A DNA stretch of 64,000 nucleotides from the NCBI RefSeq assembly GCF_900109345.1, contig NZ_FNZN01000003.1, positions 310,001 through 374,000 of the forward strand, written 5' to 3'. Origin of the DNA: Maribacter orientalis (GTDB lineage Bacteria; Bacteroidota; Bacteroidia; Flavobacteriales; Flavobacteriaceae). The first letter of the stretch is position 1. Each line of letters opens with the position of its first letter. The notes under the pieces are model-generated. The model was not told the DNA's origin, did no database searches, and saw only the letters and a list, made by a program, of their open reading frames with translations. Positions 1 to 64,000 of the stretch are shown one piece after another. The translations under genes and the position numbers were made by a program.

Positions 1-2
1 TA

Positions 3-266
3 GTAATTTCAATTGCATTGGCAATTTATCTATTTGCCTTAAAAGATAATCATACGAAAAGTTTTCTTATAGTTGCTTCTAGTCTAACATTTCTGATGTT
101 TAGTTTTGGAATACATGGACTTATAGCACACTCACTACAACCTAATTCCAAAGGGAATTTAATTGTATATCCTATATTGATGTGGGCACTTTGGGCTGTT
201 CTATTTTTACTATTTGTATTTTTTGTAATACCTATTTACTGCCCCGACTTTTTAATTGATTTCTAG
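3..266 (+). CDS. C-terminal part of an integral membrane protein (5' end outside window)
   Basis: The reading frame is open to the left edge of the window, so this is the end of a longer gene and not an 82-residue protein starting at the internal TTG at position 18. What is visible is very hydrophobic, with about three membrane segments (near the window edge, around SSLTFLMFSFGIHGLIA, and around MWALWAVLFLLFVFFVI), and ends in DFLIDF. No family can be assigned from this fragment. It converges on the GIN-domain gene with one base between the stop codons. Confidence 0.5.
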   Translation, partial: VISIALAIYLFALKDNHTKSFLIVASSLTFLMFSFGIHGLIAHSLQPNSKGNLIVYPILMWALWAVLFLLFVFFVIPIYCPDFLIDF

Positions 267-267
267 T

Positions 268-1077
268 TTATTGAAAACGGTAAACAATCTTTGTCTTTTT
301 ATTTAAATTGATGGTATCAATTTGCTTCGGATTTCCGGTAACGTAAATCTTACCACTGCCTTGACCATTTATTTTAAGACGGTCTTCGGCAAATACCTGA
401 ATATCTTCAGAGTTTGATGAGAAAAGATATACGTCTTTAGCTAAGAGTGCCCAAGCATATAATTGTGCTTTGTTGCCTACTGTTGCACTTAACGATTGTG
501 TCTTTCCATTCAAACTTACTATACTCTTGTCTGATTGTTTCACCATTACTTTGTTAGATTTTAGTTTCATTGAGGTGTTCGAGGCTCCTTTGGCATCGAT
601 ATGTACATTTTTTGAGTCTACAGATATATTTCCTGTACTCGCACCATCCATAATCAAATTAAAATTCTGACAATCGACAAGTAAGTTGTAATAGGATTCA
701 TCTAAAGAATACAGTGTAAAGCTGTCTGCAACTAATTTTTCATTGGTATCTATTGAAGCCGTATCTGACAATTTCACTTCTTTCAGATCACTTATATAAA
801 GAATAATTTCGGCATTACTGGCCAAAGTGTTTTCTTGAATAGTATAAAGAATAAGCGTTGAATTTTCAAATTTCCATTTTATAATGTCCTTTAGACTTCT
901 ATCTCCATTAATCTGTACACCATAAAAATAGGTAGGGTATAGATTAACACAAAGATTGTTATGTATTTCAATGGTCTTAACACCCTCAAGGGTTGCGTAA
1001 GAACTGAATGTTTTGTCTTCTTGCGCGAATAGGTAATTGAAAGATAAGACTACGATAATACACCAGGCTATTTTCAT
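268..1077 (-). CDS. GIN-domain (DUF2807-like) exported protein
   Basis: A 269-residue protein with an N-terminal signal peptide (hydrophobic stretch ending LFAQ) and then a beta-rich region of repeating short strands. The pattern of Ile/Val strands with alternating Ser/Asn/Asp (for example VKTIEIHNNLCVNLY, ISVDSKNVHIDAKGASNT) is that of the putative auto-transporter adhesin head GIN domain common in Bacteroidota. It is probably periplasmic or at the cell surface; the function of the family is poorly known. Its start lies 22 bp downstream of the transcription start predicted from the leftward use of the palindrome at 1134-1147 (-7 element TAAATTTC at 1104-1111), so it may be co-regulated with the divergent MDR gene. 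Confidence 0.75.
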   Translation of the reverse strand: MKIAWCIIVVLSFNYLFAQEDKTFSSYATLEGVKTIEIHNNLCVNLYPTYFYGVQINGDRSLKDIIKWKFENSTLILYTIQENTLASNAEIILYISDLKEVKLSDTASIDTNEKLVADSFTLYSLDESYYNLLVDCQNFNLIMDGASTGNISVDSKNVHIDAKGASNTSMKLKSNKVMVKQSDKSIVSLNGKTQSLSATVGNKAQLYAWALLAKDVYLFSSNSEDIQVFAEDRLKINGQGSGKIYVTGNPKQIDTINLNKKTKIVYRFQ

Positions 1078-1133
1078 AATTGAGATATAGACAATTTAAG
1101 TGTGAAATTTATTTACTAATAGGTGATTTAAAA

Positions 1134-1147
1134 ATGACAACGGTCAT
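1134..1147. promoter_or_regulatory. Fnr-like box 1 (ATGAC-N4-GTCAT), divergent
   Basis: ATGACAACGGTCAT is a perfect five-base inverted repeat with a 4-nt spacer. Thirty-three bases downstream (centre to centre) lies TACCTTAC (1170-1177) for the rightward MDR gene, and the same distance leftward lies TAAATTTC (1104-1111, minus strand) for the GIN gene. The site is one of 14 of this form in the left part of the window. Confidence 0.65.
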
Positions 1148-1197
1148 TACACGTAATAACAAACGGTTATACCTTACCATCTTAAACAAATTATTTT

Positions 1198-2217
1198 ATG
1201 AATGCTGCATATCTTATAAAGTACGGAAATGCCGAGAAGGCTTTTGAAATAAGGGAAGCAGATAAACCCCGGCCCAATGCAAATCAGGTTTTGATAAAGG
1301 TTGAAGCCTTTGGGTTGAATTTTGCCGATGTTATGGCGCGATTGGGACTTTATAAAGCGGCTCCGCCATTGCCTGCAATTTTGGGTTATGATGTAGTAGG
1401 TGAAATAGAGGCGATAGGCACCAATGTAAATCATGTGAAATTAGGAGATAGAGTTATTGCATTGACGAAGTTCGGTGGCTATGCCGAATTTGCTTTGGCA
1501 GATAAGGAGGTAGTTTATAAAATACCGAATTCATTCTCTGCAGGTGTTGCCGTTGCTTTGGCAACTCAATACAGTACTGCCTATTTTTTAAGTCATCATA
1601 TGGCCAATTTACAAGAAAATGATACTGTTCTTATACATGCTGCAGCTGGGGGAGTGGGTACAGCTTTAGTTCAGATGGCATTACATAAAAAGTGTATCGT
1701 TTTCGGTACTTGCGGTTCTGAAGAAAAGGTAGCCTATCTAAATAAGAATGGCGTGCATTACCCAATAAACTACAGAAAAAATGATTTTGAAGAAGCTGTG
1801 CGAAAAGTTATTGGAAAAAAGGGCTTGGATGCGGTTTTTGATCCGGTTGGCGGAAAATCGGTTAAAAAAGACTACCGGTTGCTCGGGGCAGGAGGAAGAG
1901 TTTTTTCTTTTGGGGTTTCGAGTATGAACCAGGCCAAAAACATATTTGGAAAAATACGGGTGCTTTGGCAGTTTGGGCTATATCACCCATTACAGTTTTT
2001 AAGTGGTTCAAAGGGAATGATAGGTATAAATATGTTGAAGGTTGCAGAAGAAAACCCAGAAAAAATAGCAAAGGTCATGCAAGAGGTTATTCGCTTGACG
2101 GAAGAGGGAATTCTTACCCCATATGTTGGTGGCGAATTTCAAGTAGAGCAACTGGCAGAAGCTCATGCTTTTTTGGAGTCTCGAAAATCGATGGGGAAAA
2201 TCGTTGTAAAATGGTGA
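1198..2217 (+). CDS. Zinc-independent MDR oxidoreductase (quinone oxidoreductase/VAT-1-like)
   Basis: A 339-residue medium-chain dehydrogenase/reductase. The N-terminal GroES-like domain contains LGYDVVGEIEAIGTNV and GDRVIALTKFGGYAEF. The Rossmann half carries the nucleotide-binding motif AAAGGVGTALVQMA typical of NADPH quinone oxidoreductases and VAT-1 homologues. The zinc-ligand cysteines of alcohol dehydrogenases are absent, so an NAD(P)H-dependent reductase of quinones or enones is likely; the substrate is unknown. The ATG at 1198 follows box 1 by 51 bp. The SDR gene begins four bases after its stop, so the two form an operon. Confidence 0.85.
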   Translation: MNAAYLIKYGNAEKAFEIREADKPRPNANQVLIKVEAFGLNFADVMARLGLYKAAPPLPAILGYDVVGEIEAIGTNVNHVKLGDRVIALTKFGGYAEFALADKEVVYKIPNSFSAGVAVALATQYSTAYFLSHHMANLQENDTVLIHAAAGGVGTALVQMALHKKCIVFGTCGSEEKVAYLNKNGVHYPINYRKNDFEEAVRKVIGKKGLDAVFDPVGGKSVKKDYRLLGAGGRVFSFGVSSMNQAKNIFGKIRVLWQFGLYHPLQFLSGSKGMIGINMLKVAEENPEKIAKVMQEVIRLTEEGILTPYVGGEFQVEQLAEAHAFLESRKSMGKIVVKW

Positions 2218-2221
2218 TGTT

Positions 2222-3148
2222 ATGAAGAATGATTACTTAAAGAATAAAGTGGCTGTGGTAAGCGGTTCGAGTATGGGTATTGGCAAAGCCATCGCTTGGG
2301 AGTTGGCGCAACTAGGAGCCAAAGTAATATTGAACGGTAGAGATTCGGAGAAGTTGGAAAGCGCAAAAAATGAATTTTTGGATAATGGCTTCAAGGTTGA
2401 TACCTTTATTGCAGACATTCGGTTACAGGAAGAGTGTAAGTTTTTGATTAGCGAAGTCATTAGTATTCACGGTCAATTGGATATTTTAGTGAATAATGCA
2501 GGTGTTAGTAGTAGGGGTTCTATTGAGAATTCGGCAGACAAAAATTTCACCATTCTCTCTGAGACCAATTTTACTGGCGCTGCCCATTTAAGCAAGTATG
2601 CCATACCCTACCTCAAAAAAACAAAAGGGCATGTGATATTTATCAATAGTATAGCAGGCTTTAGGGGAATGCCTTTTAATTCGGCCTACAGTGCCTCTAA
2701 AATGGCCCAGGCAGCACTTTCAGAAGCGCTTCGAATAGAACTTTGGGATTATGGTGTTCATGTTGGTATCGCCTTTGTGGGTTTTACCCAAAACGACCCG
2801 AATAAAAAAATCTTGGATGTAGATGGTTCACTGGTCTATTTGCCCAAACGTACGAACATGCAATTGGCCACTCAAGAATCTGTTGCCCAAAGTATCCGTA
2901 AAATGATTGAAAAAAGAACAAAGCGAATAACCTTAACAGGATTGGGAAATTTGGCTAATTTCACTATCCGTTATCTTCCTGCATTTAGCAGCTGGTTACT
3001 TTGGTTCAATCGAGAAAAAATAAAAAACCAGTATACGATGATCGGTGGGCTAAAAGTAGATGAAAGTGTACAGGTAGCTAGTGAATATCAAGAAATTTTG
3101 ACCGATTCCGAAGTCGAGATAGAGGCCGTTAAAGTCCGCCAGCGTTGA
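2222..3148 (+). CDS. Short-chain dehydrogenase/reductase
   Basis: A 308-residue classical SDR. The cofactor motif is VSGSSMGIGKAIA (TGxxxGxG with the first Thr replaced by Ser), the structural motif is NNAGVS, and the catalytic Tyr/Lys pair is in YSASK. About 50 residues beyond the usual 250 form a C-terminal extension with a hydrophobic patch (SSWLLWFN) that could associate with a membrane. The gene is translationally close to the MDR gene upstream and presumably shares its promoter. Its last 20 bases overlap the 3' end of the convergent universal stress protein gene. The substrate cannot be told from sequence. Confidence 0.85.
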   Translation: MKNDYLKNKVAVVSGSSMGIGKAIAWELAQLGAKVILNGRDSEKLESAKNEFLDNGFKVDTFIADIRLQEECKFLISEVISIHGQLDILVNNAGVSSRGSIENSADKNFTILSETNFTGAAHLSKYAIPYLKKTKGHVIFINSIAGFRGMPFNSAYSASKMAQAALSEALRIELWDYGVHVGIAFVGFTQNDPNKKILDVDGSLVYLPKRTNMQLATQESVAQSIRKMIEKRTKRITLTGLGNLANFTIRYLPAFSSWLLWFNREKIKNQYTMIGGLKVDESVQVASEYQEILTDSEVEIEAVKVRQR

Positions 3149-3974
3149 AACTAAGCAAAGGTACAGGGCTATTTTTTACCATTTGTTTGACCATGTCGGG
3201 TTGAAAGTATCTTTGATAAAAAGTACTGTCTTTACGCTCCAACATCACCAAAAGGTCAGCTTGGGCATTTTCAAGATACCATAGTAAGTCTTCAAAAACT
3301 TTTTCTGAAAAGACGAGATCAAATTCCATTTTGGCATAGTCCACTTTTTGTTTTAACGTTTCCTTAAACCATTCCATTTGTCCTTCACCATCATATTCAT
3401 TTCGTGTTGTAATATGTACCACTCTTATTTGTGCATCAAATTGATGTGCGATTTTTGCCAGCTTGTTAATTGCAAAAATATCTGCCTGCTCAAAATCTGT
3501 GGCATAGACCATTTTAGTAAGTTCTGTCTTTTCACTTCCTGTAGGTACGACCAATAAAGCACATGGAGATTTTTTTAGGAGTGTATTCGCTGTACTGCCC
3601 AATAATAATTCTTTTATAACACTTGTTCCTTTGGCACCGACACATATTAGATCTGCATTGAACTTGATAGCTTTTTCTATGATGCTGCTTGAAACAGAAG
3701 TGCCTTCATATACCACGAAATTCAAATCCATGTACATTTCTATAGTATCTAGATAATGGTCAACAAAGTTTTTCAATTTGGCTCGGTTTTCTACATATAG
3801 CTTTTTTTCCTTTTTCAAATAAGTTACCGTAACGGTACTTGCCAAAGTAATAGGCATATCAAAAACATGCATAACAATCAGTTTTGCACTGAATTTCTTT
3901 GCTAAAGAATATGCAAGTCGTAATGCGGAAACCGAATTTTCAGAGTAATCAGTGGCATATAAAATAGTTTTCAT
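3129..3974 (-). CDS. Universal stress protein, two UspA domains
   Basis: A 281-residue protein made of two Usp folds in tandem. The first starts at MKTILYATDYSENS and carries the ATP-binding type signature GAKGTSVIKELLLGSTANTLL; the second starts at KMVYATDFEQAD and has a degenerate signature, so probably only the N-terminal domain binds nucleotide. Cytoplasmic; Usp proteins act in survival of growth arrest and low energy. The gene is divergent from the hypothetical gene at 4130, with one palindrome box for each direction between them. Its stop region overlaps the SDR gene tail to tail by 20 bp. Confidence 0.9.
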   Translation of the reverse strand: MKTILYATDYSENSVSALRLAYSLAKKFSAKLIVMHVFDMPITLASTVTVTYLKKEKKLYVENRAKLKNFVDHYLDTIEMYMDLNFVVYEGTSVSSSIIEKAIKFNADLICVGAKGTSVIKELLLGSTANTLLKKSPCALLVVPTGSEKTELTKMVYATDFEQADIFAINKLAKIAHQFDAQIRVVHITTRNEYDGEGQMEWFKETLKQKVDYAKMEFDLVFSEKVFEDLLWYLENAQADLLVMLERKDSTFYQRYFQPDMVKQMVKNSPVPLLSFNAGGL

Positions 3975-4028
3975 AGCTATGGTTTTATTATGATGCTGTA
4001 AATCTACAGCTACCTCATGTTAGTGAAA

Positions 4029-4042
4029 ATGACTAACGTCAT
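4029..4042 (-). promoter_or_regulatory. Fnr-like box 2, for the Usp gene
   Basis: ATGACTAACGTCAT is a perfect ATGAC-N4-GTCAT palindrome. On the minus strand its centre is 33 bp upstream of the centre of TAGATTTA (3999-4006), a -7-like element, and the Usp start codon follows at 3974. The arrangement mirrors the box at 4061 for the opposite gene. Confidence 0.7.
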
Positions 4043-4060
4043 AAGAAATATATCTTACTA

Positions 4061-4074
4061 ATGATTTGAGTCAT
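4061..4074 (+). promoter_or_regulatory. Fnr-like box 3, for the gene at 4130
   Basis: ATGATTTGAGTCAT is a near-perfect copy of the palindrome. Its centre lies 33 bp upstream of the centre of TACATTTA (4097-4104), and the ATG is at 4130. Confidence 0.65.
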
Positions 4075-4129
4075 TTGTATAACGAAGACACTCCATTACA
4101 TTTAAAACTCAAATATAGAATTGGATATC

Positions 4130-4579
4130 ATGAGTAATTTAAAATACAGCAAAGACATTGAATTTTTAAAAGATGGCCCATGGGACGAGCTCTATGTGTT
4201 GACAAAATATTGGATATCTGACCTTGAGTTTTATCGTGATGATTTATTATTTCTACACCATCTTATCGATAAATATTTTATTTGGATCACAAAGCAGGAA
4301 AATCTGGATCTGGTGAAAGAGCTTAAATTGGGTTTACAAGAAATGACCGCCAGCGTTAATGACTTACTGGAAAAAGTTAGCAGGCATCATGTTCGATTAG
4401 GGTTTATGGTAGAAGACTCGAATAAAAAGGATGCAGGAATTATAATATCAGAGCACCAACATTTGGAAGAGGAGATGAAGCGGTTCGTAAAATCTTTTCG
4501 AAAAAATAGAAAAGAGACTTTCAAGATAAGCGAATATATTTTAGACAGCGAAGAACTGTCAAGTATCATTAAAACATAA
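4130..4579 (+). CDS. Hypothetical helical protein of the stress cluster
   Basis: About 149 residues, starting at the ATG of MSNLKYSK; an in-frame TTG nine bases upstream is less likely. It is soluble and predicted largely alpha-helical (long amphipathic stretches, for example KELKLGLQEMTASVNDLLEKVSRHH), without signal peptide or membrane segment. I do not recognise the family. Placement directly behind a box and divergent from a Usp gene suggests a stress-induced cytoplasmic protein; that is inference only. It resembles in style, not in detectable sequence, the short helical protein at 11006-11398. Confidence 0.65.
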   Translation: MSNLKYSKDIEFLKDGPWDELYVLTKYWISDLEFYRDDLLFLHHLIDKYFIWITKQENLDLVKELKLGLQEMTASVNDLLEKVSRHHVRLGFMVEDSNKKDAGIIISEHQHLEEEMKRFVKSFRKNRKETFKISEYILDSEELSSIIKT

Positions 4580-4589
4580 TTCCTATTCT

Positions 4590-4797
4590 ATGAATAATGA
4601 TACACAAATTATAGGTAATGATATTGTAACTCTAATAAGCAGTAATACGATTTCTATCGATAGTTGAATTCAATGTTGAAGTTGAACTAGAAATCGATTC
4701 TGTTAGAATTAAATCGAAGTTTCAATTAGGCAATAGCAATAAAGTCTTATCCAGAAGATCAAAAAGTACTTTAAAAACAGTGGTAAATAACTCATAA
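4590..4797 (+). pseudogene. Possible frameshifted short gene
   Basis: An ATG at 4590 opens a frame (MNNDTQIIGNDIVTLISSN...) that stops at 4665-4667 after 25 codons. The next frame continues from about 4639 to a stop at 4795-4797 with protein-like composition (EFNVEVELEIDSVRIKSKF). Joining the two by one shift between 4640 and 4665 gives a protein of about 67 residues. No family is recognised; it could also be chance. Confidence 0.25.
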
Positions 4798-4809
4798 AAC
4801 GAATATAAG

Positions 4810-5328
4810 ATGAAACGTTTCAAGAAAATATTATTAATAATGTTAGGTTTCATGGTTGCCTTTTTCCTCTTTCTTATGTGGTATCAATACAACTATTCGA
4901 TGGATGTTGTAGCGCCCTACACAATCAACACCCCAACCTTAGAAAAAAAGCTATTGATTGCCACCCAGGGTAGTGAATTTAAAAATAAGGTAACTGGTGG
5001 AATCGTAGATCATTTTAAAGCTGATTCTGTCTATATCGAAGTAGTGGATATTTCATCACTACCGACTATTGACCCAAGAAAATATAACGCTCTCGTTATT
5101 ATACATACTTGGGAGAATTGGAAACCGCCCATAACTGTACAAACTTTTATTGAAAAATACCCTGAGTTTAGTAATAAGATTGTTGTTCTCACAACCTCTG
5201 GTGAAGGCAGTTATAAAATGGAAGGTGTAGATGCCATAACGGGCGAATCAAAAATAGCTGATGCTCCGCTATTTGTAGATACAATTATTGAGCGATTGAA
5301 TAAGATTTTAATTTCAAAAGGCAACTAA
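4810..5328 (+). CDS. Membrane-anchored flavodoxin-like protein
   Basis: A 172-residue protein with one N-terminal membrane segment (ILLIMLGFMVAFFLFLMW) and a small alpha/beta domain outside it. The pattern KKLLIATQGSEFKNKV, NALVIIHTWENWKPP and KIVVLTTSGEGSYKMEGVDA resembles the strands and FMN-loop layout of flavodoxin-like folds, but the phosphate-binding T/SxTGxT loop is not conserved, so flavin binding is uncertain. It is followed at once by a tiny membrane-protein frame. Function unknown. Confidence 0.65.
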   Translation: MKRFKKILLIMLGFMVAFFLFLMWYQYNYSMDVVAPYTINTPTLEKKLLIATQGSEFKNKVTGGIVDHFKADSVYIEVVDISSLPTIDPRKYNALVIIHTWENWKPPITVQTFIEKYPEFSNKIVVLTTSGEGSYKMEGVDAITGESKIADAPLFVDTIIERLNKILISKGN

Positions 5329-5335
5329 TGAACGA

Positions 5336-5503
5336 ATGACCCCAGTAATAATGAAACGAGGAAAAATTAAAATATTAAATACAGATATAAATACGGCAGT
5401 GTTGATTATACTTGCATTTTTACTTATCGTTGACATTATAATTGGAATTTTTGTGTTTTTTGACATCCCATATTTAAAGATCAGTATTCCCCTTTTTTTC
5501 TAA
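5336..5503 (+). CDS. Small single-span membrane protein
   Basis: A 55-codon frame (MTPVIMKRGKIKIL...) starting eight bases after the preceding stop; an alternative start is the ATG at 5351 giving about 50 residues. It has a basic N-terminus and one strongly hydrophobic helix (AVLIILAFLLIVDIIIGIFVFF). Location and composition suggest a genuine small membrane protein in one unit with the flavodoxin-like gene. No family is recognised. Confidence 0.45.
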   Translation: MTPVIMKRGKIKILNTDINTAVLIILAFLLIVDIIIGIFVFFDIPYLKISIPLFF

Positions 5504-5608
5504 AAAAAAACCAAAGAAGTATATAAAAAGGTAAGAAAGGGCATAAGTAAGAAATCAAACATTTGTTATGAAGTACTAGTCGTTTTTAGCCATTAAAACA
5601 CCATACTA

Positions 5609-5622
5609 CTGATTTTTATCAT
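5609..5622 (+). promoter_or_regulatory. Fnr-like box 4, for the lipoprotein at 5692
   Basis: CTGATTTTTATCAT keeps the TGA...TCA core with an AT-rich spacer. Exactly 33 bp downstream, centre to centre, is TAGCTTTA (5645-5652), the same -7 octamer found behind box 9. The start codon follows at 5692. Confidence 0.55.
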
Positions 5623-5691
5623 TTTTTAAGTTGAAAGTTGCCCTTAGCTTTAAACTGTAGGCATTAGTGGCTTATTATAAAACATTAAAAA

Positions 5692-6387
5692 ATGAAAAAG
5701 GGATTGATTAGAATTCTTGAAACAGTTATTGTGGTTTTGCTCTTGGCTTCATGTCAACCGGCAGTGGTTTTTGGGGAGCCACAACCTGTAGATGTAAAAC
5801 CGTTGTCAAGAATCCCCAATAATTTCATAGGTATTTACTGGTGTAAGGTAGACAGTGCATCTTTGTATGTTGATGATGGGGCCATTGTAAGGCGTAAAGA
5901 GTTCTTGATTAAAACAACCAAGGAAGAAATAGCGGCAGATCCCGAACTTGAACTGGTAAACGGGCAGCTGTATGTTAAGGATTGGGAGGGGTATTTTCCC
6001 CTTACTGAAAAAGGGGATACCTTAATTTCCCAAATTATCATACGAGATACTATTTTTGCAATTAATGATACACAGATTCTAAAGCCCTTTAAAGGACATC
6101 TTGTTTTAAATCTAAAATTGAGTGAAGATGCTTGGGAAGTCTTAGTGGTTTCTCAAAGAAGGGGTGAATTGCTGTCTATTGCTCGGGCAGATATACCTGA
6201 TAACTTAGCGCAATTAGACTCTATTACCACAGTGACTGTGCTTAAAGGAACTGATAGTATTCGTACTCAAATTTACTTGAAACCTACGGCCAAAGAGTTT
6301 GAACGAATTTATGATGAAGGATTACTTTTTGATGGCTCATGTACAGAATACGAAAGAATTTTTCCTTTAAAAGAAGTTATTTATTAA
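5692..6387 (+). CDS. Lipoprotein of unknown function
   Basis: A 231-residue protein with a type II signal peptide; the lipobox is LLAS-C at residues 17-21, so the mature protein is anchored through Cys21. The rest is hydrophilic with repeated pairs of strands (DSASLYVDDGAIVRRKEFLI, ISQIIIRDTIFAINDTQIL) and no motif I can name. It stands alone behind box 4. An inverted repeat at 6444-6470 may end transcription. Confidence 0.7.
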   Translation: MKKGLIRILETVIVVLLLASCQPAVVFGEPQPVDVKPLSRIPNNFIGIYWCKVDSASLYVDDGAIVRRKEFLIKTTKEEIAADPELELVNGQLYVKDWEGYFPLTEKGDTLISQIIIRDTIFAINDTQILKPFKGHLVLNLKLSEDAWEVLVVSQRRGELLSIARADIPDNLAQLDSITTVTVLKGTDSIRTQIYLKPTAKEFERIYDEGLLFDGSCTEYERIFPLKEVIY

Positions 6388-6443
6388 ATGTTTTAGAACT
6401 GTTTGTCGATTCCAAGTTTGTGAAAATAAATGGTATCTAGATT

Positions 6444-6470
6444 ATGTCAATGACCCTAGTTTATTGACAT
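6444..6470. terminator. Inverted repeat between convergent genes
   Basis: ATGTCAAT and ATTGACAT pair over 8 bp with an 11-nt loop, between the lipoprotein gene and the convergent histidine kinase gene. There is no T tract, so termination is only possible. Confidence 0.3.
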
Positions 6471-6489
6471 CACTTTATAAAACTGGTGG

Positions 6490-7845
6490 TTAGTTTTCGG
6501 GTAGTTGTATGGTGAAAGTACTACCTTGGCTCAAGGCACTGACGTATTCGATGCTTCCATTTAACAGTTCTACATACCTTTTTACAATACTCAGACCCAA
6601 GCCCGTGCCTTGAAAGTCTTTGACATTCTCAGCTCTGAAAAAACGTTTGAATAGATTTTTTTGATCCTGCTCAGGAATACCGATACCCTTGTCCTTTACA
6701 ATAACAGTCAATTCACCGTTTCTATTCATAGTATTTAGCATTACATCTGTTTCAGAGTATTTTATGGCGTTAGTCAAAAGATTGACCAAAATATTATGTA
6801 GTATTTTTTGATTTTGTACTACCAAATTGTTTCCTTCGTGCGAATAATGAATATGTTGCTCTGGTTTAAGAATGCCTTCCATTTCTTCGGTAAGTACCTT
6901 CATGAATTCCATGATGTCAAAAGTCTCTTTTTTTACCCTTACAACGCCCCGTTCTAGTTTTTCCAGGGACAGAAAATCATCAAGAATTGAAGTGAAATTT
7001 TTTATCGCAGATTTGATACGTTGAATATGCCGGTCAATTTTATCGTATTCCCCTTTATTGTTAAACTTTTCCATAAGAATAACCGATGACAGGATTATGG
7101 TTACAGGTGTGCGTAGTTCATGTGATGCAATCGTAATGAAGGCACTTTTCATCTCGTTGATATCCTTTTCCGATTCGAGGGCCTCGCTCAGTTCTTTGGT
7201 GCGCTCTAAAACGATTCTCTCCAGTTCTTGATTGTATTTTTCGATTTTTGTGTTTTCCCTCTCTAGATCTTCATGCTGCTCTTGCAAGATTTCCATCTTT
7301 CGAGTTTCTGTAATATCTTGTATGGCAACACGACATACGGGACCATTTATATTTTGGTCGGTATCTATCGTACCATTCATGAGCGCGTTAAAGTATGTAT
7401 TGTCTTTACGCTTTATTTTAAATTCTAAAGTTGGTAGGGTACCTGTCTTGAAAGCCTGTCGTAAACTAAGGAAAAAAGTATTCGCTTCACCTTTCGATAA
7501 ATACGCAGAAAAGGGTTTTCCCTTTATATGTAAACGGTCTATGCCGAACAGGTGGCAGGCTGTAAGATTAATGTTGTTGATTACCCCCTTCTCGTTCAAT
7601 ATCAAATAGCCCACAGGCGCAAAGTCGAACAGGTCACAATATTCATCACGAGCTTTTTCTAGTTGCTGCTGGGCCTCTCTCAATTCTTGGTTCTGCATCT
7701 CAAGTTCTATCTGATGTACTTCAAGTTCGTGCATCAAAATCTTGGCCTTTTCCATGGTAAGGTCTAGGGTCGATAGGGGCAAATTTTTTATTTGGGCTTC
7801 CGCCTTTTTTCGTAAAGCGCTATTTGGTGGATTTTTCGCCTTCAT
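6490..7845 (-). CDS. PAS-domain sensor histidine kinase
   Basis: A 451-residue soluble histidine kinase without membrane segments. It has an N-terminal coiled coil (about 30-70), one PAS domain (about 70-185), a second coiled coil, then a HisKA domain with H-box SHELRTPVTIIL (phospho-acceptor His242) and an HATPase domain with N-box NLLTNAIKYSE, G1 DKGIGIPEQD and G2 GTGLGLSIVKRYV. Its start overlaps the end of the CheB-CheR-PAS gene by 26 bp, so translation of the two is coupled. No receiver domain is fused or adjacent; stand-alone receivers occur at 20541 and 22346. Confidence 0.92.
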   Translation of the reverse strand: MKAKNPPNSALRKKAEAQIKNLPLSTLDLTMEKAKILMHELEVHQIELEMQNQELREAQQQLEKARDEYCDLFDFAPVGYLILNEKGVINNINLTACHLFGIDRLHIKGKPFSAYLSKGEANTFFLSLRQAFKTGTLPTLEFKIKRKDNTYFNALMNGTIDTDQNINGPVCRVAIQDITETRKMEILQEQHEDLERENTKIEKYNQELERIVLERTKELSEALESEKDINEMKSAFITIASHELRTPVTIILSSVILMEKFNNKGEYDKIDRHIQRIKSAIKNFTSILDDFLSLEKLERGVVRVKKETFDIMEFMKVLTEEMEGILKPEQHIHYSHEGNNLVVQNQKILHNILVNLLTNAIKYSETDVMLNTMNRNGELTVIVKDKGIGIPEQDQKNLFKRFFRAENVKDFQGTGLGLSIVKRYVELLNGSIEYVSALSQGSTFTIQLPEN

Positions 7846-10816
7846 CTCTTTCTATTTTTAGTTTTGCCAACTCTTTTTTAGCTTCATGAAGCTCTGTGAT
7901 GTCTATTAAGGTACAGGCAATTCCTTCCAAAGAATTATTTGCATAAACAGGTCTCACCATTAAATCGTACAGGTAGGTTGCATTACCAATAGTTAGGTCG
8001 ATTCTCTCTCGTATGGCTTTTCCTTTTTTTAAGACCTCTTTCTTTATTTTTTCTAATCTTGCCGTATCCTTTTCCGAATAAAAATCTCCATCTTTTTTTC
8101 CGACCATTTTTGCGAACTGAAAGTTGGGTTGAACGTTGTTGCCGATACTTGTATATTTTAGATCTTTGTTTTGTGTATAGACAATGGTCTTTGACATTTC
8201 AAGTAAATCCTCATAACTCTTCTTGGCATTCTTTAAATCATCGGCCAATTGTATTTCATGGGTTATATCGACAAAAGTGATTACCACCCCTTCTATCATA
8301 TTTTCAGAAGTGCGGTACGGTAAAATTTGCATTTTGTACCAGGTGCCGTCGCTGCTTTGAACTGATGTTGTAACTGGGACGAGCTTTTGAAGTACCTGTT
8401 TTATATCATTTTCGAGCCCGTCATAAACTAAGTTTGATGATAAATGTGTAATTGGCCTCCCTATGTCGGTCTGTATCAAATTTATGATTTTTGTTAAAGG
8501 AGGCGTGAATCGTTTGATTCTGAGGTTGGCATCTAAGAAAATTGTACCTATCTCGGTACTTGCCAATAAGTTGTTCATATCATCATACGCCAAGGCCAGT
8601 TCATCAATTTTTGAGGTGAGCTCAGTATTTATGGTTACGATTTCTTCGTTAACGCTTTGTAGTTCTTCTTTTGAGGTTTCGAGTTCTTCGTTTGTACTTT
8701 GTAGTTCCTCATTGCTCGACTGTAGTTCTTCATTGCTCGATTTCAACTCCTCGTTCGAAACTTCAAGTTCTTCAATGGTAGAGCGAAGGTATTCTTTAGT
8801 CGCTGTGAGTTCCTGCTCCAACGCATGAATTTCGGAAACTTCTTGGGCCTTTGCCGGTTTAACATCTACAGGGGCAATCTCCTCTTGAACTAGTTCTTCA
8901 AAGGTTATCATATAAAAACCTTCATAGGTATTTAGAGGTTCTAATGGCGTTATTCGAAGTAATATGGTCTGAAAATTGCCGTTGGTCTTTACATTAACCC
9001 CTTTGCTGATTTCTGTTTTTTTGCTCTTTCTTACCTTAACGATAAGTGCACGTAGGTCGGTTTTTAGTCCTTCACGGGCCATATCTACAATGTGGAGTTT
9101 TGCCTCTCCAGGCGAGGGCTGAAGGTATTTACCTGTATTACCCGAAAAATAAACGGCATCACCTTCGTTGTTAATGATGGCACATGCCGGGGCATATCTG
9201 GCCAATAATAAACGCTCGGTTACCCCGGCCAGGTTTTCACGGGGTTTTAATTTTATGGGAAGTGAATTCTCGGAAACTATGCGGCTTTGCTCTCGAAATA
9301 ATTGACTAATATCAGGCACTTTGGTAGCAACCACATTTTTATGCCTGAATATTTTATTCTTTCGGTCAATGGCTTCAAAAATGCTTGCAAATTCCCCTAA
9401 AGATTCAGAGCTGCCCAAGAACAAAATACCATCAGGTTTTAAGGCATAATGAAAAATAGTGAACACCCGTTTTTGTGCTTCTTGGTTTAAATAGATCAAA
9501 AGGTTTCTGCAGCTTACCAAATCTTGTTTTGAAAAAGGGGGGTCTTTAATAAGATTATGTTCGGCAAAAATGATTTGATCCCTTATTTCCTTTTTGATTC
9601 TAAACGTTGTTTTGTCTTTCAGAAAATAGCGGGAGAGCCTTTTGGTACTTATATCTGATGCAATGGTCTCTGGATAAATACCCTGTCGCGCAAGATTAAT
9701 AGTGTCACCGTCAAGATCAGAAGCGAAAATCTGCACTTTCAAGTTTTTGCTACCCTTACGGATCTCCTCATCAAACAGTATGGCCAAAGAATAGGCTTCT
9801 TCACCGGTAGAACAGCCAGCTACCCAAATACGGATAGTTTCACCATTCTGTTTTTTATTCAAAATTTCTGGGATTATCACTTTTTGTAAGGCTTCATAGG
9901 CCTCGGTATCGCGAAAAAAACTGGTTACACCGATGAGCAGTTCTTTAAAGAGCTTTAGAACTTCTTCTCGATCCTTTTGAATGTACTTCAAATAGTTTTC
10001 GAGTTTGTCGATTTGGTTGAGTGCCATGCGTTTATCTATCCTCCTGATAACCGTACTACTCTTGTAATCTCCGAAATTACACCCTGTTTCATTGCGCAAT
10101 ACAATAAATATTTTTTCCAACAAGTTTTTGGTCGTATCGATTTTCGTCGATTTTTTCTCCAATCCGAATTTTCGGTTTTTTGCATATTTTATTAACATGT
10201 CGGGAATTTCCTTGACGGGAAGTATAAAATCATGAGATTCCGCGGCAATGGCACTTCTTGGCATACCGTCATATTTTGCAGTATCGGGGTTTTGCACAAT
10301 AGCGAGTCCGCCTTGACCCTTAACCTGCTTAAGACCCAAAGTGCCTTCGGTGCCTGTACCTGATAATATTATTCCGACCGCCCTGCCCATCTGATCTTCT
10401 GCCAGGGAGCGAAAAAAATTATCGATCGGTTTTCGAAAACCCCGGGCCTTCATTGGGTCCATTAAGTGTAGAACGCCATTAAAGATGGCCATATCTTTAT
10501 TGGGCGGTATGACATAGATATGGTTCGGTTGTACTTTTGTATGATCTACGACCTCAGATATTTCCATCTGGGTATGCTTTTTTATCAACTCCACCATGAG
10601 GCTTTTATGGGTAGGGTCTAGGTGTTGTACCAAAACAAAAGCCATTCCCGGATTTTCTGGCATGGCCTCAAAAAACTGGTTAAAGGTCTCTAGCCCACCT
10701 GCGGAAGCGCCCATACCAACGATAAGAAAATCGCTTTCGGTATTTTCATTTGAGCTCTTCCCCTCTTGAGCCCTTGATTTATCGGTTTTTTTTATCGAAG
10801 GTTTTTTATTGGCCAT
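7820..10816 (-). CDS. CheB-CheR-PAS hybrid signalling protein
   Basis: About 998 residues, starting at MANKKPSIKK; a TTG-initiated form five codons longer is possible. Order: CheB methylesterase (about 28-215) with Ser38 in GASAGG and His65 in QHLDP; CheR methyltransferase (about 230-490) with IRIWVAGCSTGEEAYSLAI and VSCRNLLIYLN; a PAS-like segment; a long coiled coil built of repeats such as SNEELQSSNEELQS; and two C-terminal PAS domains. The usual CheB catalytic aspartate position reads Glu157 in SGTGTEG. No chemoreceptor, CheA or CheW gene is near, so it is likely a sensory module for the overlapping kinase and not for chemotaxis. Box 5 lies upstream. Confidence 0.9.
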   Translation of the reverse strand: MANKKPSIKKTDKSRAQEGKSSNENTESDFLIVGMGASAGGLETFNQFFEAMPENPGMAFVLVQHLDPTHKSLMVELIKKHTQMEISEVVDHTKVQPNHIYVIPPNKDMAIFNGVLHLMDPMKARGFRKPIDNFFRSLAEDQMGRAVGIILSGTGTEGTLGLKQVKGQGGLAIVQNPDTAKYDGMPRSAIAAESHDFILPVKEIPDMLIKYAKNRKFGLEKKSTKIDTTKNLLEKIFIVLRNETGCNFGDYKSSTVIRRIDKRMALNQIDKLENYLKYIQKDREEVLKLFKELLIGVTSFFRDTEAYEALQKVIIPEILNKKQNGETIRIWVAGCSTGEEAYSLAILFDEEIRKGSKNLKVQIFASDLDGDTINLARQGIYPETIASDISTKRLSRYFLKDKTTFRIKKEIRDQIIFAEHNLIKDPPFSKQDLVSCRNLLIYLNQEAQKRVFTIFHYALKPDGILFLGSSESLGEFASIFEAIDRKNKIFRHKNVVATKVPDISQLFREQSRIVSENSLPIKLKPRENLAGVTERLLLARYAPACAIINNEGDAVYFSGNTGKYLQPSPGEAKLHIVDMAREGLKTDLRALIVKVRKSKKTEISKGVNVKTNGNFQTILLRITPLEPLNTYEGFYMITFEELVQEEIAPVDVKPAKAQEVSEIHALEQELTATKEYLRSTIEELEVSNEELKSSNEELQSSNEELQSTNEELETSKEELQSVNEEIVTINTELTSKIDELALAYDDMNNLLASTEIGTIFLDANLRIKRFTPPLTKIINLIQTDIGRPITHLSSNLVYDGLENDIKQVLQKLVPVTTSVQSSDGTWYKMQILPYRTSENMIEGVVITFVDITHEIQLADDLKNAKKSYEDLLEMSKTIVYTQNKDLKYTSIGNNVQPNFQFAKMVGKKDGDFYSEKDTARLEKIKKEVLKKGKAIRERIDLTIGNATYLYDLMVRPVYANNSLEGIACTLIDITELHEAKKELAKLKIERDEGEKSTK

Positions 10817-10919
10817 AATTTTTAACAACACCTTTATTGATTCTCAAATATAAGCAAAAGCACATTCTTGAATTCAAGAATGCTTACGTACAATATATAT
10901 CGAAAAACATATATATTGT

Positions 10920-10933
10920 ATGATAAATATCAC
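10920..10933 (-). promoter_or_regulatory. Fnr-like box 5, for the CheB-CheR/kinase operon
   Basis: ATGATAAATATCAC is a weaker copy of the palindrome. A TATATTGT sequence (10890-10897, minus strand) is at the expected 33-bp distance, but the leader to the start at 10816 is longer (about 70 nt) than at the other sites. Confidence 0.4.
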
Positions 10934-11005
10934 ATGTGAGAGATACAATTACAAAATTTTCGGCCATTTGGTACCCTTCGATAGTACACATGAAAAAGGA
11001 GCTGT

Positions 11006-11398
11006 TTACATATATTTAGAGAGAAAATGAAAAAATTCCTTTTTAAGGTCTGCGTAGATTTGTCGTTGAGTTTCCATTTGGTTCCTGAATTCAAGATGTT
11101 TTTTAGTGAGTGCAGTATCTAATGAGTCATGACCAGATTTTAACTGTCCTGCAATACGGGTTTCATGCTTTTCAATAGTTTCTTGAAGTTTGTCAATAAT
11201 GCCTTCATGAAGTATAAATTCATTTTGGTAATGCTCTAATTGTACCAATACATCTTTATTCGTCCAACGTTGTATTAAATCACTCAATCGATTGTTGAAC
11301 GATTTTAGCTCGTCTTCCCAAAAAGCAAGTTCGCTTTGCCATTGTTTGTGCTCAAAATGTAAATCTTCGTTGTAAAGTACTTCGGTTTTTGTTTTCAT
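11006..11398 (-). CDS. Helical protein of unknown function
   Basis: A 130-residue soluble protein, nearly all helical and coiled-coil-like (KQWQSELAFWEDELKSFNNRL, LQETIEKHETRIAGQL). It has no signal peptide and no recognised family. It lies between the CheB-CheR operon and ftsH, all on the same strand. I found no convincing palindrome box in front of it, so it may be read through from ftsH, which ends 147 bp upstream. Confidence 0.65.
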   Translation of the reverse strand: MKTKTEVLYNEDLHFEHKQWQSELAFWEDELKSFNNRLSDLIQRWTNKDVLVQLEHYQNEFILHEGIIDKLQETIEKHETRIAGQLKSGHDSLDTALTKKHLEFRNQMETQRQIYADLKKEFFHFLSKYM

Positions 11399-11544
11399 GA
11401 TTAACTGGTTTTAAATTAATTTATGATTTCTAGATATTAGAAATCTTTTCGTTATGAGCGTACCTACTATTTCTGCCAACTTAAAAACTTCGCTACATAC
11501 AAGAATAATAAGTTATTGGTGTCATTCATGTACTAGTTGAGGTT

Positions 11545-13524
11545 TCATTCTTTCTTCACCAATAATTCTATTTCTCGTTTACCGAGTAAGCGTTCCAAAC
11601 TTTCTTTTTCCACAACTTCTTCTTTTAAAAGAAGTTGTGCCAGTTTTTTAAGTTCATCACGATGCTTCAGTAATACTTTTTTTGTTCTTTCATAGGCTGC
11701 GGTAACCAAATTTTGTACGTTCTGATCAATTAGTTTCGCCATATCCTCACTATAGGGTTTGCCCAAGATCCGGTCATTTTGTCCCGAAGAATCATAAAAA
11801 CTGATGGGGCCTATTTCATCGTTAAGGCCATAATATGCTACCATGGCATAGGCTTGCTTAGTTACCTTTTCAAGGTCGTCTAAAGCACCGGTAGATATTT
11901 CGTCAAAAATAATTTCTTCTGCGGCACGGCCTCCCAACGAAGCACAGATTTGATCTATAAACTGAGATTTGGTTACAATTTGTCGTTCCTCAGGCAAATA
12001 CCAAGCTGAACCCAACGATTTACCGCGAGGTATAATCGAAATCTTAACCAAGGCATCTACATGTTCTAAATACCAACTAGCCACTGCATGGCCTGCCTCA
12101 TGATACGCTACGATTTCTTTTTCCTTGGGCGAAATGATCTTACTTTTACGCTCTACACCACCGATGACTCGATCTCGTGCCTCCATAAAATCGGTATGTT
12201 CAACTACTTTCTTATTCTTACGTGCTGCAATTAGAGCAGCCTCATTGCAGATATTTGCAATATCGGCACCAGAAAACCCCGGACTCAATTTGGCAAGTTG
12301 AGCACCATCTACATTTTTTGATAGTTTTAATGGACGTAGATGTACCCCGAAAATTTCTTCCCGTTCTTCTTTAGTTGGTAGTTCCAAATAAATATGGCGG
12401 TCAAAACGGCCAGGTCGCAATAATGCCTTATCCAATACATCGGGACGATTGGTAGCGGCCAATACGATAACACCGGTGTTCTGTCCAAAACCATCTAGCT
12501 CGGTCAGTAATTGATTCAAGGTACTTTCTCTTTCGTCATTGGCCTGAAAGGCATTTATTTTTCCACGAGAACGGCCCACGGCATCAATTTCGTCGATAAA
12601 AATAATACTAGGGGCTTTTTCTTTTGCCCTTTTGAACAGGTCACGAACCCTTGAGGCACCGACACCGACGAACATTTCTACAAATTCAGAACCCGAAATA
12701 GAGAAAAATGGCACTTGGGCTTCGCCGGCCATCGCTTTGGCCATTAGTGTCTTTCCTGTTCCTGGAGGACCTACAAGCATGACCCCTTTGGGAATTTTAG
12801 CACCTAATTTGGTATACCTCTCAGGATTTTTGAGAAAATCGACTACCTCCATAACTTCGGCTTTGGCCTCTTTAAGGCCTGCTATGTCATTAAATGTTAC
12901 AGGGCTTTTAGTACCTTTCTCAGTAAGCTTGGCGGTAGATTTTCCGAAGTTGAAAAGCGTACCGCCCTTAGGGTTGCCACCTCCCATTCTGCGAATCATG
13001 AATAGCCAGAATAAAATTATGATGGCAAAGGGTAATAACCATGAAAATAGGTTTACCCAACTGGTTTGATTTTGATATTGCACATCTATTTTATCTTCTT
13101 TCGAGAAACCCTCTTGCGCTTGTTGTAATTTGTTCTCAAAGGTCTCTACCGACCCTATGGTCATTCGATAGTGGGCCCTTTCTTTGGTACTTAAAACTCC
13201 GTCGGTTATCCATTTGTACTTTTCATCGTTAAGACGGTCTTGTTTGATGTATATATTGGCCACCTCTTTGTTGATGACCACAATTTTTTCCACATCGTGT
13301 TCGGCCAAAAGATTCTGCTCAAAATCTGACCAACTTATTTCCCGTATTTCGTTTGTATTATTTAGGGTCAGATAAATAACCGTCATAAGAGCAACCACGA
13401 TGATATAGAACCAACTAGAGCCATAGCTTTCATTGGGCGGTGAAATTTTACCATTATCCGGGAGTTGGTTTTTATCTTCTTTATCGTGTGGATTTTTCAT
13501 TCTATTTTTGGATACTGATGTCAT
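11545..13524 (-). CDS. ftsH: ATP-dependent zinc metalloprotease FtsH
   Basis: A 659-residue membrane AAA protease. Two membrane segments (about 37-55 and 160-177) flank an extracytoplasmic domain. The AAA module has Walker A GPPGTGKT (252-259), Walker [10 protein letters not shown] and the second region of homology with [20 protein letters not shown]. The zinc site HEAGH is at 475-479. FtsH forms hexamers that degrade membrane and regulatory proteins. The start at 13524 is kept; an in-frame ATG at 13500 is an alternative. It sits inside the stress cluster behind box 6, so it may be an extra, inducible copy besides a housekeeping ftsH elsewhere; that is inference. Confidence 0.95.
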
Positions 13525-13568
13525 CTCTATTAGGGTTTCAAAACTATTTCAATAGAATTTGACTGAAA

Positions 13569-13582
13569 ATGATATAGGTCAT
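13569..13582. promoter_or_regulatory. Fnr-like box 6, shared by ftsH and a lipoprotein gene
   Basis: ATGATATAGGTCAT lies between divergent genes. Leftward, TAGTTTTG (13539-13546 on the minus strand, a perfect TAnnTTTG) is centred 33 bp away. Rightward, TTATTTTG (13605-13612) is at the same distance. Start codons follow at 13524 and 13632. Confidence 0.7.
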
Positions 13583-13631
13583 ATACAATCTCTTCATCAT
13601 CCTTTTATTTTGTTGTTTAAATATTAAACAG

Positions 13632-14036
13632 ATGGAAAGCAGAAACTTATACAAATCTTTTATTCTATTTATACTAGTATTAGTTTTAATGTTGTTAGCC
13701 AGCTGCAGCCCCATAGTTGTTTCCTCTAGGATAGGACAACCACCACCACCATGGTTCTATCCAAATCGTTTGGAAGTTGTTAGGTATGTCTATTTCCCTG
13801 AATATAGCTTCTATTATGATCTTTCGGCGCGAACCTATGTATATCTAAATGGGGGGGTATGGGTAAGGCGAAACGTATTGCCACCGAGATACCGAAATAT
13901 CGATTTAAGACGTGCGAAATATGAACGGATTCGTAATTATAATGATGAGAATATTCGCCGTTACCATGAGGACAATAATGCAAATAGAGGTAGAAGCAAT
14001 AGAACGACACCACGTTCCAATACTAGAAAAAATTAA
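13632..14036 (+). CDS. Small basic lipoprotein
   Basis: A 134-residue protein with a long hydrophobic signal and lipobox MLLASC (Cys25). The mature part contains a proline patch (GQPPPPWFYP), a Tyr-rich strand region (YFPEYSFYYDLSARTYVYL) and a very basic Asn/Arg-rich tail (RGRSNRTTPRSNTRKN), which could contact peptidoglycan or other polyanions. No family is recognised. It is divergent from ftsH and shares box 6. Confidence 0.7.
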   Translation: MESRNLYKSFILFILVLVLMLLASCSPIVVSSRIGQPPPPWFYPNRLEVVRYVYFPEYSFYYDLSARTYVYLNGGVWVRRNVLPPRYRNIDLRRAKYERIRNYNDENIRRYHEDNNANRGRSNRTTPRSNTRKN

Positions 14037-14046
14037 ATAATAATAT

Positions 14047-14524
14047 ATGAAGACTCCAATAATAATAGTAACACTTGTGCTGCTATTTAAGGCATGTAAA
14101 GGTTAAGAAAAAGAGGCGCTAACTAGTCAAACAGAGAAAGATCCGGTCATTGAACCCAAGGTGTCATGGAAGGAACGTTCATAGAGAATATGACGAATTC
14201 GGAAACTTAATTACGATTCTCTTTATAGGTATTCCTATACTAACGTTGAGGGTGATTCACTTAATGTAAATCTTGATAGTATTATGGGCTCATTTAGAAA
14301 ATATTTTAAGGAGAGCGCACCTTTTTAGTGTAAAGATGATTTTTCATTTTCCCCTAAAAATGAGACTCTTTTTATGAGAGATTTTTTTAGAGACGATTAT
14401 TTCTTTAATCAATGGGAACAACAACCTATAGATTGACGAGATGATGAGAAAAATGGACTCGACCCGTAATGCCTTCTTAAAACAATTTCACCCTGGGTTA
14501 ATGGAATCTAAAAGGAAAGATTAG
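14047..14524 (+). pseudogene. Decayed lipoprotein gene
   Basis: The remains begin MKTPIIIVTLVLLFKACKG with a lipoprotein-like signal, then a stop where CAA (Gln) probably became TAA, followed by EKEALTSQTEKDPVIEPKV. Further stops and at least two frame changes follow, but long protein-like stretches survive: NVEGDSLNVNLDSIMGSF, FMRDFFRDDYFFNQWEQ, and in another frame MDSTRNAFLKQFHPGLMESK before a stop at 14522-14524. It begins 10 bp after the lipoprotein gene at 13632 and was probably in its operon. The family is not recognised. Confidence 0.7.
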
Positions 14525-14586
14525 CCATACCTTCTAAAAGATAATAAGAAAACATATTTATGATTTCATATAATTCATTGGCCTTA

Positions 14587-15390
14587 TTAATTTTCAGGAA
14601 GTACCAAGAGGGGTACGTTGGTCATAAAGGACATATTTTTAATAATAGGTTCGCGTAACAATTTTTCAAAAAAACCATGTTTGGTTTTTAAAAAGGTGAC
14701 CATGCCGATGTTCTTATATTGTTTTTCTAAATCTTTTAGCGTTGACGAAACCGAATTCTTTTTCTTTACCTGTATAAATCGATGCCTAGTGTCTTTTAGG
14801 TAGTTTTGAAGCAATTCTTTGTTCGATTTTTGAATGTCTTCAAGTTCGTTTTTTGAATTGATGTATACAATGTTTATGATTGAATCCCAAAGGGAAGATA
14901 TTTTGATCAGTGGTGTTAATTCTAAAGAAGTGAATGCATGTTTGAAATCGTTAGCAAAAAGAATATCATCAGGTATGTCATAATCATATTCGCCTGGTAC
15001 GGCAATAATAGGGCAATTATCAATATATTTAATTACACTGGTGGTAACGCTTCCCATAAATATTTCCTTTAATGCTGAAGATCCCTTTGTACCCATAAAA
15101 ACATAATCGATGTCTTTTTCAGCTATAGTTTTTTCTATTCCACCCAAAGCCGTATCGGTCAACAATACGTTTTTGAACGTGTGTTTTGTATTTTTCGTTG
15201 CATCTAGTCTTTTTTGTAGTAGGCCTAAAGCGTTACCCGCATCTACTTTAGTACCTGTTTCAGAAGGTACAATGTAGTAGGCATGTAATAGGTAAAAAGT
15301 ACACTGCTCTCGCTCAAAAAGATATACGGCATAGTCGATAGCATTTTGTGCTATTTCTGAAAAATCGGTGGGTAACAATATTTTGTACAT
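14587..15390 (-). CDS. Universal stress protein, two-domain
   Basis: A 267-residue protein with an N-terminal Usp domain (MYKILLPTDFSEIAQNAIDY...) carrying the nucleotide signature GTKGSSALKEIFMGSVTTSVI, and a diverged C-terminal Usp-like half (DDILFANDFKHAFTSLEL) without the signature. It is of the same architecture as the Usp at 3129-3974, but the two are clearly diverged and not a recent duplication. It stands alone behind box 7. Confidence 0.9.
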   Translation of the reverse strand: MYKILLPTDFSEIAQNAIDYAVYLFEREQCTFYLLHAYYIVPSETGTKVDAGNALGLLQKRLDATKNTKHTFKNVLLTDTALGGIEKTIAEKDIDYVFMGTKGSSALKEIFMGSVTTSVIKYIDNCPIIAVPGEYDYDIPDDILFANDFKHAFTSLELTPLIKISSLWDSIINIVYINSKNELEDIQKSNKELLQNYLKDTRHRFIQVKKKNSVSSTLKDLEKQYKNIGMVTFLKTKHGFFEKLLREPIIKNMSFMTNVPLLVLPEN

Positions 15391-15435
15391 GGTGTTATTT
15401 TATTTTAAAAGTACTGTTGGTATTTATGCCAAACC

Positions 15436-15449
15436 ATGATATTGGTCAG
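15436..15449 (-). promoter_or_regulatory. Fnr-like box 7, for the second Usp gene
   Basis: ATGATATTGGTCAG; on the minus strand a TACTTTTA (15406-15413) is centred 33 bp downstream, and the start codon is at 15390. Confidence 0.65.
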
Positions 15450-15510
15450 TCAGCTAAAAGGAGTGATGTATTGGTTTTAATATATAAATGATGTTGACTA
15501 ATAAGACAAA

Positions 15511-15524
15511 GTGACCCTCGTCAT
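15511..15524 (+). promoter_or_regulatory. Fnr-like box 8, for the glyoxalase-fold gene
   Basis: GTGACCCTCGTCAT; CAAATTTA (15547-15554) is centred 33 bp downstream. The ATG at 15597 then has a leader of about 35 nt. Confidence 0.6.
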
Positions 15525-15596
15525 TTTGGGTATGGTAAAAAACCATCAAATTTATTAACATATAAAAATTTGTTCATCATCACTAAAAAAACAATA

Positions 15597-15965
15597 ATGG
15601 CTTCAATTATACATTTTGATATTTCTGCAGAAGATGTTCTTAGGGCTAAGAGTTTTTATGAAAACTTATTTGGATGGAAAATAGAGAAATTCCCGAATGG
15701 CCCTACAGAATACTATCTTATAGAGACCTTGGCAAAGACAGGAGAAAAAGGTATTGGTGGCGGAATAGCCAAAAGGGAAAAGTCTGGTCAACACATTACC
15801 AATTTTATCGAAGTAGATTCTATTGATGAAGCTATTGCTAAAGTGAGGGAACTAGGTGGGGAAATTGTTGAACCTAAATCTATGATTTCAAATATTGGGT
15901 ACATCGCAGGTTGTAAGGATACCGAAGGGAATAGCTTTGGACTCATGGAGGTTACTGAAAAATAA
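15597..15965 (+). CDS. VOC/glyoxalase-fold protein
   Basis: A 122-residue protein from the ATG of MASIIHFDIS; a TTG nine codons upstream is unlikely. It has the paired beta-alpha-beta-beta-beta units of the vicinal oxygen chelate superfamily (VLRAKSFYENLFGWKIEKF; GNSFGLMEVTEK) and is close to the putative lactoylglutathione lyase-like proteins (YP family 'predicted enzyme related to lactoylglutathione lyase'). Substrate and metal use cannot be read from it. It stands alone behind box 8. Confidence 0.8.
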   Translation: MASIIHFDISAEDVLRAKSFYENLFGWKIEKFPNGPTEYYLIETLAKTGEKGIGGGIAKREKSGQHITNFIEVDSIDEAIAKVRELGGEIVEPKSMISNIGYIAGCKDTEGNSFGLMEVTEK

Positions 15966-16024
15966 GACTACAAAAAACTACTTATAGGGTCTATCATAGT
16001 CATTTATGAAAATTAAATTATGGA

Positions 16025-16038
16025 CTGACTAATGTCAT
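16025..16038 (+). promoter_or_regulatory. Fnr-like box 9, upstream of the AI-2E transporter
   Basis: CTGACTAATGTCAT with TAGCTTTA (16061-16068) exactly 33 bp downstream, centre to centre. The next start codon is 16272, leaving a leader of nearly 200 nt in which I see no gene. Confidence 0.6.
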
Positions 16039-16271
16039 TTTTATCCTATTTCTTAAGGTGTAGCTTTATCCTGCTAGTTTAGTTAGCAATATCAAAACTG
16101 AATAGGTAATGCCATGGGCTTTAACTAATTTTTTTTGATTGCAATTGTGACAAAAACCAAATATTTAAACCAGCATAAGAAAACAAACGACTATACCCTC
16201 TTATGTAAAAATTGGATGGTTTTGTTCAAGGTCAAAGAGAAATTTAAATTGATATAATTTTTTGAAATACG

Positions 16272-17401
16272 ATGCGAAAATATACCCTCAATTTAGCAAA
16301 TACTTTTTATTTCATTTTTACGCTTACCCTAGTTATCTGGATTCTTCATGCGGCCAAAGTGGTAATTATTCCGATAGTATTCAGTTTTTTTTTGCCTTGA
16401 TGTTAAAACCCATAGTATCCTTTTTTGAACTTAAATTTCATAATCGAATTTTAGCCATATTTACGGCATATGTTCTAGCCGTTGCTCCACTTTTCATTTT
16501 AATTTTCTTCTTTTTCAATCAAACCAGAATTCTCTTTAGTGATCTGCCCTCGGTTCGAGACCGCTTGGCAGAAATGATGACCGTTATTTCTGATTGGTCT
16601 GACCAAAAACTTAGTTTAAAGGCGGATACAACCTCTAGTTGGGTATCAGAAAATGTGCTAGCGGCATCTGATTTTTCAATCGATATTATTAAGGGAAGTC
16701 TGCAATCGACCACTACTGTATTGGCTCATGTAGTGCTTATTGTGGTAATCACCTATTTTATACTATTATACAGTACCGCATTCAAAAGTTTCCTATTGGT
16801 ACAGGCAAATCTTGAAAATAGAAAAAGACTTGACCAATTTTTTAAAAAGTTGCAATACCTTGCTAAGCGTTATTTATTGGGACAGGTATTGGTCATAATA
16901 ATTTTAGGACTCTTAATTGGGTCAGGGTTGTGGCTCATTGGTGTTCCTTATCCTTTCTTTTGGGGCTTTTTGGCAGGGTTCCTTGAAATTATCCCCTATG
17001 TAGGTACGTCTATTGGTGGAATATTGCCCGTTTTCTACATGTTTATGATCACCGATAATTTTTGGCAACCTATTGCTGTAGTTGGCCTTTATATAGTTGT
17101 ACAACAATTGGAGGGTAATTTAATTTCGCCGAACATAATGGGTACGAGTATTAGAATTAACCCCTTGTTTGTAATTCTTGGACTTTTTATCGGGGGTATT
17201 TTATGGGGAATTCCGGGTATGATTTTAGCATTGCCGATTTTGGCGATGACAAAAGAAATATTTCGAAGTTTTGATATATTTAAACCATTGAGTTACCTAA
17301 TGGAAGATGGTCTAGCCCGTAAAAAGAATGTTTTTCTAGAACTTTTCGATGACGAAAAATATAGGATTATCAACTTTTTTTTCGAAGAAAGAAAAGAATA
17401 G
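16272..17401 (+). pseudogene. AI-2E family transporter gene, frameshifted in a T9 tract
   Basis: The true N-terminus is read from the ATG at 16272 (MRKYTLNLANTFYFIFTLTL..., continuing VVIIPIVFSFF) but this frame stops just after a run of nine Ts at 16385-16393. The rest (ALMLKPIVSFFELKFHN onwards) is in the frame one base back. One additional T would restore a single protein of about 377 residues. The body is a typical AI-2E/PerM-like permease with some seven to eight membrane helices and the conserved GFLEIIPYVGTSIGGILPV and GIPGMILALPIL regions. Either the gene is off by slippage (phase variation), is dead, or the tract holds a sequencing error. Confidence 0.8.
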
Positions 17402-17414
17402 TACTAATTTTCAC

Positions 17415-18092
17415 TCAGATCAACTCTTTTGATTTTTGCTTTTCAATATAAAAGGATTGGCTTACTTTTCTGTACAAGGCCATGTCTAGGCCAATGAACC
17501 AACTAATAAATAATGCAAACGTAAATTTTTGTATGACAGGAAGCGCCTTTATACATATGCCGGTTTCGTAAATATAATAATTGGAAAGAAAGGTGATTAT
17601 ACAGACAACACCTAACAGAAAAAGTTTTTTATAGTTCGTTTTATAAAGTTCTACACAACAAGCAATAAAGGTAACAACGCCGAATACCCCTGCTATGCGT
17701 ATAATTACATCATGATTGCCGATTGCTAAAAATAGAATGGTCAATAATGATAAGTACCCCGAAGTACTCATAATCTTTTTAATGTTATTTTTTGTTTTGA
17801 ATAATTTTGGAAGCAAAGACCATAAAAAAAATATACCGGCACAAAGCAGGCATAAAGCCGTAATTGCATATGTTCGACCTTTGTTGGGTTCCCCGTTGAT
17901 AGCATTGATATCTAATAAGTCGCAAAGATAATTGTGCCAAAAACTAAAACCATCTGTATCTGATACTATCCAAGATCCCCCAGGATAATGTTTAGCAGCC
18001 ATAAAATAAAAAAGAATAAAAGATCCAATACCAATTAAGGGTAGCGACAATAGAAAAAGCTCGTAAGAATCTAATACTGCCTTAGTTTTCAT
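17415..18092 (-). CDS. Six-helix integral membrane protein
   Basis: A 225-residue polytopic protein with about six membrane helices (for example LFLLSLPLIGIGSFILFYF, ITALCLLCAGIFFLWSLLP, FTFALFISWFIGLDMAL) and a first loop containing WIVSDTDGFSFWHNYLCDLLD, reminiscent of DUF998-like membrane proteins. It converges on the AI-2E gene with 13 bp between. Function unknown; no box is seen just upstream, but the hairpin region to its right is transcribed toward it. Confidence 0.65.
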   Translation of the reverse strand: MKTKAVLDSYELFLLSLPLIGIGSFILFYFMAAKHYPGGSWIVSDTDGFSFWHNYLCDLLDINAINGEPNKGRTYAITALCLLCAGIFFLWSLLPKLFKTKNNIKKIMSTSGYLSLLTILFLAIGNHDVIIRIAGVFGVVTFIACCVELYKTNYKKLFLLGVVCIITFLSNYYIYETGICIKALPVIQKFTFALFISWFIGLDMALYRKVSQSFYIEKQKSKELI

Positions 18093-18143
18093 GAGCAGTT
18101 AGTTGTATAGGTTCTATTGTTAAAATTGAAACGTATAAAAACA

Positions 18144-18172
18144 GAAACAGGAGGCCTATGGTCTCCTGTTTC
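18144..18172. terminator. Bidirectional terminator-like hairpin
   Basis: GAAACAGGAG pairs with CTCCTGTTTC around a 9-nt loop. On the minus strand it is followed by TGTTTTT, so it can end the hairpin-region transcript before the membrane-protein gene at 18092. Confidence 0.6.
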
Positions 18173-18326
18173 TTTTGAAGTGTTCGTTTTATTCTTTGCG
18201 TTACATCTAACCTTAAGTCATCTTATCGCTAAAATGATATAGGGGCGATTTTATCAATAAATAATTCGGACACTTTCCGACCTTTATAACCTTGCGATTA
18301 TATTGGCCTTTCTCTAATTGTTTTTT

Positions 18327-18365
18327 AAAAAGGACCAGAATTCCAGATTATCCGGTCCTTTTTTT
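18327..18365. terminator. Terminator-like hairpin
   Basis: AAAAAGGACC pairs with GGTCCTTTTT over 10 bp with a 17-nt loop; flanked by A on one side and T on both strands, so it could act in either direction. Confidence 0.6.
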
Positions 18366-18466
18366 GGTATCGCATTTCTATAAATTTTGAACGCAGATCA
18401 AGCTACAATGTACTAGCTACATTTTCACTTATTTTTCTCTATAAAAGAAATGTGCGCGATACCAAA
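18363..18466. repeat. Imperfect inverted repeat enclosing about 66 bp
   Basis: TTTGGTATCGCATTTCT at 18363-18379 recurs inverted at 18446-18466 with four extra bases (GTGC) in the right arm. The enclosed segment is AT-rich and carries no clear gene. It could be a large hairpin in RNA or a small palindromic element. Confidence 0.55.
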
Positions 18467-18968
18467 TATATGGCCGCTAAGGCATTGCTGCTTAGAAGCC
18501 TTAATTTTTAGTTATAATTTTAAAGAAGAAACAGGAAGCCGAAACTTCCTATTTTCCATAAAGAATTAAATTTGTTGTTACCTTTTATCAATCTTTTAAA
18601 CCAACTTATTGCTAAGATTATTTAACATATTGATTTGGGTAGCGACAGCATTTCCTTCTTTACTATGACTTGTATCCTCTTGCGATGATGCAAATCAATT
18701 CTTTTTTATTTTATAAGAAACCAAGTCACCGCAGTAACCTGGTTTCTAAGAAGATGATATTTCACCAGTTTGCGCTTACACTGACTCTTATTTGTGAGTA
18801 TTGCTAAACCCAAATAGAATTCAAACGGGCAAAATGTTTACGTGTTATCTTCTTCTTTTTAAATTGAATCCCGGTTCCCCCGAACAAGATTCAAATGGCT
18901 ATTAATTTCAAAGAACATTATTATTTTTGATTATGATGCTAAATTAAGGCAAGCTTGACATCTTCAAA

Positions 18969-18982
18969 ATGACCTAGGTCAG
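18969..18982 (-). promoter_or_regulatory. Fnr-like box 10, driving the hairpin region
   Basis: ATGACCTAGGTCAG overlaps the stop codon of the HtrA-like gene. On the minus strand TAATTTAG (18939-18946) is centred 33 bp downstream, which predicts a transcript running left from about 18935. No matching -7 element exists on the other side. Confidence 0.55.
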
Positions 18983-20025
18983 TTTGAAGAAAATTTTTCG
19001 GTTTTAGGAATTTTTAATGATAAATTCATGATTTTTCCCTTTCTTAAAATAGTGGTTTTTAAGGTGTCACCGAATTGAAGGTTATGTATAATTGACCAAG
19101 CCATGGTAAGATTTTTTTCATTCGTTAATGGTATATCGTTAAAAGTCAATAAAATATCGCCACCAACATCTAATTGTCCCCCCTCAATATTTAGTTGATA
19201 GAATGACCCCCTTAAGCCTAAGTTGTCTCCTAAGGATTTTGGGGCAACTTTTTGAACCATTACCCCGGCACTTTGTGGTAAGTTCAATATTTCTGCTAAT
19301 GGTCCAGTAATAAAATAGGCCTCAATACCGGTCCAAAGTGGTCTTTCATCGCAAAGCAGTTCTTTGGCAATATTAGAGGTAGCGGCAAATGATATACCTT
19401 GAAACCCTTCAGAATGGCTTAAAATAAAACTAGCAATGCCAATTACTTCTCCTTTCATATTAAATAATGGCCCGCCAGAACTACCCTCGTTAACGGCAGC
19501 ATCGGTTTGTATGAATTCTGTTTTTATGAATCCGCTCGATACCTGTTTTCTTGAATATTTTCCACTTATGTAACCAACAGAAAGTGAATGGCCTAAGCCA
19601 AATGGCGACCCGATGACAAAAACTTGATCACCAATTTTAACTTTATCAGAATCGGCTAAAGTTACAACTGCAAGGGGTGTGCTTTTCGACTCGGTCAGTC
19701 TAATTAATGCTACATCAGCTGTAGGGTAAGAGTATAGAACTTGTGCCGGAACTTCTTCTCCATCCGAAAAAACTACCTGAATCATAGTTGCGTTTTGAAC
19801 GATATGCGCGGCTGTCATGATATCACCGTCATTTGAAATAACGAAGCCCGACCCAAGGCCTTCAAGTGTTACCAAAGTTTTCATTTTTCCCTGGCCATAA
19901 ATTTCTGGTTGCCAAGTTTTAATAAGTACAACAGATGCATTGGCCTCTTCATATAATTCGCTTATACTTTGAGATGTGGCGAACGTTACATATAAAAATG
20001 AAATTAATAGTATAATCGTTTTCAT
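18979..20025 (-). CDS. HtrA/Deg-like trypsin-fold protease
   Basis: A 348-residue exported serine protease with signal peptide (ending FATSQS), a trypsin-like domain with the triad His74 (TAAHIV), Asp104 (TADVALIRL) and Ser183 (NEGSSGGPLF), and a C-terminal PDZ-like domain (about 240-340) starting SAGVMVQKVAPKSLGDNLGL. One PDZ domain and the length fit DegS/HtrA-type periplasmic proteases. It follows the small membrane-protein gene at 20242 by 28 bp, so the two form an operon under box 11. Its stop codon lies inside box 10. Confidence 0.88.
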   Translation of the reverse strand: MKTIILLISFLYVTFATSQSISELYEEANASVVLIKTWQPEIYGQGKMKTLVTLEGLGSGFVISNDGDIMTAAHIVQNATMIQVVFSDGEEVPAQVLYSYPTADVALIRLTESKSTPLAVVTLADSDKVKIGDQVFVIGSPFGLGHSLSVGYISGKYSRKQVSSGFIKTEFIQTDAAVNEGSSGGPLFNMKGEVIGIASFILSHSEGFQGISFAATSNIAKELLCDERPLWTGIEAYFITGPLAEILNLPQSAGVMVQKVAPKSLGDNLGLRGSFYQLNIEGGQLDVGGDILLTFNDIPLTNEKNLTMAWSIIHNLQFGDTLKTTILRKGKIMNLSLKIPKTEKFSSN

Positions 20026-20053
20026 GGTATATTATTGAAACTATTCATGCCAA

Positions 20054-20242
20054 TTAAATATTAGTACTAGATATGGAAGGTTCCAAGACGTTAAAGAGTG
20101 GTTCTAACTTTGGTAGAATGATTTTTGTTCTTTCACTTTTATATAGTTGAGTTTTGCCTTGTTGCACGGTAAATTTCTTTTGATTTAAACCGAACGTTAA
20201 TAAAATGAGGATAGCAAAAGTGGTTAGTATTAGAATATTCAT
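20054..20242 (-). CDS. Small membrane protein upstream of HtrA-like protease
   Basis: A 62-residue protein with an N-terminal hydrophobic segment (MNILILTTFAILILLTFGL) and a polar remainder, so either membrane anchored or secreted. It is positioned between box 11 and the protease gene and reads in the same direction. It may be a partner or substrate of the protease; that rests only on gene order. Confidence 0.5.
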   Translation of the reverse strand: MNILILTTFAILILLTFGLNQKKFTVQQGKTQLYKSERTKIILPKLEPLFNVLEPSISSTNI

Positions 20243-20306
20243 ATTTCTAAAGTTATAATTGATAATAAATTACATGACAAAGTAATCTTAGATGGTTTAC
20301 TATGAA

Positions 20307-20320
20307 ATGATGTACGTCAT
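20307..20320 (-). promoter_or_regulatory. Fnr-like box 11, for the small protein/HtrA operon
   Basis: ATGATGTACGTCAT is a near-perfect palindrome. TACTTTGT (20277-20284, minus strand) is centred 33 bp downstream, before the start at 20242. Confidence 0.65.
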
Positions 20321-20422
20321 ACATAAAATGCAGTCATCATTTACTTTCTTCAATGAAATAGCTCAATAATTAGGGATAACCTGCTCAAAATCGGTTAGGT
20401 ATTTTAATGTTACTTATTGTGC

Positions 20423-20440
20423 GTGATACTTTAGTATCAC
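20423..20440. promoter_or_regulatory. Inverted repeat upstream of a response regulator gene
   Basis: GTGATACT-TT-AGTATCAC has perfect 8-bp arms, 100 bp before the ATG at 20541. Its geometry differs from the 14-bp boxes. It may be an operator for the response regulator gene. Confidence 0.35.
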
Positions 20441-20540
20441 AGTAAGCCTTAACTTTAATTTGGGTATAAAATATTATTTTTCCTACAGGTAATATTTTTT
20501 TTGTATCTTTTTTATTCTCTTTTTACTAGAACTTAATACC

Positions 20541-20918
20541 ATGATAAAGATTCTTATTATAGAAGATGATAACGCTATTCGAGAAAATACTTCTGAACTT
20601 TTGGAACTTGAAGGGTATTCTACTTTAACGGCTTCAAATGGAAAAATAGGTTTAGAAAAAATTAAACGTCATCTGCCAGATTTAATACTTTGCGATCTTC
20701 GAATGCCCGAAATGGATGGTTTTACTGTACTTAAGAACCTTGGCCAATGTACTGATATGAAAAGAATACCATTAATATTCTTTAGTGCCAAATCTGAAAA
20801 AATAGATATAAAGATAGGCATGGATGCCGGTGCAGAAGCTTATCTCGTGAAGCCTTTTGAATTTGAAGAGCTTTTGGCATCCATCGAAAAATGCTTAAAT
20901 AATAAAAAAGAAGTTTAA
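20541..20918 (+). CDS. Single-domain response regulator
   Basis: A 125-residue CheY-like receiver with the acidic pair DD (residues 9-10), phospho-acceptor Asp52 in LCDLRMPEMDG, Ser in FFSAKSE and the conserved Lys in LVKPFEFEE. There is no output domain, so it works through protein contact or a phosphorelay. A stand-alone receiver fits the orphan PAS kinase at 6490-7845, which lacks a cognate; this is inference. Confidence 0.9.
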   Translation: MIKILIIEDDNAIRENTSELLELEGYSTLTASNGKIGLEKIKRHLPDLILCDLRMPEMDGFTVLKNLGQCTDMKRIPLIFFSAKSEKIDIKIGMDAGAEAYLVKPFEFEELLASIEKCLNNKKEV

Positions 20919-20991
20919 TAAGATTAAGTAGCACTTTCGAATAGAATATTTCTTTTCTTCATTAGATTATAACACAGTTTATTTTATCTAC

Positions 20992-21005
20992 CTGATTCAA
21001 ATCAT
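20992..21005 (+). promoter_or_regulatory. Fnr-like box 12, for the baeRF gene
   Basis: CTGATTCAAATCAT with TACTTTGG (21028-21035) centred 33 bp downstream. The leader to the start at 21047-21053 is very short, under 15 nt. Confidence 0.5.
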
Positions 21006-21046
21006 TTTACCTTTTCTGTTCAATCGGTACTTTGGCAGAAAATTGA

Positions 21047-22225
21047 TTGAACATGTATACTGCTGAAAAACATCCGTTACCAAAAGCAACTTTTGAAACA
21101 TTAATAGAGAAGAACGCCCTTTATTGTGTGTCCATATACCTTTCAATGGATAAAAAAGGGATGCAACAAAACCTTCATTTGGCTCAAGCCTTGTTGAAAA
21201 ACTGTTTAGAAGAGGTACGCGTAGTATTGTTGCAACATCAACTACAGGAAAATGAAGTAGAAGATTACCTTGACCCTATAGCTCAATTATTAAAAAAGGT
21301 AGATTTATGGCGAAACCCATCTGACGGTCTCGCTATCTTTTTAGATTTCGAAGCGGGGCTACAATACTATCATATACCAATACCTTTTGAGACACAAACA
21401 TATGTGGCAAGTCATTTTTACCTGAAGCCCTTGTTACCGATTTACCATAATGATGGCCTATACTACCTTTTGGAGCTAAGTCGTGATTATGTAAAGCTAT
21501 ATAAAGCATCAAGATATCATTTTGAGGATCTATACGTCGAAGATTTTGCGCCTAAACGCTTAGAAGAGGCCGTTGGGTTTGATTATAAACCAAAAATGTT
21601 ACAGTTTAGAAGTGGACAGGATATAGGTGGAGCAGGTCTATTTCATGGACACGGAGAGGGTAAGGATGATAATAAAAAAGAATTGGTCAAATTTTTTAGG
21701 GAGATTGATAAAGGAGTGAAAAAGACCATTGAAAATCAAAATGCTCCTTTATTATTGGCTTGTACCGATTACCTGTATAGTATTTATAAACAAACAAGTT
21801 CCTATAAAAACGTTTATGATAAGCATTTGGGTGGTGATCCAGAATTTAAAGTAAAGACTTCATTGCATCAAGATTCTTGGGATTTAATAGAACCCCATTT
21901 TAAAAAACTTAAGTCTGATATGATACGTAAGTTTAAAGAATTATATCATACCCAAAAAACCTCGTATGAAACAGGCAATATACTAAGTGCTGCCTTAAAT
22001 GGAACTGTAGATACCCTTTTCATTGAAAACGAGAAAGATATTTTTGGTACGTTTAATTTAAAAACCAATAAGGTAATCATAGATAAATCAAAAGATATCA
22101 GTAATGCTTCATTAACGAATTTGGCTGCTTTAGAAACCTTTAGACAAGGTGGTAAGGTGTTTTTTTTACCTGCTGAAGATATGCCTGTGAAAAATAGTAA
22201 CCTAAATGCAATTTTTAGGTATTGA
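21047..22225 (+). CDS. baeRF-family (bacterial eRF1-like) protein
   Basis: About 390 residues; the start may be the TTG at 21047 or the ATG at 21053. It matches the layout of the bacterial archaeo-eukaryotic release factor-like families: an N-terminal domain (FETLIEKNALYCVSIYLSM), the block GLYYLLELSRDYVKLYKASR, a central Gly/His loop near GAGLFHGHGEGKDD where eRF1 has GGQ-like residues, and a C-terminal domain with GTVDTLFIENE and ALETFRQGGKVFFLP. These proteins are proposed to act on stalled or hibernating ribosomes. The domain call is by recalled pattern; the function is not proven. Confidence 0.65.
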   Translation: MNMYTAEKHPLPKATFETLIEKNALYCVSIYLSMDKKGMQQNLHLAQALLKNCLEEVRVVLLQHQLQENEVEDYLDPIAQLLKKVDLWRNPSDGLAIFLDFEAGLQYYHIPIPFETQTYVASHFYLKPLLPIYHNDGLYYLLELSRDYVKLYKASRYHFEDLYVEDFAPKRLEEAVGFDYKPKMLQFRSGQDIGGAGLFHGHGEGKDDNKKELVKFFREIDKGVKKTIENQNAPLLLACTDYLYSIYKQTSSYKNVYDKHLGGDPEFKVKTSLHQDSWDLIEPHFKKLKSDMIRKFKELYHTQKTSYETGNILSAALNGTVDTLFIENEKDIFGTFNLKTNKVIIDKSKDISNASLTNLAALETFRQGGKVFFLPAEDMPVKNSNLNAIFRY

Positions 22226-22345
22226 CCTTTTTCTGAAAGTCATTTATTTAAGTATTACGAGAAAACCACGCGAGTTGAATCATTGTCAATGAAACGAATG
22301 ATTCTCTTATTTGGTTGAGTTTTTTTAATAATTAAAAAGAGAGAC

Positions 22346-23038
22346 ATGAAACTTAGATGTATAGTATTGGACAATTCCATTATACAGCAAAAGATAATGG
22401 AGAAAATGATAAACAACCATCCAAACTTGGTATTGTCTGGCATGTGTAGTAGTGGGTTAGAAGCCAATTATCGAATAACGAATAATAAAATAGACTTAAT
22501 GTTTTTGGATGTTGATTTGCCGTTAGGTTCCGGATTTGATTTTTTGGAATCCTTAGAAAATCCACCGCAGACAATATTGACTTCAAATAATCCGGATTAT
22601 GCTGTAAAGGCGTTTGAATATAATATTTCATATTACTTGTTAAAACCTATTACGTCGATGAGTTTTAACATTGCTGTTGAAAAGGTATTAAAGCAACAAA
22701 CCATTTTAAATCAGAAAATGGGAGAGGAAGAATTTGTATTCGTAAAAAGTAATTTAAAAAAGGTAAAAGTAGTACTACGAGATATCAAATGGGTAAGGGC
22801 AATAGGCGATTACATAAAAATAGTAACTGCAAAGCAAAATTTCATTGTTCACTTAACAATGAAAGGATTCGAAAAAATGCTGCCGGAAGACAAGTTTCTA
22901 AGGATACATAAATCATATATCGTAAACCTTAAAAGTATAGAACAGTTCAGTTGTAAAGATGTTGAAATAAGTGGAAAATCATTGCCTTTAAGCAAGAGCA
23001 AAAAAGAGGTGCTTTCTGATAAATTGATGTTTAGTTGA
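22346..23038 (+). CDS. LytTR-family response regulator
   Basis: A 230-residue regulator: receiver domain with phospho-acceptor Asp55 in LMFLDVDLPLGSGF and Lys in YLLKPITSM, then a LytTR DNA-binding domain (about 130-228) with the typical VFVKSNLKKVKVVLRDIKWV, LRIHKSYIVNL and GKSLPLSKSKK blocks. Such regulators normally pair with a membrane histidine kinase of the LytS/His_kinase type, which is not next to it here. No box is seen in front of it. Confidence 0.9.
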   Translation: MKLRCIVLDNSIIQQKIMEKMINNHPNLVLSGMCSSGLEANYRITNNKIDLMFLDVDLPLGSGFDFLESLENPPQTILTSNNPDYAVKAFEYNISYYLLKPITSMSFNIAVEKVLKQQTILNQKMGEEEFVFVKSNLKKVKVVLRDIKWVRAIGDYIKIVTAKQNFIVHLTMKGFEKMLPEDKFLRIHKSYIVNLKSIEQFSCKDVEISGKSLPLSKSKKEVLSDKLMFS

Positions 23039-23159
23039 AAACCAATTGGTGTTCTTGTCATTCGTTGACACCTATTTGACTAAACCTAGTTTAACATAGC
23101 TGTAGTTTCTTTAAAGTTATTGATACACCTCATTTTCAGCATAAAATATTCTATTGTTA

Positions 23160-23173
23160 GTGACCTATATCAT
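23160..23173 (+). promoter_or_regulatory. Fnr-like box 13, for the methyltransferase gene
   Basis: GTGACCTATATCAT with GATTTTTA (23196-23203) centred 33 bp downstream; start codon at 23226. Confidence 0.5.
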
Positions 23174-23225
23174 TTCAATACCAATTTATTCTATCGATTT
23201 TTAAGGTAATCATAAAATAAGTATA

Positions 23226-23864
23226 ATGCCACACACGAAAAAATTTGACCAAAATGTTGAAGCTTATGAGCAATGGTATGAAGACTACCCGGAGGTATTT
23301 GAATCAGAGCTTTTAGCAATAAAAGAGCAGTTTCAGAAATTACCCGAAAATCTTCATGGTATCGAAGTGGGCTTGGGAACAGCCAGGTTTTCTGTGCCTT
23401 TAGGAATTAAGGAAGGGATAGAGCCTTCTAAAGAAATGGCGGCATTGGCCGTTAAAAGAGGAATTTCAGTAGTAGACGGGTATGCCGAACAGCTACCATT
23501 TGGTGACCTGAAATTTGATTTTGTACTTTTTGTGACCATATGTCACTTAGATAATGTAAAGTATGCCTTTGCCGAAGCATATAGAGTTCTTAAGCCAAAA
23601 GGAGCAATTTTAATAGGCTTTCTAGATAAGGATAGGAGTGTAGCCAAACAATATATAGAAAATCGGCATAGAAGTACATTTTTTACAAATGCTAATTTTT
23701 TCACGGTCAGCAGAATGCAGACCTTGCTTAAAGATGTTGGTTTCAAAAATTTGGAATATAATCAAACACTCTTTGGTGATTTAGATGAAATAAAAGAAGT
23801 ACAAATGCCTAAAGAGGGTTTTGGTGAAGGGTCTTTTGTTGTTGTAAAAGCTACCAAGAAATAG
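23226..23864 (+). CDS. Class I SAM-dependent methyltransferase
   Basis: A 212-residue UbiE-like methyltransferase. Motif I is IEVGLGTARFSVPLG, post-motif I is IEPSKEMAALA, and the downstream blocks DFVLFVTICHLDN and AYRVLKPKGAILIGFLD are in the usual order. The substrate, a small molecule or metalloid, cannot be decided. It stands alone behind box 13. Confidence 0.82.
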   Translation: MPHTKKFDQNVEAYEQWYEDYPEVFESELLAIKEQFQKLPENLHGIEVGLGTARFSVPLGIKEGIEPSKEMAALAVKRGISVVDGYAEQLPFGDLKFDFVLFVTICHLDNVKYAFAEAYRVLKPKGAILIGFLDKDRSVAKQYIENRHRSTFFTNANFFTVSRMQTLLKDVGFKNLEYNQTLFGDLDEIKEVQMPKEGFGEGSFVVVKATKK

Positions 23865-23926
23865 AGGGTAATCATGAATATCACAAGTTGCTAAAACGAA
23901 TTTTATAGACGAATATGTGTTTTTAC

Positions 23927-24568
23927 TTAAAGACCAAGTGTCTTTTTTGAATTGGTTTTCTCTAGTATTTGTATGGCTTCGTGATCAGAAACTTGTTCGA
24001 ATTCTTCATAGAATTGGCCAACCGCCTGGAAATTATCAGGTATAAGTATACAGATGACTTCATCTACATTTTCGGTATTTGATATTTTATGGATTGCAGA
24101 AACTGGAGCAACAGGTATAGCTACTATAATTTTAGATGGTTTTTGTTTGTATACTAGTTCTACAGTCGCTAACAATGTATTGCCCGTTGCGACACCATCA
24201 TCGACTATAATTACCGTCTTGTTCTTTAAATTTGACGGAGATTGATGCTTATAATATTGATTGTACCGATCCCTTAGCGTTTTACGTATGTGGGCGGTCT
24301 CGGCGTCAATATAGCTTTTGTCAATGCCCACGGCATTGGTTAAGATGATGTTTTCTAAACTAACGGCACCAATAGCATATTCTTTATTGATTGGATGTCC
24401 TATTTTTTTAGTTAGAACCACATCTAATGGAGCATTTAGTTCTTTTGCTACTAACGCTCCTATAGGCAAACCACCTCTAGGTATAGCCAATACGATTACG
24501 TTTTCATCTTTGTACTTCACTAACTTTTTAGCTAGTTGTGTTCCTGCATCAAATCTGTTTTCAAACAT
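23927..24568 (-). CDS. Phosphoribosyltransferase-family protein
   Basis: A 213-residue type I PRTase fold with the PRPP-binding loop VIIVDDGVATGNTLLA and N-terminal VLAIPRGGLPIGALVAKEL. It belongs to the broad ComF/Rv0571c-like class often found next to or fused with a dienelactone-hydrolase domain. The gene upstream, seven bases away, encodes precisely that hydrolase. The nucleobase substrate is unknown. Confidence 0.85.
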   Translation of the reverse strand: MFENRFDAGTQLAKKLVKYKDENVIVLAIPRGGLPIGALVAKELNAPLDVVLTKKIGHPINKEYAIGAVSLENIILTNAVGIDKSYIDAETAHIRKTLRDRYNQYYKHQSPSNLKNKTVIIVDDGVATGNTLLATVELVYKQKPSKIIVAIPVAPVSAIHKISNTENVDEVICILIPDNFQAVGQFYEEFEQVSDHEAIQILEKTNSKKTLGL

Positions 24569-24574
24569 GGGTTT

Positions 24575-25228
24575 TTATTTTTTGTTCAATATATGTTTAG
24601 TGAACCATGATGCCGATATTCGTGAAACTTCCTCCAATTTTCCCGGCTCCTCAAACAAATGCGTTGCATTTGGTATAATTTCTAATTTCCGCTCGCATTT
24701 TAGTTCTTGATAGGCTTTTTCATTCAGTTCAATAACTACATCATCCAAACCTCCAACGATTAATAGTGTGGGAGCGGTAACCTTATGGAGGTCTTTTAGC
24801 GCGAGATCGGGTCGTCCACCTCGTGAAATAACAGTTTTTATATCGTCACCATAGAAAGCCGCGGCCTTCAAGGCTGATGCGGCCCCAGTACTGGCCCCAA
24901 AATAACCGATGGGCAAGTTTTTAGTGTCTTGTAGTTGTTGTGCCCATTGCGTTACATCTATAAGGCGAAGTGTGAGTAAATCGATATTGAATCGATTTTC
25001 GTAGATTTTGTCTTCATCTACTGTTAATAGATCAAAGAGTAAAGTGGCCAAGTGATTTTTTTGTAAAATCTCGGCCACATAATTATTTCGAGGACTTAGG
25101 CGGCTGCTACCACTTCCATGTGAAAAAATGACTAAGCCTATGGGGTTTTGGGGTACGGCCAGATTTCCTTTAAGTATTACCCCGTCTATCTGTATACTTA
25201 CGGTTCTATGGTTAAACTCGTTTTTCAT
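24575..25228 (-). CDS. Dienelactone-hydrolase-like alpha/beta hydrolase
   Basis: A 217-residue alpha/beta hydrolase with oxyanion region FSHGSGSSRLSPRN, nucleophile Ser in GYFGASTGAA, Asp in VGGLDDVVIELN and the final His in IIPNATHLFEEPG. It heads a two-gene operon with the phosphoribosyltransferase and lies behind box 14. In other bacteria the two domains are known as one polypeptide, which supports a joint role; the reaction is not known. Confidence 0.85.
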   Translation of the reverse strand: MKNEFNHRTVSIQIDGVILKGNLAVPQNPIGLVIFSHGSGSSRLSPRNNYVAEILQKNHLATLLFDLLTVDEDKIYENRFNIDLLTLRLIDVTQWAQQLQDTKNLPIGYFGASTGAASALKAAAFYGDDIKTVISRGGRPDLALKDLHKVTAPTLLIVGGLDDVVIELNEKAYQELKCERKLEIIPNATHLFEEPGKLEEVSRISASWFTKHILNKK

Positions 25229-25284
25229 TTTTTGATTTTCTGTTTACCAAAAATTGAAAGTAAGGGAAGGTTGTGGCGTATAAA

Positions 25285-25298
25285 ATGATACAGGTCAT
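25285..25298 (-). promoter_or_regulatory. Fnr-like box 14, for the hydrolase/PRTase operon
   Basis: ATGATACAGGTCAT is a near-perfect palindrome; TACTTTCA (25255-25262, minus strand) is centred 33 bp downstream, before the start at 25228. It is the rightmost site seen in the window. Confidence 0.65.
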
Positions 25299-25505
25299 GC
25301 ATCTTCCTTTGTGAGATTTTAGCATTTTCGGGAAACAGCCCTTGCACCATTAATAGCTCTCATTTCGTTTATGATAATTCTGAAATGGACTATAGATAAA
25401 TTATTTTTTACCTGTGATAAATTCATTTAAAAAAGGATTGAAAATGTGTTTGAAGTACGTGTAGTTGTCGTCTTTTAATTAAACAATCATTAGAGACGAA
25501 AGTCA
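25299..25505. other. Intergenic stretch with nothing recognised
   Basis: AT-rich DNA between box 14 and the decayed insertion zone. I see no gene, hairpin or repeat in it. Confidence 0.5.
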
Positions 25506-25526
25506 AATCAAGTCAATTCATATGAT
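25506..25526 (+). repeat. Direct repeat, left copy
   Basis: This 21-nt stretch (core TCAATTCATATGAT) recurs at 27121-27141 with two mismatches. Each copy lies shortly before the 3' end of a tRNA sequence on the opposite strand. Confidence 0.6.
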
Positions 25527-25554
25527 ATTTTTAAACTCTTTGCACGTTTTCTTG

Positions 25555-25596
25555 TGACCCCGACTGGACTCGAACCAGCTACCTTCGGATGATCAG
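25555..25596 (-). other. tRNA 3'-end fragment
   Basis: The minus strand reads a T arm (CTGGTTCGAGTCCAG) and the acceptor half CGGGGTC followed by A and CA, but there is no complementary GACCCCG 5' half and no acceptable anticodon loop. It is thus a truncated tRNA end. It resembles the 3' end of the intact tRNA-Arg at 27198-27271 (TGACC-CGACTGGA shared on the plus strand) with several differences, so it comes either from a related tRNA or from an old attachment-site duplication. Confidence 0.6.
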
Positions 25597-25603
25597 CTCA
25601 TCA

Positions 25604-25960
25604 TATTCATTAAAAAGTTCTTTAACCTAACAGGTAGGCGGTTCTTGACTTTTCTCATCATAGGTAGCCCGAAAGACTTATACACACCATAGTTCCATTT
25701 GTTTTTCAATGGCTTTACTTCGTTGGGCAAACGCTCGTAAGTTTACCAATAATCTTCCTTCGAGCGTAATTTTGCTTTTTGTCGTTAAGCCTCCTCCATT
25801 TCCGTATCGTCATTGGCAACGGTTTATAATAGTATACACTTTTATCTATATTTAGGACACGGCACGCCATACTGAAACCATAATGGAAAATATTTTTCGC
25901 TATTGACAAGGCTTTAGGGCTTTATTTCTATTATCTCCTAGGCCATTTGCTGGTGCAGTT
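25604..25960 (-). mobile_element. IS3-family transposase (OrfB) remnant
   Basis: On the minus strand one frame (25715-25909) reads FSMACRVLNIDKSVYYYKP, the N-terminal signature of IS3-family OrfB. After a deletion and frame change, 25604-25710 reads VYKSFGLPMMRKVKNRLP, the usual downstream block of the same protein. The DDE catalytic core, terminal inverted repeats and OrfA are not seen. It directly abuts the tRNA fragment. It cannot be active. Confidence 0.7.
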
Positions 25961-26063
25961 CAAGGGTAGTATACAAGGTTCAATTTTTTCTTATGGCTTA
26001 CATAAAAAAAGGTAATTAAATTATGTATTTTTAGATAACCTATACACACAAAAAATAGAATTC

Positions 26064-26504
26064 ATGAAGAATATTTTTCGTTTCCTTTTGGTCATTTTAG
26101 TGATGGCCGCTACTACTACAGTAGCCCACGGTCAAAAAAAATTAGACCAACAAACTATTATGGATTTGAAAAAAACAACCAAATATGGCTTCATACTTAC
26201 AACGGAAAGACATTTTAAGGGGGTGCTAAGTATGTATGATCTGCTTATAGAAAACGGTGCTGTAATAGAGGAGTACGAAATTGTGGTAAAAGGAAAGGTG
26301 GTGACCCAATTGGTCAAAAATTCGAAACTGGAAGAGTTTTTTCAAAAATATAAGGGAAAGGTCAAGGTAAGCGTATGTAGTGTTGCCATGGAAAAATTAG
26401 GCGTAGCGGAAGAGTCGCTTTTTGAAGGTCTCAACGTTACCCCGACCGCCTCGGTACGGATGCTTCAATTACAGGCAAATGGCTACAATACGTTGACTTA
26501 TTAG
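26064..26504 (+). CDS. Exported DsrE/DsrF-like protein
   Basis: A 146-residue protein with signal peptide (ending VAHGQ) and a DsrE-type fold: EIVVKGKVVTQLVKNSKLEEF, KVSVCSVAMEKLGVAEESLF and LNVTPTASVRMLQLQANGY match the usual order for this family, including the Cys of the VxxCxxA segment. Periplasmic DsrE-like proteins are linked to sulfur or redox handling. The gene is intact though both flanks are decayed DNA, so it is either cargo of an old element or a survivor. Confidence 0.75.
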   Translation: MKNIFRFLLVILVMAATTTVAHGQKKLDQQTIMDLKKTTKYGFILTTERHFKGVLSMYDLLIENGAVIEEYEIVVKGKVVTQLVKNSKLEEFFQKYKGKVKVSVCSVAMEKLGVAEESLFEGLNVTPTASVRMLQLQANGYNTLTY

Positions 26505-26750
26505 ATAGGAAGATTTAACAAAAAAAGGAAACTACTTTAACTCTTCTTGATAGAGGAGTTTTTGTGGATACTCTGCAGCATTAGTATCGTTTTTACTTTT
26601 AGTTAAATAATGTATAAAATCTGCAGAACTGCACTTTGGAAGCTTCTTAAATGCATACTTCACTAATATAACACGTTCAATACTCATTCATTTTAAGAAG
26701 CCCCTTCTATGGTGAGCTTTCAATTCATAAATAACTAAAACCGTTCCAAA

Positions 26751-27106
26751 CGCTATACGGCAAATGTTTTGGCAAAAGCCTATTTGAATTTAATTTAAGA
26801 AATTGTTGGGGCGATCTTATTCACTTTTGGGATGATAAAACTTTCCCATTATGGTATGTTCAGGAAATTGAAGGTTATCGTGCAGATGTCGGGGTTTTAT
26901 TCACTTCTTACTTTAAACCGGATTTCTGTGTGGATCAAATACAACGAAAAGCTTAAGAAAGAGAAGCTATTCCTTCGCAAAACTCAAATGAAAAATATAG
27001 TAGAGGAAATCGTGATGTTCTCTATAATTAGGATATAACAGAAAATAGATGGCCGATAAAAGATTTTATCAATTGGATTGGTAGGAGTTATCCAAAAAAA
27101 GATTGA
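26751..27106 (+). pseudogene. Fragment of a DUF2723/GT117-family membrane glycosyltransferase gene
   Basis: Joining frames gives RYTANVLAKAYLNLI, a stop, EIVGAILFTFG, then after a frame change DDKTFPLWYVQEIEGYRADV, a stop, and RGNRDVLYN and PIKDFINWIG. This is the conserved core of the Bacteroidota DUF2723 (GT117, protein O-mannosyl-type) proteins, which normally read NAILFTxGDNDTFPLWYxQEVEG. Both ends are missing and at least three stops or shifts interrupt it. An uninterrupted 68-codon frame at 26832 is an out-of-frame shadow of this remnant. Confidence 0.7.
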
Positions 27107-27120
27107 AAATTCAGTTATCC

Positions 27121-27141
27121 AATTAAATCAATTCATATGAT
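27121..27141 (+). repeat. Direct repeat, right copy
   Basis: Second copy of the 21-nt sequence at 25506-25526 (19 of 21 identical). It ends 57 bp from the 3' end of the intact tRNA-Arg. Confidence 0.6.
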
Positions 27142-27159
27142 GTCATTGAAAACAATAAA

Positions 27160-27195
27160 CCCTGCAAATCATAAAATTTGCAGGGCTTTGTTTTT
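27160..27195 (-). terminator. Terminator of tRNA-Arg
   Basis: CCCTGCAAAT pairs with ATTTGCAGGG over 10 bp; on the minus strand it is followed by TTTATTGTTTT, just past the 3' end of the tRNA gene. Confidence 0.7.
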
Positions 27196-27197
27196 TG

Positions 27198-27271
27198 TGA
27201 CCTCGACTGGATTCAAACCAGTAACCTCTTGAGCCGTAATCAAGTGCGCTATTCAGTTGCGCCACGAGGCC
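27198..27271 (-). tRNA. tRNA-Arg(ACG)
   Basis: The minus strand folds as a complete tRNA: acceptor GGCCTCG with CGAGGTC, D arm GCGC-AACTGAATA-GCGC, anticodon stem CTTGA/TCAAG with loop TTACGGC (anticodon ACG, normally modified to ICG), and T arm ACTGG-TTTGAAT-CCAGT, then discriminator A. The CCA end is not encoded. It separates the accessory left part of the window from the housekeeping right part and may be an integration site. Confidence 0.95.
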
Positions 27272-27346
27272 TTTTAAAATTTCCCTTAACGGGCTGCAAA
27301 TATATTTCTTTTTACATTTACCACAAAATTAAGAGCACTATATTAA

Positions 27347-27859
27347 ATGGATTTAAGAAGCTTAATTAGAGATGTACCTGATTTTCCTAAGGAAGGTGTG
27401 ATTTTTAAGGACATAACTTTGTTATTACAAAACTCTGATGCCCTAAAAGAAACTACTAATGCACTGATTAAATTATTGAACGGGCAAAAAATTGATAAGG
27501 TTGTTGGTATGGAGAGTAGGGGTTTCATATTTGGGCCCATGCTTGCAAATAGGCTTAATGCTGGTTTTGTACCCATACGAAAACCAGGAAAATTACCATC
27601 TACTACACTTAGCGAGACCTATGATCTTGAATATGGTACAGATACGCTTGAAATTCATATAGACGCTATCGAAAAGGGCGATAAGGTACTTATACATGAT
27701 GATGTGCTGGCTACAGGTGGTACGGCAAATGCAGCATGTAAGTTGATAGAACGTTTAGGAGGTGAAATAGTTCAATGTAATTTTTTAATAGAACTTACTT
27801 TTCTTAATGGCTCGTCAAAAATTAATGGTTACCCGACTCAATCTCTGTTAAAATATTAA
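27347..27859 (+). CDS. apt: Adenine phosphoribosyltransferase
   Basis: A 170-residue cytoplasmic salvage enzyme turning adenine and PRPP into AMP. The PRPP loop is VLIHDDVLATGGTANAA, and VVGMESRGFIFGPMLANRL and FVPIRKPGKLP are the usual Apt substrate motifs. Full length for the family. Its stop overlaps the stop of the small minus-strand gene at 27856 by three bases. Confidence 0.95.
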   Translation: MDLRSLIRDVPDFPKEGVIFKDITLLLQNSDALKETTNALIKLLNGQKIDKVVGMESRGFIFGPMLANRLNAGFVPIRKPGKLPSTTLSETYDLEYGTDTLEIHIDAIEKGDKVLIHDDVLATGGTANAACKLIERLGGEIVQCNFLIELTFLNGSSKINGYPTQSLLKY

Positions 27860-28008
27860 TCAAGTGCCTTAGTGGTAATTAAATAACGCCAACCTATAAG
27901 CGCCATTTGTAATTTGCTAGCTTTAGATAGGTCTAAACGTTGCTTACTATACGAAGGTAAAAGAGCTTTATTAAGCTTAGCTAGTAGTTTATAAATTGCT
28001 TTGTTCAA
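27856..28008 (-). CDS. Conserved small flavobacterial protein, TTG start
   Basis: A 50-residue frame from a TTG start: NKAIYKLLAKLNKALLPSYS, then SKASKLQMALIGWRYLITT and KALD before the stop. It is basic and helical with an aromatic patch. I recall very similar 50-residue proteins next to apt in many Flavobacteriaceae, sometimes labelled 'SsrA-binding protein' without good cause. The coding pattern is clear even though the frame lacks an ATG. It overlaps apt tail to tail. Confidence 0.6.
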   Translation of the reverse strand: MNKAIYKLLAKLNKALLPSYSKQRLDLSKASKLQMALIGWRYLITTKALD

Positions 28009-28465
28009 GGTATTATTTATTACAAAAGTACATAAATAAGAAAGCGATTGTTTAAATCATCATATTTCCTTTAGCTGAGAATAAGAAATACTTAATGTAC
28101 TGCAAGGGTAATTATGATACTTAAAATTAATACGACTAAAAGTTTTATTAGAGCTATCATGATGCATGGTTTTAAAGATTGATTGAAGGTTATCTAAATG
28201 ATTGTTCATGAAAGATATGTGGGCTTAATCAGAAGGGCAAATAAAACTTGTTAATTTAGTGTAATCAATTCCACAACTTTAAGTAAATAAATCAAATCAG
28301 TTATAATATTAAAGTAGTTTTCTGCAAATTTGTTTTAAATTGATGTAAAATTTTAGTTTTTAGTTTTATTATGAAATAGATGTAGAGGTGTATTTGAGCA
28401 CTTTTTAAATTGTAAGGGGCTATTCATTTTTAAAAATGATTAAAAAGGCTATTTCATCATTAATA
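28009..28465. other. Intergenic stretch with nothing recognised
   Basis: AT-rich DNA between the small gene beside apt and the BlaR1-like operon. I see no coding pattern, strong hairpin or repeat; the promoter of the small minus-strand gene should lie at its left end. Confidence 0.5.
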
Positions 28466-28467
28466 TC

Positions 28468-28500
28468 AAAAAATCCGATGTATAGTAACACCGGATTTTG
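28468..28500 (-). terminator. Terminator of the BlaI/BlaR1-like operon
   Basis: AAAATCCG pairs with CGGATTTT; read on the minus strand it is followed by TTTTTT, 33 bp after the stop of the BlaR1-like gene. Confidence 0.7.
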
Positions 28501-28532
28501 ATTAAAGTCAACCCTAATAAAATTATAGATGA

Positions 28533-30017
28533 TTATTCTTTTGTAATTATTTCAATAACTCCATGTTTAGCTTCTTTTCCATATTTTTCAATAGCCTTGT
28601 CCCATTTTATGACATTCATAGATTTAATAGTACTCTCATCTAAAATTTTAATGGCTTTAGCGTCGCTTTTTTTTCCATCAATATAAAACAATGGTTCTTC
28701 TTTGCCATCTGTGGTAATAAACATAAATCCGTTACCTTCTTTTTCTACTATTTTAACGTCATAGTCTTCGGTAGTAGAACTACTGATAGAAATTTGTTTA
28801 TTGTTGACAGATGTAGACTTTTTTATGTTGACTACTTTATTATTCTCTTCTGCGTTTCTGAATAATATACTATTCTTGTCGGTATCAATTATAATATACG
28901 TTGGATCAATGGTGTCATGGTCTGATACAGAGTTGTATCTGCTACTTACCTCTCCATTTCTCTTATTTCCACCAGAAATTTCAATAGATATATTTATTAT
29001 CTCCCCATCTTCATTCCTAACCGTAGTATATGAGAAATCAAATTTCTCGTTGACTAAATCTGCTTTAATTTTTAAGAATTGTGAATCTGAAGTATTTTTA
29101 TCTATAAGGAGTTCAATAGTGTTTTGTGCAGAATCAAATTGCGAATTAATTTTATAGGAATAAACTTCCCTTACATTAAAGCCTAACAAAAAGAAGGCTA
29201 GAAATGGTAGAATTAATAAACTCTTTAATGCTTTTAATTTGTGTGATTTTTGTTGATTGATCATAACGATTCGTTTTTTGATTAATGAATTGAAAAATGG
29301 ATTGACGATTGATGAATGGTGATTTCCAACTGCCCTTTGCAGTAGTATATATTGATATGCTTTTTTATTGGTTTTGATTTGATGATTTTCGGTATCGGCA
29401 AGAAATTCTAAATTTTGTTTTACTGCTATTCGATACAACCAAGCAATGGGATTAAACCATTGTAGTATTAAAAAAACTTCCATCAATATAATATCTAAAG
29501 AATGTAATTGTGCGGCGTGAACTTCTTCGTGCGCTACTATGGCTTTTAATTCTTTTTCTGTATGTAGTGTCGGATTGTAAACAATATTGTTGAAAAAAGA
29601 GAAAGGCTGCATAGTTGCCTTAGTTTTAATGTGAACTGTTGTCGGTAATGTAATACGCTCACCCGTATTAAGCACGCTCTTTAAATCTAGGCCTTGTCGA
29701 ATTAATTTGATAAATAATATGAAGACCCCAATCAGATATAGTGTTATTAAGTATGAATAGGGAGTTAAAGCATTAACGGTTGAGGGTTCAGAAAGTGCGG
29801 GTATAGCTGCATTGGTATTTGTTAAATCAAATATTGGGGCGTTAATAGTATTCGTAATATATAATAATGGGAATAGTGCAGAAAGTATAAGTCCATTAAG
29901 AAGAAATAACCTATTGAACTTAAATAATGTTTCTTTCCTTAATAATACATGATAACAACTGTAAAATAGAAGTAGAACAGAACTTACTTTTAATATATAG
30001 TAGAATAGTGCTTCCAT
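28533..30017 (-). CDS. BlaR1/MecR1-like M56 membrane metallopeptidase
   Basis: A 494-residue sensor protease. Three to four membrane helices are in the N-terminal 280 residues, with the zinc motif in IVAHEEVHAAQLHSLDI (HEEVH) between them and a further helix near LLILPFLAFFLLGF. The rest (about 285-494) is an extracytoplasmic region ending in a plug-like segment (YGKEAKHGVIEIITKE) resembling the TonB-box/plug regions attached to many Bacteroidota M56 proteins. In BlaR1 systems the protease, once activated, relieves repression by the BlaI partner, whose gene is immediately upstream (stop and start adjoin). The ligand is unknown and no beta-lactamase is near. Confidence 0.85.
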   Translation of the reverse strand: MEALFYYILKVSSVLLLFYSCYHVLLRKETLFKFNRLFLLNGLILSALFPLLYITNTINAPIFDLTNTNAAIPALSEPSTVNALTPYSYLITLYLIGVFILFIKLIRQGLDLKSVLNTGERITLPTTVHIKTKATMQPFSFFNNIVYNPTLHTEKELKAIVAHEEVHAAQLHSLDIILMEVFLILQWFNPIAWLYRIAVKQNLEFLADTENHQIKTNKKAYQYILLQRAVGNHHSSIVNPFFNSLIKKRIVMINQQKSHKLKALKSLLILPFLAFFLLGFNVREVYSYKINSQFDSAQNTIELLIDKNTSDSQFLKIKADLVNEKFDFSYTTVRNEDGEIINISIEISGGNKRNGEVSSRYNSVSDHDTIDPTYIIIDTDKNSILFRNAEENNKVVNIKKSTSVNNKQISISSSTTEDYDVKIVEKEGNGFMFITTDGKEEPLFYIDGKKSDAKAIKILDESTIKSMNVIKWDKAIEKYGKEAKHGVIEIITKE

Positions 30018-30377
30018 CTATTTACTGTTTTCAATTAACGAAATAATTTCCTTTAATTCTTCAACGGAAATTTTTTCCTCCTTAGCGAAAAATGATACAA
30101 TATTCTTATAAGAATTGTCAAAATACCCTACCATGTCTTCATTTACATAAGCTTTATAATAACTCTCTTTGCTTACAATCGGATGATATTGATGTGTTTT
30201 TCCATAGGCCGTAAAACCTACAAAGTTCTTTTCCTCTAAATTTCGTACAATAGTCGATAGTGTATTGTAATGCGGTTTGTTTTTAGTAATCTCATCCATT
30301 ATTTCTTTGACAAACGCTTTTTTTAAGCGCCAAAGAATTTTCATGATTTCTTCTTCCTTATTTGTTAATTTTTCCAT
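30018..30377 (-). CDS. BlaI/MecI/CopY-family repressor
   Basis: A 119-residue winged-helix repressor: EKLTNKEEEIMKILWRLKKA, then TKNKPHYNTLSTIVRNLEEK, the recognition region typical of BlaI/MecI, and a C-terminal dimerisation helix. It heads the operon with the M56 protease. Three copies of ACTAT-N4-ATAGT lie directly upstream (30404-30457) and overlap the promoter, so autoregulation is very likely. Confidence 0.92.
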   Translation of the reverse strand: MEKLTNKEEEIMKILWRLKKAFVKEIMDEITKNKPHYNTLSTIVRNLEEKNFVGFTAYGKTHQYHPIVSKESYYKAYVNEDMVGYFDNSYKNIVSFFAKEEKISVEELKEIISLIENSK

Positions 30378-30394
30378 GGTCTATTTTCGTTTTA

Positions 30395-30402
30395 CGAATG
30401 TA
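30395..30402 (-). promoter_or_regulatory. Likely -7 element of the BlaI-like operon
   Basis: TACATTCG on the minus strand fits TAnnTTnG, 18 bp before the start codon; the operator array occupies the sequence just upstream. Confidence 0.45.
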
Positions 30403-30403
30403 A

Positions 30404-30457
30404 ACTATTTTTATAGTTTTAAAACTATAAAAATAGTTATTTAACTATAATTTTAGT
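30404..30457. promoter_or_regulatory. Triple operator array of the BlaI-like repressor
   Basis: Three 14-bp palindromes of the form ACTAT-N4-ATAGT begin at 30404, 30424 and 30444, exactly 20 bp apart; the third is imperfect (ACTATAATTTTAGT). The first two together also form a 36-bp perfect palindrome (30403-30438). Regular spacing of two helical turns fits co-operative binding of repressor dimers on one face. It lies between the repressor operon and the divergent antiporter gene. Confidence 0.75.
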
Positions 30458-30476
30458 TTTTATATACTTTCAATAG

Positions 30477-30510
30477 TTGCTTACCAACAGGTTTCTTCTA
30501 TTTATATTTG
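30477..30510 (+). promoter_or_regulatory. Promoter of the CaCA antiporter gene
   Basis: TATATTTG at 30503-30510 is a perfect TAnnTTTG element, with TTG at 30477-30479 as a possible -33 element (23-bp spacing, slightly long). Transcript start near 30517, giving a leader of about 8 nt. Confidence 0.5.
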
Positions 30511-30524
30511 TGTAAATTCTTTTC

Positions 30525-31463
30525 ATGCAGAACTTTCTTTTTATTCTTGGTGGACTGTTTTTATTGATAGCCGGTGGTAATTGGCTTTTAAAAGCTGCTG
30601 TCGATTTATCGCTGAAATTAAAGATTCCAAAAATTGTTATAGGTATGACGGTCGTTTCTTTTGCAACTTCGGCACCAGAATTAATTGTTAGTATAAATGC
30701 TGCATTAGATGGTTTCCCAGATTTAGCTTTAGGTAATGTAGTAGGATCTAATATTGCCAATTTAGGCTTGGTGCTAGCTATTACTATTTTGTTAAGTCCT
30801 ATTGATGTAAGTAAAAGTTTTTATACCACAGATTGGCCGGTAATGATGTTGGCCTCATTACTCTTTTTCTTTTTTATATATTTTGATGGTGTTTTAGAGA
30901 AGTACGAAGGTATTATTATGGTAATTTTTCTTTTCTTATTCTTGGTGTATCTATTGCGTTTTCAAAAACCGGCAGTAATTGATGAAGATGATGAACCTGA
31001 TGTTATGATGCCAACATATAAAACTGCGCTTTTTTTAGGTTTAGGTGGTGGTGCTCTTTGGGGAGGTTCAGAATTATTGATTAGTGGTGCAGTCGGTATG
31101 GCTACCGCATTTGGGGTTAGTGAACGCGTAATAGCTATCACAATTGTTTCTATAGGTACTAGTATTCCAGAATTAGCGGCATCGGTAATCGCGGTAATAA
31201 AAAAGGAAAAGGCGATTTCATTAGGAAATTTAATAGGGTCCAATATCTTTAATCTACTAGCTGTTTTAGGTATAACTTCAATTATTACCCCTATTCGCGT
31301 AATGGATCAGGGCTTATTGACCAACGACATTTTTTGGATGTTGGGTATTTCCTTTCTCATTCTGCCTTTGGTATTTATACCAAAAGGGCTGCGTTTGGGC
31401 TGGAGAGATGGTATGATTCTTGTAGGAATCTACTTGGCCTTTGTGTACGTTACCATAGGTTGA
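30525..31463 (+). CDS. CaCA-family calcium/sodium antiporter
   Basis: A 312-residue membrane antiporter of the YrbG type, about ten helices arranged as two inverted repeats. The alpha-repeats are SAPELIVSINAALDG with LGNVVGSNIANLGLVL in the first half and SIPELAASVIAVIKK with LGNLIGSNIFNLLAVLG in the second; the acidic residues needed for Ca2+ and Na+ binding are present. An acidic loop (DEDDEPD) joins the halves. The next gene follows after 13 bp. Confidence 0.92.
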   Translation: MQNFLFILGGLFLLIAGGNWLLKAAVDLSLKLKIPKIVIGMTVVSFATSAPELIVSINAALDGFPDLALGNVVGSNIANLGLVLAITILLSPIDVSKSFYTTDWPVMMLASLLFFFFIYFDGVLEKYEGIIMVIFLFLFLVYLLRFQKPAVIDEDDEPDVMMPTYKTALFLGLGGGALWGGSELLISGAVGMATAFGVSERVIAITIVSIGTSIPELAASVIAVIKKEKAISLGNLIGSNIFNLLAVLGITSIITPIRVMDQGLLTNDIFWMLGISFLILPLVFIPKGLRLGWRDGMILVGIYLAFVYVTIG

Positions 31464-31476
31464 CCAAAACCAACCT

Positions 31477-33087
31477 ATGAAAATTTTCACTACTAAGTTT
31501 CTTTTCATCTACCTTTTAGTAAGTACTTGCGTATCGCTATCTGCGCAAACTTCTGAATTTCTTAGAGCTAAGGTATTAGATCAACAAACCGGTGAACCTG
31601 TACTATTTGCAACGGTAAGTATTAAGGGTAAATCAAAAGGCGTAATTACCAATATGGATGGTAGTTTTAGGTTGCCCATTAACTTTTGGAAATCAGGCAT
31701 ATCGATAGAGATTTCATCTATGGGTTATGAGAAAAAGGAATTTGATTTACAAAAATTTTCTCCGAACGATATCAACATAGTTCGATTAGTTCCAGGTGTT
31801 TTTACCTTAAACGAAGCTGTTGTAATTGCAAAAGGAGAAAAAAGACTTTCAGCAAGAGCAATTGTGCGCAGAGCAATTGAAAGAATCCCGAAAAATTACC
31901 CTTTATCCAATTTTAGTACAAAAGGATATTATAGAGATTATCAACTAGACAGTTTGGGCTACCTAAATCTTAACGAAGCAATCTTGCAAGTTTTTGATAA
32001 TGGTTTTGATGAAATTGATTCGGTTAGTACTAAAACTAGAATTTATGAATATAAGCAGAACACTACTTTTAGAAGGGACACCCTGGCAGATGACTCCTAT
32101 AATTATAAGGATTGGAAAAAGACTATTGACAATGCCTATTTAGAATCTCATGGTGGTAATGAGTTTACTATTCTTCGAGTACACGACGCAATCCGGAATT
32201 ATAAAATCAATAGTTTTGATTTAATTAATAGTATGGAAGATGGTGATATATTAAAAAATCATTCGTTTAAAAAAATGGAAGATACCTATTTTGATGGGGA
32301 GCCGCTATATACGATTCGAATAAAAAAGATACTTCCTGGTTATGAGGCAAGAGGTACCGTTTATATTTCCAAAAATAATTATGCCATTCATAAATTACAA
32401 TACGCGGTTTACGATGATAATAAACGTAACAAAAATGAAAGGTTACAAGAAATAGGTGTTAAAGGCGAACTTATTTTTGAGATAGTTTCAGAATACAATA
32501 GAGATTCAGATTTAAAAATGTACCTCAATTACATATCTTTTCATAACACATTTCAACTTTCTATACGGCCAAAATTTGTAATAGAGGATTTATTGATAAT
32601 GGCAGAAAAGCGTGCCTTCCTATTAAATTTCAATAATCAACCGGTCATTGACCCCATTTTTCAAAGTAATGAATGGTATGATTTTAATTATAAGGGTAAA
32701 AAGATTGAATTTGAAAAGATTGAGGTCAAAAGTAATTCTACCATAGTTTTATTTCCTAAAATGAGCTCAAGGGATTTAAGTAATATGTTTGGAGATTTGG
32801 AAACGATGGCTAATAAAAATAGAGATGTTAGTGCAGCAATGAAATTTAAGGTTACCGGTTTAAAAGATGTGGAGGGTAATATGCTTAACACGTGGACTTA
32901 TAGAAATTATGACCAGTTCAGAGAATTTTTTACACAAGAAACATTTCCTAATCTCTCAGTTGGTATTTCTAAAGACAGTTTAATGCTAAAAGACGCACCA
33001 TTAGATGGTAAGCTTCAGCCAATTTGTTTGCAATGCAAAAGTTCAAGTTATTGGATGAATACTCCTCTTCAAAATACTAAGCAATAA
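31477..33087 (+). CDS. Carboxypeptidase-regulatory-like domain outer-membrane-associated protein
   Basis: A 536-residue exported protein: signal peptide (ending SLSAQ), a CarboxypepD_reg-like beta domain (about 28-115: LDQQTGEPVLFATVSIKGKS), then a long domain with the DUF5686-like/uncharacterised Bacteroidota pattern (RAIVRRAIERIPKNYPLSNF, FSTKGYYRDYQ). Without a TonB plug or barrel, it may be a periplasmic or surface lipid- or carbohydrate-related protein. Function unknown. It is in a unit with the antiporter and ends at a clear terminator. Confidence 0.7.
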   Translation: MKIFTTKFLFIYLLVSTCVSLSAQTSEFLRAKVLDQQTGEPVLFATVSIKGKSKGVITNMDGSFRLPINFWKSGISIEISSMGYEKKEFDLQKFSPNDINIVRLVPGVFTLNEAVVIAKGEKRLSARAIVRRAIERIPKNYPLSNFSTKGYYRDYQLDSLGYLNLNEAILQVFDNGFDEIDSVSTKTRIYEYKQNTTFRRDTLADDSYNYKDWKKTIDNAYLESHGGNEFTILRVHDAIRNYKINSFDLINSMEDGDILKNHSFKKMEDTYFDGEPLYTIRIKKILPGYEARGTVYISKNNYAIHKLQYAVYDDNKRNKNERLQEIGVKGELIFEIVSEYNRDSDLKMYLNYISFHNTFQLSIRPKFVIEDLLIMAEKRAFLLNFNNQPVIDPIFQSNEWYDFNYKGKKIEFEKIEVKSNSTIVLFPKMSSRDLSNMFGDLETMANKNRDVSAAMKFKVTGLKDVEGNMLNTWTYRNYDQFREFFTQETFPNLSVGISKDSLMLKDAPLDGKLQPICLQCKSSSYWMNTPLQNTKQ

Positions 33088-33090
33088 AAA

Positions 33091-33118
33091 ACGCCTTGGA
33101 ATAGACCAAGGCGCTTTT
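33091..33118. terminator. Bidirectional terminator
   Basis: CGCCTTGG-AATAGA-CCAAGGCG with A and T flanks, between the convergent gene at 31477-33087 and the GSII gene. Confidence 0.75.
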
Positions 33119-33143
33119 AGTATAATCAACAATTAACGAGGTA

Positions 33144-34160
33144 TTAGATCTTAGCCGATTTAACCGTTTTTATAATTCTACCAGCAATTTTATAAGGATC
33201 ACCATTAGAAGCAGGTCTTCTGTCTTCTAACCAACCTTTCCATCCTTTTTGAACGGTAATGATAGGGATTCTGATTGAAGCACCTCTATCAGAAATACCA
33301 TAACTGAAATCTGAAATTGAAGCAGTTTCATGAAGGCCGGTCAAACGTTGATCGTTAAACTCACCGTAAACCGCAATATGTTCTTTAACAACTGGTCTGA
33401 ATGCCTCACATATTTTTTCATAAATTTCTCTAGAACCACAAGTTCTTAATGTAGTATTAGAGAAGTTTGCATGCATACCAGAGCCGTTCCAGTCCAATTC
33501 CTTACCTAATGGTTTTGGATGATATTCTATATAATAACCATATTGTTCTGTTAAACGATCTAGTAAATAACGTGCAACCCACATTTCGTCACCAGCTAAT
33601 TTAGCGCCTTTAGCGAACAATTGAAATTCCCATTGTCCAGAAGCTACCTCTTGGTTAATTCCTTCAAAGTTAAGTCCTGCAGCGATACAAAGATCAGCAT
33701 GCTCTTCAACTAAGTCTCTTCCGTGGGTATGCAATCCTCCAACAGAACAGTAGTACATTCCTTGTGGAGCTGGATAACCACCAATAGGGAAACCTAAAGG
33801 TAATTGTGTTTTAGTATCCATGATAAAGTATTCTTGCTCGAAACCGAACCAGAAATCATTGTCTTCATCTTCTATAGTAGCTCTTCCGTTTGACGCATGC
33901 GGTGTTCCGTCTGCATTTAAAACTTCAGTCATTACTAAAAATCCGTCCTTTCTTGCAGGATCTGGAAAAATAGCAACAGGCTTAAGCAAACAGTCAGAAG
34001 AACCACCTTCAGCTTGTCGTGTTGAACTTCCATCAAAAGACCACATTTCGCAATCTTCTAGTTTACCACCAAAGTCATTAACCACTTTGGTCTTGCTTCT
34101 CATGTTTTGGGTTGGAAAATATCCATCTAACCAGATGTATTCTAATTTTGTTTTGCTCAT
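33144..34160 (-). CDS. Glutamine synthetase, type II (eukaryotic-like)
   Basis: A 338-residue GSII-type enzyme that makes glutamine from glutamate, ammonia and ATP. It begins MSKTKLEYIWLDGYFPTQNM and shows GSII motifs MWSFDGSSTRQAEGGSSDC, FGFEQEYFI, GINQEVASGQWEFQ, the NGSGMHANFSNT substrate region and DRGASIRIP. The length is typical of GSII and shorter than GSI (about 470). It is divergent from the GSIII gene, so both are likely controlled from the 180-bp intergenic DNA according to nitrogen status. Confidence 0.93.
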   Translation of the reverse strand: MSKTKLEYIWLDGYFPTQNMRSKTKVVNDFGGKLEDCEMWSFDGSSTRQAEGGSSDCLLKPVAIFPDPARKDGFLVMTEVLNADGTPHASNGRATIEDEDNDFWFGFEQEYFIMDTKTQLPLGFPIGGYPAPQGMYYCSVGGLHTHGRDLVEEHADLCIAAGLNFEGINQEVASGQWEFQLFAKGAKLAGDEMWVARYLLDRLTEQYGYYIEYHPKPLGKELDWNGSGMHANFSNTTLRTCGSREIYEKICEAFRPVVKEHIAVYGEFNDQRLTGLHETASISDFSYGISDRGASIRIPIITVQKGWKGWLEDRRPASNGDPYKIAGRIIKTVKSAKI

Positions 34161-34236
34161 AATATAATAGTTATATTTTTTTTTGAATAAAAGACAAACA
34201 AAAATATGTTTTTTATCATTTCATATGAATTTTTGA

Positions 34237-34278
34237 GGGGGTAAATCTTTAAAAATTAAATTAATTGTTTTCTACCCC
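34237..34278. promoter_or_regulatory. GGGGGTA / TACCCC inverted pair between the two glutamine synthetase genes
   Basis: GGGGGTA at 34237-34243 is mirrored by TACCCC at 34273-34278, around an AT-only core (AATTAAATTAATT). Similar G5T/AC5 arms stand upstream of the P-II gene at 51343-51371. A shared nitrogen-responsive binding site is possible. Confidence 0.35.
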
Positions 34279-34321
34279 TATTTTTTGTCGGGTATTTTAT
34301 CATATTTCTATTTATAGATCG

Positions 34322-34329
34322 TAATTTTG
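34322..34329 (+). promoter_or_regulatory. Likely -7 element of the GSIII gene
   Basis: TAATTTTG is a perfect TAnnTTTG. It predicts a transcript start near 34336, which favours the ATG at 34353 over the one at 34341. Confidence 0.45.
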
Positions 34330-34340
34330 ACAAATTAATA

Positions 34341-36539
34341 ATGTTTATATCTATGATATCATCAAGATTCGCGGCAATTGCCCAAAGTCAGACAAGAAAT
34401 AGTATCGCTATAGAGGAGAAAGGAAGGCGTTCGGAATTATTCGGAATTAATGTTTTCAATGAAAGTAAGATGTTACAATATCTTACCAAAGATGCACTTG
34501 AAAGCTTAAAAAGTGCAATGGTTTCTGGTTCTAAAATTGACCGTAAAATAGCAGACCAGGTTGCCGAAGCTATAAAAGGTTGGGCTATAACCATGGGGGC
34601 AACACACTACACCCATTGGTTTCAACCATTAACCGGTTCTACCGCTGAGAAACATGATGCCTTTTTTGACTTATTACCAAATGGTACGGCATTAGAAAAA
34701 TTTGGTGGAGGGCAGTTGGTTCAGCAAGAACCTGACGCCTCTAGTTTTCCTAGTGGCGGAATTCGAAATACATTTGAAGCCCGTGGTTATACGGCTTGGG
34801 ATCCCTCATCTCCTGCTTTTATATATGGTACCACACTATGTATACCTACTATTTTTGTTTCGTATACGGGTGAAGCTTTAGATAATAAAGCCCCGTTGTT
34901 GAGAGCATTAAGCGCTGTTGATGATGCTGCTACAGCTGTTGCAAAATACTTTGATAAGAATGTTTCTAAAGTTAATGCCACCTTAGGTTGGGAGCAAGAA
35001 TATTTCTTAATTGATAAGGCTCTCGCGCATTCTAGACCAGATATTATGATGACAGGTCGCACTTTGGTTGGTGAAACACCCGCAAAAGGTCAGCAGTTAG
35101 ATGATCATTATTTCGGAGTGATACCAAGTCGTGTATTGAGTTTTATGAGCGATTTGGAAAAAGAGTGTACCAAGTTGGGCATACCGGTAAAAACAAGACA
35201 TAACGAGGTTGCGCCTAATCAATTTGAATTAGCACCTGTTTTTGAAGAGGCCAATCTTGCGATTGACCATAATCTTCTTCTAATGGATGTTATGGACAAA
35301 ATTGCTGATAAACACCATTTTATGGTATTGTTTCATGAAAAACCATTTGCCGGAATAAACGGGTCGGGCAAACATAATAATTGGTCATTGGCTACCGATA
35401 CAGGAGTTAATCTGTTGAGTCCGGGTTCTACGCCGATGAAAAATTTGCAATTTCTTACCTTCTTTATAAATACGATTAAAGCTGTTGATACCTATGAAGA
35501 ACTTTTGCGTTCTTCAATAGCATCGGCAGGTAATGATTATCGTTTGGGTGCAAATGAAGCGCCACCGGCCATTTTTTCAATTTTTGTCGGTACGCAATTA
35601 AGTAGTGTACTAGATGAGCTTGAGGGAGTTTCGAAAGGAAAATTATCACCAGAAGAGAAAACCGAATTGAAGTTAAATGTGGTCGGTAAAATTCCTGAGA
35701 TTTTGATGGATAATACGGATCGTAATAGAACATCACCTTTTGCATTTACCGGCAATAAATTTGAAATGCGTGGCGTAGGGGCTAAAACCAACTGTGCTAA
35801 GCCTATGACCATTTTAAATACTATCGTTGCAAAACAACTGAAAGATTTTAAAAAAGAGGTCGATGCATTGATAGATAAGAAAAGCTTGAAGAAAGATGAA
35901 GCCATTTTTAATGTGCTTCGAGAATATATTAAAACATCTAAACGTATACGTTTTGATGGTGATGGGTATAGTGCAGAATGGGAGAGCGAGGCTAAGCGAC
36001 GAAAATTGAGTAATAATAGGAACACTCCTGAAGCGCTCAATGTATTGACCTCAAAAGAAAGTTTAGCACTTTTTCAATCTATGAAAGTGATGAGCGATAT
36101 TGAGGTTCGCGCACGACAAGAAGTCGATTTAGAGAATTATATTCTGCATACCCAGATAGAAGGTAGGGTTTATAATGAATTGGTCTATGGGTATATTATG
36201 CCTGCTGGTATAGCTTATCAAAATACATTGATTAAAAATGTATCAGGATTAAAGGAGATTTACGGTGCTGCTCATAAAAAATTCTCTGAGGGTCAATTGA
36301 CCATGATTGAAGAGATTGCCGAACATATCGTTAGCATAAAGAAAATGGTTGATGCTATGGCAGATGCACGTAAAAAGGCAAATGCTTTGAAGGACACTAA
36401 AAAGAAAGCGGAAGCGTATTGTACTAATGTGAAACCCTATTTTTCTGAAATAAGATTACATAGCGATAAACTTGAAAAATTAATGGATAATCAGTTATGG
36501 CCATTGACCAAATACCGAGAATTATTATTTATTAAGTAA
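34341..36539 (+). CDS. glnN: Glutamine synthetase, type III
   Basis: A 732-residue GSIII, the long glutamine synthetase of Bacteroidota and cyanobacteria. Motifs: KGWAITMGATHYTHWFQPL near the start, LGWEQEYFLIDKA, KTRHNEVAPNQFELAP, GINGSGKHNNWSL and NRTSPFAFTGNKFEMR. The start may be the ATG at 34341 or at 34353 (MISSRFAAIAQ), which fits the promoter better. It is divergent from the GSII gene, a pairing suited to nitrogen assimilation at different ammonium levels. Confidence 0.95.
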   Translation: MFISMISSRFAAIAQSQTRNSIAIEEKGRRSELFGINVFNESKMLQYLTKDALESLKSAMVSGSKIDRKIADQVAEAIKGWAITMGATHYTHWFQPLTGSTAEKHDAFFDLLPNGTALEKFGGGQLVQQEPDASSFPSGGIRNTFEARGYTAWDPSSPAFIYGTTLCIPTIFVSYTGEALDNKAPLLRALSAVDDAATAVAKYFDKNVSKVNATLGWEQEYFLIDKALAHSRPDIMMTGRTLVGETPAKGQQLDDHYFGVIPSRVLSFMSDLEKECTKLGIPVKTRHNEVAPNQFELAPVFEEANLAIDHNLLLMDVMDKIADKHHFMVLFHEKPFAGINGSGKHNNWSLATDTGVNLLSPGSTPMKNLQFLTFFINTIKAVDTYEELLRSSIASAGNDYRLGANEAPPAIFSIFVGTQLSSVLDELEGVSKGKLSPEEKTELKLNVVGKIPEILMDNTDRNRTSPFAFTGNKFEMRGVGAKTNCAKPMTILNTIVAKQLKDFKKEVDALIDKKSLKKDEAIFNVLREYIKTSKRIRFDGDGYSAEWESEAKRRKLSNNRNTPEALNVLTSKESLALFQSMKVMSDIEVRARQEVDLENYILHTQIEGRVYNELVYGYIMPAGIAYQNTLIKNVSGLKEIYGAAHKKFSEGQLTMIEEIAEHIVSIKKMVDAMADARKKANALKDTKKKAEAYCTNVKPYFSEIRLHSDKLEKLMDNQLWPLTKYRELLFIK

Positions 36540-36611
36540 GTACTTATTTCTAATTACAGAAAATAGAGGGAATATTAATCGGATGAGGGGTTACAGTTTT
36601 AATGATTCTCT

Positions 36612-36619
36612 TATTTTTG
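36612..36619 (+). promoter_or_regulatory. Likely -7 element of purM
   Basis: TATTTTTG is a perfect TAnnTTTG, 16 bp before the ATG at 36635. Confidence 0.45.
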
Positions 36620-36634
36620 CCACAAATTTAAGTT

Positions 36635-37813
36635 ATGTCTACATCGAGCAGTGAAAGATATCAGCAAAGAGGGGTTTCTGCCTCAAAGGAAGATGTTCAC
36701 AATGCAATTAAGAATATCGATAAAGGTCTTTTTCCAAAGGCTTTTTGTAAAATCGTTCCTGATTATCTAACAGGAGATGAAGATTATTGCTTAGTAATGC
36801 ATGCTGATGGTGCAGGTACAAAATCTTCTTTAGCCTATATGTATTGGAAAGAAACCGGAGATATTTCGGTTTGGAAAGGTATTGCCCAAGATGCATTGAT
36901 AATGAATATCGATGACCTTATTTGTGTAGGGGCCACCGATAATATTATGCTTTCCTCTACGATAGGGAGAAATAAGAATAAAATACCAGGTGAAGTGCTT
37001 TCGGCTATTATCAATGGTACTGAAGAATTAATAAGCGATTTAGGTGAGTTCGGTATCACCATTCATTCTACTGGGGGAGAAACAGCAGATGTGGGTGATT
37101 TGGTGAGAACTATAATTGTTGACTCTACGGTTACAGCAAGATTAAAAAGGTCTGATGTTATTGATAATGCCAATATAAAGGCTGGCGATGTTATTGTCGG
37201 TTTAGCTTCTTTCGGTCAGGCGAATTACGAGAAAGAGTATAATGGGGGAATGGGAAGTAATGGACTAACATCTGCTCGCCATGATGTGTTTTCGAATTAT
37301 TTAGCTGAAAAATTCCCTGAGAGTTTTGATGCGGAGGTTCCAAAAGATTTAGTGTATTCAGGTAAAATAAAGTTGACCGATAAGGTTCAGGATTCCCCTA
37401 TAAATGCAGGTAAATTGGTGCTTTCTCCAACAAGAACTTACGCGCCAATCGTTAAAAAGATACTATCAAAATATAGTTCCGAAGATATTCATGGCATGAT
37501 TCATTGTAGTGGTGGGGCACAAACCAAGATTCTACATTTTGTTGATGAGCTACATGTCGTAAAAGATAATTTATTCGAGGTGCCGCCACTTTTTAAATTG
37601 ATACAAGAGCAATCTGGTACTGATTGGAAAGAGATGTATAAAGTATTTAATTGTGGTCATCGATTAGAATTTTATCTATCTGAAGAAATTGCGGAAGATA
37701 TCATTGAGATAGCTAAAAGTTTTGGTGTAGATGCCCAAATTGTTGGAAGGGTAGAAGCCTCAGATTCTAAAAAGCTTACAATTTCAAGTAGCTACGGTAC
37801 CTTTGTGTATTAA
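36635..37813 (+). CDS. purM: Phosphoribosylformylglycinamidine cyclo-ligase (AIR synthase), Bacteroidota type
   Basis: A 392-residue PurM-like enzyme that closes FGAM to AIR in purine synthesis. It starts SSSERYQQRGVSASKEDVHN and shows LVMHADGAGTKSSLAYMYWK, NIDDLICVGATDN and the Gly-rich VIVGLASFGQANYEKEYNGG region. It is longer than the E. coli enzyme (345), as is usual in this phylum. No other pur gene is adjacent; purU is at 43532. Confidence 0.88.
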   Translation: MSTSSSERYQQRGVSASKEDVHNAIKNIDKGLFPKAFCKIVPDYLTGDEDYCLVMHADGAGTKSSLAYMYWKETGDISVWKGIAQDALIMNIDDLICVGATDNIMLSSTIGRNKNKIPGEVLSAIINGTEELISDLGEFGITIHSTGGETADVGDLVRTIIVDSTVTARLKRSDVIDNANIKAGDVIVGLASFGQANYEKEYNGGMGSNGLTSARHDVFSNYLAEKFPESFDAEVPKDLVYSGKIKLTDKVQDSPINAGKLVLSPTRTYAPIVKKILSKYSSEDIHGMIHCSGGAQTKILHFVDELHVVKDNLFEVPPLFKLIQEQSGTDWKEMYKVFNCGHRLEFYLSEEIAEDIIEIAKSFGVDAQIVGRVEASDSKKLTISSSYGTFVY

Positions 37814-37864
37814 TACATACGAATAGTGTAAATATATCGTTCTTGATTATATACCTATTTTGCT

Positions 37865-38308
37865 ATGGAAAGAAAAAAATTTTTACGAACTCTCGGTGCT
37901 GGTGCTGCTTTTGCAATAACATTTCCTTGTTTAGGCAGCTGCTCAAAAGACAGTGAAGTAGAAGGTGAGATTGTAACACCACCGACCAATATAGATTTTA
38001 CCATTGACCTTACTTCTTCTGAAGCAGCAAAATTGGCCAATAATGGCGGGTTTATTTTAAAGAATCTTGTTGTCGTCGTTAAAAATTTAGAAGGTGAGTT
38101 TGTTGCCGCCACTCAAATTTGTAGCCATGAGCAATATGATCAGGTTCGTTTTGTAAATCAAGATGGAGGAATCTTTTACTGTGATGTACATGGTTCTAGA
38201 TTTTCACAAACTGGCACCCCTTTAAATGAGATCCCGAATAGTACTTCAAAAGCTTTAAAAATATATAATACCTCTCTTGAAGGTTCAATATTAAGAGTTT
38301 TTGAATAA
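37865..38308 (+). CDS. Rieske [2Fe-2S] lipoprotein
   Basis: A 147-residue protein with an N-terminal signal (RKKFLRTLGAGAAFAITF) and lipobox Cys26 (LGSC). The Rieske ligands are Cys86-x-His88 (QICSHEQ) and Cys106-x2-His109 (YCDVHGS), with GSRFSQTG after them. It should be a periplasmic, membrane-anchored electron carrier. The next gene encodes ApbE, which attaches FMN to periplasmic redox proteins, so both may serve extracytoplasmic electron transfer. Confidence 0.88.
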   Translation: MERKKFLRTLGAGAAFAITFPCLGSCSKDSEVEGEIVTPPTNIDFTIDLTSSEAAKLANNGGFILKNLVVVVKNLEGEFVAATQICSHEQYDQVRFVNQDGGIFYCDVHGSRFSQTGTPLNEIPNSTSKALKIYNTSLEGSILRVFE

Positions 38309-38388
38309 ATTTTCTACCTCAATTACAATAACACCAACCTAACTTATTATTCTTTATACCAATGTTTATCTCTAAATAGAGAAAGTAA

Positions 38389-39375
38389 GTGAAAAAGATT
38401 TGTGCAATATTTTTCTGCCTTATGACCTACATCGTATTTGGTCAAGGGGAAAAGTACGTTACGGTAAAGAAAACATTTGAGGTCATGGGTGGTGGTTTTG
38501 ATATAACTGTCATATCTGTCGATGAAGAGTTGGGTTATATTTATATACAAGAAGCTTTGGCCGAGGTTCAAAGAATTGAAAAATTAATTTCTTCTTGGGA
38601 CGAAGCTTCTGAAACTAGTCTGATTAATAAAAATGCAGGAGTTAAACCAGTGCCTGTCAGTTGGGAACTTTTTAAACTTATAGAAAGATCCATACAAATT
38701 TCTGAAATTACAAACGGTGCTTTTGACATCACTTACACGGCTTTAGAAGACATTTGGAAGTTCGATGGTTCTATGAGTAGGTTACCTAATAAAGTTGAAG
38801 TTAAAGAAGCTGTTTCTAGAACTGGGTATAAAAACATACTATTGAATAGTAAAGATCAAACGGTTTATCTTAATAAAAGAGGTATGCGAATATCTTTTGG
38901 TGGTATAGGCAAAGGGTTTGCCGCAGATAAGGCAAAGGCTTTGCTAGTATCAAAAGATGTGAAAGCAGGTATTATAAATTTAGATGGAGATATTACCACT
39001 TGGGGTACTAAGGCCACTGGTGAAAAATGGCTAATCGGTATTGTAAACCCTGAACGAAAAGGAGGTCTGTTTTCTTGGCTTCCAATTTTAGAGTCATCGG
39101 TAGCAACTTCTGGAGGCGATGCAGATTTTATGTTGGTAAACGATAAAAAGTTTACGCATGTATTAAATCCTAAAACGGGTTTTCCATCCACAGGTATTAA
39201 TAGTGTATCGGTTTTTGCTAAAAGTGCAGAGCTTTCAGATGCATTGGCTACATCAATCTTTGTTATGGGTTTAGATGCCGGTCTGGCATTGATAAATCAA
39301 TTAGGAGATACTGAAGTAATTATCGTAGATAATACGAATAAAATGTATAAAAGTAACGGCATCATTCTTAATTAA
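38389..39375 (+). CDS. apbE: FAD:protein FMN transferase
   Basis: A 328-residue ApbE/Ftp with GTG start and signal peptide (ending IVFGQ). Family motifs: FEVMGGGFDITVI, SSWDEASETSLINK, ISFGGIGKGFAADKAK, GIINLDGDITTWG, ATSGGDADFM and THVLNPKTGFP. It transfers FMN from FAD to Thr in target redox proteins, such as Na+-NQR subunits, outside the cytoplasm. Its target is not in the window, unless it serves the Rieske pathway. Confidence 0.93.
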   Translation: MKKICAIFFCLMTYIVFGQGEKYVTVKKTFEVMGGGFDITVISVDEELGYIYIQEALAEVQRIEKLISSWDEASETSLINKNAGVKPVPVSWELFKLIERSIQISEITNGAFDITYTALEDIWKFDGSMSRLPNKVEVKEAVSRTGYKNILLNSKDQTVYLNKRGMRISFGGIGKGFAADKAKALLVSKDVKAGIINLDGDITTWGTKATGEKWLIGIVNPERKGGLFSWLPILESSVATSGGDADFMLVNDKKFTHVLNPKTGFPSTGINSVSVFAKSAELSDALATSIFVMGLDAGLALINQLGDTEVIIVDNTNKMYKSNGIILN

Positions 39376-39457
39376 AAAGATGCCTTGAATTCTTATGGTT
39401 TTCAGTAATTTTCAACGTTCCCCACATAATCTTTTCAGGGCTTCTGTAAATTTATCG

Positions 39458-39465
39458 TAAATTTG
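39458..39465 (+). promoter_or_regulatory. Likely -7 element of the prfA operon
   Basis: TAAATTTG is a perfect TAnnTTTG, 22 bp before the ATG of prfA. Confidence 0.5.
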
Positions 39466-39486
39466 CAGTACAAGTGAAGTAAGCAT

Positions 39487-40563
39487 ATGATAGACAAGTT
39501 AAACATCGTAAAACAGCGTTTTGATGAGGTTTCAGACCTTATAATTCAGCCAGATATAATTACTGATCAGGAACGTTATGTTAAACTCACAAAGGAGTAT
39601 AAGGACCTGAAAAATTTAATGGATAAGCGTGCTGAATATTTAGAGCTTACCAATAATATAGCCGAAGCCGAGGAAATAATTGCTGACGGTAGTGATGCGG
39701 AGATGTTAGAGATGGCAAAAATGCAAATGGAAGAAGCCAAAGGTGGCCTGCCTAAATTAGAGGAGGATATTAAACTCATGCTGATTCCAAAGGATCCTGA
39801 AGATGCTAAAGATGTAGTAGTTGAGATACGTGCCGGAACCGGTGGTGACGAAGCTAGTATTTTTGCTGGTGATCTCTTCAGAATGTACACAAAATATTGT
39901 GAATCTAAAGGATGGAAAACTAATGTTATTGACCTTAGCGAAGGTACAAGTGGAGGGTATAAAGAAATACAGTTTGAAGTTTCAGGAACCGATGTTTATG
40001 GAACCCTGAAGTTTGAAGCAGGTGTTCATCGTGTGCAACGTGTTCCTCAAACCGAGACACAGGGCAGAGTGCACACTAGTGCAGCAACGGTAATGGTTTT
40101 ACCAGAAGCTGAAGATTTTGATGTTCAAATAGACCCTAAAGATGTACGAATAGACTTTTTCTGCTCTTCTGGTCCTGGTGGTCAGTCGGTGAATACAACC
40201 TATTCTGCAGTTCGTCTAACGCATATACCTACCGGCTTGGTGGCGCAATGTCAAGATCAGAAATCGCAACATAAGAATAAGGATAAGGCATTTAGAGTTT
40301 TACGATCTCGATTGTATGACATGGAGTTGGCTAAGAAGCAGGAGGCAGATGCAGCAAAACGAAATTCTCAAGTTAGTAGTGGTGACCGTTCTGCGAAAAT
40401 TAGAACATATAATTACCCTCAAGGTCGAGTTACCGATCATCGTATTGGTCTTACATTGTACGATTTATCGAATATAATAGATGGTGATGTACAAAGAATA
40501 ATTGATGAATTAAGTTTTGTTGAAAATACTGAGAAATTGAGGGAAGCCTCTGAGATTTTTTAA
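39487..40563 (+). CDS. prfA: Peptide chain release factor 1
   Basis: A 358-residue class I release factor reading UAA and UAG. The peptidyl-tRNA hydrolysis motif is GGQ in [14 protein letters not shown]. The codon-reading tripeptide position is PQT in [14 protein letters not shown], where E. coli has PAT. N-terminal coiled-coil domain 1 and the C-terminal GRVTDHRIG block are complete. pyrF follows after three bases. Confidence 0.96.
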
Positions 40564-40566
40564 AAT

Positions 40567-41388
40567 ATGACCACTCAAGAGTTAGTAGACCAAATACATA
40601 AAAAGAAATCCTTTTTATGTATCGGTTTAGATACCGATTTAGAAAAAATTCCACAGTTTTTATTAGAAGAGGAGGATCCAATATATTCTTTTAACAAAGC
40701 TATTATTGATGCGACCCATGATTTGTGTGTGGCCTATAAGCCTAATATTGCATTTTATGAGGCTTATGGAGTACAGGGTTGGTCGTCGCTCAGAAAGACG
40801 ATAGAATATTTAAATACTAACTATCCTAATATTTTTACGATTGCTGACGCTAAAAGAGGAGACATTGGTAATACGTCTACAAGATATGCTAAAGCATTTT
40901 TTGAAGATCTTAATTTTGATTCTATCACTATTGCTCCTTACATGGGAAGAGATTCCGTTGAGCCATTTTTACAATTTAAGGATAAACATACCATCTTATT
41001 AGCTTTGACTTCAAACGAAGGGGCTTTTGATTTTCAAACCAAAAAAATTGATGGTCATGAGCTTTATAAAGAAGTATTGTCAGTTTCTACAACTTACAAG
41101 GGTTCGGAGAATTTAATGTATGTGGTTGGCGCAACAAAGGCTGAATATCTTAAAGAAATACGTGAAATTGTACCTAATAGTTTTTTACTTGTACCAGGTG
41201 TAGGCGCGCAAGGCGGAAGTTTAAAAGATGTATGCAACTATGGCATGACCAAAGATATTGGTCTATTAATAAATTCTTCACGCGGTATAATCTATGCATC
41301 TAATCAGCATGATTATGCGGAAGCTGCTAAACTTAAGGCCAGGGAATTGCAAATTGCAATGGAAAAAGAAATGTCTAGATTAAACTAG
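40567..41388 (+). CDS. pyrF: Orotidine 5'-phosphate decarboxylase
   Basis: A 273-residue OMP decarboxylase (the longer type 2 subfamily). It makes UMP. The catalytic loop TIADAKRGDIGNTS is intact, as are FLCIGLDTD and LVPGVGAQGGSL. It is the second gene of the prfA unit and overlaps the small convergent gene by 9 bp. Confidence 0.95.
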   Translation: MTTQELVDQIHKKKSFLCIGLDTDLEKIPQFLLEEEDPIYSFNKAIIDATHDLCVAYKPNIAFYEAYGVQGWSSLRKTIEYLNTNYPNIFTIADAKRGDIGNTSTRYAKAFFEDLNFDSITIAPYMGRDSVEPFLQFKDKHTILLALTSNEGAFDFQTKKIDGHELYKEVLSVSTTYKGSENLMYVVGATKAEYLKEIREIVPNSFLLVPGVGAQGGSLKDVCNYGMTKDIGLLINSSRGIIYASNQHDYAEAAKLKARELQIAMEKEMSRLN

Positions 41389-41571
41389 ATTCTCTAAAAT
41401 TCTCTTAATCTTGTGTGCCTTTTGTTCGAAAAACTCCCCTAATTGGTTATTGGATTGCATGTTCGAAGCTTTATCAATAAAATTTTGATATTGATATTCT
41501 AATAAAGTGATTATGTCAGAATTAGCTGCTATCGGTTTAACCGATCCTACTTTACAATATTGCTTTTCCAT
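41380..41571 (-). CDS. Small protein of unknown function
   Basis: A 63-residue soluble, helical protein (MEKQYCKVGSVKPI..., then LLEYQYQNFIDKASNMQ and FFEQKAHKIKRILEN). It overlaps the end of pyrF tail to tail by 9 bp. There is no recognised family; composition and a normal ATG start make it a reasonable gene. Confidence 0.5.
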   Translation of the reverse strand: MEKQYCKVGSVKPIAANSDIITLLEYQYQNFIDKASNMQSNNQLGEFFEQKAHKIKRILENLV

Positions 41572-41794
41572 ACTACTAAAATTAAGTTCTTACAAATATA
41601 CGTGCAGTTTCAATTTTTGGATGTCAGCATGTTGGGCAATACAACTAATTATTAGGTAATTTGTCTTTTTTTTAACACTTATGCAATCAAAACTTTAAAA
41701 TCACGGTCATTTTTGGCAATATTCAATTTTGCTAATTAGAATGTGGAAAAGAATCAATACATTGTAAATTAACTTATTGTAAAGGGATTCAGAT

Positions 41795-42589
41795 TTGCTT
41801 CATTATATTACTTATAAACATAAGGTTTCTACGGTCTGGGTCACTTTTGTGCATGGTGCAGGTGGCAGTTCTTCTATATGGTTCAAACAGATTCGTGAGT
41901 TTAAAAAGCATTTTAATGTGCTGCTCTTAGATTTAAGGGGTCATGGAAATTCTAAGCCAAACTTTAAAAATGTATTTGACGAGAAATATACATTTGATGT
42001 CATTACTAATGATATAGTTGAGGTCATTAATTTTGAAAATATTGAAAAATCGCACTTTATAGGAATATCTCTTGGTACTATCTTGATACGTAATTTAGCT
42101 GAAATGCATCCAGAGCTCGTAGAAAGTATGGTTATGGGTGGTGCGATAATGAAATTGAACCTGCGTTCTCAAATACTCATGAAACTTGGTATAATTTTTA
42201 AAACTATCATTCCTTATCTATGGTTGTATAAGTTTTTTGCATTTATAATAATGCCTAATAAAAATCATAAGGAATCGCGTTCTCTTTTTGTAAGAGAGGC
42301 TAAAAAGTTATACCAAAAAGAATTTATACGTTGGTTCAAGCTTACTTCAGAGATAAACCCTTTGCTACGGTTCTTTAGAGCTGCCGATATTAAAATACCT
42401 ACACTGTATGTAATGGGTGAAGAAGATTATCTGTTTCTTCCGAGTATTCGAAAGATTGTTGAGCTTCATCAAAATTCGAAGCTTTTAGTAGTTGAAGACT
42501 GCGGTCATGTAGTTAATGTAGAACAGCCGAAGTTTTTTAATGATGAAGTAATAAAATATTTATCCTTCCCAGTTAAAATTGGTATTTAA
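41795..42589 (+). CDS. Alpha/beta hydrolase
   Basis: A 264-residue hydrolase starting at TTG (LHYITYKHKVSTVWVTFVHG); no ATG is available upstream. Oxyanion motif HGAGGSSSIW, nucleophile Ser in GISLGT, Asp in MGEEDYLF and His in DCGHVVNVEQP are in order. The fold is that of small-ester or C-C hydrolases; the substrate is unknown. It ends before a strong terminator. Confidence 0.85.
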   Translation: MLHYITYKHKVSTVWVTFVHGAGGSSSIWFKQIREFKKHFNVLLLDLRGHGNSKPNFKNVFDEKYTFDVITNDIVEVINFENIEKSHFIGISLGTILIRNLAEMHPELVESMVMGGAIMKLNLRSQILMKLGIIFKTIIPYLWLYKFFAFIIMPNKNHKESRSLFVREAKKLYQKEFIRWFKLTSEINPLLRFFRAADIKIPTLYVMGEEDYLFLPSIRKIVELHQNSKLLVVEDCGHVVNVEQPKFFNDEVIKYLSFPVKIGI

Positions 42590-42645
42590 ATTATTTTAAA
42601 AACATTATGGTTTTTTGCGATTTCTTGTATTCAGGTAAAAACAAA

Positions 42646-42671
42646 AAAACCGGTGCTCCCACCGGTTTTTA
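42646..42671. terminator. Bidirectional terminator
   Basis: AAAACCGGTG and CACCGGTTTTT form a long stem with a three- to five-base loop, between the hydrolase gene and the DUF4197 gene. It is followed by two copies of TAACTAACTCAAAAAA. Confidence 0.75.
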
Positions 42672-42787
42672 ACTAACTAACTCAAAAAATAACTAACTCA
42701 AAAAATTGAAAATGAATACGTTGGCATATTGTTCTCTATCATTTTTAACGCAATATTCTTTAAGTTATTGTCGTAAATGTTAAAAAA

Positions 42788-43504
42788 CTAATTTTTATCC
42801 TGAAGGGCAAATACTTTTTTAAGTGTGTCCGTAGTACGTGATGATAGTTTTGTCCTAATTTCTTCTTCCTCTACTGCAATCATTGTGTAAACTCCAGAAA
42901 GCGCTTCTTTGGTTACGTAGTCAGTTAAATCGGGGTTTACATTCGTTGTTAAGGGTATTGCATTATACCGTGATATAATTGTACTCCAAATTTCATCAGC
43001 GCCTACCTTTTTAAATGATGCATTAATGATAGGGTTGAATTTATCATATAAAGCAGTATTGGTCTTAGTTTCTAAATATGTAGTTGCTGCCTTATTGTCT
43101 CCTAAAAGAATATTCTTGGCATCTACGAAAGACATTTCCTTTACCGCATTAACGAAAATTGGGGTTGCTTCAGAAACCGCATCTTCTGCAGCGCGATTTA
43201 AAACTTTTAATCCCTCATCGGCTAAGTTTCCTAAGCCTATATCCCGTAAGGTTTTATCTACTTTTTGTAATTCTTGAGGCATCAGAATTTTGACCAAATC
43301 ATTTTTATAAAATCCATCGGTCTTGGTTAGTTTACTTACTTGTTTTTCGATTCCCTGATCAAGTGCTTCTTTTAAACCGTTTGCAATGGCTTCATTGCTT
43401 AAACCGGTACTGGTAGATCCTGGTAATTGGTTCACTACTTGTTGAAGTTCGGTACAAGAAAATATGAGGAACACACTAAAAACTAAGCTTATTTTTTTAA
43501 TCAT
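42788..43504 (-). CDS. DUF4197 lipoprotein
   Basis: A 238-residue protein with lipoprotein signal (FLIFSC, Cys17) and the DUF4197 body: LSNEAIANGLKEALDQGIEK, DLVKILMPQELQKVDKTL, FVDAKNILLGDNKAATTYL and YVTKEALSGVYTMIAVEE. It is predicted all-helical and probably periplasmic. Function of the family is unknown. It is 27 bp downstream of purU on the same strand. Confidence 0.88.
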   Translation of the reverse strand: MIKKISLVFSVFLIFSCTELQQVVNQLPGSTSTGLSNEAIANGLKEALDQGIEKQVSKLTKTDGFYKNDLVKILMPQELQKVDKTLRDIGLGNLADEGLKVLNRAAEDAVSEATPIFVNAVKEMSFVDAKNILLGDNKAATTYLETKTNTALYDKFNPIINASFKKVGADEIWSTIISRYNAIPLTTNVNPDLTDYVTKEALSGVYTMIAVEEEEIRTKLSSRTTDTLKKVFALQDKN

Positions 43505-43531
43505 TATTAAAGTATTAAGGTCTTACATTGG

Positions 43532-44383
43532 TTACGAGAAAATAACGGTTTTATTGTTGTACACCATTGTTTTTCGTGCTATATGAAGTTTTACTCCTCT
43601 AGAAAGAACAATTTTCTCTAAGTCTCTACCTTTAGTTATAAAATCTTCGATAGAGTGCGAGTGGGTTACCGTAGTAACATCCTGTTCAATAATTGGACCT
43701 TCATCTAACTCCTCTGTTACATAATGGCTAGTAGCGCCAATAATCTTTACCCCTCTCTTAAATGCTGCGTGATAAGGTTTCGCGCCAGCAAACGCGGGTA
43801 AAAATGAGTGATGTATATTTATTATTCTATTCGGAAATTTACTAATAAGATTGCCACTTACAATTTGCATATATCGTGCGAGAACAATGAAATCAATTTC
43901 ATATTTTTCAAGCAATGCCAATTGTTCTTTTTCTGCTTCAACTCTATTTTGCTTATTAAATGGAATGTGAAAAAAGGGAATTTCAAATTGGTCTGCAATA
44001 TGCATTAAATCAGTATGATTACTTAGCACAAAAGGTATTTCAACTGCTAATTCTCCAGAGCGATACCTGCTTAATAAGTCGTATAAACAATGGTTATATT
44101 TAGAGACGAAAATTGCCATTTTAGGTAATTTATCGTCGGTATGTAAGCTCCATTCCATTGTGTAAGGGGAAGCCAGTTCATCTTGAAATAATGATTTAAA
44201 ATGGTCGAGGTTAGAAAAGGTGTCTGCAAATTCAATAACGATACGCATGAAAAATACGTCGGCAGGTTTATCAACGTGCTGGTCGAGATAAACAATGTTG
44301 CCGTGATTTCTGTGTATAAAACCGGTAACTGTACTTATTATACCAGATTGATCTGGACAATGAACTAAAATAGTGGTTTTCAA
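43532..44383 (-). CDS. purU: Formyltetrahydrofolate deformylase
   Basis: A 283-residue enzyme with an N-terminal ACT-type domain (MKTTILVHCPDQSGIISTV) and a formyl-transferase-fold catalytic domain with FIVLARYMQIVSG, NIHHSFLPAFAGAKPYHAAF (catalytic His/Asn) and GATSHYVTEELDEGPII. It releases formate from 10-formyl-THF, which balances one-carbon and purine metabolism. Confidence 0.94.
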   Translation of the reverse strand: MKTTILVHCPDQSGIISTVTGFIHRNHGNIVYLDQHVDKPADVFFMRIVIEFADTFSNLDHFKSLFQDELASPYTMEWSLHTDDKLPKMAIFVSKYNHCLYDLLSRYRSGELAVEIPFVLSNHTDLMHIADQFEIPFFHIPFNKQNRVEAEKEQLALLEKYEIDFIVLARYMQIVSGNLISKFPNRIINIHHSFLPAFAGAKPYHAAFKRGVKIIGATSHYVTEELDEGPIIEQDVTTVTHSHSIEDFITKGRDLEKIVLSRGVKLHIARKTMVYNNKTVIFS

Positions 44384-44468
44384 TTGAGTAGTAATTAAGC
44401 TGCCAAAAATAGGGCATTATTCTTAAAATACTACGTATTCAATTTAATTTTGGTGGGATGTATAGCAT

Positions 44469-44858
44469 CTATAGATGCCCAGATTTCCATTTTTTATAGA
44501 ATTTTCTAAAACTCTTAATTTCTGCACGAAGTAAGTTAATGTATTCCGTTTCTTTTACACCATCTTTTTCTAAGCCTAAGCAATAAGAATTTATATTCCT
44601 TATAATAATATTAATGTAGGATATAGTTTCTAAACGTTCAGAATTACAATTAGAATACTCTACTTGTGCTATTTTTTGAGGGATAAGTATCGAATCAGTT
44701 AAAATAGAATTAGCCATTATATCTCTAAGGCTCTTAGATTCATAAAGTCGCATAAGGTCCTTATTTAAAGAAACGTATGAAGCAATCTCTCTACTCATGG
44801 TACAAAGTTCCAACGCTTTTCTATAAATAGGTAAATTTTTTAAACTACGATATGCCAT
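44469..44858 (-). CDS. Four-helix bundle protein (S23/avd-like)
   Basis: A 129-residue helical protein. The start MAYRSLKNLPIYRKALELCT and the helix pattern recall the 23S rRNA intervening-sequence/S23 four-helix family, but similarity is modest. There is no rRNA nearby. It sits 86 bp upstream of purU on the same strand, and is divergent from the Lrp/AsnC regulator. Confidence 0.6.
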   Translation of the reverse strand: MAYRSLKNLPIYRKALELCTMSREIASYVSLNKDLMRLYESKSLRDIMANSILTDSILIPQKIAQVEYSNCNSERLETISYINIIIRNINSYCLGLEKDGVKETEYINLLRAEIKSFRKFYKKWKSGHL

Positions 44859-44964
44859 GTTGTGGGGTAATAATGCGACTATATAAAATTACGTTAGTTA
44901 TTCCATAATTTTCTATCGATTGTAAATGTATTTCGTAATTTTGCTTTACTTACGTTAATTTTAA

Positions 44965-45426
44965 TTGAATATACTTTTGAATCCAAAGATAGACGAGCTT
45001 AACTGGAAAATACTGAGGCAGTTGCAAAATAATGCAAGAGAATCGTTCGCCAATATTGGACGTACAGTAGGGCTAACTGCACCTGCTGTAGCTGAACGAG
45101 TGAAAAAAATGGAGGACCTTGGTGTTATTTTAGGTTATAAAGCTTCGGTCTCACACGCACTAACAGGTCATCAACTAAAGGCTATAATAACCCTTAGGGC
45201 TTTTATGGGTAAGTTAAAACCTTTTTTGGCTATTGTGCCTACCTTACACGAAGTCATAAATTGTTATAGAATTACAGGAAATGAAAATATTGTGATGGAA
45301 GTCGTATTGAAGGATCAATTTCACCTTGAAAAGTTTATAGATCAACTTATTCAATATGGTGAAACCAGAACTCATATCGTACTATCGCAAGTAATTTCAA
45401 ATGCGCCGATGCATAAAATAAAATAG
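44965..45426 (+). CDS. Lrp/AsnC-family transcriptional regulator
   Basis: A 153-residue regulator from a TTG start (NILLNPKIDELNWKILRQL). HTH: DELNWKILRQLQNNARESFA and IGRTVGLTAPAVAERVKKM; C-terminal RAM domain with VPTLHEVINCYRITGNENIV. Such proteins form dimers or octamers and often sense amino acids. It is divergent from the four-helix protein gene. Confidence 0.92.
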   Translation: MNILLNPKIDELNWKILRQLQNNARESFANIGRTVGLTAPAVAERVKKMEDLGVILGYKASVSHALTGHQLKAIITLRAFMGKLKPFLAIVPTLHEVINCYRITGNENIVMEVVLKDQFHLEKFIDQLIQYGETRTHIVLSQVISNAPMHKIK

Positions 45427-45553
45427 ATTTGATGGTATTAATATTATTTTTAAAAAAAAGTATAATTAAATTTAAATCGGATATTAAAGCTTTATTAGAG
45501 TTAAGTGATTCTTGAGAAATTAATTTTTTGGCTAGATTTTTGATGCAAATTAA

Positions 45554-46969
45554 ATGATGAAAAAAATACTATTCTTTGCTTTGGTTTTGATATCAACCAC
45601 AAATTTTTCTCAAGAACTGAGATTATTAAGAGGTGCAATTACAGAAAATGTAGTGGTGAACGATTCTTTAAAAGAAACATTCTCACTCTATTTGCCCACT
45701 ACTTTTGATGTTCAGAAACCTTGGCCTATAATTTTTGTATTTGATTTAAAAGGCAGGGGCAAGGCTTCTGTTTCAATGATGGTAAATGCTGCTGAAAAAG
45801 AAGGTTATATTTTAGCAAGTTCAGATAATGTAAATGATTCTTTGTCTATTTCTGAAAATGTTCTGATAGCTAATAGAATGTTAAACGCTTCAATAAATGT
45901 GGTTCCTGTAGCCAAGGACCGTACATATACGGCAGGTTTTGGAAGTGGTGCGATGTTTGCCTCAATTTTACCAACGTTCATAAAGGAAATAAAGGGTGTT
46001 GTTTCTATAGGTGCTTCTGTTGGTAATATTCAAATCTTGAATTCAAAACAAACATTTCAATTTATAGGTATTGTAAATAGGTCTGATTATAGTTTTAGAG
46101 ACATGCTCGATACTCAACAAATTCTCAATAAGATGAAATTCCCAAATGAATTATTGGTTTTTGATGATGATCAAATTTTACCTGATATCAATACAATTGC
46201 TAGCGCTTTTAGAATGCTAACCTTAACGAGTATGGCAAAAGGTGATGTTCAGCGAAATGATAGTTTAATTGCTGATTCTTATCAGCAGTTTATGACAAAA
46301 GCAAATATTTTTGTTTCTAGCGAAAAGCCTATTTTGGCAAACTATCTATTGTCAGATATACAGAAAGTATTCAACCCATTGGTTGAATTGGATTCTCTTA
46401 AAATTTCTCAAAAATCTTTGCGTCGCAGTAATTCATATAAAAAGGCAAATAGAAGTCAGAATAGTTATTTCTTGAAAGAATCTTTTTTAAAGGAAGATTA
46501 TAGCTATTATTTAGAGGAAGATATTATTACATATAATTATGCAAACTTAGGATGGTGGAATTATCAGATGGAAGATTTGGCGAAACTCGACAAAAGCGCT
46601 GTGCTTTACGAACGCCAAATGTCTAGCAGATTAAGAGGATATATAAATGCACTAATTTCTGATAATATTGATTTTATTTCGGCAGATAAAGAAGTCGATT
46701 TAGAAGCACTGAATTTATTATATATGATAAAAACCATTACAGATCCGTCAGATTATGCTCCTTATTTAAAGGTTATTTCTACTAGTGCCAAAATGGAAGA
46801 TTATGGTACTGCATTGTTTTATTTAGAAGAGCTTTTGAAAAATGGTTATACCAACAAAAGTGAACTGTATGAACTCGAGAATACCGCTATATTTCGTATT
46901 ACGCCAGAGTTTAACATGCTTGTGGAGAAGTACTTAAAGGATGCTCGTTACGACATTATTGAACAGTAA
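45554..46969 (+). CDS. Exported alpha/beta-hydrolase-like protein
   Basis: A 471-residue protein; start 45554 or the next codon. Signal peptide (ending TNFSQ). Residues about 25-240 look like an esterase/dienelactone-hydrolase fold (WPIIFVFDLKGRGKASV, TAGFGSGAMFASILP), with Ser in the nucleophile elbow GFGSGA. The remaining half is helical, with TPR-like features (YGTALFYLEELLKNGYTNKS). The activity is uncertain. It overlaps the convergent DJ-1 gene by 14 bp. Confidence 0.7.
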   Translation: MMKKILFFALVLISTTNFSQELRLLRGAITENVVVNDSLKETFSLYLPTTFDVQKPWPIIFVFDLKGRGKASVSMMVNAAEKEGYILASSDNVNDSLSISENVLIANRMLNASINVVPVAKDRTYTAGFGSGAMFASILPTFIKEIKGVVSIGASVGNIQILNSKQTFQFIGIVNRSDYSFRDMLDTQQILNKMKFPNELLVFDDDQILPDINTIASAFRMLTLTSMAKGDVQRNDSLIADSYQQFMTKANIFVSSEKPILANYLLSDIQKVFNPLVELDSLKISQKSLRRSNSYKKANRSQNSYFLKESFLKEDYSYYLEEDIITYNYANLGWWNYQMEDLAKLDKSAVLYERQMSSRLRGYINALISDNIDFISADKEVDLEALNLLYMIKTITDPSDYAPYLKVISTSAKMEDYGTALFYLEELLKNGYTNKSELYELENTAIFRITPEFNMLVEKYLKDARYDIIEQ

Positions 46970-47693
46970 GATGTGGAACTTGTTCTAAATTCCAATCGAT
47001 AACCAAGCCTTTGGCTAGCGATTTGGCGATTTTTTTTCCATATAGAACTTCACATAAATATAGCGCAGCTTCAAAACTTTTTGCGCCACCCGCTGAGGTA
47101 ATGTATTTGCCATCGTGAACAAATAGCACATTGTCCTTTACATGAAGATTTGGAAACATTTTTTTATAATTTTCAACATCATTGGGGAAAGTTGTAGATG
47201 CTACCGAATCTAGTATACCAGATTTAGCCAAAAGAAATGCACCATCGCAATGACTGGTCATGTAAAGTGAAGTTTTATCGATCTTTTTAATAAAACTTAA
47301 CATGGTGGTGTCTTTTAAATCTTTATCCATTGAATACTCAGCGCTTGGTACTACGAGAATATCTATTCTTGGTAAATCATCTTTCGTATAATCAAAGTCT
47401 GGGAGAATGCGAACACCTTCGAAAGTAGTAATCGGTTTCAGTGTTTTTGCTACTGTAAATGTATTCATTGCCTTAATACCATCTCTAAATTTGGTATGTT
47501 GAAAAATATCGTAAGGCGCAGTGAATTCAGTATTAAAAGTGCCGTCCATAATTAAAAATGCCACGTTATAATGCTCAGGATTAAGCTCTGGCAAAACTCT
47601 TATTTCTTCGTGTAAAGGTTCTTTTGTTGGCTTTTGTTGCTCACAACTAAATGTAGCAAGAAGTGCAAGAATAAAAAAGTATCTGAAGTTCAT
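46956..47693 (-). CDS. DJ-1/PfpI-family lipoprotein
   Basis: A 245-residue protein with lipoprotein signal (LATFSC, Cys17) and a DJ-1/PfpI fold. The nucleophile elbow reads TSHCDGAFLLAKSGILD, with Cys in the usual position, and the sheet motifs VAFLIMDGTFNTEF and KYITSAGGAKSFEAALY are present. Most family members are cytoplasmic; export as a lipoprotein is unusual. Possible glyoxalase-, protease- or amidase-like activity cannot be told apart. Confidence 0.85.
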   Translation of the reverse strand: MNFRYFFILALLATFSCEQQKPTKEPLHEEIRVLPELNPEHYNVAFLIMDGTFNTEFTAPYDIFQHTKFRDGIKAMNTFTVAKTLKPITTFEGVRILPDFDYTKDDLPRIDILVVPSAEYSMDKDLKDTTMLSFIKKIDKTSLYMTSHCDGAFLLAKSGILDSVASTTFPNDVENYKKMFPNLHVKDNVLFVHDGKYITSAGGAKSFEAALYLCEVLYGKKIAKSLAKGLVIDWNLEQVPHLTVQ

Positions 47694-47780
47694 AAGAATA
47701 ATATTAATGTGTAAAGTACGATTATATACAAAAATGGTACAATGAATAAATTGTATTTTTGAAACGTAAACGAATAAAGG

Positions 47781-48425
47781 ATGAAGCTATTTGTAATTAT
47801 TGCGGTTATGTTTATGTTATTTTCTTGTAAGCAAGAAAAGAAGTACCATGATGCAGATCAAGATAAAAAGGCGTTGGTCACATCGGATAAACTTGCGGAT
47901 ATTTTAAAGTTTCAAGAAAAGTTAAATGCCGAATTTAAGGATCCAGAAACGTCTCCGTTGGCAGATAGATTTCGAATAGATTTCGAAACATTAGACTTTT
48001 TTCAGCCCGATACTAATTATGTGATAGTTGCAGAATTTATTAGAACACCAGAAGCTTTGCCGTTTTCTATGCCGACTACCACCGAGCGTGAATCAACTGA
48101 AGTGGTGTATGGTATTGCAAAATTCACCTTAAACGGGAAAATTCAACAGTTAGAAATTTATCAAACTCCAGAATTGATTTCTCAAGAAAAATATAAAAAT
48201 TACTTATTTCTTCCTTTTACAGATGCTACTAATGGTGAAGAAACGTATGGTGGTGGACGATATCTTGATTTAAGAATTCCTGATGGAAATCAAATTGTAT
48301 TAGATTTTAATAAAGCTTATAATCCGTATTGTGCTTACAATAAAAAATACTCTTGCCCTTTGGTACCGGCTGTAAACAATATTGATTCGGAAATAAGAGT
48401 AGGGGTGAAGGTATTTGAACATTAG
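47781..48425 (+). CDS. DUF1684 lipoprotein
   Basis: A 214-residue protein with lipobox LFSC (Cys16) and the DUF1684 core: LNAEFKDPETSPLADRF, YQTPELISQEKYKNYLFLPF, YGGGRYLDLRIP and LDFNKAYNPYCAYNKKYSCP with its conserved Cys pair. It is probably periplasmic. The function of the family is unknown. It ends in a clear terminator. Confidence 0.9.
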   Translation: MKLFVIIAVMFMLFSCKQEKKYHDADQDKKALVTSDKLADILKFQEKLNAEFKDPETSPLADRFRIDFETLDFFQPDTNYVIVAEFIRTPEALPFSMPTTTERESTEVVYGIAKFTLNGKIQQLEIYQTPELISQEKYKNYLFLPFTDATNGEETYGGGRYLDLRIPDGNQIVLDFNKAYNPYCAYNKKYSCPLVPAVNNIDSEIRVGVKVFEH

Positions 48426-48436
48426 GTTGCAGAAAT

Positions 48437-48465
48437 AAAAAACTCGGCTAAATGCCGAGTTTTTA
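48437..48465. terminator. Bidirectional terminator
   Basis: AAAACTCGGC-TAAAT-GCCGAGTTTTT, between the convergent DUF1684 gene and the porin gene. Confidence 0.8.
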
Positions 48466-48506
48466 AACTTAAACTAATATAATTATCAATTATAAAATTC
48501 ATTTAA

Positions 48507-49580
48507 TTAGAATGAGTATATAGCAGCAATTACAAAAGAAGAAAGACTTTTTTGTGCAACTAAATCGCTGTCTAAGAAATATCCAGATTCATCAGAGGCA
48601 GAATCTAAACGTAATTCTGGTTTGATGGTTAAATTGTCAACTGAGTAGCTTCCAGTTAAAGTTACAGCAAATACGCTAGACTCATCGACTCCTGTTCCTA
48701 TAGCGCCAAAATCACCGTCTAATTCTGCGAAATATTCTCCTCTAAGACCAATTGTGAAATCTTCAGAAGTAGCTAATTGAGGGTAAAGGGCTACACCTGC
48801 AAATCCTGCTGCATTGTCTCCACCATCAAAATAAGCTGCGTTCAGTCCTAAGAAAAAATCGTCAGCTAAATCAAAACCACCTGTATAATCTATTTCATAT
48901 GCGCCATTGTCCATTAATAGGTTAAGGTATTGACCACTATAACCTAATTGAGCACCATAGGCATACTTACCGTCAAGGTTTAGCTCGGTTACATCGGTAC
49001 GGTTCATTACTGCAAGCATTAAACTAAAGTCATCAGATAAAGCAAAGTCAGCTTTTAGACCTGTATGTGAAAATGGACCGTATGAGAATAAATAAGATGT
49101 GCTATAGTTGAAATTAGCAGTTGGAGAAATTACTTCGTACCCTAAAAAGGTATTGAAATTACCAAAAGTTAATTTTACATCATCACTAACATTCCAGTAA
49201 GCATATAATTGATTTACAATATTTCCTGTTGCAGAATAGATAGGTGATGCAAAAATAGCATCTGTTCCTCTTGGACCGAAAACCAAATCAGCAACGAAAC
49301 CTACTTTTTCTCCCTCATAGCCAGCAATTACATTAGCCATACCTAATGCGAAACCAGGAAGATTAGCGAAAGAAGAACCAGGTGCTGCGTTTGGTACTCC
49401 ACCAGGGGCAGAATTATCTCCATTTAAATTTGCTCTGTAATAAGCATCAATTGAACCGCTCAAAGTAAAGCTTGGCGTTGATTCTTCATCTTCTTGTGCT
49501 AGGACACTTGACGCAGCAAGTAACATAAGGCCTGATGCTAAGATATTTTTTACGTATTTTGTATTGATAACTGTTTTCAT
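48507..49580 (-). CDS. Outer-membrane beta-barrel porin of the amt operon
   Basis: About 357 residues, starting at MKTVINTKY; a frame eight codons longer lacks an ATG. Signal peptide (ending SVLAQ), then a barrel rich in alternating strands (for example VAGYEGEKVGFVADLVFGPR, YKIT-free) ending in SFVIAAIYSF, whose terminal Phe suits BAM recognition. It fits the BBP2-type porin family. It follows amt on the same strand, so it may pass ammonium or small nitrogen compounds through the outer membrane; that is inferred from context. Confidence 0.8.
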   Translation of the reverse strand: MKTVINTKYVKNILASGLMLLAASSVLAQEDEESTPSFTLSGSIDAYYRANLNGDNSAPGGVPNAAPGSSFANLPGFALGMANVIAGYEGEKVGFVADLVFGPRGTDAIFASPIYSATGNIVNQLYAYWNVSDDVKLTFGNFNTFLGYEVISPTANFNYSTSYLFSYGPFSHTGLKADFALSDDFSLMLAVMNRTDVTELNLDGKYAYGAQLGYSGQYLNLLMDNGAYEIDYTGGFDLADDFFLGLNAAYFDGGDNAAGFAGVALYPQLATSEDFTIGLRGEYFAELDGDFGAIGTGVDESSVFAVTLTGSYSVDNLTIKPELRLDSASDESGYFLDSDLVAQKSLSSFVIAAIYSF

Positions 49581-49649
49581 AAATTTTGTTTTTAATTCCC
49601 ACAAGGGATTAATTAGTTTGAGAAAATAAATTTGTTGAAAGGTTATGTA

Positions 49650-49682
49650 ACGGAGCGCTCTGCAAAGCGCTCCGTATTTTTT
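49650..49682 (-). terminator. Intercistronic hairpin between amt and the porin gene
   Basis: ACGGAGCGCT and AGCGCTCCGT form a 10-bp perfect stem with loop CTGCAA. In the minus (gene) direction no T tract follows, so it more likely protects or partly terminates the amt message before the porin gene; on the plus strand it is followed by ATTTTTT. Confidence 0.55.
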
Positions 49683-49685
49683 AAT

Positions 49686-50930
49686 TTAGTGATCGTTCAT
49701 TCTAAAATCTGCATAAGCATCCATACCGTGTTCATGAATATCTAAGCCTTCTACCTCTTCTTCTTTAGATACTCTAAGACCTAATGTTACTTTAAGTACG
49801 CCTAATATTATTCCAGATGTTACGACACAAAAGCCACCTACTATTAGTACTCCATAAAGTTGTGTCATAAATTGAGCACCACTTGCCAAGTTTCCAAAAA
49901 TACCTACAGCTAAAGTCCCCCAGATACCACAGATTAAGTGAACCGCTACGGCACCTACAGGATCATCTAATTTTAATTTATCAACTAAGGCAACACCACC
50001 TACTATTATTATACCTGCTAGAAATCCGATTACAACTGCTTCATTTGGTGACATTAAGTCTGCACCTGCAGTAATACCAACTAGACCACCAAGAATACCG
50101 TTAAGAAACATGGTTAAATCTAAATTTTTATAAAGTATAGTAGAGGTTATCATTGCTCCGAATCCACCCGCTGCGGCGGCTAAACTTGTAGTAACCAATA
50201 CTAGTGAAGTTAATTCTGGGTCTGCAGATAATACTGATCCGCCGTTAAAACCGAACCAACCTAACCAAAGTATCAAAACACCTGCTGTTGCCATTGGTAT
50301 ACTGTGACCTGGTATTGCATTTGGTTTACCGTCTTTACCGAATTTTCCAATTCTTGCACCTAATAAGCTTATGGCAACCAAAGCAGCCCATCCACCAACA
50401 GAGTGTACTAATGTCGAACCTGCGAAATCATAGAATCCCCATGAATCCAAGAATCCTCCACCCCATTTCCAAGCTCCTACTATAGGGTAAACTAAACCTA
50501 CATAGATTACGGTGAAAATCATGAAAGAACCTATTTTAATACGCTCAGCAACGGCTCCAGATACAATGGTAGCTGCAGTTGCCGCGAACATACCTTGAAA
50601 AAGAAAATCTGTCCACCACGTATAGCCACCATCTGCATATTCAGCTGTCATACCTCCTTCAGGGGCAGCAATACCAAAGCTATCCATGCTAAATTTTATT
50701 AATCCCAAGTCACCATCTTCGAAACCAGGGTACATTAAATTGAAACCCCATGCATAATAAAGAAGTAAACCTCCTGTGATAATAAATATGTTTTTAAATA
50801 ATATGTTAATTGTATTTTTTTGTCTGGTCAATCCTATTTCTAGAAAAGCAAAACCAGTATGCATGAAGAATACCAATGCGGTAGCCAACATCATCCATAC
50901 GTTATTTGCTGTAAATAATCCTGCGTCCAT
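49686..50930 (-). CDS. amt: Ammonium transporter
   Basis: A 414-residue Amt/MEP channel with about eleven membrane helices. Conserved blocks: WMMLATALVFFMHTGFAFLE, FAGSTLVHSVGGWAALV (the first pore His), LILWLGWFGFNGGS and VAVHLICGIWGTLAVGIFG (the second pore His). It conducts ammonium into the cell and is blocked by P-II, whose gene lies 31 bp upstream in the same operon. Confidence 0.96.
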   Translation of the reverse strand: MDAGLFTANNVWMMLATALVFFMHTGFAFLEIGLTRQKNTINILFKNIFIITGGLLLYYAWGFNLMYPGFEDGDLGLIKFSMDSFGIAAPEGGMTAEYADGGYTWWTDFLFQGMFAATAATIVSGAVAERIKIGSFMIFTVIYVGLVYPIVGAWKWGGGFLDSWGFYDFAGSTLVHSVGGWAALVAISLLGARIGKFGKDGKPNAIPGHSIPMATAGVLILWLGWFGFNGGSVLSADPELTSLVLVTTSLAAAAGGFGAMITSTILYKNLDLTMFLNGILGGLVGITAGADLMSPNEAVVIGFLAGIIIVGGVALVDKLKLDDPVGAVAVHLICGIWGTLAVGIFGNLASGAQFMTQLYGVLIVGGFCVVTSGIILGVLKVTLGLRVSKEEEVEGLDIHEHGMDAYADFRMNDH

Positions 50931-50961
50931 TTCTTTTCGTTTTAGTTAGTTTTTTAAATTT

Positions 50962-51300
50962 TTAGTTGATACCTGCCAAACCATTCTCTTTGGTTCTAAT
51001 TCGGTAAGCTTCCAATACTTCGGATACAAATATTTTTCCATCACCTACATTACCTGAGTATGCAGCTTCAAGTATTGAATTCACTGTTTTTTCTAGAAAG
51101 TCATCAGATACTACTATAGATAGGTGTCTACGTTGTATATCCGTTGTACTATATGAAATACCGCGATAAACATGACCTTGTTTTTCATTTCCAACTCCAG
51201 TTACGTCCCAGTAACTAAAGAAGTTAACCTCTATTTGATGTAATGCCTCTTTGACATCGTCAAACTTTGATTTTCTGATAATTGCCTCAATTTTTTTCAT
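50962..51300 (-). CDS. P-II family nitrogen regulator
   Basis: A 112-residue trimeric signal protein (GlnK/GlnB class). It starts MKKIEAIIRKSKFDDVKEAL; the T-loop reads GHVYRGISYSTTDIQRRH with the Tyr that is modified in other P-II proteins; the C-terminal VGDGKIFVSEVLEAYRIRT block is complete. Upstream of amt, it most likely gates the transporter in response to 2-oxoglutarate and ADP/ATP. Confidence 0.95.
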   Translation of the reverse strand: MKKIEAIIRKSKFDDVKEALHQIEVNFFSYWDVTGVGNEKQGHVYRGISYSTTDIQRRHLSIVVSDDFLEKTVNSILEAAYSGNVGDGKIFVSEVLEAYRIRTKENGLAGIN

Positions 51301-51342
51301 TTGACTAAGTTTATTAATAATGCCAAATATATGTTAAATACA

Positions 51343-51371
51343 TTCACCCCCTAAAATAATTAGGGGGTGAA
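51343..51371. promoter_or_regulatory. Perfect inverted repeat upstream of the P-II/amt operon
   Basis: TTCACCCCCTAA-AATAA-TTAGGGGGTGAA has 12-bp perfect arms, 43 bp before the P-II start. It can be an operator or an RNA hairpin. A second, shorter inverted repeat (TACCCTA/TAGGGTA) follows at 51400-51420. Confidence 0.5.
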
Positions 51372-51399
51372 TAGATATTTTTATGAGTATCATAATTTA

Positions 51400-51420
51400 T
51401 ACCCTATAAATTTTAGGGTA
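51400..51420. promoter_or_regulatory. Second inverted repeat upstream of the P-II/amt operon
   Basis: TACCCTA-TAAATTT-TAGGGTA; seven-base arms related to the larger repeat at 51343-51371. Confidence 0.4.
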
Positions 51421-51592
51421 TTGATAGTATCAAGTGATTATTTTACAAATAAGTGGAATGGGGTAATGAGAATAATCATGAATTTTGATTGAATCGTCAG
51501 AAAATTTAGTATTTATCTACCGATTGTTTAATAAAACAGGGAATAGTTAAAAAATAATCAAATAATAAAAAAGTAGGTATGTATTGTTAGTT

Positions 51593-51964
51593 TTATAACA
51601 TTTTGCAAAGCCAAAGGCCAAATGAGATGGCTAGAATGCCTAATGCAACACTTAAGCCTAAGTAAAGGGAAGTGTAAAGAATAGAAGATTCCTTTAAAAG
51701 AAGATTACTTTCTAATGCGAATGTAGAGAAAGTTGTAAAGCCCCCGCAGAAACCGGTGGCTAATAAAAGGGTTTGATTTTGGGTAATGTAGTTGTGCTTT
51801 AAAGAAATGCCTATAAGTATGCCTATTAAAAGGCAACCTATAATATTTACTAAAAAAGTGCCTAGATAGAAATTTGAATAGTAAGAATTGAGATTTTTTG
51901 AAATCCAGTATCTTAAGATACTACCTAAACCTCCTCCTAAGAAAACGAGCAAAAAATGTTTCAT
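51593..51964 (-). CDS. crcB: Fluoride exporter CrcB/Fluc
   Basis: A 123-residue, four-helix fluoride channel that works as an antiparallel dimer. N-terminal GGGLGSILRYWISKN, IIGCLLIGILIG, and the hallmark GFCGGFTTFSTFALE are present. I see no fluoride riboswitch upstream. It is followed closely upstream by another small membrane-protein gene. Confidence 0.94.
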   Translation of the reverse strand: MKHFLLVFLGGGLGSILRYWISKNLNSYYSNFYLGTFLVNIIGCLLIGILIGISLKHNYITQNQTLLLATGFCGGFTTFSTFALESNLLLKESSILYTSLYLGLSVALGILAISFGLWLCKML

Positions 51965-51982
51965 ACCTTATAAAGGTAAAAA

Positions 51983-52162
51983 CTAAACTGCTTTCTTGTA
52001 GCTAGATGTAAGTAAATCTAAAGGATAGATTACAGAAGTATGTTGATTGGATAATTCTTGAGAAGATTGTTTCGATTTTTGTGAAACACTTAACAAGCTA
52101 ACTACAACCATCGCTATATTAATACCTACTAAAACTAAAAAAATTGTAAGAAATGTCATCAT
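51983..52162 (-). CDS. Small membrane protein upstream of crcB
   Basis: A 59-residue frame with ATG start (MMTFLTIFLVLVGINIAMVV...), one N-terminal membrane helix and a polar Ser/Gln-rich tail ending SSYKKAV. It is 18 bp before crcB on the same strand, so the two are probably co-transcribed. I recall similar short proteins in Flavobacteriaceae, but no function. Confidence 0.55.
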   Translation of the reverse strand: MMTFLTIFLVLVGINIAMVVVSLLSVSQKSKQSSQELSNQHTSVIYPLDLLTSSYKKAV

Positions 52163-52279
52163 AATTAATTGCCATGTATAGATGAATAACGCAAAATTAC
52201 GTTATTTGGTATATTATACGAGCAAAAAGGCTATTTTGTTGTAAAAATGTTAATTTTTGTGGTGTAGGTAAAATATTAA

Positions 52280-52468
52280 CTACTCTTTTAGTAAATACTT
52301 GATGCAAAGCAGTGAGACTAAGAATAATACAAAGAATAAGCCAATCCATTTAATACCTTTGTAGTTCTTTTGGTGTAGTTTAAAGTCTTTTTTATAAGAA
52401 ATGATAATTACAATGGCGAAAACCAATGCGAATCCTATGGCAAAAATGATTTGTCCTGTGCTAAACAT
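52280..52468 (-). CDS. Small two-helix membrane protein
   Basis: A 62-residue protein with two membrane helices (IIFAIGFALVFAIVIIISY and WIGLFFVLFLVSLLCIKYL) joined by a basic loop (KKDFKLHQKNYKG). No function is known; its pattern is common in flavobacterial genomes. It is divergent from the MazG-like gene. Confidence 0.65.
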   Translation of the reverse strand: MFSTGQIIFAIGFALVFAIVIIISYKKDFKLHQKNYKGIKWIGLFFVLFLVSLLCIKYLLKE

Positions 52469-52513
52469 ATTTCCTATTTTTACGCAAAGCTAACGGAAAA
52501 CAGTAAAATAAAG

Positions 52514-52900
52514 ATGAAAAACAAAATCAAAGCGGTCAAAGAATTTCATAATTCTTTTGGTCTAGGTGTTTCAGAGGATATGATAGCAGACTTGGGGGAA
52601 GCAAAGAATATGTTGCGTTTTAACCTTATGGATGAAGAAAATAAGGAATATTTAGAAGCCGCTCAGAATAATGACCTTGTTGAAGTAGCAGATGCCCTAG
52701 GTGATATGTTGTATATTTTATGTGGCACCATTTTAGAACACGGTATGCAATATAAAATAGAGGAAGTGTTTAATGAGATACAGAGAAGTAATATGAGCAA
52801 ATTAGGAGAAGATGGTAAACCTATATATAGAGAAGATGGTAAAGTGCTTAAAGGTCCAAATTATTTTAAACCAAATATTGAGATAATTCTTGATAAATAA
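52514..52900 (+). CDS. MazG-like nucleoside triphosphate pyrophosphohydrolase
   Basis: About 128 residues from the ATG of MKNKIKAVKEFHNSF; a frame 21 codons longer has no support. It is an all-alpha NTP-PPase with the acidic EENKEYLEA and EVADALGDMLYILCGT motifs that bind Mg2+, and the C-terminal MSKLGEDGKPIYREDGKVL segment seen in phage and Bacteroidota members. It should hydrolyse (d)NTPs or a phosphoribosyl nucleotide; the exact substrate is unknown. Confidence 0.85.
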   Translation: MKNKIKAVKEFHNSFGLGVSEDMIADLGEAKNMLRFNLMDEENKEYLEAAQNNDLVEVADALGDMLYILCGTILEHGMQYKIEEVFNEIQRSNMSKLGEDGKPIYREDGKVLKGPNYFKPNIEIILDK

Positions 52901-52924
52901 AAAGGGGCCAATCGGCCCCTTTTT
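52900..52924. terminator. Bidirectional terminator
   Basis: AAAGGGGCC-AATC-GGCCCCTTTTT, between the convergent pyrophosphohydrolase and ilvE genes. Confidence 0.8.
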
Positions 52925-53995
52925 CTATTTTTCAACTTTAAATCGCCAGCCAAATTTGTCTTCCGATTTATTGTATTGAATATCTGTAATGGTCTTTTTT
53001 AAAGATTGAGCAAAACTGTTTTCTAATTCTGGTAATTCATAATCTGTATCTCTGTAACCAAATCCAGAAATTGGTGAAATAACTGCCGCAGTACCTGCCC
53101 CGAACATTTCTTTTAATGAACCGTCCTTGGCTGCTTCTACCACTTCTTTTACTGTTATTTTTCGAACTTCAGTTTTTATACCTTGGTCTTTTGCGATGTC
53201 TAATATGCTTTTTCTTGTAATACCATCAAGTATACGGTCACTTGTAGGGCCTGTTAATAAGGTGTCATTAATTCTTATGAATATATTCATGGCACCGGCC
53301 TCTTCAATAAATTCATGATTGGTGTCATCGGTCCAAATAACTTGGTTGTATCCTTTTTTAACAGCCAATTGGGTAGGGTAAAATTGACCTGCATAATTGC
53401 CGCCAGTTTTAGCAAAACCAACACCACCGTTTGCTGATCTAGAATACCGTTCTTCGATAAGTACTTTTACCTTACCTGAAAAATACGCCCCAGATGGTGC
53501 GCACGCTATTATGAATTTATATTCATCGGCTGGTGATGCATGAAATCCGTTTCCGGAAGCAAAAATAAATGGTCGTATGTATAAAGAACTACCTTCCTTT
53601 GTTGGTATAAAAGCCTTATCAAGATTAAGAAGGGTGGTAAGCCCATCCATAAAATATTCTTGTGGAAGTTGTGGTATACACATTCTATCCGCTGAAATAT
53701 TAAAACGCTTAAAATTTTCTAAAGGTCTAAATAAAAATACATCATCATTTTTATCTTTATAAGCTTTCATTCCTTCAAATATTGATTGCCCATAATGAAA
53801 AATCTTAGAAGATGGGTCTAGCACTATTGGTTGGTAGGGTACTATTTTAGGAATTTCCCATGCGCCATTCTTGTACGTACAGACTAACATATGGTCTGTG
53901 AATACTGAGCCAAAAGCTAGATTATCAAAATCTACTTGGTCAATTTTAGAAGTTTTTACTTTTTCTACAGTGATATCTTTAGTTTCAATACTCAT
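52925..53995 (-). CDS. ilvE: Branched-chain amino acid aminotransferase
   Basis: A 356-residue fold-type IV PLP enzyme. GQSIFEGMKAYK, SLYIRPFIFASG, NGGVGFAKTGGNYAGQFYP with its Lys, EEAGAMNIFI and LLTGPTSDRILDGITRKSIL are the expected class II BCAT blocks. It interconverts Leu, Ile and Val with their keto acids. The full family length is present. Confidence 0.96.
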   Translation of the reverse strand: MSIETKDITVEKVKTSKIDQVDFDNLAFGSVFTDHMLVCTYKNGAWEIPKIVPYQPIVLDPSSKIFHYGQSIFEGMKAYKDKNDDVFLFRPLENFKRFNISADRMCIPQLPQEYFMDGLTTLLNLDKAFIPTKEGSSLYIRPFIFASGNGFHASPADEYKFIIACAPSGAYFSGKVKVLIEERYSRSANGGVGFAKTGGNYAGQFYPTQLAVKKGYNQVIWTDDTNHEFIEEAGAMNIFIRINDTLLTGPTSDRILDGITRKSILDIAKDQGIKTEVRKITVKEVVEAAKDGSLKEMFGAGTAAVISPISGFGYRDTDYELPELENSFAQSLKKTITDIQYNKSEDKFGWRFKVEK

Positions 53996-54103
53996 GAAAT
54001 ACGTAACTTTAATTGATTAAAATTAAACAAATATCCCTACCAGCACTTCTTTTTTAGATTAAAATTGACCAGTTTTGTAGGTAATTCATCATTTTTAAGA
54101 TTT

Positions 54104-54601
54104 ATGAAAGGATTTAACATTTTACTTGTGTTTTTATTTGGATTTTTTTCATGCTTTGCTCAGAAAGATTCTAAGACGTTACCTTCAAAAGAAACAAATT
54201 CTGGTGTTTATTATGGAGAAGAGTTTGCTTTGGATGCTGTTGATCAACAGAAGGAAGTTTGGCAGAAATTTACCTCTATGGTAAATTCAGATTCTTTACA
54301 TGTGCAATTTAAAGCTAAGGTTAAGGAAGTTTGCAAAGTAAAAGGATGTTGGATGGTTGTAGAATTGCCTGAAGGCGAGCAAGCAATGGTTCGTTTTAAA
54401 GATTACGGTTTTTTCATGCCTTTAGATATTACTGAGAAAGAAGTCGTATTAAATGGTTTGGCATTTGTGGAAGAAATGAGTGTTGAAGACCAAAAACATT
54501 ATGCAATAGATGCAGGAAAGTCTACCGATGAAATTGCTAAAATGGTAACTCCAAAAAGAACATTTAGTTTTGAAGCTTCAGGAGTGTTAGTTCCAAATTA
54601 A
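54104..54601 (+). CDS. DUF4920 exported protein
   Basis: About 165 residues from the ATG of MKGFNILLVFLF; signal peptide or lipoprotein signal (GFFSCFAQ). The core VCKVKGCWMVVELPEGEQAM and RFKDYGFFMPLDI are those of DUF4920, with two Cys in the CxxxGC pattern. Probably periplasmic; function unknown. mnmD follows at once. Confidence 0.85.
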   Translation: MKGFNILLVFLFGFFSCFAQKDSKTLPSKETNSGVYYGEEFALDAVDQQKEVWQKFTSMVNSDSLHVQFKAKVKEVCKVKGCWMVVELPEGEQAMVRFKDYGFFMPLDITEKEVVLNGLAFVEEMSVEDQKHYAIDAGKSTDEIAKMVTPKRTFSFEASGVLVPN

Positions 54602-54602
54602 T

Positions 54603-55265
54603 TTGAAAAGAGAAATAATTACTACAGGTGATGGTTCTAAGACCATTCAGATAATGGATTGGCAAGAGCAATACCATTCTAAACATGGGGCTATTCAAGA
54701 GGCTTATCATGTATTTATTCATTCAGGATTAGATTTGTTCAAGAATCAAAATTTACATATTCTTGAAATCGGTTTTGGTACAGGGCTTAACGCTTTCATT
54801 ACATTGGTTGAGTCTGAGAAACGAAATTTGAAAATTAATTATACTGGCGTAGAGGCGTTTCCGGTTTCTGGGGAAGAGCTTGATCAATTGAACTATCCTG
54901 AGGAATTAAATTCTGTTTTACGAAAAAATGACTTTAATTTAATGCATTCTTCTCTATGGCAAGAAGATATTGAAATCAGTTCTGAATTCATTCTTAGAAA
55001 AGAACAGAAAGATTTTAAGGATATCGATATGATAGAAACGGTCGACCTTATTTACTTCGATGCATTTGGTGCCCGTGTTCAACCAGAATTGTGGACCGTT
55101 GAGATATTTGAAATTATGTTTAGGGCTATGAAATCAGGTGGTTATTTGGTTACTTATGCAGCTAAAGGTAGTGTTAGGCGTGCCATGCTAGAGGTTGGGT
55201 TTATTGTTGAGCGATTGCCAGGCCCACCGGGTAAACGAGAAATGTTGAGGGCAAGAAAAAAATAG
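54603..55265 (+). CDS. mnmD: tRNA 5-methylaminomethyl-2-thiouridine methyltransferase (stand-alone MnmD)
   Basis: A 220-residue SAM methyltransferase with TTG start one base after the preceding stop. Motif I LEIGFGTGLNAFITL, TGVEAFPVSGEEL, DLIYFDAFGARVQPELWT and the C-terminal GFIVERLPGPPGKREMLRA are typical of DUF752/MnmD. It completes mnm5s2U34 in tRNAs; in this phylum the MnmC oxidase half is absent. Confidence 0.9.
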   Translation: MKREIITTGDGSKTIQIMDWQEQYHSKHGAIQEAYHVFIHSGLDLFKNQNLHILEIGFGTGLNAFITLVESEKRNLKINYTGVEAFPVSGEELDQLNYPEELNSVLRKNDFNLMHSSLWQEDIEISSEFILRKEQKDFKDIDMIETVDLIYFDAFGARVQPELWTVEIFEIMFRAMKSGGYLVTYAAKGSVRRAMLEVGFIVERLPGPPGKREMLRARKK

Positions 55266-55385
55266 CTTAAATACTTTTTTTAATTTCAAGAAAGTTCAAA
55301 GTATTAAAAATCAATACGTTTGGTACAATGTTAAATTGAAATTAAATAGTATATCAAGAATCACCAAAAGCAATACCTTTAAACT

Positions 55386-56348
55386 ATGAAAGTATTGATA
55401 ACAGGTGCGACAGGGTTAGTAGGTAGCGAGTTGGTATCTCAATGCCATGAAAAAGGATATGACGTTAACTACCTAACAACCAGTAAAGAAAAGATTGTTT
55501 CAGACCTAAATTATCATGGTTATTTCTGGAACCCAACTACAGAAGAGATTGACCAAAATTGCCTAAATGGCGTTTCTATCATTATAAATTTGGCAGGTTC
55601 TAGTATATCTAAACGATGGACGAAGCAGTATAGGCAAGAAATAATTGACAGTAGGGTAAATTCGTTAGAATTACTTAAAAATACACTTCTTAAAACTGAA
55701 AACCATTCAGTTAAATCAATAATTTCTGCATCAGCGATTGGTATTTATCCAGATTCTTTAAGTAATTATTACACAGAAGACGAAGAAGAAGTAGATGATA
55801 GCTTCTTGGGTGAAGTAGTAGATGTTTGGGAAAATAAAATTGATGAATTCGAAACTTTAGGTGTAAAGGTTGCGAAGGTGAGAATAGGTTTGGTGATGTC
55901 TAATGATGGCGGTGCTTTGCCAGAAATAGCAAAGCCCGTAAAATACTATGTTGGTGCAGCTTTTGGAACTGGTGAACAATGGCAATCGTGGATTCATATT
56001 TCAGATTTGGCGGGTATATTTTTGCATATTGCATCGCATCAACTAGAAGGTGTTTATAATGGGGTAGCTCCAAATCCTGTGACCAATTTAAAATTGGTAA
56101 AGGAGATTGCCAAGGTTTTGAACAAACCATTGTTCTTGCCAAATATTCCGAAATTCGTAATGCACACTATTCTTGGTGAAATGGCATATATTTTATTCGC
56201 AAGCCAACGAGTCAGTAGCAAGAAGATTGAAGGAGAAGGTTTTGTTTTTCATTATGCTAATATTTGTCAAGCGCTTGGGGCTATTTATGATAATGAAGGT
56301 GAATGTGAAGATAAAAAAACTAAAATAACAAAAGAGTTCGTGTCTTAA
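55386..56348 (+). CDS. TIGR01777-family epimerase-like protein
   Basis: A 320-residue extended-SDR protein with the cofactor motif ITGATGLVGSELV, INLAGSSISKRWTKQY, SASAIGIYPDS and a C-terminal domain (VSSKKIEGEGFVFHYA) characteristic of the TIGR01777/SDR39U1 group. It is probably NADP(H)-dependent; the substrate is unknown in bacteria. A terminator follows. Confidence 0.9.
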   Translation: MKVLITGATGLVGSELVSQCHEKGYDVNYLTTSKEKIVSDLNYHGYFWNPTTEEIDQNCLNGVSIIINLAGSSISKRWTKQYRQEIIDSRVNSLELLKNTLLKTENHSVKSIISASAIGIYPDSLSNYYTEDEEEVDDSFLGEVVDVWENKIDEFETLGVKVAKVRIGLVMSNDGGALPEIAKPVKYYVGAAFGTGEQWQSWIHISDLAGIFLHIASHQLEGVYNGVAPNPVTNLKLVKEIAKVLNKPLFLPNIPKFVMHTILGEMAYILFASQRVSSKKIEGEGFVFHYANICQALGAIYDNEGECEDKKTKITKEFVS

Positions 56349-56376
56349 ATAGCCAACTATTTAAAACGAAAATTAT

Positions 56377-56405
56377 AAATCCGCTATTTGGCGGATTTTT
56401 TTTAA
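56377..56405 (+). terminator. Terminator
   Basis: AAATCCGC-TATTT-GCGGATTT stem followed by eight or nine Ts, after the epimerase-like gene. Confidence 0.8.
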
Positions 56406-56419
56406 ACTTTTGTGACATT

Positions 56420-56451
56420 TTGACATTTTTAAAGAATTGGCAGTACTTTTG
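56420..56451 (+). promoter_or_regulatory. Promoter of grpE-dnaJ
   Basis: TTG at 56420-56422 and the perfect -7 element TACTTTTG at 56444-56451 are 21 bp apart, the standard Bacteroidota housekeeping layout; predicted start near 56458, leader about 29 nt. The same DNA also contains TGGCAG-N5-TTGC (56438-56452), matching a sigma-54 pattern, probably by chance. Confidence 0.6.
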
Positions 56452-56486
56452 CCTGCTTTTAAACAGCGATTAAATTAGAATAAGTT

Positions 56487-57044
56487 ATGAGTGATAAAGA
56501 AAACACATTCGATGATGAATTTTTGGAAAATGAGCTTTTAGAGGACGAAACTCAAGAAGAAAAGCAAGATAATGAGATTGAAGGTGAAGAGCTATCTGAA
56601 GAGGAGAAGCTAAGAGAAGAATTAGCGAAAGAAAAAGATAAATTTTTAAGATTATTTGCAGAATTTGAAAACTACAAAAGACGTACTTCTAAAGAACGTA
56701 TGGAGTTGTTTAAGACTGCCGGTCAAGAGGTAATCGTTTCATTATTGCCAGTTTTAGATGATTTTGATAGAGCGATTAAAGAATTGGCTAAGACAGATGA
56801 TATGGAGGTTTTCAAGGGTATTGAATTAATAAATGTAAAGTTGAATGAGACTTTGAAGTCAAAAGGGCTGGAGATTCTAGAAGTTAGGGCCGGTGATGTT
56901 TTTAATGCGGATATTCACGAAGCAATTACTCAAATACCTGCTCCAGATAAAAAGATGAAAGGTAAGGTTATAGACGTCATCGAAAAGGGATTTAAATTAG
57001 GTGATCGTATTATTAGGCATCCAAAAGTTGTAGTAGGAAATTAA
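56487..57044 (+). CDS. grpE: Nucleotide exchange factor GrpE
   Basis: A 185-residue GrpE. The very acidic N-terminus (DEFLENELLEDETQEEKQDN) leads into the long coiled coil (EKLREELAKEKDKFLRLFAE) and the signature FENYKRRTSKERMELFKTAG, then the beta wing ending KVIDVIEKGFKLGDRIIRHP. It exchanges ADP on DnaK. dnaJ starts nine bases downstream; dnaK is not here. Confidence 0.96.
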   Translation: MSDKENTFDDEFLENELLEDETQEEKQDNEIEGEELSEEEKLREELAKEKDKFLRLFAEFENYKRRTSKERMELFKTAGQEVIVSLLPVLDDFDRAIKELAKTDDMEVFKGIELINVKLNETLKSKGLEILEVRAGDVFNADIHEAITQIPAPDKKMKGKVIDVIEKGFKLGDRIIRHPKVVVGN

Positions 57045-57053
57045 AAAGTTGGA

Positions 57054-58172
57054 ATGAAGGAAGATTATTACGAGGTTTTAGGCATCAGTAAAAGTGCATC
57101 TGCTGCAGAAATAAAAAAAGCATATCGAAAAAAGGCATTAAAATATCACCCTGATAAAAATCCGGGGGATAGTTCTGCTGAGGAGTTGTTCAAAAAATCT
57201 GCGGAAGCATATGAAGTATTGAGTGACGCAGATAAGAAAGCGCGTTATGATCAATTCGGTCATGCTGCATTCGAAGGTGGCTCAGGCGGCTTCGGTGGTG
57301 GCGGTATGAATATGGATGATATTTTCAGCCAATTCGGTGATATTTTTGGTGGCGCATTTGGTGGCGGCGGTTTTGGTGGCTTTGGCGGTGGCGGCGGTCA
57401 AAGAAGAGTAAAAGGTAGCAACCTAAGAATTAGGGTTACATTGACTCTAGAGGAAATAGCCAACGGTGTTGAGAAGAAAGTTAAAGTAAGAAGAAAGGTT
57501 CAAGCTGAAGGTGTTACTTATAAAACTTGTAGCACTTGTGGTGGTAGGGGTCAAGTGACAAAAATTCAGAATACCATATTAGGTAGAATGCAAACTGCTG
57601 CAGTTTGTACTTCTTGTGGAGGTAGCGGTCAGATTTTAGACGGTAAGCCTGGTGATGCGGATGCACAGGGACTTAAAGTAGTAGAAGAGACTGTCTCGAT
57701 AAATATACCCGCAGGTGTTGAAGAAGGCATGCAATTAAAAGTACCAAATAAAGGTAACGATGCTCCTGGAAACGGAATTCCTGGTGATTTGTTAGTTGCT
57801 ATTGAAACGCAAGAACATAGTACTTTAAAAAGAGAAGGTGATAATTTACACTATGATCTTTATGTAAGTATTTCTGAAGCTGTATTGGGTACTTCAAAAG
57901 AAATTGATTCAGTTGGTGGTAAGGTGCGTATAAAATTGGAGCCTGGTATTCAATCAGGTAAAATATTAAGACTACGTGGAAAAGGAATAACCAGTTTAAA
58001 TGGTTATGGTGCTGGTGATATATTGGTACATGTTAATGTTTGGACACCAAAAGAGTTGAACAAAGAGCAAAGGGAATTTTTTGAAAAAATGCAAGGCAAT
58101 GACAATTTTGAGCCCAAACCTGAGAAATCAGACAAGTCATTTTTTGAAAAAGTAAAAGATATGTTCTCTTAA
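57054..58172 (+). CDS. dnaJ: Chaperone DnaJ with a shortened zinc finger
   Basis: A 372-residue DnaJ: J domain with HPD in KYHPDKNPG, Gly/Phe-rich linker (about 75-120), Cys-rich region and two substrate domains. The Cys-rich region has only two CxxCxGxG motifs (CSTCGGRG and CTSCGGSG), where the canonical type I DnaJ has four, so only one zinc site can form. The rest ([20 protein letters not shown] to [18 protein letters not shown]) is ordinary. It is co-transcribed with grpE. Confidence 0.95.
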
Positions 58173-58262
58173 TGTCAAAATCTTTGGTTTTTAAATAAAA
58201 AACGTATATTTGAGATAATATTGGGCAACCAATATTAATTTTCTTTTTCATAGCAATTTTTT

Positions 58263-58295
58263 CCCATCCTTAATTTATTAAGGGTGGGTTTTGCT
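58263..58295 (+). terminator. Terminator downstream of dnaJ
   Basis: CCCATCCTTAA pairs with TTAAGGGTGGG (one G-T pair), followed by TTTTGCTTTTT. Confidence 0.65.
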
Positions 58296-58386
58296 TTTTA
58301 GGCCAATGCCGAACGTTAAATTTATTGATGAAATAGCGTATTCCATAAAGGAATCATAAAGAATGTAGCTAGTCAAAACAATTCAA

Positions 58387-58394
58387 TATCTTTG
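58387..58394 (+). promoter_or_regulatory. Likely -7 element of the ABC exporter operon
   Basis: TATCTTTG is a perfect TAnnTTTG, 15 bp before the ATG at 58409. Confidence 0.5.
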
Positions 58395-58408
58395 AATAAA
58401 TTGCGTAC

Positions 58409-59347
58409 ATGAATCATATTTTGGTAGCTAATGAGGTCACCAAACAATTTGGAAACCATACGGCTTTAAAGAACGTTTCCCTCGAAATTCCAAAAAACAG
58501 TATATATGGTTTACTAGGTCCTAATGGTGCTGGTAAAACAACATTAATTCGTATTATAAATCAAATTACTTTTCCAGATAAAGGTTCTGTATATTTTGAT
58601 GGTAAACTTCTAAAACCTGAACATATTTCTCAAATTGGTTATTTGCCAGAAGAACGCGGACTTTATAAAAGTATGAAGGTTGGCGAACAAGCTTTATATT
58701 TGGCACAGTTGAAAGGACTTTCAAAGGTTGAGGCAAAAAAACGTTTGAAATATTGGTTCGAAAAATTAGAAATTGGTGATTGGTGGAATAAGAAAATACA
58801 AGAGCTTTCTAAGGGTATGGCGCAAAAAATACAATTTGTGGTTACCGTTCTGCATGAGCCTAAACTTTTAATTTTCGATGAGCCTTTTAGTGGTTTTGAT
58901 CCTATAAACGCAAATCTTATAAAAGAACAAATATTAAGTTTAAAGGATAATGGTACATCCATAATATTTTCTACTCATAGAATGGAATCAGTAGAGGAAC
59001 TTTGTGAGTATATCGCTTTAATACATAAATCTGAAAAAATACTTGATGGTAAATTATCCGATATAAAAAAAGCCTACAAGAATAACATCTTTAAAGTAGG
59101 TTTAGAAACGGCTAATCAAGATGTATTGATAAGTGAAGTGAAAGATAAATTTCAACTTTTGTCACATGATTATGATATCACAGAAAAACAGTTGAATTTA
59201 ACTTTACAACTTCCTTCAAAAGAATCTAGAGCAATATTGGACTTTTTAAGCACTAGAGCCAATGTAAATGGCTTTGTTGAAACTATACCCTCTGCCAATG
59301 ATATTTTTATTAAGACTATTCAAAATAAGAATATAGCACATGAATAA
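58409..59347 (+). CDS. ABC transporter ATP-binding protein (NatA-like)
   Basis: A 312-residue ATPase: Walker A GLLGPNGAGKTTLI, signature LSKGMAQKIQF (LSxGx form), Walker B LLIFDEPFSGFDP, and the switch His in IIFSTHRMESVEEL. A C-terminal extension of about 90 residues, as in NatA/ABC-2 exporters, follows. It overlaps the permease gene by 8 bp. Confidence 0.93.
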   Translation: MNHILVANEVTKQFGNHTALKNVSLEIPKNSIYGLLGPNGAGKTTLIRIINQITFPDKGSVYFDGKLLKPEHISQIGYLPEERGLYKSMKVGEQALYLAQLKGLSKVEAKKRLKYWFEKLEIGDWWNKKIQELSKGMAQKIQFVVTVLHEPKLLIFDEPFSGFDPINANLIKEQILSLKDNGTSIIFSTHRMESVEELCEYIALIHKSEKILDGKLSDIKKAYKNNIFKVGLETANQDVLISEVKDKFQLLSHDYDITEKQLNLTLQLPSKESRAILDFLSTRANVNGFVETIPSANDIFIKTIQNKNIAHE

Positions 59348-60683
59348 GTTACCGTTAATCATCAAGAGAGAATATTTGGCAAAGGTGAGAAACAAGTCGT
59401 TTGTAATCATGACTTTTTTGAGCCCAATTCTAATGGTAGGCATGATTCTTTTAATTGCTTATTTAACGCAACTTAACGACAATGAAAAAAGGGTTATCGC
59501 CGTATTAAACGACAGTGGTTATTTTTCTAATGAGTTTATTGCTTCAGAGGCAACATCATATGTCAATTTTAAAGATTTAACCTTGGCAGAAGCTAAAGAT
59601 TCTACATTAAGCTTGGGTTATTATGGTCTAGTTTATTTACCAAGTGAGCCTAATTTGGAACAAGTTGCGCAGCGAGCTTTTTTTTATAGTAAAGAAGCGC
59701 CAAGCTCAACAGTATTAGACAAACTTGAAAATACCATTACGAGTAGATTACGACAAGAAAGATTGCGGGAACTTGGATTATCGCCGAAAGAATACGCTGA
59801 AATGGATCGTAGTTATAATATGAATATTGAAACTTTCGACGGACTTCAAAACATAAAAGGGATAAATGAAATAAAGGCTATCATAGGTGGAGCTTTTGGT
59901 TACCTAATAATGATGTTTATTATTATTTACGGCGGTTTCGTTATGCGAAGTGTAATAGAAGAGAAAACAAGTCGCATTATAGAGGTTATTATATCATCGG
60001 TAAAACCTTTTCACTTAATGATGGGTAAGATTATAGGCACATCGTTGGCTGGTATTACACAATTCGCAATTTGGATAGTATCTGGAGCTTTATTGTTATT
60101 TATTGGTTTAACTATTTTCGATATTGACCCCGCTAGTTTAACCAAAGGAGGAATGGCACCAGGAATGGAAGGTAATACAAGTGTAGATGTAGATGCTGTA
60201 ACTCAGAACATTCAATTGTATGCCCAAGAAATTTTTGAAATACCCATTTTTGCAATGTTGATTTTTTTCATCATATATTTTGTTTTGGGTTATTTGATTT
60301 ATAGTTCAATATATGCGGCAATCGGAGCTGCTGTTGATAATGAAACTGATACTCAACAATTTATATTTCCGGTTATTTTACCATTAATGTTAGCTATTTA
60401 CGTTGGCTTCTTTTCTGTATTCAGTAATCCTAATGGTCCTATAGCCGTTGCCTTTTCGCTATTTCCGTTAACATCACCTATTGTTATGTTAATGCGCTTA
60501 CCATGGGGTATTGGTGAAGGTGGTGTGCCGGTATGGCAATTGATAAGTTCTATTTTGATATTAATAGCTACTTTTATTGGTATTGTTTGGGTGGCAGCTA
60601 AAATTTATCGTGTCGGTATTCTTATGTACGGTAAAAAACCTAGTTATAAAGAATTGTACAAGTGGCTTAAATATTCATCATGA
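59340..60683 (+). CDS. ABC-2 type permease (NatB-like)
   Basis: A 447-residue membrane protein: one N-terminal helix (KSFVIMTFLSPILMVGMILLI), an extracytoplasmic domain (about 45-180), then five or six helices, including the VIEEKTSRIIEVIISSVKP motif of NatB/ABC-2 permeases. It forms the exporter with the ATPase encoded just upstream; sodium or a drug-like substrate is possible. It overlaps the MscS gene by 4 bp. Confidence 0.9.
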   Translation: MNKLPLIIKREYLAKVRNKSFVIMTFLSPILMVGMILLIAYLTQLNDNEKRVIAVLNDSGYFSNEFIASEATSYVNFKDLTLAEAKDSTLSLGYYGLVYLPSEPNLEQVAQRAFFYSKEAPSSTVLDKLENTITSRLRQERLRELGLSPKEYAEMDRSYNMNIETFDGLQNIKGINEIKAIIGGAFGYLIMMFIIIYGGFVMRSVIEEKTSRIIEVIISSVKPFHLMMGKIIGTSLAGITQFAIWIVSGALLLFIGLTIFDIDPASLTKGGMAPGMEGNTSVDVDAVTQNIQLYAQEIFEIPIFAMLIFFIIYFVLGYLIYSSIYAAIGAAVDNETDTQQFIFPVILPLMLAIYVGFFSVFSNPNGPIAVAFSLFPLTSPIVMLMRLPWGIGEGGVPVWQLISSILILIATFIGIVWVAAKIYRVGILMYGKKPSYKELYKWLKYSS

Positions 60684-61615
60684 TCCAAGAGAGTACAGAA
60701 AAGATTAAAGAAATAATTGAAGATGATGTCTGGGGAACTATTAAGAAATTTTTAGACCTAGGTTTTCAGTTTGGTGAAGGTGAAAAATCTATTCACATTA
60801 CCGTAGGTTTACTTCTGCTTCTAACATTGGCTTTTTTACTTACAAGTACAATTTTACAGGGCATAAGAAGGTTTTTCACCAGGAAAATGGAAGTGGATGA
60901 TAAATTGAAGTTTATTAGCATTTTCAAGTTTATTAAGTATCTAGTTTACGTTGTAGTAATACTATTTACTATGAGTGCTGCTGGTATTAATATTACCATT
61001 CTAATAACAGCATCTGCCGCTTTGTTTGTTGGTCTTGGTCTTGCATTACAAGAGATTTTTCAAGATATCATCGGTGGTATATTTATTATAGTTGATAAGT
61101 CTTTACGAGTTGGTGATATTGTAGAAATCGATAGTAAAGTCGGTAAGGTTTTCGAAATTAAATTACGTACAACGCGAGCAATTACTAGAGACGATAAGGT
61201 TATAATTATTCCTAATCATAAGTTTATTAGTGATATCGTTTATAATTATACCCAAAACCATAAAACAACAAGGGAGTCTATAAAATTAGGAGTGGCTTAT
61301 GGTAGTGATGTACAGCTCGTGACTAAAATATTATTAGACGTAATTAAGACACATAGAAATATATTAAAAAGTCCTAAACCTTTTGTGCTTTTTGAAGATT
61401 TTGGAGACTCGGCATTAATGTTTTCTTTGAATTTTTATATCACTGATAGTTTTTCAGATCCTAGAATAAAAAGTGAATTACGATACAAAATCGATGCAGA
61501 GTTTAGAAATAATAATGTTACGATACCTTTCCCTCAAAGAGATGTACATTTATTTCAACAGGCACCTTTTCAACATAGCGATGTTTCAAATGCAGGGAAT
61601 AATGAAAAAGGCTAA
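60680..61615 (+). CDS. MscS-family mechanosensitive channel
   Basis: A 311-residue small-conductance channel with three membrane helices; the pore helix reads ITASAALFVGLGLALQEIFQ, followed by GGIFIIVDKSLRVGDIVEID of the beta domain. It releases solutes on hypo-osmotic shock. The start overlaps the permease by 4 bp and the end overlaps the next gene by 14 bp, so four genes form one operon. Confidence 0.92.
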   Translation: MIQESTEKIKEIIEDDVWGTIKKFLDLGFQFGEGEKSIHITVGLLLLLTLAFLLTSTILQGIRRFFTRKMEVDDKLKFISIFKFIKYLVYVVVILFTMSAAGINITILITASAALFVGLGLALQEIFQDIIGGIFIIVDKSLRVGDIVEIDSKVGKVFEIKLRTTRAITRDDKVIIIPNHKFISDIVYNYTQNHKTTRESIKLGVAYGSDVQLVTKILLDVIKTHRNILKSPKPFVLFEDFGDSALMFSLNFYITDSFSDPRIKSELRYKIDAEFRNNNVTIPFPQRDVHLFQQAPFQHSDVSNAGNNEKG

Positions 61616-62483
61616 CGGATACTTTTTATGGGTATTATTACTCACCTTAGCGATCAATCCAATTTTAGCTCAAACACCAGATGTATTTAGGGTAGAGTAT
61701 ATGCTGATGCCAGATAATAGTGGTGATGTAGAAACTTCGCGTATAAAGTTGGTGTTAAATGTACCGATTGCGTTACGAGAAAAAAAAGATTACTTAATTC
61801 TAGGGGGGGAATATAACCGGTATAATTTTGAAGTGCCCGATGACCTTTTTCCCAATTCTAATGATTTAAGTAAGTTTCATGTGGTAGATGTCAACATGGC
61901 TTACATGTATAAATTAAGTGACAAATGGCGCTTGATAGGGGTGGTTACCCCAAGGTGGTCTTCCAATTTTGTGGAAGAATTACAGCAAGATGATTTTAAC
62001 ATGAATTATACAGTGGGTGCCTATAAGAATATTAAAGATGTAGAGAAGCCTTTTATTTTAGTTTTAGGAATTTCATATAATGGTACTTCACCTATTGATG
62101 TTCCATTACCTTTTGTGTATTATGAAAAGCGATTTCACCCTAATTGGTCTTACGTTTTAGGGGCGCCTAAATCTGGAATGAAATATTTCACCAAAAAAGG
62201 ACATTTCTTTCAAACAGAATTATTTTTAGATGGTTATTATGTAAATATTCAAAACAATATATTACTCCCTGGTAATAATTTATCTACGGATGTGTCTTCT
62301 ACTGCATTATTATTGACTTTAGGTTATCAATATAAAATAACAAAGGATATGTCCGTTTACTTAATAGGTGGTCACTCCTTATTTCAGAATGGGGTATTAA
62401 GGGACGAGGAGCGAAATGATATTTTCACCTTAAATGATGAAGCGGGCCTTTATTTCAGAACAGGATTTAGAATAGGAATTTAA
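61602..62483 (+). CDS. DUF6268-type outer-membrane beta-barrel protein
   Basis: About 293 residues from the ATG of MKKANGYFLWVLLL; frames starting earlier run inside the MscS gene. Signal peptide (ending ILAQ), then a barrel of about twelve strands (DYLILGGEYNRYNFEV, LTLGYQYKITKDMSVYLIGG) ending FRTGFRIGI. Outer membrane; function unknown. It is 9 bp from the response regulator gene downstream. Confidence 0.82.
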   Translation: MKKANGYFLWVLLLTLAINPILAQTPDVFRVEYMLMPDNSGDVETSRIKLVLNVPIALREKKDYLILGGEYNRYNFEVPDDLFPNSNDLSKFHVVDVNMAYMYKLSDKWRLIGVVTPRWSSNFVEELQQDDFNMNYTVGAYKNIKDVEKPFILVLGISYNGTSPIDVPLPFVYYEKRFHPNWSYVLGAPKSGMKYFTKKGHFFQTELFLDGYYVNIQNNILLPGNNLSTDVSSTALLLTLGYQYKITKDMSVYLIGGHSLFQNGVLRDEERNDIFTLNDEAGLYFRTGFRIGI

Positions 62484-62492
62484 AAAGTTATT

Positions 62493-63656
62493 ATGTCAAA
62501 AATATTAGTAATAGAAGATGAAGCGGCAATTAGAAGAGTATTGGTCAAAATCTTATCTGAAGAGAATGATGCATACTCTGTTGAAGAAGCCGAAGACGGA
62601 TTAAAAGGAATCGAAACAATTAAAAACAATGATTACGATTTGGTTCTCTGTGACATAAAAATGCCTAAAATGGATGGTGTAGAAGTTCTGGAAGCTGCAC
62701 GAAAAATAAAACCAGAAATACCTTTTATAATGATTTCTGGTCATGGTGATTTAGATACTGCTGTAAATACAATGCGCTTAGGTGCCTTCGACTACATTTC
62801 AAAACCGCCAGATTTAAATAGATTATTAACAACCGTAAGAAATGCTTTAGATAGAAAGGTTTTAGTTGTAGAGAATAAGAACCTAAAAAAGAAAGTAAGC
62901 AAGAACTATGAGATGATAGGGGAAAGCAATGAAATAAGCCTTATCAAAGATATGATAGAAAAAGTTGCGCCAACCGATGCTCGTGTGTTAATAACTGGTT
63001 CTAATGGTACAGGGAAAGAATTAGTAGCTCATTGGCTTCATGAGAAAAGCGCAAGAAGTGCAGAACCATTTATTGAAGTTAATTGTGCCGCAATACCGTC
63101 TGAATTAATTGAAAGTGAATTATTCGGGCATGTAAAAGGTGCTTTTACATCTGCCGTAAAAGATAGAGCAGGTAAGTTTGAAGCTGCTAACAAGGGTACA
63201 ATATTTTTAGATGAAATTGGTGATATGAGCCTTTCTGCTCAAGCTAAGGTTTTACGTGCACTACAAGAAAGTAAAATATCAAGAGTAGGTTCTGACAAAG
63301 ACATAAAAGTTGATGTTCGTGTTATTGCAGCGACTAACAAAGATTTAAAGAAAGAAATTGAAGAAGGCAACTTTAGAGAAGATTTATATCATCGATTAGC
63401 TGTAATTCTTATTCAAGTACCTAGTTTAAACGATAGAAGGAATGATATTCCATTGTTGATTGAACATTTTTCGAATAAAATAACCGAAGAACAAGGTATG
63501 GCGGCTAAGACTTTTTCAGATTCCGCGATTAAGCTTTTAAAAGCATATGATTGGACAGGAAATATTAGAGAGCTCAGAAACGTAGTTGAGCGTTTAATTA
63601 TACTTGGTGGTCAAAATGTTTCTGAGGATGATGTGAAATTATTTGCCAGCAAGTAA
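62493..63656 (+). CDS. NtrC-like response regulator with AAA+ domain, lacking a DNA-binding domain
   Basis: A 387-residue regulator: receiver (1-120) with phospho-acceptor Asp54 (LVLCDIKMPKMDG) and a sigma-54 activator AAA+ domain (about 140-385) with Walker A GSNGTGKE, Walker B TIFLDEIGDM and the arginine finger region FREDLYHRL. The sigma-54 contact loop, normally GAFTGA, is GAFTSA (216-221). The protein ends just after the AAA+ domain (LFASK), so the usual Fis-type HTH is absent; related enhancer-independent activators (FlgR, CtcC) are known. Its partner kinase is not in the window. Confidence 0.9.
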   Translation: MSKILVIEDEAAIRRVLVKILSEENDAYSVEEAEDGLKGIETIKNNDYDLVLCDIKMPKMDGVEVLEAARKIKPEIPFIMISGHGDLDTAVNTMRLGAFDYISKPPDLNRLLTTVRNALDRKVLVVENKNLKKKVSKNYEMIGESNEISLIKDMIEKVAPTDARVLITGSNGTGKELVAHWLHEKSARSAEPFIEVNCAAIPSELIESELFGHVKGAFTSAVKDRAGKFEAANKGTIFLDEIGDMSLSAQAKVLRALQESKISRVGSDKDIKVDVRVIAATNKDLKKEIEEGNFREDLYHRLAVILIQVPSLNDRRNDIPLLIEHFSNKITEEQGMAAKTFSDSAIKLLKAYDWTGNIRELRNVVERLIILGGQNVSEDDVKLFASK

Positions 63657-63673
63657 TTAAAATTAAGAACTTT

Positions 63674-63967
63674 CTATTTTTTGTCTGAGCAGTCGCCTAT
63701 TTTATTTATGGCATTTTCAGTAATTTCTTTAGTGCGTAAACTATAATATTTACTGCCTTCAGATAAATTTGGTTTCAGTAATTGATTTTCACATTCATCA
63801 AATATTCGCTGTGCGAATGCCTTTGCTTCTTTGCAATTTACAGTGGCAACAACTTTTTCAAGTGAAATCGTATACTTTGCTAATGAAAGGTCGATTTTTT
63901 CATTTAAACTTAGGGTTTTACTATCCTTGGTATTAATTACGGTTTTTGTAGCAGTGTTCGTGTTCAT
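63674..63967 (-). CDS. Hypothetical protein
   Basis: A 97-residue soluble, mixed-charge helical protein (MNTNTATKTVINTKDSKTLS..., then SLAKYTISLEKVVATVNCKE and AFAQRIFDECENQLLKP). No signal peptide or family is seen. It converges on the response regulator gene with 17 bp between. Confidence 0.6.
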   Translation of the reverse strand: MNTNTATKTVINTKDSKTLSLNEKIDLSLAKYTISLEKVVATVNCKEAKAFAQRIFDECENQLLKPNLSEGSKYYSLRTKEITENAINKIGDCSDKK

Positions 63968-64000
63968 AGATAATACGTCATTAGCGTATGTGCTCTTATG

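Follow-up and report, generated by a model that had tools for sequence, protein, structure and literature searches.

The palindrome [A/C]TGAY-N4-RTCAT(TT), which recurs in the window (the whole 64-kb stretch of DNA analysed here), is putatively recognized by a Bacteroidota branch of the Crp/Fnr proteins. The best explanation of the observations as a whole, to which we assign a probability of roughly three in four, is that this box belongs to class II promoters of a low-oxygen programme driven by histidine kinases through proteins in which a receiver is fused to a Crp domain (REC-Crp), with an FNR-like protein as a further probable reader of the box. Falling oxygen would act on the kinase, the signal would pass to the receiver and on to the dimeric Crp domain, and the target genes, namely Usp, protease, glycolysis/fermentation and repair genes together with tandem structured RNAs, would be switched on.

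The window contains 23 copies of the core TGAYN4RTCA, compared to 3.9 expected, and none of 100 shuffles reaches 23. The 14 boxes listed in the earlier note are all real and are all among these 23; as claimed there, all 14 lie outside open reading frames (ORFs), according to our own longest-ORF calls, which were used rather than the annotation. The list is, however, incomplete for 1–25.3 kb, where three further core copies are found at 2634 (within an SDR gene), 9303 (within the CheBR gene) and 18686 (no protein gene; a chance box in the 5' hairpin of the RNA unit U2 described below). The statement that no box lies between genes in 27.3–64 kb is correct for five of the six later core matches, which are within ORFs, but not for 28499, which falls between two ORFs, one ending at 27859 and the other with its end at 28533, and lacks a -7 element at +33. 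Given that the first 25.3 kb holds 17 core copies and the genome 358 (compared to 218 for the reversed pattern), this region has about 8 times the genome density. Thus, the local cluster is real, but a regulon confined to the window is ruled out by a genome-wide search: box-N23-TAnnTTT has 76 matches, mostly in islands, versus 2 for the reversed pattern (in the genome match counts of 76 and 84, divergent promoters sharing one box are counted twice), and the window holds only the tail of one such island. The 14 boxes are listed below with the genes that they would serve, the -7 element where it matches TAnnTTT at only four of the five key bases (4/5), and the relatives that keep the box upstream of the orthologue.

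Box 1, 1134–1147, divergent: DUF2807 gene (minus strand, TAAATTTC at +33) and MDR/SDR operon (plus strand, TACCTTAC at +33); found upstream of DUF2807 and of ADH in 4/4 relatives with an orthologue, each.
Box 2, 4029–4042, minus strand: Usp gene 3129–3974; kept in 4/4 relatives.
Box 3, 4061–4074, plus strand: hypothetical gene 4130–4579; kept in 3/3 relatives.
Box 4, 5609–5622, plus strand: hypothetical gene 5692–6387; kept in only 1/4 relatives, absent in 3/4.
Box 5, 10920–10933, minus strand: CheB-CheR-PAS gene 7820–10816 and kinase gene 6490–7845; -7 element 4/5; kept in 3/3.
Box 6, 13569–13582, divergent: FtsH gene (minus strand, TAGTTTTG; kept in 3/3 relatives) and hypothetical gene 13632–14036 (plus strand, TTATTTTG, 4/5; kept in 4/4).
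Box 7, 15436–15449, minus strand: Usp gene 14587–15390; kept in 4/4 relatives.
Box 8, 15511–15524, plus strand: glyoxalase-fold gene 15600–15965; -7 element 4/5; 4/4 relatives have a box within 260 bp, G124 only the more distant one (Box 7).
Box 9, 16025–16038, plus strand: AI-2E family transporter gene 16262–17401; kept in only 1/4 relatives, absent in 3/4.
Box 10, 18969–18982, minus strand: TGACCTAGGTCATTTT, with TAATTTAG at +33; heads the non-coding RNA array.
Box 11, 20307–20320, minus strand: HtrA-like protease gene 18979–20025; -7 element 4/5; kept in 3/3 relatives.
Box 12, 20992–21005, plus strand: baeRF gene 21047–22225 (start set to 21053 in the upstream conservation comparison); -7 element 4/5; kept in 3/3 relatives.
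Box 13, 23160–23173, plus strand: methyltransferase gene 23226–23864; -7 element 4/5; kept in 2/3 relatives.
Box 14, 25285–25298, minus strand: hydrolase gene 24575–25228 and PRTase gene 23927–24568; -7 element 4/5; kept in 4/4 relatives.

The spacing between box and promoter is constant. A -7-like element, seen at this distance in nearly every case by the earlier note, is centred exactly 33 bp from the box in all 14 sites: at least four of the five bases of TAnnTTT are found at +33 in 14/14 and all five in 7/14, the other seven elements matching at 4/5 bases only; for the same sites, the other 98 offsets (12 to 110) yield means of 1.4 (at least 4/5) and 0.19 (5/5), with maxima of 6 and 2. When the islands examined are combined with the window, there are 64 TAnnTTT elements at +33 for 89 intergenic boxes (both directions counted), the mean at other distances being 0.93, but only 1 for 32 boxes inside ORFs, contrary to the equal frequency in coding DNA that the earlier note named as grounds for abandoning the idea. 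The start codon follows the -7 element within the proposed 15–60 bp at most sites (about 19–49 bp, with the start codons chosen by us); the four exceptions are the CheBR gene (~77 bp), the AI-2E family gene (~197 bp), the HtrA gene (~255 bp), and site 18969, which has no protein gene downstream and precedes non-coding RNAs, so that not all 14 boxes serve protein genes. In class II activated promoters, the box centre is located about 41.5 bp before the transcription start. Judged from the 33-bp spacing, the proposed class II (-41-like) placement is supported: the box would span roughly position -41.5, the T-run at its 3' side would fall on the -33 region, and TAnnTTTR would be the -7 element.

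Among the 65 box sequences with TAnnTTT at +33, the base preceding TGAY is A in 57%, C in 40%, G in 3% and T in none, so that the classical FNR half-site TTGAT is absent from all 65 and the reading of the box as a canonical FNR site is ruled out (A/C 97%). Hence the Fnr-type geometry suggested earlier applies to the palindrome with its N4 spacer but not to the half-site, in which the first base is A or C and never, even weakly, T. This feature, together with the replacement of Ser212 by Ile in the recognition helix of the candidate regulators, points to a distinct lineage specificity. In the window, 12 of the 14 boxes have the RTCATT form.

Orthologous promoters mostly keep the box and the -7 element. 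By hand count, 47 of 54 orthologous upstream regions contain a box (G121, with no qualifying orthologue in the stretches examined, is left out, and one divergent box can serve more than one of the 15 genes compared, as is the case for several of them). The corresponding count for five genes lacking a box here is 0/15, a weak control because most of these are inner operon genes: four of the five (PRTase, SDR, kinase 6490–7845 and LytTR) closely follow another gene, their upstream DNA being partly coding. In the 18 aligned promoter pairs that form the profile (out of 36 of 52 site-genome pairs that passed the alignment score), identity is 100% at the TA, TT and R of the -7 element and at the T that follows the box, and about 30–65% at most flank positions.

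The gene content fits oxygen limitation, in line with the low-oxygen regulon suggested earlier. Boxes with a -7 element are found directly before the genes for cbb3 oxidase, HemN and an alternate F1F0 ATPase, and head gene rows of class II RNR, glycogen phosphorylase and pyruvate dehydrogenase. No box immediately precedes the genes for acetate kinase, phosphotransacetylase and cytochrome bd, although these too are located in the island stretches. In the window portion itself, genes for Usp and proteases and genes of unknown function are abundant.

Three Maribacter proteins contain the recognition helix E-x-x-I-R, an FNR-like protein and two receiver-Crp fusions (types A and B); its Ile stands where FNR has Ser212 (FNR numbering). 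All three score above the Pfam cut-off for cNMP_binding and HTH_Crp and are thus Crp/Fnr transcription factors; both fusions combine REC (PF00072), cNMP_binding and HTH_Crp_2, and each is encoded directly behind a PAS kinase. The type A gene is located ~10.5 kb before the window, behind a multi-PAS kinase gene; a box (C11:294991) precedes this kinase-regulator pair, and in G123, G124 and G125, too, there are boxes 3.47–3.50 kb upstream of the fusion gene. D54 and K106 of the receiver and E320, I323 and R324 of the Crp part are invariant in 28 fusions; with the receiver domain, the phospho-acceptor Asp and the conserved Lys, the fusions have the features of response regulators. The predicted REC-Crp structure is only moderate (pLDDT 73, pTM 0.48; the best Foldseek matches are cAMP receptor proteins), so that no conclusion is drawn from the domain arrangement. 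The cAMP-binding pocket of CRP includes Glu and Arg-Ser; here the pocket differs, with GQLS in place of GELS (one fusion compared with M. tuberculosis CRP; consensus of 28), and control by cAMP is rejected. Of the three, the FNR-like protein, encoded next to the cbb3 oxidase genes, most resembles known FNR (A. fischeri FNR entries, best E 9.3e-24), and its gene has a box and TAGTTTTG upstream at C17:315119; a Crp/Fnr gene elsewhere and its own box were among the things to look for according to the earlier note. Fe-S oxygen sensors of the FNR type have four Cys ligands at set positions. The orthologues of the FNR-like protein share four invariant Cys (positions 7, 10, 56 and 109; 25/25); C29 of FNR has no counterpart, and C56 is extra.

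Both fusions would be switched through phosphorylation by the co-encoded PAS histidine kinase. The type A kinase contains several PAS domains, the first of which lacks the haem His (by eye). The hallmarks of the FixL haem PAS are a proximal His and a distal Arg. The PAS of the type B kinase matches the haem-PAS of FixL and DosP and aligns with the proximal His; the type B kinase of this genome has Leu at the aligned distal Arg, and among 13 type B loci the PAS stretch matched the pattern in 6, 4 of which carry both His and GHGR. The likely regulator of the window island is a receiver-Crp hybrid under histidine kinase control rather than the classical Fnr, and the type A fusion would most likely drive the window sites. 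A stand-alone receiver protein encoded in the window (20541–20918, plus strand) is 50% identical to the receiver of type A. For Crp/Fnr homologues of Flavobacteriales in a bioreactor, a MalR-like, carbon-sensing role has been proposed (PMC8510549), which differs from the oxygen reading here.

The number of boxes follows the regulators, which supports recognition by the Crp/Fnr family. Among 120 Flavobacteriaceae genomes, the raw medians, in which kinship is ignored, are 1.5 boxes with neither regulator (n=22), 12 with FNR only (n=44), 16 with the fusion only (n=27) and 27 with both (n=27), where FNR stands for at least 39% identity and a second, ~30% family is left out; G048 (82% complete, 6% contaminated) has neither regulator, yet 31 boxes. 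Within Maribacter, TCATT-form boxes number 7–42 in 15 type A genomes and 0–7 in 21 others (G120, whose type A gene is broken into two frames, is counted as type A here and left out of another genus comparison), non-TCATT boxes being also somewhat commoner in type A genomes (medians 23 vs 18). The baeRF gene is present in 8/36 Maribacter, all with the type A fusion (one split). Related genomes are not independent, and the correlation could be phylogenetic, with an unrelated palindrome-binding family reading the box; this is very improbable, given that the difference is visible inside one genus and for two separate regulators and that the palindrome has the size typical of the Crp/Fnr family.

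Similarly, it is improbable that all boxes are read by the FNR-like protein only, with the fusions controlling other things: despite its closeness to FNR, its four invariant Cys and the promoter-linked box before its own gene, the fusion genomes without an FNR orthologue still reach their median of 16, the TCATT form follows the type A fusion within Maribacter, a box precedes the type A kinase-regulator genes, and boxes also lie ahead of the fusion gene of G123, G124 and G125. The abundance of Usp, protease and unknown genes in the window and the lack of a haem His in the first PAS of the multi-PAS type A kinase are compatible with a general stress or starvation regulon centred on Usp, FtsH, HtrA and Hsp20, whose kinase would sense redox, energy or another cue. 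This we consider unlikely, because the same box and -7 element precede the cbb3 oxidase, HemN, alternate ATPase and class II RNR genes, and the consulted part of one report describes a Usp-rich cluster, lxa of Burkholderia cenocepacia, that is itself a low-oxygen cluster (PMC6127331).

Under the kinase-driven REC-Crp explanation, the predicted targets include non-coding RNAs. Site 18969 stands at the head of four structured RNAs that are conserved; in the genome parts examined there are three arrays of this kind, including the present one:

ncRNA unit U1, 18712–18935, minus strand: fold z -4.1 (folded singly only); match of the model R1 to 18714–18916, E 0.006.
ncRNA unit U2, 18522–18716, minus strand: fold z -4.8; covariation; R1 match, E 2.9e-5.
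ncRNA unit U3, 18322–18524, minus strand: fold z -5.6; no R1 match of the window copy at E <= 1.
ncRNA unit U4, 18140–18324, minus strand: fold z -5.95; source of R1.

The arrays (14 from 8 genomes, three of them from this genome; the pairs L095/L164, L096/L169, L097/L167 and L113/L162 each come from one genome, G124, G125, G150 and G123, respectively) consist of 2–4 tandem RNAs, each about 190 nt in length; most of these RNAs have a long hairpin capped by a GNRA loop. Few pairs covary in U4 (4/53) and in U3, the unit structures being derived from the same alignments that were used for covariation, and in the two unit alignments compared with controls the pair-type counts are within those of shuffles (254/500 and 66/500 reach them). 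Among 40 REC-Crp loci, 8 have R1 matches at E <= 0.01, and all 8 are from Maribacter; of the 18 matches, 12 are on the strand of the array and 6 on the other. There are none in seven other type A Maribacter loci (L115, L116, L120–L124) or, in another R1 search, in the named Maribacter loci L099 and L100. Opposite-strand matches (e.g., plus strand 18053–18176 of the window, E 4e-6) arise because the terminator hairpin is self-complementary, so that weaker scores come partly from the hairpin alone. A fold scan of boxes at REC-Crp loci detects L101:12992 of Pseudozobellia thermophila (z -4.5; a U1-type unit by eye), the other boxes listed having z from -1.8 to +2.8. A further candidate array, C10:414005, was rejected as the site is followed by a BON-like reading frame that is interrupted by a stop (by eye). 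Rfam yields only below-threshold array matches, none at the gathering score, and its only match in the window is a tRNA.

Flavobacteriaceae are abundant in marine systems. Proteobacteria and mycobacteria have well-known low-oxygen regulons; for Flavobacteriaceae, topical literature searches listed no paper that deals with such a regulon or with an FNR-type box. It is slightly more probable than not that the low-oxygen programme of marine Bacteroidota combines a receiver-fused FNR-type activator, a hybrid not described in the literature found, with PAS kinases (FixL-like haem-PAS in type B), a lineage-specific box and a new family of terminator-ended tandem RNAs, one array of which lies beside the regulator gene. 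The outcome is a ready box, three candidate regulators and a genome-wide target list; since Maribacter is a genus with natural gains and losses, the rule is directly testable, and the RNA arrays represent a family that is conserved and structured, is missing from Rfam, and has an inducing condition that can be predicted.

FNR and ANR, which recognize TTGAT-N4-ATCAA, share with the present system the fold and domains, the recognition-helix residues Glu and Arg, the N4 palindrome, class II-like placement and respiratory targets; here, however, the half-site is A/C-TGAY, the helix has Ile for Ser, the candidate fourth ligand is elsewhere, and two paralogues carry a receiver. In FixL-FixJ-FixK, the FixJ step stands between FixL and the Crp/Fnr-type FixK; the type B locus likewise combines a FixL-like PAS kinase with a Crp/Fnr-type activator, but the receiver and the Crp domain are in one protein and there is no FixJ step. 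Two-component control of a Usp-rich low-oxygen regulon is reminiscent of mycobacterial DosS/DosT-DosR, to which the earlier note likened the regulon; the analogy with DosR is limited to gene content, as DosR has an output domain of the NarL/LuxR type and the fusions have HTH_Crp_2, so that they are not of the DosR class. Non-coding RNAs under FNR control are exemplified by FnrS-type sRNAs; here the RNAs behind the FNR-family box show no Rfam match at the gathering score and form tandem arrays of 2–4 RNAs of ~190 nt. The lxa locus of B. cenocepacia, which belongs to another phylum, comprises 50 genes whose expression rises when oxygen is low; six of its products are Usp, and others are a heat shock protein, a BON protein and a phosphofructokinase, and the consulted part of the source describes no receiver-Crp regulator or RNA array (PMC6127331). 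In Myxococcus xanthus, the two-component system NmpRSTU controls the cbb3 and HemN genes in a haem-dependent manner, through an NtrC-type regulator and a protoglobin sensor in contrast to the receiver-Crp fusions and PAS kinases found here (PMC11841059).

All 14 palindrome sites listed in the earlier note are present in the window, and so is the 33-bp centre-to-centre spacing to a -7 element that it claimed: 14/14 sites have at least four of the five bases of TAnnTTT at +33 (33 bp from the box centre to the -7 centre) and 7/14 have all five, against means of 1.4 and 0.19, respectively, at other offsets. In the islands (genome stretches dense in boxes) that were examined together with the window, 64 TAnnTTT elements lie at +33 of the 89 intergenic boxes (both directions counted), against 0.93 per other offset, and 1 lies at +33 of the 32 boxes within ORFs. 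The oriented logo of 65 box sequences is [A/C]TGAY-nnnn-RTCATTTT, and a T preceding TGAY is absent in all 65. According to PMC2483708, promoters of Bacteroides and Flavobacterium carry TAnnTTTG at -7 and TTTG at -33. In a promoter of this type, a box lying 33 bp ahead of the -7 centre would cover about -41.5, with the T-run over the -33 region.

The window spans positions 310001-374000 of contig C11. The core TGAYN4RTCA occurs 23 times in it (3.9 expected) and 358 times across the 26 contigs of the genome (4.16 Mb), compared with 218 for the reversed control pattern. With the -7 element included, box-N22-24-TANNTTT has 84 genome matches vs 8 reversed, and box-N23-TAnnTTT alone 76 vs 2. The 84 matches cluster in contigs C10 (413-438 kb), C11 (269-326 kb) and C17 (103-168 and 223-315 kb). 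With weaker -7 elements counted, the C11 island reaches 335.3 kb (66 kb in total), and the window sites are its downstream end.

The boxes are mostly conserved among relatives. For 15 window genes whose box lies within 260 bp, 54 orthologous upstream regions from four other Maribacter genomes were compared, and 47 of them also carry a box; its distance from the gene is mostly comparable, and its inner bases have changed. Upstream regions of five box-less window genes have none (0/15), a control that is weak because four of the five closely follow another gene. In 18 box-centred, ungapped promoter pairs (own genome vs the compared genomes G123 and G125), the T that follows the box and the TA, TT and R of the -7 element are 100% identical, the T's next to them agree at 83-89% and most of the flanks at about 30-65%; identity of the core TGA/TCA is fixed by the selection of pairs, the remaining positions being unselected.

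In the island stretches, curated models score over the cut-off for class II RNR, alternate F1F0 ATPase beta, the acetate kinase family, phosphate acetyltransferase, class I aldolase, debranching enzyme, the alpha-glucan phosphorylase family and, among respiratory names, cbb3 subunits I/II, CcoG and HemN; D-lactate dehydrogenase, RtcB, pyruvate dehydrogenase E1 alpha and cytochrome bd are under the cut-off yet clear relatives. The genes for cbb3, HemN and the ATPase each have a box with a -7 element immediately before them, and such a box also heads the gene rows of RNR, of glycogen phosphorylase and of pyruvate dehydrogenase; in one lactate dehydrogenase row, the -7 element matches at 4/5. No box immediately precedes acetate kinase, phosphotransacetylase or cytochrome bd in these stretches. 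The alternate (N-type) F1F0 ATPase operon (locus L057, C17:116956-123671, box at 116888) lies amid glycogen and glycolysis genes. Judged by eye from the starts of ORFs, the islands also hold rows of universal stress (Usp) genes, BON, Hsp20 and thioredoxin. At L054:8700-9000 (C10:413.7-414.0 kb), a box and a perfect -7 element are followed by a BON-like frame that is interrupted by a stop and is apparently a remnant. The window genes are two Usp, FtsH, HtrA-like, CheBR-PAS, kinase, receiver, baeRF, glyoxalase fold, MDR, SDR, methyltransferase, PRTase and hydrolase. For comparison, the lxa locus of Burkholderia cenocepacia (PMC6127331) is reported as a 50-gene cluster raised at low oxygen that includes six Usp, one heat shock protein, one BON protein and one phosphofructokinase.

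The genome has four genes with a Crp-type HTH:

C11:298478-299551, type A fusion (receiver, cNMP and Crp HTH), overlapping a 1045-aa multi-PAS kinase
C17:240616-241665, type B fusion (receiver, cNMP and Crp HTH), directly behind a 383-aa PAS kinase
C17:315182-315877, FNR-like gene near cbb3 oxidase genes
C17:301830, fourth Crp-type HTH gene

The regulator gene has its nearest named relatives in M. arcticus (92%), M. caenipelagi (87%) and M. stanieri (86%). In the recognition helix E-x-x-I-R, the E, I and R are invariant in 28 fusions and, by eye, in 25 FNR-like orthologues, all of which also retain Cys 7, 10, 56 and 109 (25/25). The PAS domain of the type B kinase resembles the haem PAS of FixL (8.2e-12) and DosP, with alignment of the proximal His, the haem ligand of those domains. 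Among the best 60 of 337 PDB sequence matches, the fusion aligns through its receiver or its Crp part, none spanning both. Other families of the class have receiver-Crp fusions too: among 198 genomes of the phylum, 34 show a match at 1e-40, counting the present genome, and the two of these that share no more than the phylum with it match over the receiver only. Two single receivers are encoded as well: one inside the regulon (20541-20918), 50% identical to the type A receiver, might compete for phosphate, and another (L051:9520-9969, C11:279520-279969), located in a Usp row beside a FixL-like PAS kinase of 503 aa and with a stop reported within a longer open frame, may be a shortened fusion.

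The number of boxes follows these regulators. Across 120 Flavobacteriaceae genomes, among which the present one has the highest count, the box pattern totals 1892 vs 140 reversed, and with kinship ignored, the median is 1.5 with neither regulator (22 genomes), 12 with FNR only (44), 16 with a fusion only (27) and 27 with both (27); G048, with 31 boxes, is the one strong exception. In 36 Maribacter genomes, the medians, again ignoring kinship and leaving out the split G120, are 39 with type A (14 genomes), 21.5 with type B only (16) and 7 with no full-length fusion (5). The RTCATT form distinguishes the two groups almost completely, with 7-42 such boxes per genome in the 15 type A Maribacter vs 0-7 in the 21 others; other forms differ less (medians 23 vs 18, P 0.001, kinship ignored). 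In the window, 12 of the 14 boxes read RTCATTT toward a -7 element, and its baeRF gene occurs in 8 of the 36 Maribacter genomes, each of which carries type A (split in one).

The box at 18969 is followed by no protein gene: the next 870 nt of the minus strand contain no frame longer than 44 codons from stop to stop. Over about 800 nt, three relatives match this stretch at 78-80% identity and a fourth at 92%, and the C10 island carries a paralogue with 73% identity. Its sequence suggests an array of structured RNA units, and a model built from the fourth unit (U4) finds similar arrays:

18140-18935, minus strand, four units of about 190-220 nt headed by box 18969
L055:4841-5649, C10 island, three units found by the U4 model
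L052:10261-10655 (C11:300.3-300.7 kb), beside the type A gene, two units found by the U4 model

Each window unit is predicted to form three hairpins: a 5' one, a long one and one resembling a terminator (fold z-scores -4.1, -4.8, -5.6 and -5.95); as folded, the apical loop of the long hairpin is A-GNRA-U in 7 of 10 own units. In the window, the model recovers U1 and U2 and misses U3; it also matches the opposite strand because of the terminator hairpin. With this model, a like array is detected beside the fusion gene in 5 of 7 named Maribacter loci and in G121, and among 15 type A loci of Maribacter taken with 1.5-kb flanks, 8 have an array. Covariation gives 21 both-side cells for the second unit of the two-unit array beside type A (7 sequences; 9.5 shuffled, 1-6 slid) and 8 for U2 (6 sequences; 3.2 shuffled, 1-5 slid), other measures being weaker. 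The box is present in each of the 14 array copies that were examined, from 8 genomes; it reads TGACCTAGGTCA in 9 of the 14, with TAnnTTAG at +33. No Rfam family matches the arrays at threshold. In Pseudozobellia thermophila (L101:12400-12990), a box precedes a U1-like structured stretch (z -4.5).

The box and its spacing are sound, and stronger than the earlier note claimed; the note's reading of them as a low-oxygen regulon of Fnr type is probably correct in kind. By analogy with FnrS, one guess is that the RNA arrays might control aerobic functions at low oxygen. Relative to the literature found by our topical searches, what is new here is the receiver-Crp hybrid regulators that would account for box number, the predicted RNA arrays placed under the same box as protein genes, and the box itself, which is lineage-specific and distinct from the classical FNR site.
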